Origin: a virus
DNA length: 23,861 nucleotides
Reading direction: 5' to 3' (one strand)
Virus record (IMG/VR): IMGVR_UViG_3300042327_000559
Location: 1-23,861 of that record
Under the pieces are notes generated by a model. The model was not told the DNA's origin. It saw only the letters and a list, made by a program, of their open reading frames with translations, and ran no database searches. Below are positions 1 through 23,861 of the stretch, piece by piece. How positions within the stretch are numbered: the first letter of the stretch is position 1; each line of letters starts with the position of its first letter. A program made the translations under genes and the position numbers.

Positions 1-143
1 GGGTATCCTTAATGATATTTGGCATTGAGCAGTACTTAATGAAAAAGGAGTGGGGGGGTACCGGGAAAAGAAGGCGGCGGGGGTCTTAGGATTCTGAAGA
101 TATGCCGTATGTCCCTAGATAGATATAGTATCTTATGTAGTAA

Positions 144-177
144 GGGGTACGGGGGGGCTGGGGGTGGGGTGGCTGGG
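144..177 (+). other. G-quadruplex-forming motif
   Basis: Runs of 4, 7, 5, 4 and 3 consecutive G (144-147, 151-157, 160-164, 166-169, 175-177) are separated by loops of 1-5 bases, which meets the usual four-tract G4 pattern. A weaker cluster lies at 52-83. The motif is visible directly; any function in replication, packaging or transcription is unknown. The contig starts only 143 bases away, so an assembly artefact should also be considered. Confidence 0.6.
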
Positions 178-362
178 TTCTGGATTTGGATCTTGAATAG
201 TCCTCTTTGTATTCTGGGAGAGAAGCCGGCTGATATATCACTAGTATATCTCTACAAAACTCCACAGCCCTAGACTATACTATGCTATACTGTACATGTA
301 CTGGTAGAGAAGTGGACTGTTGATGGAGGGGCACTTCCCTATTAGTACATAGCTAAGCCATA

Positions 363-406
363 AGGCCCAGGATTGTTCGGGATAATACCTGAATAGTCCT
401 GGGCTT
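363..406 (+). ncRNA. Long hairpin with G-U pairs, structured RNA candidate
   Basis: Arms 363-381 and 388-406 pair over 19 positions around a 6-base loop (ATAATA). The core is GCCCAGGA (365-372) with TCCTGGGC (397-404). Four pairs are G-T (364/405, 373/396, 375/394, 379/390); they are stable only in RNA copied with the plus-strand sequence, which argues for plus-strand transcription. The 3' side (CTTCTCCTTTGTG) is only weakly T-rich, so a rho-independent terminator is possible but not clear. I do not recognise an RNA family. Confidence 0.45.
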
Positions 407-680
407 CTCCTTTGTGTAGGCTAAGGCTTCTCCCATCTGGATTAGTGATGGATGATACGTGAACTATCTGAGTTAAAGATACCTCTAGTATTAAATTAAA
501 GGATGCCCTATACACACGGGTGAGTGAACCTATCTGGTTTTGTGATGGGGAAGTCCAGTTGAAGCTTATAATATAATGCTTGTAGACAAGTTAGCTCACC
601 TGTATACATGCAGTTAGGCATTGATACTCTCTCTCTGTATTAGTTGTATTAGCATATATAGAACTGTTAGAACTTGTGAT

Positions 681-726
681 TTGCGGCGAATCATATTAAA
701 GTTTTGTTTTGAGTTGCGGCGAGTCA
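681..726 (+). repeat. Direct repeat TTGCGGCGARTCA x2, operator candidate
   Basis: TTGCGGCGAATCA (681-693) and TTGCGGCGAGTCA (714-726) match at 12 of 13 positions and start exactly 33 bp apart, about three helical turns, so a protein bound to both would sit on one face of the DNA. Each copy is also part of an imperfect palindrome (GATTtgcggcGAATC for the first). The second copy overlaps the -35 box of the promoter at 714-742, a normal place for an operator. A shorter relative, TTTGCGGCGA, occurs at 1074-1083. The core TGCGGC is the strand-biased hexamer described in the findings. Confidence 0.45.
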
Positions 727-742
727 CAGAACCTGCTATAAT
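714..742 (+). promoter_or_regulatory. Sigma70-like promoter for the left plus-strand genes
   Basis: TTGCGG (714-719) and a perfect TATAAT (737-742) are separated by 17 bp. A start near 749 would give a leader of about 38 bases carrying AAGGAG (775-780) before the ATG at 787. The -35 box keeps only TTG of the consensus and is embedded in the 13-bp repeat, so the promoter may be activator-dependent or repressed. Confidence 0.5.
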
Positions 743-786
743 ACTTCTAGCTGCTAATGAGGGCAGTGATTAACAAGGAGATTAAA

Positions 787-873
787 ATGGTTTGGTTTGA
801 AATTAAAGAGTTCTTCGTAGCAATCGGTGAGACAGTAAGACACACAGCTACACAGATCTGGGCTAGATTGTAA
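787..873 (+). CDS. 28-aa microprotein, unknown function
   Basis: A short frame, MVWFEIKEFFVAIGETVRHT..., of 28 residues ends at TAA 871-873. It is preceded by a textbook Shine-Dalgarno AAGGAG (775-780) six bases before the ATG, and by the promoter at 714-742, which is the main reason to believe it is translated. The sequence is aromatic-rich and could form an amphipathic helix. It is the first gene after the promoter. I recognise no family. A regulatory leader peptide is an alternative. Confidence 0.5.
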   Translation: MVWFEIKEFFVAIGETVRHTATQIWARL

Positions 874-936
874 GAAACTGATGTTTCTGATATACTTGAT
901 TACTATTACCTATAGGAGAGTGGAAGGATTAACACT

Positions 937-1050
937 ATGAATGAAACGATTACATACGCAGGAGTTGTCTGGCTGATTTGTGGCTGGACTATTGGTAGGA
1001 TTATAGGCATATTGCTTATTGATAGATTGGATAAGCGTAATGATAAGTGA
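937..1050 (+). CDS. 37-aa single-pass membrane microprotein
   Basis: The start ATG 937 has GGAAGGA (922-928) eight bases upstream. The 37-residue product has one hydrophobic segment (about residues 8-28, with GVVWLICGWTIG and IIGILLI) followed by a charged tail (DRLDKRNDK), so it is probably a single-span inner-membrane peptide with the tail in the cytoplasm. Its end overlaps the next small frame by 11 bases, suggesting translational coupling. Family unknown; small phage membrane peptides often act on host envelope functions, but nothing here shows that. Confidence 0.5.
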   Translation: MNETITYAGVVWLICGWTIGRIIGILLIDRLDKRNDK

Positions 1051-1135
1051 GATTGTATTCATGACTGTTATGTTTGCGGCGACTTTCATTATTATTAAAG
1101 GTTTGTGCGGGATTGCAGGGAAATTGATTAAATGA
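1040..1135 (+). CDS. 31-aa hydrophobic microprotein
   Basis: ATG 1040 opens a 31-residue frame (MISEIVFMTVMFAATFIIIK...) ending at TGA 1133-1135. It overlaps the 937 gene by 11 bases and the next gene by the ATGA at 1132-1135, a typical coupled arrangement. The middle is hydrophobic (about residues 4-19) and the end is basic (GKLIK). It has no strong Shine-Dalgarno of its own, so it would depend on re-initiation. The four-base overlaps on this strand support it; otherwise evidence is thin. Confidence 0.4.
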   Translation: MISEIVFMTVMFAATFIIIKGLCGIAGKLIK

Positions 1136-1776
1136 ACTATTTGAATTTAAACATACCTACGTTCCTTGCCTACCTTGACACAGGGTTCTTGTACAACGAG
1201 GAACCTAACCATAAGAATGATGCAGTGCCAGTTGAAGTATTTAATTTTACTTCTATACCACAACGCTGTGGTTTGTTTAGCGTCATGACTGAGTGGGGAA
1301 GCCAACATGCAAGGGTTCCGATCCATTACCTACGCGCAACACCAGAAGCTACAACAGCTTACCCATTGGATTGGTTGCAGCTTTGGGATAACATGTCATA
1401 CTACGCAAGTGCCGGCATCTATGACTACCTGAAGAACAGAACAGCTATGATAATGCTGAAGGACAAGACCAGACACAAGGCTAAGTATATGTTTACTATC
1501 GACTGGTGCCTTGGACCACAATACCATGCAGGATATGGTGAGATGGCAGCAGGACACAAGTGTGCACACGTCTTTGAAGGTGAAGGTGGACAGTTCTTCA
1601 TGCAGCCAAACAACAGAGTGCTGTGGTTAGATGGTGGTGCATGGATTAGTAAAGAGTTAGCCAAGCCAGACTGGAAAGTCTTTGGCTTAGAGTTCAGCTG
1701 TGAATCTACTGGCTCACGTTGGGTATCAGAATCAGATGAAGAGTTATACTTCTACGACTTTAAGGAAAAGGTATGA
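1132..1776 (+). CDS. Unknown 214-aa protein upstream of the glycosyltransferase
   Basis: I do not recognise this protein. It is 214 residues, soluble-looking, rich in aromatic residues and in acidic patches near the end (SESDEELYFYDF), with no signal peptide or membrane span. Several His, Trp and Cys residues (for example FTIDWCLGPQYHAGYG) could line a binding site, but there is no known motif. It starts in an ATGA overlap with the preceding microprotein and ends in an ATGA overlap with the glycosyltransferase (1773-1776), so it is translated as part of that cassette and may serve the same surface- or virion-modification pathway. That link is inferred from position only. Confidence 0.7.
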   Translation: MNYLNLNIPTFLAYLDTGFLYNEEPNHKNDAVPVEVFNFTSIPQRCGLFSVMTEWGSQHARVPIHYLRATPEATTAYPLDWLQLWDNMSYYASAGIYDYLKNRTAMIMLKDKTRHKAKYMFTIDWCLGPQYHAGYGEMAAGHKCAHVFEGEGGQFFMQPNNRVLWLDGGAWISKELAKPDWKVFGLEFSCESTGSRWVSESDEELYFYDFKEKV

Positions 1777-3494
1777 AAGTTATTGTTTGTTCTATTGCTA
1801 AGAATGAAGCACAGTTTGTCAAGCGTTGGGCCGAGTCAGCTAAAGATGCTGATGAGGTATGGTTGCTTGATACTGGTAGTACTGATGACACTATTAAGAT
1901 AGCTAAAGAGTGTGGTGTTCATGTTATTGAGAAAGCATGGGAAGATTGGTCTTTTGCGGTGGCTCGAAACCATTTGCTTAATAACCTACCTGATGAGGAT
2001 GCTTGGCTTATTAACTTAGACCTTGATGAAGTATTGATTGATGGTTGGCGCGGGCATGTCGACAGTGCACCAACTGATGTCAACAGATTAAGATATGAGT
2101 ACACGTGGTCATGGAAAGAGGATGGCACACCAGGATTAAAGTATCATGGGGATAAGATTGTGCGTAGACACAGTCACCACTGGGTTAACCGTGTACATGA
2201 GGTTAACATTACAAAGCCAGGACATGAAGAGCGTCAGGCTTTCGTAGGATTACAGATCCACCATCATGCTGACAACACTAAGCCGCGCAGTCAGTATCTT
2301 CCTTTACTTCTTAAAGATGTTGAAGAGAACCCTAACAATGACCGTAATACTTATTATGCTGCAAGAGAATTGTTTTTTCACGGGCGATTTGAAGAGGCAA
2401 CTACTCTTTTCAAGCGTCACTTGATTATGCCTGAGTCTGTATGGAATGCTGAACGCGCATGGTCAATGAGATACCTAGCTAAGATGCATCCTGCTGAGGC
2501 AGAGCATTGGTTGTTGCGTGCTTGTGGTGAGTACCCACATGGTGCTGAGGTATGGACTGACCTAGCTAGACACTACTACATAGCAGAGAACTGGATTGGT
2601 ATGTACTTTGCGGCTAAGCGTGCAATTACCATACCGTACAGTGCAGGATTATATTTGACTGAGCCTGATGCTTATGGTTGGTGGCCTAATGACATGGTTG
2701 CTTTATCTGCTCATCGTATGGGTCTTGATAAGGAAGCAATACAGTATGGTGAGATTGCTCTTGCTTTAAGTCCTGATGATAAAAGATTGAAAGATAATTT
2801 ATTCTTTTATAAGTTGCGCGGATCCAAAATCAATGTAGTCATACCAACCAAGACAAACATCGGTGGCTTGACCAAGCTTGTAGGCCAGTTGCTAGCTGAC
2901 ACCATGGTGAATAAGATTATCATTGTTGCAGATGGCAGTGAAGCTTATAATAATTTAACTGCAATACCAAAGTTTAATAAGGTTATCAAGGTCATGGTCA
3001 ATGAAGGCGTTGGCATCCATGCTATGTGGAACTTAGGCATGAACATCGCAGGCTATGACGGACACATTGCATTCATCAACGATGATGTGAGTCTCGATAA
3101 AGATTGCATGTATGAATTAGGTGGGTCACTGTCAAAGAATCATGACTATGGTTTGATCTGCCCAAGCTATTCAACAGTTAAACCAACAGAGGATAGAGTT
3201 GTCACTGACACATGCCGTAGTAGATACGATGGTACTGGTGGTATGGCCGGCTTCTGCATGGTGCTGGCTGAGAACTTGGTGCCACAGTTCCGCTTTGATG
3301 AGAACATGAAGTGGTGGTATGGTGATGATGAGATAGTTGATTGGGTCACTAAGCAAAACCGTAAGTGTGTTGTTAGTGCGGCGACCAGCTGTACACATGA
3401 TGATTCTAAAACTATAAAGACCAATCCCCCAAAGGACTTTGCTGCAGCAGTAGCAAACGACAAGAGAATATACGAAGGAAAGAAGAATGCATAA
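1773..3494 (+). CDS. Two-domain glycosyltransferase (GT2-type) with helical linker
   Basis: The 573-residue protein appears to carry two family 2-type glycosyltransferase domains. The first (about 1-120) begins MKVIVCSIAKNE, has the nucleotide-sugar motif LLDTGSTDD (31-39), WSFAVARN (59-66) and a DLDE metal-binding motif (83-86), as in TPR-linked family 2 enzymes. Residues about 190-340 are helical and TPR-like. The second domain (about 352-573) starts INVVIPTKTN, has INDD (435-438) as a DxD equivalent and WYGDDE (515-520) near the expected catalytic acid. It should transfer sugars from nucleotide donors in the cytoplasm; the acceptor is unknown. It overlaps both neighbours (ATGA at 1773; the methyltransferase at 3487), implying coupled expression. 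Phage glycosyltransferases modify phage DNA, virion proteins or host surface sugars; no motif chooses between these. Confidence 0.8.
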   Translation: MKVIVCSIAKNEAQFVKRWAESAKDADEVWLLDTGSTDDTIKIAKECGVHVIEKAWEDWSFAVARNHLLNNLPDEDAWLINLDLDEVLIDGWRGHVDSAPTDVNRLRYEYTWSWKEDGTPGLKYHGDKIVRRHSHHWVNRVHEVNITKPGHEERQAFVGLQIHHHADNTKPRSQYLPLLLKDVEENPNNDRNTYYAARELFFHGRFEEATTLFKRHLIMPESVWNAERAWSMRYLAKMHPAEAEHWLLRACGEYPHGAEVWTDLARHYYIAENWIGMYFAAKRAITIPYSAGLYLTEPDAYGWWPNDMVALSAHRMGLDKEAIQYGEIALALSPDDKRLKDNLFFYKLRGSKINVVIPTKTNIGGLTKLVGQLLADTMVNKIIIVADGSEAYNNLTAIPKFNKVIKVMVNEGVGIHAMWNLGMNIAGYDGHIAFINDDVSLDKDCMYELGGSLSKNHDYGLICPSYSTVKPTEDRVVTDTCRSRYDGTGGMAGFCMVLAENLVPQFRFDENMKWWYGDDEIVDWVTKQNRKCVVSAATSCTHDDSKTIKTNPPKDFAAAVANDKRIYEGKKNA

Positions 3495-3990
3495 TGCAGC
3501 AATGGAGTTTATATTTACTGGCTTTAATAATTGGAAGGGTGATAGGACTGATCTAAATGTATTGGAGATTGGCTCACTAGATATTAACGGTAGTGTGCGC
3601 CCAATGTTTAAACCATTCCAGCTAACCTATACTGGTATTGATATGCAAGAGGGACCAGGCGTAGACATAGTGGTAGATGCTGCTAAGTTTATTAACTTTG
3701 AAGCGTATGATGTTATAGTTTGTGCTGAAGTCTTTGAACATACACCAATGTGGCCACAAATAGTTCAGAATAGTTATAATAATTTAGTTGATGGCGGAAT
3801 CTTTATCGCTACTATGGCAGGTGAGGGTAGATATCCACACTCAGCCATTGATGAGAAACCAATCAGAGACTGGGAACACTATTCAAACATAGGATGGTGG
3901 GAACTAAAGCAAACCCTTACAAAGCTTGGCTTTAAAGATGTGAAGGTAGATGTATTCGAGAATGATACCCGTTGTTTAGCTGTAAAATAA
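3487..3990 (+). CDS. Class I SAM-dependent methyltransferase
   Basis: This 167-residue protein shows a Rossmann methyltransferase pattern: motif I VLEIGSLDINGS (25-36), an acidic ribose-binding strand YTGIDM (about 48-53), a motif IV-like stretch FEAYDVIVCAEVFEHT and a post-motif DGGIFIATMAGEG. The Methyltransf_11-like order is typical of small-molecule or sugar methylation rather than DNA methylation, since no DPPY or PC motif is present. The start at 3487 is preferred because AAGGAAAG lies just upstream; ATG 3502 is possible. It overlaps the glycosyltransferase stop by 8 bases, so both probably act on one product, for example O-methylating a sugar (inference). Confidence 0.75.
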   Translation: MHNAAMEFIFTGFNNWKGDRTDLNVLEIGSLDINGSVRPMFKPFQLTYTGIDMQEGPGVDIVVDAAKFINFEAYDVIVCAEVFEHTPMWPQIVQNSYNNLVDGGIFIATMAGEGRYPHSAIDEKPIRDWEHYSNIGWWELKQTLTKLGFKDVKVDVFENDTRCLAVK

Positions 3991-4014
3991 TTGACAATAA
4001 ATAAGGAAGTCCAT

Positions 4015-4182
4015 ATGTACTATGAGAAACTAGAAGAAGTAGATAAAGAAATAGAAGCAATAGAAGCTTGGCAACAAGAACAATTAAAGAAATTGTATGC
4101 TAAGACTGCAAAGAAAATAGCTAAAGCCATGGCCAAGTTGGCTATACACATACCTGAGGAGGTTAAACGTGGACGCAAGTGA
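4015..4182 (+). CDS. Small basic helical protein, unknown
   Basis: I place the start at ATG 4015, not the in-frame TTG at 3991, because AAGGAAG (4003-4009) lies five bases before it. The 55-residue product is almost entirely helical, acidic first (YYEKLEEVDKEIEAIEAW) and lysine- and alanine-rich afterwards, ending VKRGRK; it could be a coiled coil. No family is recognised. It overlaps the next gene by 14 bases. Confidence 0.6.
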   Translation: MYYEKLEEVDKEIEAIEAWQQEQLKKLYAKTAKKIAKAMAKLAIHIPEEVKRGRK

Positions 4183-4441
4183 AGTAGCACTCAAACTAAT
4201 GTTGATGGTAGAAGAAGGATATACTTTAGATGATGCCATTGCTGACTATAAGAAAGTTATAGATGCTGTTGGTGGATCCATTACTATATCAAATGGCAAT
4301 AGCCAAGCAAGTAATGTTCTTGGTAAGACAGGTGGACGCAACGTTCCAGTTGTTAAGCATCAAGATATTAAAAGTAAATTGAATCAAACTATTGCTGCCT
4401 CAGCTGGCACCTCTGTGACATCTAACTTGGTGCAGTTCTAA
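4169..4441 (+). CDS. Unknown 90-aa protein, GTG start
   Basis: GTG 4169 follows a near-perfect Shine-Dalgarno GAGGAGG (4156-4162) by six bases, so the overlap with the upstream gene (14 bases) looks real. The first 35 residues form a likely helical hairpin (ALKLMLMVEEGYTLDDAIAD), and the remainder is Ser, Asn and Thr-rich and probably flexible. No membrane span, no recognised family. It is followed after one base by the small membrane protein at 4443, and the run 4015-4722 reads as one co-translated set of short genes. Confidence 0.6.
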   Translation: MDASEVALKLMLMVEEGYTLDDAIADYKKVIDAVGGSITISNGNSQASNVLGKTGGRNVPVVKHQDIKSKLNQTIAASAGTSVTSNLVQF

Positions 4442-4442
4442 T

Positions 4443-4625
4443 ATGAAGAAGGTTCTTTCTATTATCATCAAGACAACAGGAGATTTAGCATTCACCTATT
4501 CAGGTTTTGCGGTGCTTTATTTTACTTTGTCTGGTGATACTAGAAGGATGGCTACCATTGCAATGGTTGCGGCAAGTGTTGTGCACTATGTGCATCAGAT
4601 AGTCGAGGGTTTAAATGACAAGTAA
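4443..4625 (+). CDS. Small two-span membrane protein
   Basis: This 60-residue protein has two likely membrane helices (about 12-29 and 36-55) joined by a short polar turn containing GDTRR, with a basic start (MKK). Holins and phage membrane accessory proteins have this build, but it lies far from the lysozyme and on the opposite strand, so I do not call it a holin. It has no clear Shine-Dalgarno and starts one base after the preceding stop, suggesting translational coupling. The end overlaps a 35-aa frame by 11 bases. Confidence 0.55.
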   Translation: MKKVLSIIIKTTGDLAFTYSGFAVLYFTLSGDTRRMATIAMVAASVVHYVHQIVEGLNDK

Positions 4626-4722
4626 ACAAGTAGAAGGTCATGTCTCTACCCATGATATAGAGTATACTGCTAATCGTAAGATTAGTTGGAAGAATGATTT
4701 AGCTTTGCGGCAAAGAGGGTGA
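4615..4722 (+). CDS. 35-aa polar microprotein
   Basis: ATG 4615 starts a 35-residue frame (MTSKQVEGHVSTHDIEYTAN...) that ends at TGA 4720-4722, just before the TTG start at 4727. It overlaps the end of the membrane protein by 11 bases and otherwise fills a 101-base gap in a tightly packed operon; CGAGG at 4605-4609 could serve as ribosome site. Polar, basic at the end, no family. It is supported by packing rather than by any motif. Confidence 0.4.
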   Translation: MTSKQVEGHVSTHDIEYTANRKISWKNDLALRQRG

Positions 4723-4726
4723 GCGT

Positions 4727-5125
4727 TTGTTTCAAGAGTTTTTAGATTCATTAGATAAGAAAGACTTTGAAATTAAACGTGACATGTATCGCAATGGCAG
4801 ATTAGTTGTTGAGATGGAACAGAAACATCGTGACCAAGACTGGAAACCATCTGGTCTATCTGTAACTACAGCTAAGTGGTGGGTCTACCTGTTCTCTAAT
4901 GACGCATTCTTGGTGGTTGAAGTTGCACGTTTAAAGAAGTACATTGAAATAAATAATCAGATGGAATTAAAAACATTTGCACCCCGTAGTTACAATCCTA
5001 CAAGGGGATATTTATTATTAGCTGAGGACGTAAGTAAGCTAATGGCTAGCGAAGTGTATGATAGGCCTATTGAACGCAACACAGAGCCTCCTAGAGGGCA
5101 ACCAGGGCAATGTGGTGGAGCATAG
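4727..5125 (+). CDS. Possible PD-(D/E)XK-like small phage protein
   Basis: The frame has no upstream ATG; TTG 4727 follows AGAGGG (4714-4719) by seven bases and is the most plausible start, giving 132 residues. FEIKRD (14-19) followed by a strand VVEME (27-31) and DWKPSGLSVTTAKWW (38-52) resembles the D-x(n)-ExK core plus the W-PSG loop of small nuclease-fold proteins seen in phages. EIK (15-17) would supply the metal ligand and lysine. The C-terminus (PPRGQPGQCGGA) is disordered. This is a fold guess from pattern only; a structural, non-catalytic role is possible. It overlaps the sigma-like gene by 16 bases. Confidence 0.5.
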   Translation: MFQEFLDSLDKKDFEIKRDMYRNGRLVVEMEQKHRDQDWKPSGLSVTTAKWWVYLFSNDAFLVVEVARLKKYIEINNQMELKTFAPRSYNPTRGYLLLAEDVSKLMASEVYDRPIERNTEPPRGQPGQCGGA

Positions 5126-5505
5126 GCCATAGCGTGAAGCCAAATAACCGAGAGGTGCCATTCCTCATTGACGATCTATTGGCGATAGCAATTACTCCAA
5201 GACCTGAAAATGATTGGCAAGCTTTAATGGAAGCCATACCTGGTGATGAACCAGAAAAATCTAAAGAAACATTGCAGCCACTGCGTGAAGCAGTAGTAGA
5301 TTGCATTGATATGCTTTCACAACAAGACCATTTTATTATTGATGCTATGAACTCAGAACAAATAACATATGATGAGTTAGGCAAACGATTAGGCACATCA
5401 CTTACACATGCCTGGCGTCTACGTAATGCAGCATACAAGAACTTAGAGCAGATATTAGAACGTCATGATGTTGTAAGAACGTACCTAAGGTTAGACGATG
5501 AGTGA
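5110..5505 (+). CDS. Sigma factor region 4-like HTH protein
   Basis: Residues about 56-115 read as sigma-70 region 4: LREAVVDCIDMLSQQDHFII is the first helix pair, and ITYDELGKRLGTSLTHAWRL (85-104) is the helix-turn-helix with its recognition helix, followed by a basic helix AAYKNLEQIL. The 131-residue protein lacks regions 1-3, so it could bind -35 DNA and the RNA polymerase flap but could not melt a promoter alone; an anti-sigma or co-activator role is equally possible. It sits in the plus-strand operon, overlapping its neighbours by 16 and 8 bases. It is the obvious candidate to redirect host polymerase to the late minus-strand genes. Confidence 0.6.
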   Translation: MWWSIGHSVKPNNREVPFLIDDLLAIAITPRPENDWQALMEAIPGDEPEKSKETLQPLREAVVDCIDMLSQQDHFIIDAMNSEQITYDELGKRLGTSLTHAWRLRNAAYKNLEQILERHDVVRTYLRLDDE

Positions 5506-5782
5506 TGAGTGGGCTAAAGAAGTCTTGCATGATAAAGACTTACATGATTTATCTTTAACATCTGAACGTATTGTTCGCGACAATGAGCATGGCATCACTG
5601 TTAACTTAGGTTTGTCTAATGAGTTTTGTATTAACCTTTGTCAACGTTGGACTAAAGCTATGTTGTTTGCTGACTGGCAATCAACTATCATGGTGCATGC
5701 ATTCTTTCAAAGCTTTATAGATTACCTTGATGAGTATTTAAAGGAAGAGGGAATTGACTTTAGGGAATACCCTGAGTTATAA
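5498..5782 (+). CDS. Unknown 94-aa protein
   Basis: A 94-residue acidic protein that begins in an ATGAGTGA overlap with the sigma-like gene. The second half is helical and amphipathic (WTKAMLFADWQSTIMVHAFF, then DYLDEYLKEEG). There are two Cys residues (FCINLC) but no metal motif. No family recognised. The tight coupling suggests it may bind or modulate the sigma-like protein; there is no direct evidence. Its last codons contain the promoter for the next gene. Confidence 0.6.
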   Translation: MSDEWAKEVLHDKDLHDLSLTSERIVRDNEHGITVNLGLSNEFCINLCQRWTKAMLFADWQSTIMVHAFFQSFIDYLDEYLKEEGIDFREYPEL

Positions 5783-5783
5783 T
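5754..5783 (+). promoter_or_regulatory. Consensus promoter for a leaderless transcript
   Basis: TTGACT (5754-5759) and a perfect TATAAT (5778-5783) are 18 bp apart. The TATAAT ends only seven bases before ATG 5791, so transcription would start at or one base before the ATG. No Shine-Dalgarno precedes this ATG, whereas most neighbours have one or overlap the preceding gene. Together these predict a leaderless mRNA for the zinc-finger/HTH gene, a common arrangement in Actinobacteria. Confidence 0.6.
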
Positions 5784-5790
5784 ATTAACA

Positions 5791-6372
5791 ATGAAGAAAG
5801 CAATCAAGTATTATAGATGCCGTGCATGCAACAAAGATTTTTCTGCGCCGATCCGTCAAGGTAGAGACCCACAGTATTGCTCTGATGAATGCAGGGGTAC
5901 TGTTCCACATCAGAAACCAAGACCAACGATATGGTATTTGAATTGCAAGTATTGTAAAAAAGATTGGTCAATGGAACGTGTTAAACAAAGTGGACGCAAG
6001 CCACACTTCTGTCCTGACTGTTATGATGTAGCTAGTAAAGAACGTCATAAGAAAAGACAGAAGGAACGTGACAGAAGTTATACTCCTGAAAAGGAACGTT
6101 CTTATGGTGAAGAAAAGATGGTCATGTGGTTGCCAGCTGAACCGTTAATAAAAGCATTGAAGCAAGGTCATATTAAAGATGAAGACTGGGCTATCCCAAC
6201 ATCTCGTGACCGCAGTTTAATAACATACATGGCTATTAAATTAGGTCTTGAGTATACTTCTGTTGCTCGTTACCTAGAACCAGGTGCAACAATCAGTGCA
6301 TATAAAGCTGATGAGTTTGCTATCCGTTTACGGATTGCATCCTATGCTTATCTGGGGAATGGGGTTTTATAA
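5791..6372 (+). CDS. Zinc-finger / HTH DNA-binding protein, apparent +1 frameshift
   Basis: Two zinc-binding clusters are visible: C10, C13, C30, C34 and C52, C55, C74, C77. A basic linker (about 84-107) follows, then a helix-turn-helix-like part (about 141-180: ITYMAIKLGLEYTSVARYLE, then AYKADEFAIRL). In this frame the protein ends poorly with RIASYAYLGNGVL, but in the +1 frame from base 6332 it continues GLHPMLIWG, a typical end for this type of phage HTH domain. I therefore think the intact gene ran 5791-6553 with one extra base near 6331 (about 253 residues). The start is supported by the promoter at 5754-5783 rather than a ribosome site. It probably acts as a transcription regulator. Confidence 0.7.
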   Translation: MKKAIKYYRCRACNKDFSAPIRQGRDPQYCSDECRGTVPHQKPRPTIWYLNCKYCKKDWSMERVKQSGRKPHFCPDCYDVASKERHKKRQKERDRSYTPEKERSYGEEKMVMWLPAEPLIKALKQGHIKDEDWAIPTSRDRSLITYMAIKLGLEYTSVARYLEPGATISAYKADEFAIRLRIASYAYLGNGVL

Positions 6373-6553
6373 ACTCGAGACGGCTGATCCAGATGCTGTT
6401 GAGAAGAACCGTGAGGCTTCACGAAAGTCCATGGCGAAAGCCCGTGAGCGTCGTATAGATGCTTTGCTGCAGCAAGGTTACAGTCGAGAGTCAATAACAA
6501 ACTCAGGTTACCTCCGCAAACGCGGCGTACCATCTCACGATGACCAGAGTTAA
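6332..6553 (+). pseudogene. Out-of-frame 3' part of the zinc-finger/HTH gene
   Basis: Starting at GGA 6332, one base out of frame with the gene above, 73 codons stay open to TAA 6551-6553. The first residues (GLHPMLIWG) complete the upstream HTH domain, and the rest (about residues 22-45, with EKNREASRKSMAKARERR) is a basic helix. It may be part of a frameshifted gene, a ribosomal-frameshift product, or a separate small protein from ATG 6359 (64 aa). The segment lies antisense to the end of the lysozyme gene, so the open frame could partly be a shadow; the HTH continuation is the argument against that. Confidence 0.45.
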
Positions 6554-6806
6554 TCTGCAACAACCCTGAGTCATAACTTTTATTCTTATTCAGGTGATAT
6601 ATCATCTCACCTTTCTCATTCCATATGGCATTGATTGCTTTGATGCGGCATCTTGATTCGCGCCAAGCAATGTAACTAAACTCTTTTACTGGCAGGCCAG
6701 CAGCTTTAATAGCGGGTTCCCACTTAGGACAACTGTTGGTGGCAGCTGATGCCTGACTAGGTATAGCAAAAAAAGTTATGGCAATAGCCAATATAAGTTT
6801 ACGCAA
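6348..6806 (-). CDS. Secreted lysozyme-like (SLT-type) endolysin
   Basis: The frame is open from 6860, but AAGGAG (minus strand, 6814-6819) lies seven bases before the TTG at 6804-6806, so I start there (152 aa). Residues 1-21 form a signal peptide (RKLILAIAITFFAIPSQASA) with an ASA cleavage site. The mature part is a lysozyme-like transglycosylase fold: catalytic Glu50 in IAWRESRC, GLLQIN (81-86), and NLAAAKHLYDAHGLSPW (110-126). Cys26, 53, 97 and 109 could form disulphides outside the membrane. It should cut peptidoglycan between MurNAc and GlcNAc. It follows the holin-like gene at the end of the virion operon, so host lysis is the likely role. The last 206 bases overlap the convergent HTH gene. 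Confidence 0.75.
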   Translation of the reverse strand: MRKLILAIAITFFAIPSQASAATNSCPKWEPAIKAAGLPVKEFSYIAWRESRCRIKAINAIWNEKGEMIYHLNKNKSYDSGLLQINSGHREMVRRVCGGNLSLLLTLDCNLAAAKHLYDAHGLSPWTFVKPHGSSQQHLDQPSRVYKTPFPR

Positions 6807-6831
6807 TAGTTTTCTCCTTGTTAGGGGTTTA

Positions 6832-7080
6832 TTATTCTGCAGCCTTAGCTTTCTTATCAACCTTGGTAAATACCTGGTTGATTTCTGCAGTGGACAGTTT
6901 ACCGTCGTCCAAGAAGGCTCTTGATAATCCTTCTACTACGGTGGCTACACCAGCCATGCCTGCCATGAAGCAAGCTTTCCATATATCTACGCCGGCAATA
7001 GCGCCAGCACCTATAACACCAAGACCTGAAGCTGCAAATGTTGCAACGATTCTCATAATAATATTGTTAAGTTGTTTCAT
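6832..7080 (-). CDS. Holin-like small membrane protein
   Basis: The 82-residue protein has two hydrophobic stretches (about 9-29, RIVATFAASGLGVIGAGAIAG, and about 32-49, IWKACFMAGMAGVATVVE), separated by a short turn, and a charged, lysine-rich tail that includes DDGKLS and KVDKKAKAAE. This build, plus the lysozyme directly downstream, fits a class II-type holin or lysis membrane protein. ATG 7078-7080 has AAGGAG (7086-7091) five bases upstream; an inner ATG at residue 9 might give a shorter product. Because the lysozyme has its own signal peptide, this protein may trigger lysis by depolarising the membrane rather than by releasing the enzyme (inference). Confidence 0.6.
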   Translation of the reverse strand: MKQLNNIIMRIVATFAASGLGVIGAGAIAGVDIWKACFMAGMAGVATVVEGLSRAFLDDGKLSTAEINQVFTKVDKKAKAAE

Positions 7081-7089
7081 AACTTCTCC

Positions 7090-10000
7090 TTATGGTTTAT
7101 TTCGCTTTTGTTTAATCAAAGGCTCAAGATCTGTATAGTATCTTCTCCACAATTCTGATATCTCTTGGTCACTACTTAATTGTCTAATTGGTATTCCAAG
7201 ATAACTTAATAAAGCATTAAACTGAACTACTTTAAACATCTCTTCTTCTGTTACTTCTCTAGTGCCAAATACAGCTTTAATTATTTTGTTATTGTTTAAA
7301 TCAATAAACTTTTTTTGCGCCGAATCACCAGGAAGTAAGTTGCCAATTACTAATAATTCTCTAGCTACTATATTTAAGTTTGGTAATACCGAACGTGCTG
7401 CATATGCAAATTGCTGTATTGATTTTGGCGTTGGATCTGATGGGTCATAAATTTGTTTTTGTGTATAAGAATTTCTTCCATAAACATATGCATCTAACAA
7501 TCCTCTCATCGTAGGATTTGCAGAGCTAAACAATTCAGGTACAGACATACTCCACCATGCTTGACCTGTTCCAGGAATTGCTAAATCCCACGAAGCATAG
7601 AAGTTATCACCAACAATTAATTTGTAAGCTCCTCTTCCTTTCCAAGATTGTGGCAAGAAAGGACTTGTTCCTTCCTTATCTTCAGTTGCATCTCTAAATC
7701 TATTGTAAGCGTTGTAAACACCTGGGTTCACAAGCATGTTCATGTATTGTGTTGGGGCATTGTAGACCATAAAATTCCAGAATGGAAAGAATGCTCTTCC
7801 CTTTTCGTCAAGCTTTGATAAATCACTATAATCAAGTAACGCTCTTGATGTTCTTGCGCCAGCCAATTGACCACTTAAACCTTGCTGTATTCCATCCCAC
7901 GTCATAGCAAAACGCATATACTCTTCAGCCAATGCTCCGTACTTACGCACTGCTGCAAGAGGTAATACGTTTCCTGGACCGCTTATAATAGGAATCTTAC
8001 CTCCTATTTCTGAAGCTTTCTTAGTAACATTTTTTAATACTGTTCCTTCGCGGCCAATTCCTTTAGCTTCCAATCCAAATATACCTATTGGTCTACCACC
8101 AAAGCCTTTAGCTAAATCACTTATTTCACCAGAAGATGCTCCTGAATAAACAAAATTTTCTTTAATGTTTTGTACAAAATTATCTTTCACAAGAACACTT
8201 TCACTTTTATTTACACTTCTTGCAAAATCTTCTACCCAACTATCAAAGTCAATACCATTAGCTGCAGCTTTTTTCCAACTACGAAGCATATCAACAGCAA
8301 AGTTTGCGTTACCAGGACGAGCACCAAATGCCGCCATAACGATTATACCGCCTTGAATGTTTCTAACAATAGTTCCAGGCAATGACAACATTGAACCTTT
8401 TTGAACTTGATATAGTTTTTCTGCAAAAGTACCAAATGCTCTTCTAACAGGACCAGATTGAGTCATGGTCACAACATTTCTTACCATATCATTTATATCA
8501 TTGCGGGTTGCCACACCAACATTTGGCATCTTTTCAAAGATTGCTTCAACACCATCTGAAATCATTGGCGCTAAACTTCTCCAAGCTTCTTCAGAACTTT
8601 CAAATATATTTGTTCTAATTCCACTTATTTCATCAGCCATAGCGATTGCTAAGTTATCTGCTTCAGCACCTACTACATCTAAACTAACTGGTGGAAGTGT
8701 TCCATTCTTAACCAATCGATCTATCTGAGCAACTTTTTCATCAATGGCAAGAATCAATTCATCAACTTGATTTGTATAAACAATATCATCAGAAACTACT
8801 TCTCTAACATACTTTAAATCATCTATTATACTTTGTATCTTTGGGTATGACATCGTTGCAAGAACGTCTGGAGTAAGTACTGATCCTATTCTGCGTTCTA
8901 AATTAGTAAGAGGTGTTAATTCTGATTTAATACCTTCTCTAGTTGTAATCTTTGCTCGCGTAAGAACATCAGATCCACGGTCCATCCATTGTTCTAATGC
9001 AAAGATATGTGCTTGCATTCGTGCATGCTTGGCAACAAATCTGGCAGTTGCTTCAGTAAAATCTTCTGTATAAAATTTAAACTTATATCCTTGTTCTTTT
9101 AAGATTTCATTTAATCTTTTTACGCCACCAAGTAAGTCAGCATCCGTTAAGCTATGGCCAAAGAAGTTAGCACCTTTAACTAATTTATTCTCTATAAAAC
9201 CATGTATCAATTGTTCTGGTTCAACGCCAAGATTTTTAGCAATTACTTGTATATCTTCTGCGTGACTTGTAGCCCAAGTAATAAACTCTCTTGATTGTGC
9301 GCGAGGAAAGTAGCTCGTTGGTCTTGAAAGTGGACGTCCACCCACAGCTTTAATTGCTTTATTCGTTGCATTATATGTCTCATCAATTTGTTTTGTATAA
9401 TCAGAAAATGCAGCACGTTCTGCTGGTAGCATCTTTGATACTGTTTTTCCAGATGGAACATCTAAAGCTCTTGTAACAATAGGTACATCAATATCATCAA
9501 TTGCTTTTACCGATGGTGCAAATTTACTAGCAATCTGTGTTCCATAAAAGCTTTTTGCGGCCGTTGCCATACTGTCTGCAGTTAGTATACTAAGAAAATC
9601 TGCAGCTTCTTCTGCAGTAATACTACGAAATTTAGCAGTTCCAGGAACTCTTATTTTTCCTGTAGATAAATATGTTCTAAGTTTTAATCTTCCAGCTTTT
9701 CCTAATAAATCATCTACACCAGGTTTTCCTACAAGTTCTAATACATTTGTGCGACCTAATACTGATAAAAATCCATTAACACGAATATTGCCAACAGCTT
9801 GTCCAAGCCATTTAGTAATATATTTAGATCCAGGAAGAGTAAATAAATTTGCATAACGTATACCTTGGGAGTATCCACGAATTATTGCAGCTTGAGCATG
9901 CTTTGCCTGAGAATAAGCTGTCAATCCTTTTGCTGCTATATCCTTTGCTAATGCTGGGTTAACAAATTTTTCAGTTCTTTCTGCTAAAGCAATTTCTGCT

Positions 10001-11427
10001 GGAGTAGCTTTTCTAACAATTACTCTGCCTGTATTTATTAGTTCTACAGCACTTGCAATTTCGTCCGCTGAAGCTGCAGCAGGTGAAGCTATAATTTTTT
10101 GTGCGGCAGCAAGTTCTTCTGGTATTGCATTGCGTAAGATGTTTCCTGTTTCAACAGTTTCTTTAGCGCCTTGATAGATATCTAAAACATCAGCCGCTTC
10201 TGCCTGACGAGCTTTTGGACCGGCAACTCTTCTTGCAGACTTATTTCCAATTTCAGTAACAACACCTTTTAAATCTTTTTCTAAGTTAATAACAGCTTTT
10301 TCAGCAGCATTTAAAGATGCTCGCTTAATTGTTAATTGACCAGCAAGAACTGGATTAGTAACTTCTCTTGCGGCCAAGCGTGCAAGGTCATCTACTTCTT
10401 TTGTTAATTGACGAACTGCTAATTCTGCAGCTTCTCTTGCTAAGAGTTTTTGCGAATGCACTGCAACTATTTTTCCAGCTTTGCTAGCACCATACGTAGC
10501 CATTTCTGCTGCGCTTCTTGCTGCTAAAGTTTTAGCTCCTCCACCAACACCAGAAAGAAGAGTCAAAGGGTCAGTGCCTATTGTTTGACCACCTGCTACA
10601 AGTCTATCAACCCATAGGTCAAGATTTCCCCATTTAGGAACTCCAAAATTTTCATTACTTCTTAAAGGAAAAGCTTTACCTGGTCCAAATTCTGGGTCAT
10701 TAATTTGTTTAAAGAAATCATCAAAACTTGCATCACCTTTATCTATTCTAACTCCACCTACACCAGCAAATACAGCTCTAGATATTAAGTCTTCTACAAT
10801 GCCAAACCTGTCACGAGGAATTGCATCACTAGTTTCTTTTAACGCGGACCAAAGACTCTTCCATGTATATTTATCAAATGTACCTAGGACTCCTAGTTTT
10901 CCTTTTTCTGCATCACCTAAAAAGAATTTTCCTGGTCTAGATTGAAAAATATTTTCACCAATATAAAAATCACCTTTGCCTGGATCCAAATCAAATTTAT
11001 TAAAGACATCATATACTATGCCTTCAACACCAGAAGGTTCTTGATTTCCTTTTCCAAATACTACTTCCGAAGCAACTACTGGTGAAACTACATCACGAGC
11101 AGCATCAGTTGCTGCACGTACTTCACGTACTCCTGTAACAGTTCTAGGAGCTGGTTTATAGGTTGATGTAATACCTGATTGTAAAGATTTTTCATATGCA
11201 AGAACAGGGTCTATAGGTCTTGGTACTGGTCCAGTAAGTCCTATTATTGGAGCACTTATGCGAGCAGCAGCATCTGATCTAATAGCTTCTTCATACATCT
11301 TTACTGGATCTGGTGCTTGCTTTTGTTCGTTAGCTGAAGCAGATACTTCAATAAACTGTTTTTGTTTAGGGTTTAACTTAGCAAGTGATGAAGCTGTAGG
11401 ATCTACCTTTGGTGGTATTGGTGGCAT
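7090..11427 (-). CDS. Giant internal virion / DNA-ejection-type protein
   Basis: At 1445 residues this is the largest gene, mostly helical and rich in Ala, Lys and Glu, with long coiled-coil-prone stretches (about 300-480). Near residues 1205-1225 is FFPFWNFMVYNAPTQY, a motif style I associate with large phage proteins ejected with the genome. No transglycosylase, nuclease or protease motif is obvious. Its place, after two other internal-type proteins and before lysis genes, matches the internal core protein position in podoviruses (T7 gp16 is 1318 aa). Likely role: a core complex that forms a DNA channel across the envelope (inference). AAGGAA precedes the ATG at 11427. Confidence 0.6.
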   Translation of the reverse strand: MPPIPPKVDPTASSLAKLNPKQKQFIEVSASANEQKQAPDPVKMYEEAIRSDAAARISAPIIGLTGPVPRPIDPVLAYEKSLQSGITSTYKPAPRTVTGVREVRAATDAARDVVSPVVASEVVFGKGNQEPSGVEGIVYDVFNKFDLDPGKGDFYIGENIFQSRPGKFFLGDAEKGKLGVLGTFDKYTWKSLWSALKETSDAIPRDRFGIVEDLISRAVFAGVGGVRIDKGDASFDDFFKQINDPEFGPGKAFPLRSNENFGVPKWGNLDLWVDRLVAGGQTIGTDPLTLLSGVGGGAKTLAARSAAEMATYGASKAGKIVAVHSQKLLAREAAELAVRQLTKEVDDLARLAAREVTNPVLAGQLTIKRASLNAAEKAVINLEKDLKGVVTEIGNKSARRVAGPKARQAEAADVLDIYQGAKETVETGNILRNAIPEELAAAQKIIASPAAASADEIASAVELINTGRVIVRKATPAEIALAERTEKFVNPALAKDIAAKGLTAYSQAKHAQAAIIRGYSQGIRYANLFTLPGSKYITKWLGQAVGNIRVNGFLSVLGRTNVLELVGKPGVDDLLGKAGRLKLRTYLSTGKIRVPGTAKFRSITAEEAADFLSILTADSMATAAKSFYGTQIASKFAPSVKAIDDIDVPIVTRALDVPSGKTVSKMLPAERAAFSDYTKQIDETYNATNKAIKAVGGRPLSRPTSYFPRAQSREFITWATSHAEDIQVIAKNLGVEPEQLIHGFIENKLVKGANFFGHSLTDADLLGGVKRLNEILKEQGYKFKFYTEDFTEATARFVAKHARMQAHIFALEQWMDRGSDVLTRAKITTREGIKSELTPLTNLERRIGSVLTPDVLATMSYPKIQSIIDDLKYVREVVSDDIVYTNQVDELILAIDEKVAQIDRLVKNGTLPPVSLDVVGAEADNLAIAMADEISGIRTNIFESSEEAWRSLAPMISDGVEAIFEKMPNVGVATRNDINDMVRNVVTMTQSGPVRRAFGTFAEKLYQVQKGSMLSLPGTIVRNIQGGIIVMAAFGARPGNANFAVDMLRSWKKAAANGIDFDSWVEDFARSVNKSESVLVKDNFVQNIKENFVYSGASSGEISDLAKGFGGRPIGIFGLEAKGIGREGTVLKNVTKKASEIGGKIPIISGPGNVLPLAAVRKYGALAEEYMRFAMTWDGIQQGLSGQLAGARTSRALLDYSDLSKLDEKGRAFFPFWNFMVYNAPTQYMNMLVNPGVYNAYNRFRDATEDKEGTSPFLPQSWKGRGAYKLIVGDNFYASWDLAIPGTGQAWWSMSVPELFSSANPTMRGLLDAYVYGRNSYTQKQIYDPSDPTPKSIQQFAYAARSVLPNLNIVARELLVIGNLLPGDSAQKKFIDLNNNKIIKAVFGTREVTEEEMFKVVQFNALLSYLGIPIRQLSSDQEISELWRRYYTDLEPLIKQKRNKP

Positions 11428-11440
11428 TTATATTCCTTAA

Positions 11441-12565
11441 TTATTTAGGAAGCAAAAGTCTTGCTTCAAGCACTTGCGACCTAGGTGTAATTCCTGCTTT
11501 AAGCCAACTGTTTATAACGTTTTCTCTTACATCTTTTAGACCTTGTGCTTGAACTTCTGAAGCACGTTTTCCTTCAAGTGAAGTTCCCTTTAACGGATTA
11601 ACATCAACTATTTTAGGAGGTTCATTTCCAGTTCTACCTTTATAAAATTTACCCATTGCTGCAGCTTTTGATAATTCTATAGATGGACCATAAGGAGTAC
11701 CACCATAAGTATTATATGTATTTGCTTTAGTCAAAGCCTCAAGTTCTTTTGCTCTAACGTCAGCAAGTGGATGTTTAATAATACCCTTTTTCCAATCAGT
11801 TTCAAATCCATACTTAAGTTTAGAGCTAGGTATTTTTAAAGAAAATTCTGTAGGAACATCTGATTTTGATTCTAACAAAAAAGCTTGCTTTGCTTTAAAT
11901 TTTGCTTCTGGTATTTCTGTAACATATGAATCATATAATGCTTCAGCACGTTTAGAAGCTGTAGCTATATCAAGATTATCAAATCCTGTGTTATCTCCAG
12001 GAGGAGGTTTTTTTCCCGAGGAAGGATTATTAAAATCATCTCCTATTTTAGCAATGTAACCAAGTAATTCTGTTTTTGTAGTGCCAGCTTCAATCTTAGC
12101 AATTATTGCTCTTTCAAATGACCCCATTGGTGCATTTTTTTTAGCATTAACCCAATCACCACTTGCAAATTGTTCTGCTTGAGCTTCAATTTGTTTGAGT
12201 TTTTCTTCTCCTTCAGTGCCAATAATATAATCAGTAATTTCTTGGTCAATTTCAATGTTTGGAAGAATAGGTGACCTAGGATCTATTGCTCTAACTATTG
12301 CACCTATTTTTGGGTCAGCCAAATCTTCAACACTTCTAGGAGCACCTGGCTTACTTGACTTTAATTCATTTAAAACTACAACTGCATACACACGTGCTTG
12401 TTCCATTGGAATGTTATATTGAGCTGAAATTTGTGCAGCTGTAGCAGCAATTATATTTTCGTCAATTGCACTAGGTGCTTTCTTAGCTGTTTTTTTAACT
12501 GTAGGTTTAGCTGTTCCAGTTTTTTGATTAGCTATTATCTGTAAAATTTCTTGACGTGTTACCAT
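11441..12565 (-). CDS. Probable internal virion protein, unknown fold
   Basis: This 374-residue protein begins with a possible helical cap (VTRQEILQIIANQ), then a lysine-rich linker (about 18-30, TAKPTVKKTAKKAP), and continues as an acidic helical protein with a Pro/Gly-rich break (about 187-197, SGKKPPPGDNTG). The C-terminal part holds a YNTYGGTPYGPS stretch. I recognise no family. It lies between the 376-aa Gln-rich protein and the giant ejection-type protein, separated by 5 and 13 bases, so a virion-core role is inferred. AGGAATT gives a short ribosome site before ATG 12565. Confidence 0.5.
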   Translation of the reverse strand: MVTRQEILQIIANQKTGTAKPTVKKTAKKAPSAIDENIIAATAAQISAQYNIPMEQARVYAVVVLNELKSSKPGAPRSVEDLADPKIGAIVRAIDPRSPILPNIEIDQEITDYIIGTEGEEKLKQIEAQAEQFASGDWVNAKKNAPMGSFERAIIAKIEAGTTKTELLGYIAKIGDDFNNPSSGKKPPPGDNTGFDNLDIATASKRAEALYDSYVTEIPEAKFKAKQAFLLESKSDVPTEFSLKIPSSKLKYGFETDWKKGIIKHPLADVRAKELEALTKANTYNTYGGTPYGPSIELSKAAAMGKFYKGRTGNEPPKIVDVNPLKGTSLEGKRASEVQAQGLKDVRENVINSWLKAGITPRSQVLEARLLLPK

Positions 12566-12570
12566 AATTC

Positions 12571-13701
12571 CTACTTTATTTTCTTGGTAATTTTTTTAAA
12601 TTCGTTTTTAACCTGTTCTACGGTTGCATTTGGATTTGCTGCAATAAAGTTATCGATCCTCTTATTCAATGCAGTGTTACTTGCTTTAATTGGTATAGCT
12701 TTCAACTGTTGTACTGCAGTTAATTGAGCTGGCTTATCAGCTGGCTTATCTTCGTCTTTAACTACTTTAGGCTTTAATAGTTCTGCTAGCCAAGATGGTT
12801 GCTCACCAGTTGCAGTAGTATAACCTCCGCCAACTAAAGTGCCAACTGCATCTTGCAATGCTTGCTCACGTGCTACAGCTTGCTGTTGTGCCTCTAGCTG
12901 AGCTTTTTGCTTTTGCTGTAAGAGTTGATATAATGCTTGTTGTTGAAGTTGACTTAGATTAGTTCCACTTAATGTGCGGCTCATTTGCTCTTCAGCTAAT
13001 CTTGATTGATTTGAAGCTAATTGTGTTGCAGCTAAAGTTTGAAGCAACCTATCATAGTTATTTGCTCCACCAGCTGATGCAGCATTTAATGAGTTGATTA
13101 ATGGATTTACTCCCTGTGAGTTAACACCTTGCGAAGCTGCGTACGTTGCTAAGTCATTAGTTATTTGCGGGGCCATTGCAGCTCGTGCTTGGCTATATGT
13201 ATTAATAGGATTGTTTGTTAAATAATTACGCAATGCATCGTAACCAGCAGTTGTTTGTTTTTGAGCTGTATCATATTGGTTGCCAATATATGTAGTTCCA
13301 GTATCGTTTATATCCTTTAACAATGTTGAGATTGAACTTGGAACTTGTCCAGCTGTTTTTAATTGTTCTAATAAATACTTTGTTCTTTCAGAAGCTCCAC
13401 CAGCTGCAGTTTGTGCTTTAGCTAATTCAAGTTCATATTGCTTTAATCTTGTTGCGGCATTTTGTTCTTGGACAGCTTTATCTGCCCCAAATGTTCCACC
13501 TTGTTGAAGATAATTTGCAAGAATATCATTTAAAGGATTATTAGTATTACTTTTGTCAGTGATAGGTACGCATACGCCATTAACTTTCTTTTGGCCAGGA
13601 CCACATGATACGTCATCTTTACTATTATCACCGCAATCTGGGCCTGGGCTTTGACCGGCTGCTTTTTCTAAATCAGTACATGTACAAGTTGCGCACGCCA
13701 T
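12571..13701 (-). CDS. Gln/Ala-rich probable internal virion protein, Cys-rich N-terminus
   Basis: Residues 1-45 contain six Cys (3, 6, 8, 23, 33, 44; start MACATCTCTDLEKA), an unusual cluster that could bind metal or form disulphides. The rest (376 aa in total) is Gln-, Ala- and Leu-rich with heptad-like stretches, for example LSQLQQQALYQLLQQKQKAQ, and a basic end (FKKITKKIK). Such low-complexity helical proteins are common among podovirus internal core or adaptor proteins such as T7 gp14/gp15, though no direct relation is claimed. It starts 43 bases after the 148-aa protein's end, with AGGAACT upstream. Confidence 0.5.
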   Translation of the reverse strand: MACATCTCTDLEKAAGQSPGPDCGDNSKDDVSCGPGQKKVNGVCVPITDKSNTNNPLNDILANYLQQGGTFGADKAVQEQNAATRLKQYELELAKAQTAAGGASERTKYLLEQLKTAGQVPSSISTLLKDINDTGTTYIGNQYDTAQKQTTAGYDALRNYLTNNPINTYSQARAAMAPQITNDLATYAASQGVNSQGVNPLINSLNAASAGGANNYDRLLQTLAATQLASNQSRLAEEQMSRTLSGTNLSQLQQQALYQLLQQKQKAQLEAQQQAVAREQALQDAVGTLVGGGYTTATGEQPSWLAELLKPKVVKDEDKPADKPAQLTAVQQLKAIPIKASNTALNKRIDNFIAANPNATVEQVKNEFKKITKKIK

Positions 13702-13744
13702 ATTAGTTCCTACCTTTTGTGTAATTCATTAAAATCATTTTATC

Positions 13745-14191
13745 CTACCTTAGTGCTAAAAGTTTTTGCGCATCTGCGGCTATTTGACGTGCTTTGTTTG
13801 CTTCTATATCGCTTAATCCCTGTTGGTAATTAGCAAGACCTTGTTCTCCTGCTAGGTCATAACCCCTTTGCTGAGAGGCTAGATCCGTTTTGGCATAACT
13901 TAAGTTTCTAGCTCTATCACTAGCATACTGGTTAAGAGCTCTATTATATAGACCAGATCTAACGCCTACCCCTTTAAGCCCACGTCTGCCATAAGATGCA
14001 GTAAGCTTTGGAACTTCCCCTAAACCACCAGTAGCAGTGGTTTTAAAAGCAGATTCTTCAAGTTGTGTAATTGGACGCTGACCTTGGATTTCTGCAAGGT
14101 ACTTTTGGTATGCATTAAGGGCGGCCTGATTAGCATAAGATTGAGAAAGATTTCTTCTTTGTTGTTCAAATAGACTTAAATCATATGCCAC
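13745..14191 (-). CDS. Small helical virion-associated protein, GTG start
   Basis: GTG at 14189-14191 follows AGAGGT, giving 148 residues beginning AYDLSLFEQQRRNL. The protein is helical and rich in Tyr, Gln and Ala; a Gly-rich middle (about 55-80, GGLGEVPKL, RRGLKGVGVRSG) separates two helices. It resembles the small internal virion proteins that precede larger core proteins in podoviruses, and its neighbours support that, but I recognise no family. Upstream is one of three AT-rich promoter-like elements (14200-14225), so the internal-protein block may have its own transcript. Confidence 0.5.
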   Translation of the reverse strand: MAYDLSLFEQQRRNLSQSYANQAALNAYQKYLAEIQGQRPITQLEESAFKTTATGGLGEVPKLTASYGRRGLKGVGVRSGLYNRALNQYASDRARNLSYAKTDLASQQRGYDLAGEQGLANYQQGLSDIEANKARQIAADAQKLLALR

Positions 14192-14199
14192 AATAATTA

Positions 14200-14225
14200 C
14201 CTCTTATAATAATGTAAAAAATTTT
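14200..14225 (-). promoter_or_regulatory. AT-rich promoter-like element, copy 3
   Basis: Read on the minus strand, an AAAATTTTTTACAT stretch is followed by TATTATAAGAGG just before the GTG of the 148-aa gene. It shares an A/T tract, TTTACAT and a TATA-like box plus GA with the copies at 19208-19236 and 21150-21176. The -35/-10 spacing does not fit a sigma70 promoter, so a phage-specific promoter is proposed; the overlap with the ribosome site makes this copy the weakest. Confidence 0.3.
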
Positions 14226-14229
14226 CCTA

Positions 14230-14457
14230 TTACCATTTGCCAATTGGGCAGGTAGCGTACTTTAATTTAACTTTAGCTTTCATAATACAACCACATTGCT
14301 TGCACTGGGTAGTTGGTTTAATAAACTCTGGGCATTCCATACATAAAGAATATCTAGTGCTTTCTTCCTCATCACTAGCGTATTCAGTGTTTGGGTTTAA
14401 AAAATCCCAGGGTCTCGTTACTCCTATTTTAGCCTTATAATCCTTCCAAGCTGACAT
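14230..14457 (-). CDS. DUF6171-like zinc-binding protein
   Basis: The 75-residue protein has the pattern C39-x2-C42-x9-C52-x2-C55-x-C57-x12-C70 and ends in ATCPIGKW, which matches my memory of DUF6171-type phage proteins (CK-CGC-M--K--L--A-CP--KW). The Cys set should bind zinc. These small proteins turn up among phage structural genes, often near fibre genes, and their function is unknown. GGAGG sits seven bases before the ATG. The start overlaps the 73-aa gene by 23 bases. Confidence 0.65.
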   Translation of the reverse strand: MSAWKDYKAKIGVTRPWDFLNPNTEYASDEEESTRYSLCMECPEFIKPTTQCKQCGCIMKAKVKLKYATCPIGKW

Positions 14458-14656
14458 CTTGTTCCTCCGTTAACTTAAATTCTGTACCATCCCAAATCAT
14501 ACCTAATTGTAGCATATTTATCTGTTCTTCTTTAACAGGGATAATTGTTGGGTTTGAGTTCATGCCGGCAATTAAAGGTTCAAAAGATTTAGCCACCCCT
14601 AAAACACCAGTAAATTCACCATCTACTACACATGCAAAAAAATCAAATTGACTCAT
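14435..14656 (-). CDS. Unknown 73-aa protein
   Basis: A small acidic protein (MSQFDFFACVVDGEFTGVLG...) with alternating hydrophobic and polar residues, suggesting beta structure, and a W-DGTEF stretch near the end. AAGGAG precedes the ATG. It lies between the Cys-rich tail protein and the zinc protein and overlaps the latter. Position and size suit a fibre chaperone or small tail accessory, but no family is recognised. Confidence 0.55.
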   Translation of the reverse strand: MSQFDFFACVVDGEFTGVLGVAKSFEPLIAGMNSNPTIIPVKEEQINMLQLGMIWDGTEFKLTEEQDVSLEGL

Positions 14657-14671
14657 TGTATTCTCCTTCTA

Positions 14672-15520
14672 TTATACGTAACATCTTGGACCACCTGTAT
14701 TATACCAGTCTCCTTGGTAATATGTATTTCCTGCTACGGAAGAGCAATCACAAGTTGCTGGATTGCAAGCACCACCGCAATTAGGCCCTGATCCACCACC
14801 TGCTCCGCATCCACCAGTATAGGTTATTCCATTACGCGCTTGACGTACACAGGTATATTCAGGTCCTCTAGGGCAGAAGCATCGAGTATCAGTTACTGAG
14901 AAACCTATGCAGCATGTGCAGTTTGGCAATGGCACATATCCACAATATCCTACTACCTCTCCTACTGGTGAAAGAAAGCTACCACAACTTCCATCAGCAA
15001 GTCTATAGTTTAATACAGTACCAACGCATGCATTCTCTAAGAATGTTCCGTATGCTGCACAAACAACTGGAGGTTGATATCCACATTGAGGACTGTTATA
15101 AGCTAGTATTTCGTTATACGTGCCACCACTACCATCAGCACGTAAGTTAAAGAGAGTAAAACCACTGCATTGATTTGCTGCAAGAAGTGTGCCATACGGA
15201 GGATAAACTGGTGGAGCAAACGGAGTAACAGCATTTGATGGAGCTGTAGTTGCAGTTTGAATTCCATAACTAGTTGTCCCAAATACTGTAAAAGTGTAAG
15301 ACGTTCCATTTGTTAAACCAGCTACTTCAATTGGTGACCCTGCAGCAACACCAGTAAATCCACCTGGTGAAGAAACAGCAGTATAAGATATAGTTTCTTT
15401 ACCAATAAAGGATGGAGGAGTAAAGGTAACAACTGCTCGAGTGTTTCCAGCCGTGGCTGTACCAATTACTGGATTCCCTGGAGTAGAACCTCCGCTGTCA
15501 ATAAATCCAAGAATAGGCAT
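14672..15520 (-). CDS. FnIII plus Cys-rich repeat tail protein, putative receptor-binding
   Basis: I start at ATG 15518-15520, which shares its A with the TAA of the upstream gene (TAATG), rather than ten codons earlier. The 282-residue product has a fibronectin type III-like domain (about 15-100: VIGTATAGN, YTAVSSPGG, GLTNGTSYTFTV, SNAVTPF). Two related Cys repeats follow: YGTLLAANQCSGFTLFNLRA ending in QCGY, and YGTFLENACVGTVLNYRLA ending in YCGY. The final 80 residues are dense in Cys and Gly; I count 18 Cys in all. FnIII domains are common on phage tail tips and bind sugars weakly. Host recognition is likely but not shown. Confidence 0.6.
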   Translation of the reverse strand: MPILGFIDSGGSTPGNPVIGTATAGNTRAVVTFTPPSFIGKETISYTAVSSPGGFTGVAAGSPIEVAGLTNGTSYTFTVFGTTSYGIQTATTAPSNAVTPFAPPVYPPYGTLLAANQCSGFTLFNLRADGSGGTYNEILAYNSPQCGYQPPVVCAAYGTFLENACVGTVLNYRLADGSCGSFLSPVGEVVGYCGYVPLPNCTCCIGFSVTDTRCFCPRGPEYTCVRQARNGITYTGGCGAGGGSGPNCGGACNPATCDCSSVAGNTYYQGDWYNTGGPRCYV

Positions 15521-16173
15521 TACGAGCTCAAGTCTCCTAAGAGTATCCAAGTATTTGCAGCTCTTTTAATTAAAACAGCACTTGTCCATATACCACGTGT
15601 TCTACCATTTGCAGGGTTTGAATTTAATGTGACACCACCAATTGGAACAAATGATATTTGTCCTGCGCCAGTTTGAATAAATGTTATTTGTGTGCCAATT
15701 GGAAAATCTACAGAAGTATCAAGTGGGATTGTTACGCTAACTAAAGATGGAGCGTTAAATTCTAATAGTTTACCATCATCTGTTAATGCTAAAACATAGT
15801 TGGCAACTAAGGGGCTTATAGCTAAATGGAAAACAACGTTGCCTTGTACTAAGGCACCATTAGTTGGAGCTGTAAGTCCAGGCACTGATCCTATTGTAAG
15901 GGTTGATGCAAGAGCTGTACCAATATTAGGTGTTCCAGTTAAAACTATAGATCCTTCAAGTTTATCGCCTGTTACGTTGCCATTAGCAATTAGTGCAGTA
16001 GTAATAGCACCAGGAGCAATAGTTGTAGTTCCTATTACTCCTGTTCCATAGTTTTGACCATTCTGTAATTGTGTTACAAAGTTTGCTATTGATGTATTGT
16101 TTGAGTTGTGTTGATTGGCAACAACTGGTTGCCCAACTTCAAACACAAACGGGATATTGATTGGTACAGCCAT
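15520..16173 (-). CDS. Short tail fibre-like protein
   Basis: This 217-residue protein starts with a compact segment (VPINIPFVFEVGQPVVAN), possibly the virion-attachment part, followed by a repetitive Gly/Thr/Ile-rich region (about 42-105, TGVIGTTTIAPGAITTALIA) typical of beta-helical shafts, and a C-terminal domain (about 125-217) with VTIPLDTSVDFPIGTQITF and RAANTWILLGDL, common at the end of phage fibres. It begins two bases after the nozzle gene, with AGGAG upstream. Likely a trimeric fibre or spike component. Confidence 0.55.
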   Translation of the reverse strand: MAVPINIPFVFEVGQPVVANQHNSNNTSIANFVTQLQNGQNYGTGVIGTTTIAPGAITTALIANGNVTGDKLEGSIVLTGTPNIGTALASTLTIGSVPGLTAPTNGALVQGNVVFHLAISPLVANYVLALTDDGKLLEFNAPSLVSVTIPLDTSVDFPIGTQITFIQTGAGQISFVPIGGVTLNSNPANGRTRGIWTSAVLIKRAANTWILLGDLSS

Positions 16174-16175
16174 TG

Positions 16176-17975
16176 TTAAGTACTCCTAATCTTTCTTCTT
16201 TTATATTTGTAAGCTATTGAATTTAATCCCCATTTTCTACCTGGGAATTCATCTTGATATGTTGCTTCATCTGGACCTAAGAATTGCAATTGTATTGCAT
16301 AACCTCTTCCAAGTGGTGAAACACCTTTTCTTTTAAGGGCTGCGCCCTCTGTAGTAAAACCATACGTTGCAGAATTGGGATCTAATGGCACAGGTGGTGG
16401 ATCTGCTACATATACTTCACCAGGATTAGATACCGTAGAATATACTGTACCACTAGATGTAGGTGATAAGAACATACTTACAGTTCCACCAATTGGATTA
16501 GATTCATCATAGTTTTTATAACGATTTAATCTAACAATTGTATTACTACCTACATCTTTAAATACAAAGTAAGGACGAATAAAAGTTTTTAACTGTGCGT
16601 ATGTTGCATCGCTAAACCAAGACGTAGTGTAATATGATGGAAATCTTCCATTAAAACCTTCGCCTGGTGCTATATCGTCAGTAATATTATTATAATCGTC
16701 TACATAATAAACATATGGAAAATCATCATCTTGACCTATCATTAAATAATATGGTGTGTCGTCAGCTGTTCTCCAATCGCAACCAGAAAGTAATGCAAAA
16801 CCAGCTACACCTGCAGGTACTTCAGCTTCAAATGAAGGTGCAGTTTGGAACATTGTATAAGCACCATTTGGTCCAATAGTTGCATCAAATATTAAATTAA
16901 CAGATGCATAAGCTGGTGGTGCTCCTTGAGTATTTGGACGGTATGGCAATGACACCCAAACTCTTTGACGCACAAATGAAAGCGTTATAGTACTAGTTGC
17001 AGTAGGATTAACTTCATTATTAATAATAATTGGTCTTATGCGTTCGAAGATATCTTGTACTCCATTGCGATTATAAAAGAATAATCCTTGCGGCCAGTCA
17101 AAGAAATACACTCCACCGTTGCCAGCAACAGCTTGTTGTGGTGTATCAATACCTACGTTGGTTGATACTTCTACAAGTTGGAATGAGTCAGCATCATATC
17201 CCATGAGAAGATAAACAGCTTTTTGTTTAAATATTAATAATTGTCCATCAACTATTTGAATACCACGTATACCATCTCCGCCTGCAATAATGTCTATGTA
17301 GTCATCTTGAAACCAGTTCTCTGGTGAACTTTCATGCGACCAACGAAGTCTATTAGGATATGCAGTTAGTGTAGGAGTTGCATCACTATTATATTCTTTT
17401 GTATTAGCTACGAATAATTTATTAGCGTGAGCAATTGTTAATTCTGCGCGAGGCATATAACCACCAGTTGGGAGTTGATATGGCTGCCATGTTGGACCAG
17501 ATGCAGTTAGTAAAGTTGCGTAGGTGTCGCCTACTTTCCACTTGTACATGTTTGGTGCATCTTTACCTAATGCAATATAAAGGGTATCTTCCCACTGTGT
17601 AAATGATGCACCGTTTAAAGATTTAACATTCAATGGAGTTAATGATGCGCTATTTAAATAACTAAAGTTATCACCAGAAGAAAAATAAACTCTACCATCA
17701 TGAGAACCAGTTACTTGATAACCAGTTGATAACATTATTTGTGGAGCTGATAAAAATTTATAATTATAACTTGTTTTAGGATTCCATGTTCCAGTATGTG
17801 CTATTGCATTAGGATTTTTTGTTTGAAAGCCGGCACGGGAAAACACACCACCACGTGGGTCAATCTCTACGTTAAGCATTCCTGGTGATTCATTAGTCTT
17901 TAATTGGAATTGGTCAGCACGAAAGTTAAGCCCACCGGTAAAGTTAAAAGCTTCTTGTACTACAATGTTAGCCAT
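16176..17975 (-). CDS. Tail nozzle protein (T7 gp12-like)
   Basis: The start GGLNFRADQFQLKTNESPG, followed by a GGVFSRAGFQTK segment, is the style of podovirus tail tubular B/nozzle proteins, which form the six-fold tail tip. The 599-residue product has beta-rich repeats resembling a propeller (for example GVYFFDWPQGLFFYNRNGVQ near the middle) and a basic C-terminus (YKYKRRKIRST). T7 gp12 is longer (794 aa), so this is a smaller member or a distant relative. It lies three bases after the adaptor gene, the usual order, and has only a weak ribosome site, suggesting coupling. Confidence 0.6.
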   Translation of the reverse strand: MANIVVQEAFNFTGGLNFRADQFQLKTNESPGMLNVEIDPRGGVFSRAGFQTKNPNAIAHTGTWNPKTSYNYKFLSAPQIMLSTGYQVTGSHDGRVYFSSGDNFSYLNSASLTPLNVKSLNGASFTQWEDTLYIALGKDAPNMYKWKVGDTYATLLTASGPTWQPYQLPTGGYMPRAELTIAHANKLFVANTKEYNSDATPTLTAYPNRLRWSHESSPENWFQDDYIDIIAGGDGIRGIQIVDGQLLIFKQKAVYLLMGYDADSFQLVEVSTNVGIDTPQQAVAGNGGVYFFDWPQGLFFYNRNGVQDIFERIRPIIINNEVNPTATSTITLSFVRQRVWVSLPYRPNTQGAPPAYASVNLIFDATIGPNGAYTMFQTAPSFEAEVPAGVAGFALLSGCDWRTADDTPYYLMIGQDDDFPYVYYVDDYNNITDDIAPGEGFNGRFPSYYTTSWFSDATYAQLKTFIRPYFVFKDVGSNTIVRLNRYKNYDESNPIGGTVSMFLSPTSSGTVYSTVSNPGEVYVADPPPVPLDPNSATYGFTTEGAALKRKGVSPLGRGYAIQLQFLGPDEATYQDEFPGRKWGLNSIAYKYKRRKIRST

Positions 17976-17978
17976 TAT

Positions 17979-18896
17979 TTACCAGGCTGTTCCGTATGCG
18001 GGACCATTGCCTGCACCTGGGGATACCCTTATTCCTGGACCCAACCCATAACCATTTCCACTAAGTTGTAATCCACCAGAATAAACTATTGGTTGATTAC
18101 TAGATGGCGCTGTTAAATAATCCTGATAGTTCTTTAAGTTTGTAACAAACTGTTCTCTATAAACTCTTGACATTTCAGCATCTTCTTGGAACTGATAGAT
18201 ACGCGACATTGTATAGGCAATTAAGCATGCTTGCAATTCGTTGTCTAAGTCTACATATGCAGTACTGTTTGGATTATTTTGGTTAGCATCAGACAGCCAA
18301 TTTAAGTTTGGTTGGCGGAATCCTCTGATCTGCAATAAGTATGTTTGGTTTGGGCGCGGCCATAAGTACAATGAATTTGAATATAAAGAGAAATAAGCTG
18401 GAATATTAACTTGATTATTAGAACCTATCCAAATTCTTTCAGCTTGATGTTGACTAATATAAATTAACTCAAGACCAAAACCAGCATACTCCTCAGTTCC
18501 CTGTATAGCAATAACATTAGTTAATTCTTTAATACCAGGAATTGGTGTAAGCTCACCAGTACTAGGGTCTTCATATGTGTACCCTTCCATGCTATATGCT
18601 GCATCATAGTCTACGATAGTTACTGGTGCATATGAGTTTGTAACAGTAAATACTTGCTCATCACCAAATATTAATGGAGTTCCTTCAGTTACTGTAGTAG
18701 TATAGTTCGCTTCAAACCAAGGCCAACGAGTTTCAGAATCTACAATTGTTTGAAAACCTTCTTTAAGAAATTGTACTACTAGGTCTTGGCTAATGTCATC
18801 AGTGTTTTCATTCGGGCCAATCGATAGTTGAGAAAGATTTTCAAGCAGTGATATTAAATTAAAACAATTTAAACCACCCGTTGGATCTATTGCCAT
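17979..18896 (-). CDS. Head-tail adaptor (T7 gp11-like)
   Basis: This 305-residue protein has an N-terminal helical part with ETRWPWFEANY (55-65), a motif I associate with podovirus adaptor/tail tubular A proteins, and LYLWPRP (176-182), where such proteins return to the connector fold. The C-terminus is Gly/Pro-rich (SGNGYGLGPGIRVSPGAG) and probably disordered. It should dock below the portal and join the nozzle. AGGAATT before ATG 18896 serves as ribosome site; the 92-aa gene ends 9 bases upstream. Confidence 0.65.
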   Translation of the reverse strand: MAIDPTGGLNCFNLISLLENLSQLSIGPNENTDDISQDLVVQFLKEGFQTIVDSETRWPWFEANYTTTVTEGTPLIFGDEQVFTVTNSYAPVTIVDYDAAYSMEGYTYEDPSTGELTPIPGIKELTNVIAIQGTEEYAGFGLELIYISQHQAERIWIGSNNQVNIPAYFSLYSNSLYLWPRPNQTYLLQIRGFRQPNLNWLSDANQNNPNSTAYVDLDNELQACLIAYTMSRIYQFQEDAEMSRVYREQFVTNLKNYQDYLTAPSSNQPIVYSGGLQLSGNGYGLGPGIRVSPGAGNGPAYGTAW

Positions 18897-18905
18897 ATTA
18901 AATTC

Positions 18906-19184
18906 CTATTCTTTAGACTTTGCTTCTTTTTCCATTCGCTTAAGATGACCAATACAGAAGTCTGTTCCTTTAGCTTTAGGTGCGCGGCATCTCTCTTCTT
19001 TAAGATTAAAACCAATACAAGTAGGCATTGCAGCAACATACTCAACACCAGATGGTGGAGCAAGTTCAGTATTAGATTGCACATAGCTAGGCATGATACT
19101 TGCTACTTCTTGCCCAGCCTTTGGAGAATTATACATCTCACATCCTGCTGGAACTTGACTTGTAAATACTGGTTGTCTTGTCAT
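18906..19184 (-). CDS. Small protein with C-terminal Cys/His zinc motif
   Basis: Residues 56-80 carry C-x9-C-x10-C-x2-H (TCIGFNLKEERCRAPKAKG, then FCIGH), resembling the DUF5763-type zinc motif found in nucleases and phage small proteins. The first 50 residues are Pro-rich and likely extended, and the tail is basic (LKRMEKEAKSKE). It is the first gene after the capsid terminator and follows an AT-rich promoter-like element, with AAGGA upstream of the ATG. Function unknown; a nucleic-acid or virion-binding role is possible. Confidence 0.6.
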   Translation of the reverse strand: MTRQPVFTSQVPAGCEMYNSPKAGQEVASIMPSYVQSNTELAPPSGVEYVAAMPTCIGFNLKEERCRAPKAKGTDFCIGHLKRMEKEAKSKE

Positions 19185-19207
19185 ATGTTTAATCCTTCGT
19201 TCATATT

Positions 19208-19236
19208 TTGTTCTCTATATACTATATAAAATTTTT
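19208..19236 (-). promoter_or_regulatory. AT-rich promoter-like element, copy 2
   Basis: On the minus strand an AAAAATTTTATATAG stretch runs into TATATAGAGAACAA, directly after the terminator-like hairpin (19250-19309) and upstream of the 92-aa gene. It closely resembles the element upstream of the scaffold (21150-21176). Restarting transcription after a terminator is a logical place for a promoter. No good -35/-10 spacing is seen. Confidence 0.4.
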
Positions 19237-19239
19237 CAT

Positions 19240-19309
19240 TAAAAGGAAATAGCTGGCACTAAGAGGGTTGCCCGAAGGATGACAACCTTTCAACTCTTAG
19301 CACCAGCTA
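19240..19309 (-). terminator. Large hairpin terminator after the capsid gene
   Basis: Arms 19294-19309 and 19250-19265 pair over 16 positions when read as minus-strand RNA; two of these are tandem G-U pairs, which are valid only on that strand. Inside lies a second stem (19283-19287 with 19266-19270) capped by CC-UUCG-GG, a UUCG-type tetraloop, with an asymmetric bulge TTGAAA. The 3' side is TTTCCTTTT. It begins 36 bases after the capsid stop. It probably terminates or reduces transcription after the capsid gene and may protect that mRNA's 3' end. Confidence 0.7.
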
Positions 19310-19344
19310 AACCTATTTTAACTAGCCGAAGCTAATTAAGTTTA

Positions 19345-20322
19345 TTACGCGTCAGCTGACAAGTAGCCCTGACGTGAACGGTTGGAGCAGGTAAGCTGAC
19401 CGTAGGCCAATACGATGGCGTAACGAGCATCTTTCTGCGCAACTGTACCCTGCTGGAATGGAGTGCTGGTGAACCAGTGACCATTCATACCAGTAAGCTT
19501 GAGGTACTTCGTATTGAGGAAGTACATCGATGCGTTGGATGACTGGTTGCCCGGCATTGCCAAGTCGTAAACGACTGGGGTCTGCTTGAACATCAAGTTT
19601 TGGAATCCAGCATTTGCTTTTGCAACGTCCTGGTAACGTACGTTTGGTGTCAACAGAGACTCATACTTGCTGAACAATGGCTCAGTTGTTATGATGATAT
19701 CTGGTGTGTCGTTACCCTTCGATGCATTGTTGTACACGTTTGCCATGTTAACAAGGCTCAAAGTTGCGTTTTGTATTCCTGCTGGAATGGTTGGGTTCCA
19801 CCATGATTCAGTTGCTGCGTCAATGCCACCAATTTCAGTGTTTAATGAACCAGCGAAACCGCCGATACCATTAAACTCGAGTGGGTTGGTTGTACCGTCG
19901 TTCGAGCTAAGGAGCTGGTCGTTGACGAGCTTCTTGATCGACATTTCGGCTTGCATAATTTTAGCATTCAACAACTTGATGATTGCTTCTGTTCCACGGT
20001 TTTTGGCTTCTTCGATACCGCTAATTGCAATGGATGCAGCAATCTGCTTCCAGTTGTAAATAGCAGAGGTGATGCCTTCTTGCGGTGTTAGCAAGATGTT
20101 ATCGTAGTCAGCGTACGATGCAGCAGTTGTGTTTTCCTCATAGAGTACTGGCTCAACTATCTGGGTTCCGCCTTCTTCCATAACAACTCTTCCACCTGAA
20201 TTCATGTGGTTCAAGAGCACGAGGTCCTTGAATATGTTGTCAACCAGCGTTGGCTGATAGTTTTGTAATGTCGTAGAAAACAGTGCATTGTAATCTACGG
20301 ACTGCACGTTTGGTGAAGTCAT
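19345..20322 (-). CDS. Major capsid protein, HK97-fold type
   Basis: The 325-residue protein has the layout of small phage coat proteins: an N-terminal helical arm, VVMEEGGTQIVEPVLYEENT resembling the E-loop strand region (about 46-65), a spine-helix-like stretch (ISGIEEAKNRG and following residues, about 99-130), and a C-terminal axial part with KDARYAIVLAYGQLTC. It follows the scaffold gene and precedes a strong terminator, the usual place for a coat protein. AAGGAGA lies before the ATG. The gene is visibly richer in G+C than its neighbours and favours C- or G-ending codons (for example AAC, TAC, AAG), which fits selection for high expression. Confidence 0.8.
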   Translation of the reverse strand: MTSPNVQSVDYNALFSTTLQNYQPTLVDNIFKDLVLLNHMNSGGRVVMEEGGTQIVEPVLYEENTTAASYADYDNILLTPQEGITSAIYNWKQIAASIAISGIEEAKNRGTEAIIKLLNAKIMQAEMSIKKLVNDQLLSSNDGTTNPLEFNGIGGFAGSLNTEIGGIDAATESWWNPTIPAGIQNATLSLVNMANVYNNASKGNDTPDIIITTEPLFSKYESLLTPNVRYQDVAKANAGFQNLMFKQTPVVYDLAMPGNQSSNASMYFLNTKYLKLTGMNGHWFTSTPFQQGTVAQKDARYAIVLAYGQLTCSNRSRQGYLSADA

Positions 20323-20354
20323 TTTATTTTCTCCTTATAATGTTAGTGTTTTGG

Positions 20355-21125
20355 TTAAAGCCCCAAGCCTTTTTTGGCTTGTTCAAAGGCTTCAAATACT
20401 GTTTTAGGTTGAGTAGTAGTAGCTGGACTTCCACCCTTAGAAGATGAGCCTGTGGAAACAATTGTTGCCGAACGCTTAGCTTGAACTCTAGCTTGTTCAT
20501 CGGCCAGTTTTTTGCTGGACTCAGAAGCTTTAGAATAAACTTTATCAAAAGTAACCTGTTTAAAGACTGCTTCTAAATCAGTTGACCCTGTTGCTAAAGC
20601 TGTTGCTACAACTTCATCTGGATTAAAATCTTCACCATACTTGCTTTGTAATTTATCAATAGTTCTTTGCAATTCATCTAAAGCTTTTTGTGATTCAAAA
20701 GCTGCAATTCTTTGCTCTAAACTACGGAATTGCTTCTCAGCTGGATCCATCCATTCTTCCTCTTCAGGTTGAACATCTAGACCATATTGCTGTTGAAGCA
20801 ACTGCAAGGTAGCAGCTGGGTCGTTTTGCAGGGCTTCCTGCAACGCACTAGCATACTGTACTTGCTTTTTTTGTTCACTAAGTTCCTGTGTCTTACGGGT
20901 ATAATCCGCTTGACGTTGGTACCCAGCTAGAGCCTCCTGCAAAGGGACTGTGACTTCTTCTCCATTAACTTGGATTTTGACGACTTTGTCGGCAACATCT
21001 GTATAGTCAAAAAAGTCTGGCTCTTCTATTACGCCTGCTTCGCCTAATTCCTCGACTTGTCCATCTTCGATAATGGGGTCGATTACTTCAGTACTAGCAC
21101 TAGCATCATTGTTTATATCACTCAT
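20355..21125 (-). CDS. Capsid scaffolding protein
   Basis: This 256-residue protein is acidic at the start (VEELGEAGVIEEPDFFDYTD) and then carries GYQRQADYTRKTQEL (68-82), a motif frequent in phage scaffolds. Long helical stretches follow (about 135-205), a low-complexity linker (GSSSKGGSPATTTQPK), and a short C-terminal helix FEAFEQAKKGLG that probably contacts coat protein. It lies between portal and capsid genes, the standard order. No protease motif is seen, so the scaffold is presumably released intact. AAGGATAGGA precedes the ATG. Confidence 0.75.
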   Translation of the reverse strand: MSDINNDASASTEVIDPIIEDGQVEELGEAGVIEEPDFFDYTDVADKVVKIQVNGEEVTVPLQEALAGYQRQADYTRKTQELSEQKKQVQYASALQEALQNDPAATLQLLQQQYGLDVQPEEEEWMDPAEKQFRSLEQRIAAFESQKALDELQRTIDKLQSKYGEDFNPDEVVATALATGSTDLEAVFKQVTFDKVYSKASESSKKLADEQARVQAKRSATIVSTGSSSKGGSPATTTQPKTVFEAFEQAKKGLGL

Positions 21126-21149
21126 TTGGAATCCTATCCTTCTAATTGG

Positions 21150-21182
21150 TTGTTCCTATATATATGTAAAGTTTTTTACATA
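21150..21182 (-). promoter_or_regulatory. AT-rich hairpin and promoter-like element, copy 1
   Basis: In the 73-base gap between portal and scaffold, TATGTAAA (21163-21170) and TTTACATA (21175-21182) form an 8-bp stem with a 4-base loop. Overlapping it on the minus strand is TTTACAT followed by ATATATAGGAACAA, shared with the element at 19208-19236 and partly with 14200-14225. The ending TATAGGAA recalls single-subunit phage polymerase promoters, but no such polymerase is in the window. A function in late transcription is inferred from placement and recurrence. Confidence 0.4.
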
Positions 21183-21198
21183 AACCTTATTACTTGTA

Positions 21199-23322
21199 TT
21201 ACTGACCGGCTTGTCTTTGCTGTTCAGCTAATATTATTGCTTGAATTAAATCTGGTGGCATGCCTTCTAATCCAGCTGGTACCTCTGGCCCAGAAGGAAG
21301 TTCTCCTTGAGCTTGGGCTAAAATAGCTGCTAATTCAGGAGGTAATCCTTGAGTGCCACCTTCAGCTGGTAAACCCCCTGGTGCTCCACCCTGCAGTGCA
21401 GCTAATAATTCTGGAGGTAGACCTTCCATACCGGCCTGTGGAGGACCACCTTGACCGCCTAGTAAAGCAGCTAGCAACTCAGGTGGCAGACCAGCTAACT
21501 CAGGTGGTAATTGTTCCTGTGGTGGGGCAGCTTGACCACCTTGTAAAGCAGCCATTAATTCAGGAGGTAGACCCTGTCCACCTTGCTCTGATTGCATTGC
21601 TGCCATTTGGTCTGGAGCCATACCTGGTGGCAAACCCTGCCCTTCTAAAGCTGCTTGGTCTGGAGTCATACCTTCTGGTCCTTGTGGTGCTGGTGCTTCT
21701 TGTAAAAATGCTCCTGCATTCTTTACACCAAATCCAGTACTTAAAACATACTCAGCCAACTTATTCAAATTAACAAGTCCTGCTTGGGCAAATGGTTGCA
21801 TTGCTGAAACTATCTGGAGTGCCATATCTCTACGGAAAGCTTCATTACGTGGAGCTGTAGATCCAGCCTCAACATTAAAGTCAAACTCACCAGCAATATA
21901 ATCTTTATCAAAAGTTAACCATACAGGTGCATTTTCAGTACCTACTATTCTTACAGTTTGTTCACCAGTTAAATACTGTTGAGCAAGCATTATAAGATTA
22001 GAAGCACAAGCTGCTATACAATTTTCAATTTGAATAAGTTTTTCAGATACTCTAGCATTTCCAGCTTCAGCAATGATTGATGCTTCGCGGGCGGTACGAG
22101 TAGTTTCTGGAATAGATCCACGTTGATATTCAGATACACCTGATACACGGTCAATGTCTGCTTCAATTGAAGCGCTCATCTGATAGAACTCAGGTGGGTT
22201 AATGTAGGCCGGCATTGCAGCAACTACGTTACTTAAGTTCTCATTGCCTTTAACTGGCACCAATACGTTGTCATCGTCTGATGCCAAAGCCTGACGTCCA
22301 ACATCATCGAATGCTGATTCACTAAATAGATACTTACGGGAGAAGCGTTTTCTATGGTTCATCATCTGTGTACGAGTTTCGTTTAATTCGTACTGCAGTG
22401 GTTCAATTGCTTCAAGTTCACCCATTGGATAAAAGAATCCAGGAATCTCATAGTTGCGCAACATAATGAATGGATGACCAAATACATATGGCATCTTTAT
22501 TGGCTTGACTAAGAACTTGTCACCAGTGTCTGAGAATATGCACATCTCACCAGTATCAACATTGTAATACTCATAGATATTGCACATAGCTTCTTCTGTG
22601 TCATAGTTATAATCATAAGCATTGGTAGTTAGATAATCTATTGCTGCTGTATTAACAGCTGGTCCTACGCTTTGTCTTGCTGAATAATCATAACGTTCAT
22701 CGTTCTTAACATCTTTTAATGTGCGGCGACTTTTTTGTGCAATCCAACGCAGGTCATTCATATCTGTTGCATAAGGATCTACATACATATTAAATGGGTC
22801 AACGCGCTCTAAAAATGGACGGTCTTCTCTAATTACAAATGTTGATTCAACATCACCTGTTGGTGGATTCTCCATACTTGCAGCTTCATCAGCAGTGTCT
22901 TGAATCTTATCAAGCTTTGCTTCTTCAACAAAACGATAACCAGTTTTAACCCAACCATGACCAATAATCAAATAGTCTTTTGCTGCTCTTTGAAACTCTG
23001 GTTGACAACCATAATGCTGCCACCAATAGTTAATAATTGATTCAGTTACTACAGCCTTGTCACCGTCTTCTGGTCTACGTGGATTAACATTAATCTTTGG
23101 ACGACCAATAGCAATTGCAGGAGCTAGAGTATTAATAGTTGAGAATGCAACGTTAACAAGCAATCTGTCACCTACACCAGCACCACGATAATGCCTACCG
23201 CGATATAAGTTAATTAAACGTTGCCAAAGTTGAATATAATTTTGTTGTTCTAATACCTTTTGTGCTAAGTTAAGTTTCTGTCTATACTGACTTAACTTAT
23301 CTGAGTTACTTTGACGTGCCAT
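21199..23322 (-). CDS. Portal protein with repetitive C-terminal extension
   Basis: The first 540 or so residues of this 707-aa protein look like a podovirus-style portal: basic helical start, GRHYRGAGVGDRLLVNVAFS (about 43-62), AAKDYLIIGHGWVKTGYRF (about 118-136), FLERVDPFNMYVDPYATDM (about 170-188) and a stem region with SGVSEYQRGSIPETTRTA. Twelve copies would form the ring through which DNA is packaged and ejected. From about residue 554 to the end the sequence turns into Gly/Pro/Gln-rich repeats. The gene starts one base after the 86-aa gene's stop with a weak ribosome site (GTGGGAT), implying coupling. Scaffold and capsid genes follow. Confidence 0.8.
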   Translation of the reverse strand: MARQSNSDKLSQYRQKLNLAQKVLEQQNYIQLWQRLINLYRGRHYRGAGVGDRLLVNVAFSTINTLAPAIAIGRPKINVNPRRPEDGDKAVVTESIINYWWQHYGCQPEFQRAAKDYLIIGHGWVKTGYRFVEEAKLDKIQDTADEAASMENPPTGDVESTFVIREDRPFLERVDPFNMYVDPYATDMNDLRWIAQKSRRTLKDVKNDERYDYSARQSVGPAVNTAAIDYLTTNAYDYNYDTEEAMCNIYEYYNVDTGEMCIFSDTGDKFLVKPIKMPYVFGHPFIMLRNYEIPGFFYPMGELEAIEPLQYELNETRTQMMNHRKRFSRKYLFSESAFDDVGRQALASDDDNVLVPVKGNENLSNVVAAMPAYINPPEFYQMSASIEADIDRVSGVSEYQRGSIPETTRTAREASIIAEAGNARVSEKLIQIENCIAACASNLIMLAQQYLTGEQTVRIVGTENAPVWLTFDKDYIAGEFDFNVEAGSTAPRNEAFRRDMALQIVSAMQPFAQAGLVNLNKLAEYVLSTGFGVKNAGAFLQEAPAPQGPEGMTPDQAALEGQGLPPGMAPDQMAAMQSEQGGQGLPPELMAALQGGQAAPPQEQLPPELAGLPPELLAALLGGQGGPPQAGMEGLPPELLAALQGGAPGGLPAEGGTQGLPPELAAILAQAQGELPSGPEVPAGLEGMPPDLIQAIILAEQQRQAGQ
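21205..21660 (-). repeat. Degenerate GLPPEL-type repeats in the portal tail
   Basis: The portal's C-terminal 150 residues repeat a unit close to GLPPELLAALQGG: I see GLPPELMAALQGG, GLPPELLAALLGG, GLPPELLAALQGG, GLPPELAAILAQ and GMPPDLIQAI, plus shorter QLPPEL and GLPPGM forms, spaced by Gly/Gln/Pro linkers. At DNA level the plus strand shows repeated TCAGGAGGTAGACC-like blocks. Each unit could be a short amphipathic helix. Such repeats invite copy-number changes and short-read assembly errors. Confidence 0.7.
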
Positions 23323-23323
23323 A

Positions 23324-23584
23324 TTAACAATCCCACTTCTTTAATGCCAACGCTTTACGTGTTGGTCTTCCTTTAGAATCTTTCATTGGTCCTGGATTTC
23401 CTTCCATCCTTGCGCAAAATGATTTTCTTCTTGCTGCGGCCTTTGGTGACTTCGCTGCTTGCTTAGCGGATACTGGTGGTTTTAAGTTCATACCTTCAGC
23501 TTTTGCTGATGCACGGCCTTTAGCATTAAGTCCACCTGTAGGGCTTTTGCCTTCTTTCCTTTGCCATGCAGGAGTCTTAGCCAT
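23324..23584 (-). CDS. DUF6321-like small basic protein
   Basis: MAKTPAWQRKEGK, GGLNAKGRASA and RRKSFCARM (53-60) match what I recall of DUF6321, a family of about 80-100 residue phage proteins. It is strongly basic, with one conserved-looking Cys57 and a KKWDC end, and should bind nucleic acid or acidic partners. Function unknown. It starts in a TAATG overlap with the 53-aa gene and ends one base before the portal gene, so three genes here are translated in series. Confidence 0.65.
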   Translation of the reverse strand: MAKTPAWQRKEGKSPTGGLNAKGRASAKAEGMNLKPPVSAKQAAKSPKAAARRKSFCARMEGNPGPMKDSKGRPTRKALALKKWDC

Positions 23585-23745
23585 TATTTCTTTTTCCTTG
23601 CAGCTTTCATATTATCAATTAGATTTGGGTAAGGTCTACCTGCTGCTTTAGCAGAAGCTTTTGCTGCTGCTTTTTTAGCAGGAGATAATTTAGTTGATTT
23701 CTTTTTTGGATTAGGAGTTTCCCAAACTGGTTTTTTAGAAGCCAT
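23584..23745 (-). CDS. 53-aa Lys/Ala-rich basic protein
   Basis: ATG at 23743-23745 opens a 53-residue frame: MASKKPVWETPNPKKKS, then an Ala/Lys-rich helix and AAGRPYPNLIDNMKAARKKK. Both ends are TAATG overlaps (with the upstream partial gene and with the DUF6321-like gene), strong evidence of real translation. The pattern W-TPNP-KKS and AGRPYPNLIDN is one I associate with small phage proteins found beside DUF6321. Probably nucleic-acid binding; function unknown. Confidence 0.65.
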   Translation of the reverse strand: MASKKPVWETPNPKKKSTKLSPAKKAAAKASAKAAGRPYPNLIDNMKAARKKK

Positions 23746-23861
23746 TACTTTTTACTCTTTTTTACTGGTACGTTGTTCGTAACTTTTTTCTTTTTCTTCT
23801 TAGGATACTTTTGCGTAGTGGTGCTGTTCATAGCATCCATATCCCTCATCTGGATGTTAGG
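23745..23861 (-). CDS. Partial gene, Lys-rich C-terminus
   Basis: The frame is open from the window edge for 38 codons and ends at TAA in a TAATG overlap with the 53-aa gene. The visible part (PNIQMRDMDAMNSTTTQKYP, then a run of lysines and VTNNVPVKKSKK) is disordered and basic. It may be the tail of a longer protein such as a terminase or simply another small basic gene starting at an inner ATG. Its identity cannot be told from this window. Confidence 0.5.
   Translation of the reverse strand, partial: PNIQMRDMDAMNSTTTQKYPKKKKKKVTNNVPVKKSKK

Follow-up and report, generated by a model that had tools for sequence, protein, structure and literature searches.

TGCGGC is a strand-polar word kept almost always in one orientation in a group of related phages and possibly marks the sites of a nicking system

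Nicks confined to a particular strand of phage DNA have been known ever since T5 and have no agreed function. KOPS and similar polar motifs are over-represented short words that act on chromosomes, and Chi sites are hard to find outside a few model bacteria. In phage tf, 14 nicks lie in the motif 5'-TACT/RTGMC-3', all of them on the top strand despite two convergent gene blocks, and the relatives of tf carry a one-letter variant of this motif, again on a single strand only (PMC3517423). In T7, all 36 EcoP15I sites point one way (PMC3874151). Chi is over-represented in lambdoid phages that lack recombinases (PMC3784561).

The window analysed here comprises an entire virus record (23,861 bases), which is probably part of a larger genome. 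On the minus strand of the window lies a block of capsid, scaffold and portal genes, and on the plus strand a block of small genes. No close match to the window was found among 50,697 phage records, and relatives were gathered via capsid, portal and glycosyltransferase searches; genomes of the TGCGGC-biased group, whose phages are uncultured, are roughly 37.7 kb in size. No polymerase, recombinase, Gam-like gene or RecBCD inhibitor was found among the ORFs scanned, which were part of all ORFs and many of which had no family match, and the apparent lack of recombinase, polymerase and RecBCD-inhibitor genes in the group is provisional.

TGCGGC occurred 17 times on the plus strand of the window and GCCGCA did not occur. 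The first-pass annotation had listed the same 17 coordinates, all exact on recount, and its ratio of 23:3 for the core GCGGC and its division into 7 sites to the left and 10 to the right of about 6.4 kb were reproduced. As Table 1 shows, four of the left-hand sites lie outside called genes and three within plus genes. By raw strand bias alone, TGCGGC ranked second among the window hexamers, behind GTTTTT (23:1), but this measure discriminates poorly, since T-rich words and coding effects dominate it. In the null model, synonymous codons were shuffled per gene and intergenic DNA was dinucleotide-shuffled for 1000 rounds. Under this null, 3.5 forward and 2.3 reverse TGCGGC sites were expected in the window, compared with 17 and 0 observed, respectively, and the forward-reverse difference (z = 6.9) ranked first among all hexamers. 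The best hexamer of each shuffled window had its 95% point at z 4.4, and 0 of 1000 shuffles reached 6.9. The effect in the window was mostly a gain of forward sites, and the zero count of reverse sites taken alone was unremarkable (P ~0.10). Such a ranking of oriented words with coding controlled had been proposed in the first-pass annotation, and no other G-rich hexamer matched TGCGGC in it.

Table 1. Positions and contexts of the TGCGGC sites, the candidate reader protein and the lysozyme-like ORF in the window
Feature	Coordinates	Strand	Context
TGCGGC	682..687	+	outside called genes
TGCGGC	715..720	+	outside called genes
TGCGGC	1075..1080	+	outside called genes, directly upstream of gene at 1132
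TGCGGC	2609..2614	+	plus gene, xxT GCG GCT, Ala-Ala
TGCGGC	3377..3382	+	plus gene, xxT GCG GCG, Ala-Ala
TGCGGC	4568..4573	+	short plus ORF, xxT GCG GCA, Ala-Ala
TGCGGC	4706..4711	+	outside called genes, directly upstream of gene at 4727
phrog_13596 protein, candidate TGCGGC reader	4727..5125	+	nuclease-like by inspection: FEIKRD, NGR..VE, SG..VT.AKWWVY
Lysozyme-like ORF	6348..6860	-	
TGCGGC	6644..6649	+	inside minus ORF 6348-6860 (lysozyme-like)
TGCGGC	9556..9561	+	minus gene, GCC GCA, Ala-Ala
TGCGGC	10102..10107	+	minus gene, GCC GCA, Ala-Ala
TGCGGC	10369..10374	+	minus gene, GCC GCA, Ala-Ala
TGCGGC	12975..12980	+	minus gene, AGC CGC ACA, Ser-Arg-Thr
TGCGGC	13453..13458	+	minus gene, GCC GCA, Ala-Ala
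TGCGGC	13775..13780	+	minus gene, GCC GCA, Ala-Ala
TGCGGC	17089..17094	+	minus gene, TGG CCG CAA, Trp-Pro-Gln
TGCGGC	22722..22727	+	portal gene, CGC CGC ACA, Arg-Arg-Thr
TGCGGC	23435..23440	+	minus gene, GCC GCA, Ala-Ala

At the site at 715, TTGCGG (714-719) could double as a -35 promoter element paired with the TATAAT at 737-742. A promoter role for TGCGGC was rejected, as it fits this site only.

The same TGCGGC bias was present in related contigs between 16 and 38 kb long whose GC content is about 40%. Forward and reverse counts were 25:2 in the circular unit of G001, 20:4 in G002, 13:0 in G014, 14:0 in G020 and 20:1 in G022. When nine genomes were pooled, 146 forward and 15 reverse sites were observed, compared with about 47 and 22 expected under the codon-controlled null, so that the forward word was enriched threefold and the reverse word was only slightly low. 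Retention of the bias in close relatives, which the first-pass annotation had wanted checked, was found, and reverse sites, whose presence elsewhere at a similar density it had listed as counter-evidence, were about 10-fold fewer than forward sites in the related genomes. The bias was not seen in the relatives G009-G013, which have 43 to 47% GC, or in the distant record MW202803. Single-base variants of TGCGGC were weak or flat with the exception of TGCGGG, and an opposite signal at TGCCGC was largely explained by overlap with TGCGGCA. TGCGGG was preferred over TGCGGC in two relatives, G766 (7:0) and G778 (10:0), and was the top gene-direction-independent hexamer in G766 alone and in G766 together with G009, with modest counts.

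Across the nine genomes, TGCGGC was found 17:4 in plus genes, 102:9 in minus genes and 27:2 in intergenic DNA, compared with 5.9/7.2, 38/15 and 2.2/1.6 expected, respectively. Intergenic DNA was the strongest class, with a roughly twelvefold forward enrichment. When words were ranked by agreement over the three gene-direction classes, TGCGGC was first in two subclades separately and also in three later-added genomes. A coding-context artefact, in which genes running mostly one way and codon-pair preferences mimic orientation, would draw on the predominance of minus-coded genes and on the words TGGGTC, CCACCA and ACCAG, which mainly reflect minus-gene coding; these three and a further oriented word, TGCGCG, were put down to coding effects. 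However, such an artefact predicts that the bias flips or vanishes in plus genes or intergenic DNA, and neither occurred. The lead of TGCGGC in separate subclades and in later-added genomes also speaks against this artefact, which has next to no chance of being the explanation. The one-way orientation of TGCGGC depends on neither gene direction nor codon use. Synonymous shuffles and gene-direction classes ruled out codon use and GC skew as its cause, and the earlier statement that codon use cannot explain the bias is upheld.

Sites that were not shared in aligned stretches were forward and reverse in ratios of 16:3, 12:1 and 7:0 for the pairs G002/G001, G003/G002 and G016/G022, respectively. 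Since the unshared sites are overwhelmingly forward, the orientation is actively maintained, beyond mere inheritance. Conservation was 39 of 61 for TGCGGC and 170 of 392 for its permutations. TGCGGC, or in a looser form TGCGG[C/G], is a strand-polar site, an oriented word under selection, whose orientation is kept by selection on the DNA itself. We infer that a sequence-specific enzyme recognises TGCGGC on one strand.

Our leading reading, held tentatively and at less than even confidence, is that TGCGGC is the site of a nicking system of the kind seen in phages tf, phiKMV and T5, perhaps acting via the protein at 4727-5125. By analogy with these phages, a sequence-specific enzyme would interrupt one strand only at the short motif, and with sites confined to one strand, double-strand breaks would be avoided. 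The nicking reading is supported because the enrichment is oriented regardless of gene direction, sites turn over at fixed orientation, the word specificity is sharp, and conservation exceeds that of the permutations. The sequence GCGCGGTG, taken as a T5 nick consensus, was not enriched in T5, and the published consensus differs.

The first choice as candidate nickase would be the 4727-5125 protein. The motifs FEVK.DR, NGR..VE and SG..VT.AKWWVY are conserved across its family, and by eye, which is inspection and not proof, the protein may be a PD-(D/E)XK-type nuclease. It had no Pfam match, and its AlphaFold model (pLDDT 43) was too poor for use. The protein was present in 13 of 14 biased contigs in the same gene neighbourhood, and the 14th contig does not span the region. 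G010-G013 have neither the protein nor the TGCGGC bias, which supports the nicking reading. The reading is weakened by the turnover of many sites and by a word shorter than the tf consensus, by G009, which carries the protein yet has no clear TGCGGC bias, and by four phages of another group, which carry distant copies of the protein without forward TGCGGC bias. The trees permit a single lineage for the biased genomes, and because these genomes may form one lineage, the associations between gene and word amount to few independent events. It is a doubtful further proposal that phrog_13596 proteins recognise TGCGG[C/G] on a single strand and probably nick it there, that the sites of the genome evolved one-way, and that word and enzyme co-evolve between relatives.

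The first-pass annotation had proposed that the phage evades a type III restriction system of its host that recognises TGCGGC; cutting by such a system needs two opposed sites, so that one orientation is tolerated. Its precedent, the one-way EcoP15I sites of T7, was confirmed on recount (36:0; PMC3874151), reverse TGCGGC sites are somewhat below expectation (15 against 22), and no opposed pairs occur in the window. Under restriction escape, however, one orientation should be depleted while the other stays close to its expected count, and this is what T7 shows under the same null (36:0 compared with 23.6/9.5), whereas TGCGGC shows a threefold forward gain. Adjacent opposed TGCGGC sites were also found in 12 of 17 biased contigs, and the strongest enrichment, in intergenic DNA (27 against 2.2), would be left unexplained. 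Type III escape is thus unlikely as the main cause, and has only a slender chance of being correct. The evidence favours the side that the annotation had kept as a fallback, namely a directional signal in replication, recombination or packaging. A signal for one-strand priming in unidirectional replication, or distributed sites setting the direction of packaging, would fit the circular unit of G001 (37,661 bases), where the polarity is uniform without any flip although the GC skew changes sign. Against such a signal, sites are scattered nearly at random on this circle (coefficient of variation of spacing 0.91), the phage group yielded no primase or replicative helicase, known primase sites are shorter than TGCGGC, and relatives with the same terminase family are without the word. 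We regard a replication or packaging signal as distinctly unlikely.

The main rival, ranked after the nicking system, is that TGCGGC is a Chi-like site of the host, whose copies switch host RecBCD/AddAB from DNA degradation to recombination. The phage, apparently without recombinase or RecBCD inhibitor, would hence retain Chi copies, and the polarity would arise if only one end were attacked, either that of the injected DNA or that of a rolling-circle tail; taken jointly, these statements are possible, though unlikely. The Chi-like site is the main rival because the scanned ORFs included no polymerase, recombinase or Gam-like gene that could be recognised, and because recombinase-less phages such as lambdoid ones gather Chi (PMC3784561). 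As would be required of Chi, the forward word is enriched in the phages above coding expectation (146 against 47), and Chi itself was strongly enriched in P1 under the same null (31:19 compared with 4.2/2.4) and was counted 7:1 in T5. Furthermore, GCGG lies within AGCGG and GAAGCGG, Chi-like words of B. subtilis and S. aureus (PMC8022716). The unbiased relatives encode the Holliday-junction nuclease RusA (PF05866), which was present in 5 of the 5 first compared and could not be detected in any of the 14 biased contigs. However, G766 and G768 carry both RusA and phrog_13596, and G768 retains a weaker TGCGGC bias, which speaks against a Chi-like site and also against RusA as the switch for the bias; the association of RusA is only a lead. 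Known phage Chi is, moreover, weakly polar, as the P1 ratio shows. By analogy with lambda, Chi would be expected on the strand coding for the late genes, but TGCGGC lies on the opposite strand.

One candidate actinobacterial MAG also speaks against a Chi-like site, with no enrichment of TGCGGC (277 compared with 269 expected), and no RecC was found in the family of this MAG. Glycosyltransferase relatives gave a weak pointer to Actinobacteria, whereas capsid-family matches were found in 9 of 399 genomes of Pseudomonadota and in 0 of 297 of the actinobacterial class searched. The host search by capsid alignment in genome_contigs gave no match.

TGCGGC is a dense and strongly polar word that relatives have changed or lost, and both the purpose of one-strand phage nicks and the identity of host Chi become testable with this group. 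Calibrated on T7 and P1, the codon-controlled scan could be applied to any phage collection.

Compared with known systems, TGCGGC resembles the EcoP15I word of T7 as an asymmetric hexamer whose sites in the window all have one orientation (PMC3874151), but T7 has lost its reverse sites (0 against 9.5 expected), while here forward sites were gained and reverse sites tolerated. Like Chi in recombinase-less phages, it is a short G-rich word above coding expectation in a group where no recombinase was found (PMC3784561), with a polarity far stronger than that accompanying the gain of Chi in P1. It is polar, over-represented and short like KOPS; unlike these chromosomal motifs, it occurs in a phage whose scanned ORFs showed neither an integrase nor a repressor, and its polarity spans a whole phage circle. 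The closest structural match is with the nick systems of tf, phiKMV-like phages and T5, which share with TGCGGC a short motif that is repeated along the genome on one strand and kept in relatives, in tf too regardless of gene direction, and the shift to TGCGGG in G766 and G778 parallels the one-letter shift among the relatives of tf. Differences from these systems are that the relatives here are nearly, not absolutely, one-strand (146:15 pooled), that many TGCGGC sites turn over between relatives whereas tf sites hold similar positions, and that no replication genes were found in the group. TGCGGC, known here from contig sequence, is also shorter (6 bases, compared with 9 in tf) and denser than the tf motif.

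TGGGTCA was another strongly oriented word in the nine related genomes, with a pooled count of 83 forward and 6 reverse sites against 26 and 8 expected from the shuffles. Nearly all of its sites were found within minus genes and none between genes, and its orientation is therefore probably a matter of codon context. In the coding DNA of the same genomes, the Shine-Dalgarno-like word GGAGG was strongly under-represented within genes, and CCTCC in minus genes was observed 56 times (178 expected).

TGGCTT/TTGGCTT was the top oriented word independent of gene direction in G010-G013, relatives without the TGCGGC bias, at 97:46 overall and 20:1 between genes. It is possibly these phages' own counterpart of TGCGGC. 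RusA-family resolvase genes were present in relatives G009-G013, G766 and G768, the last a seemingly independent occurrence, and were missing from nearly all biased genomes.

The 47.8-kb contig of G001 (L169-L171) carries one block in two diverged copies, at 3.6-10 kb and 40.9-47.7 kb, as well as an exact 127-base repeat, which suggests that assembly fused a 37,661-base circle with part of another, related phage. The late region of G002 (L173, 6739-13144) encodes tail-fibre-like proteins with collagen repeats, a glycine-rich protein and a sulfotransferase. Non-coding features were also seen near the left end of the window.

Non-coding features near the left end of the window (plus-strand positions)
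Feature	Position	Description
Leader	1-260	non-coding, rich in G-runs
G-runs	near 51-58, 79-83, 151-157	5 to 7 G each, in the leader
Promoter-like pair	714-742	TTGCGG, 17-base spacer, TATAAT; overlaps the TGCGGC site at 715
TTTGCGGCGA-like stretches	also at 681 and 1074	

In phages G770 and G771 (L377-L380), where the gene of phrog_13596, the family of the candidate TGCGG[C/G] reader, is the sole shared gene, TGCGG[C/G] leans to the other strand (9:39 in G770, against 9.8 and 18.9 expected), and the favoured strand is again opposite to the majority of genes.
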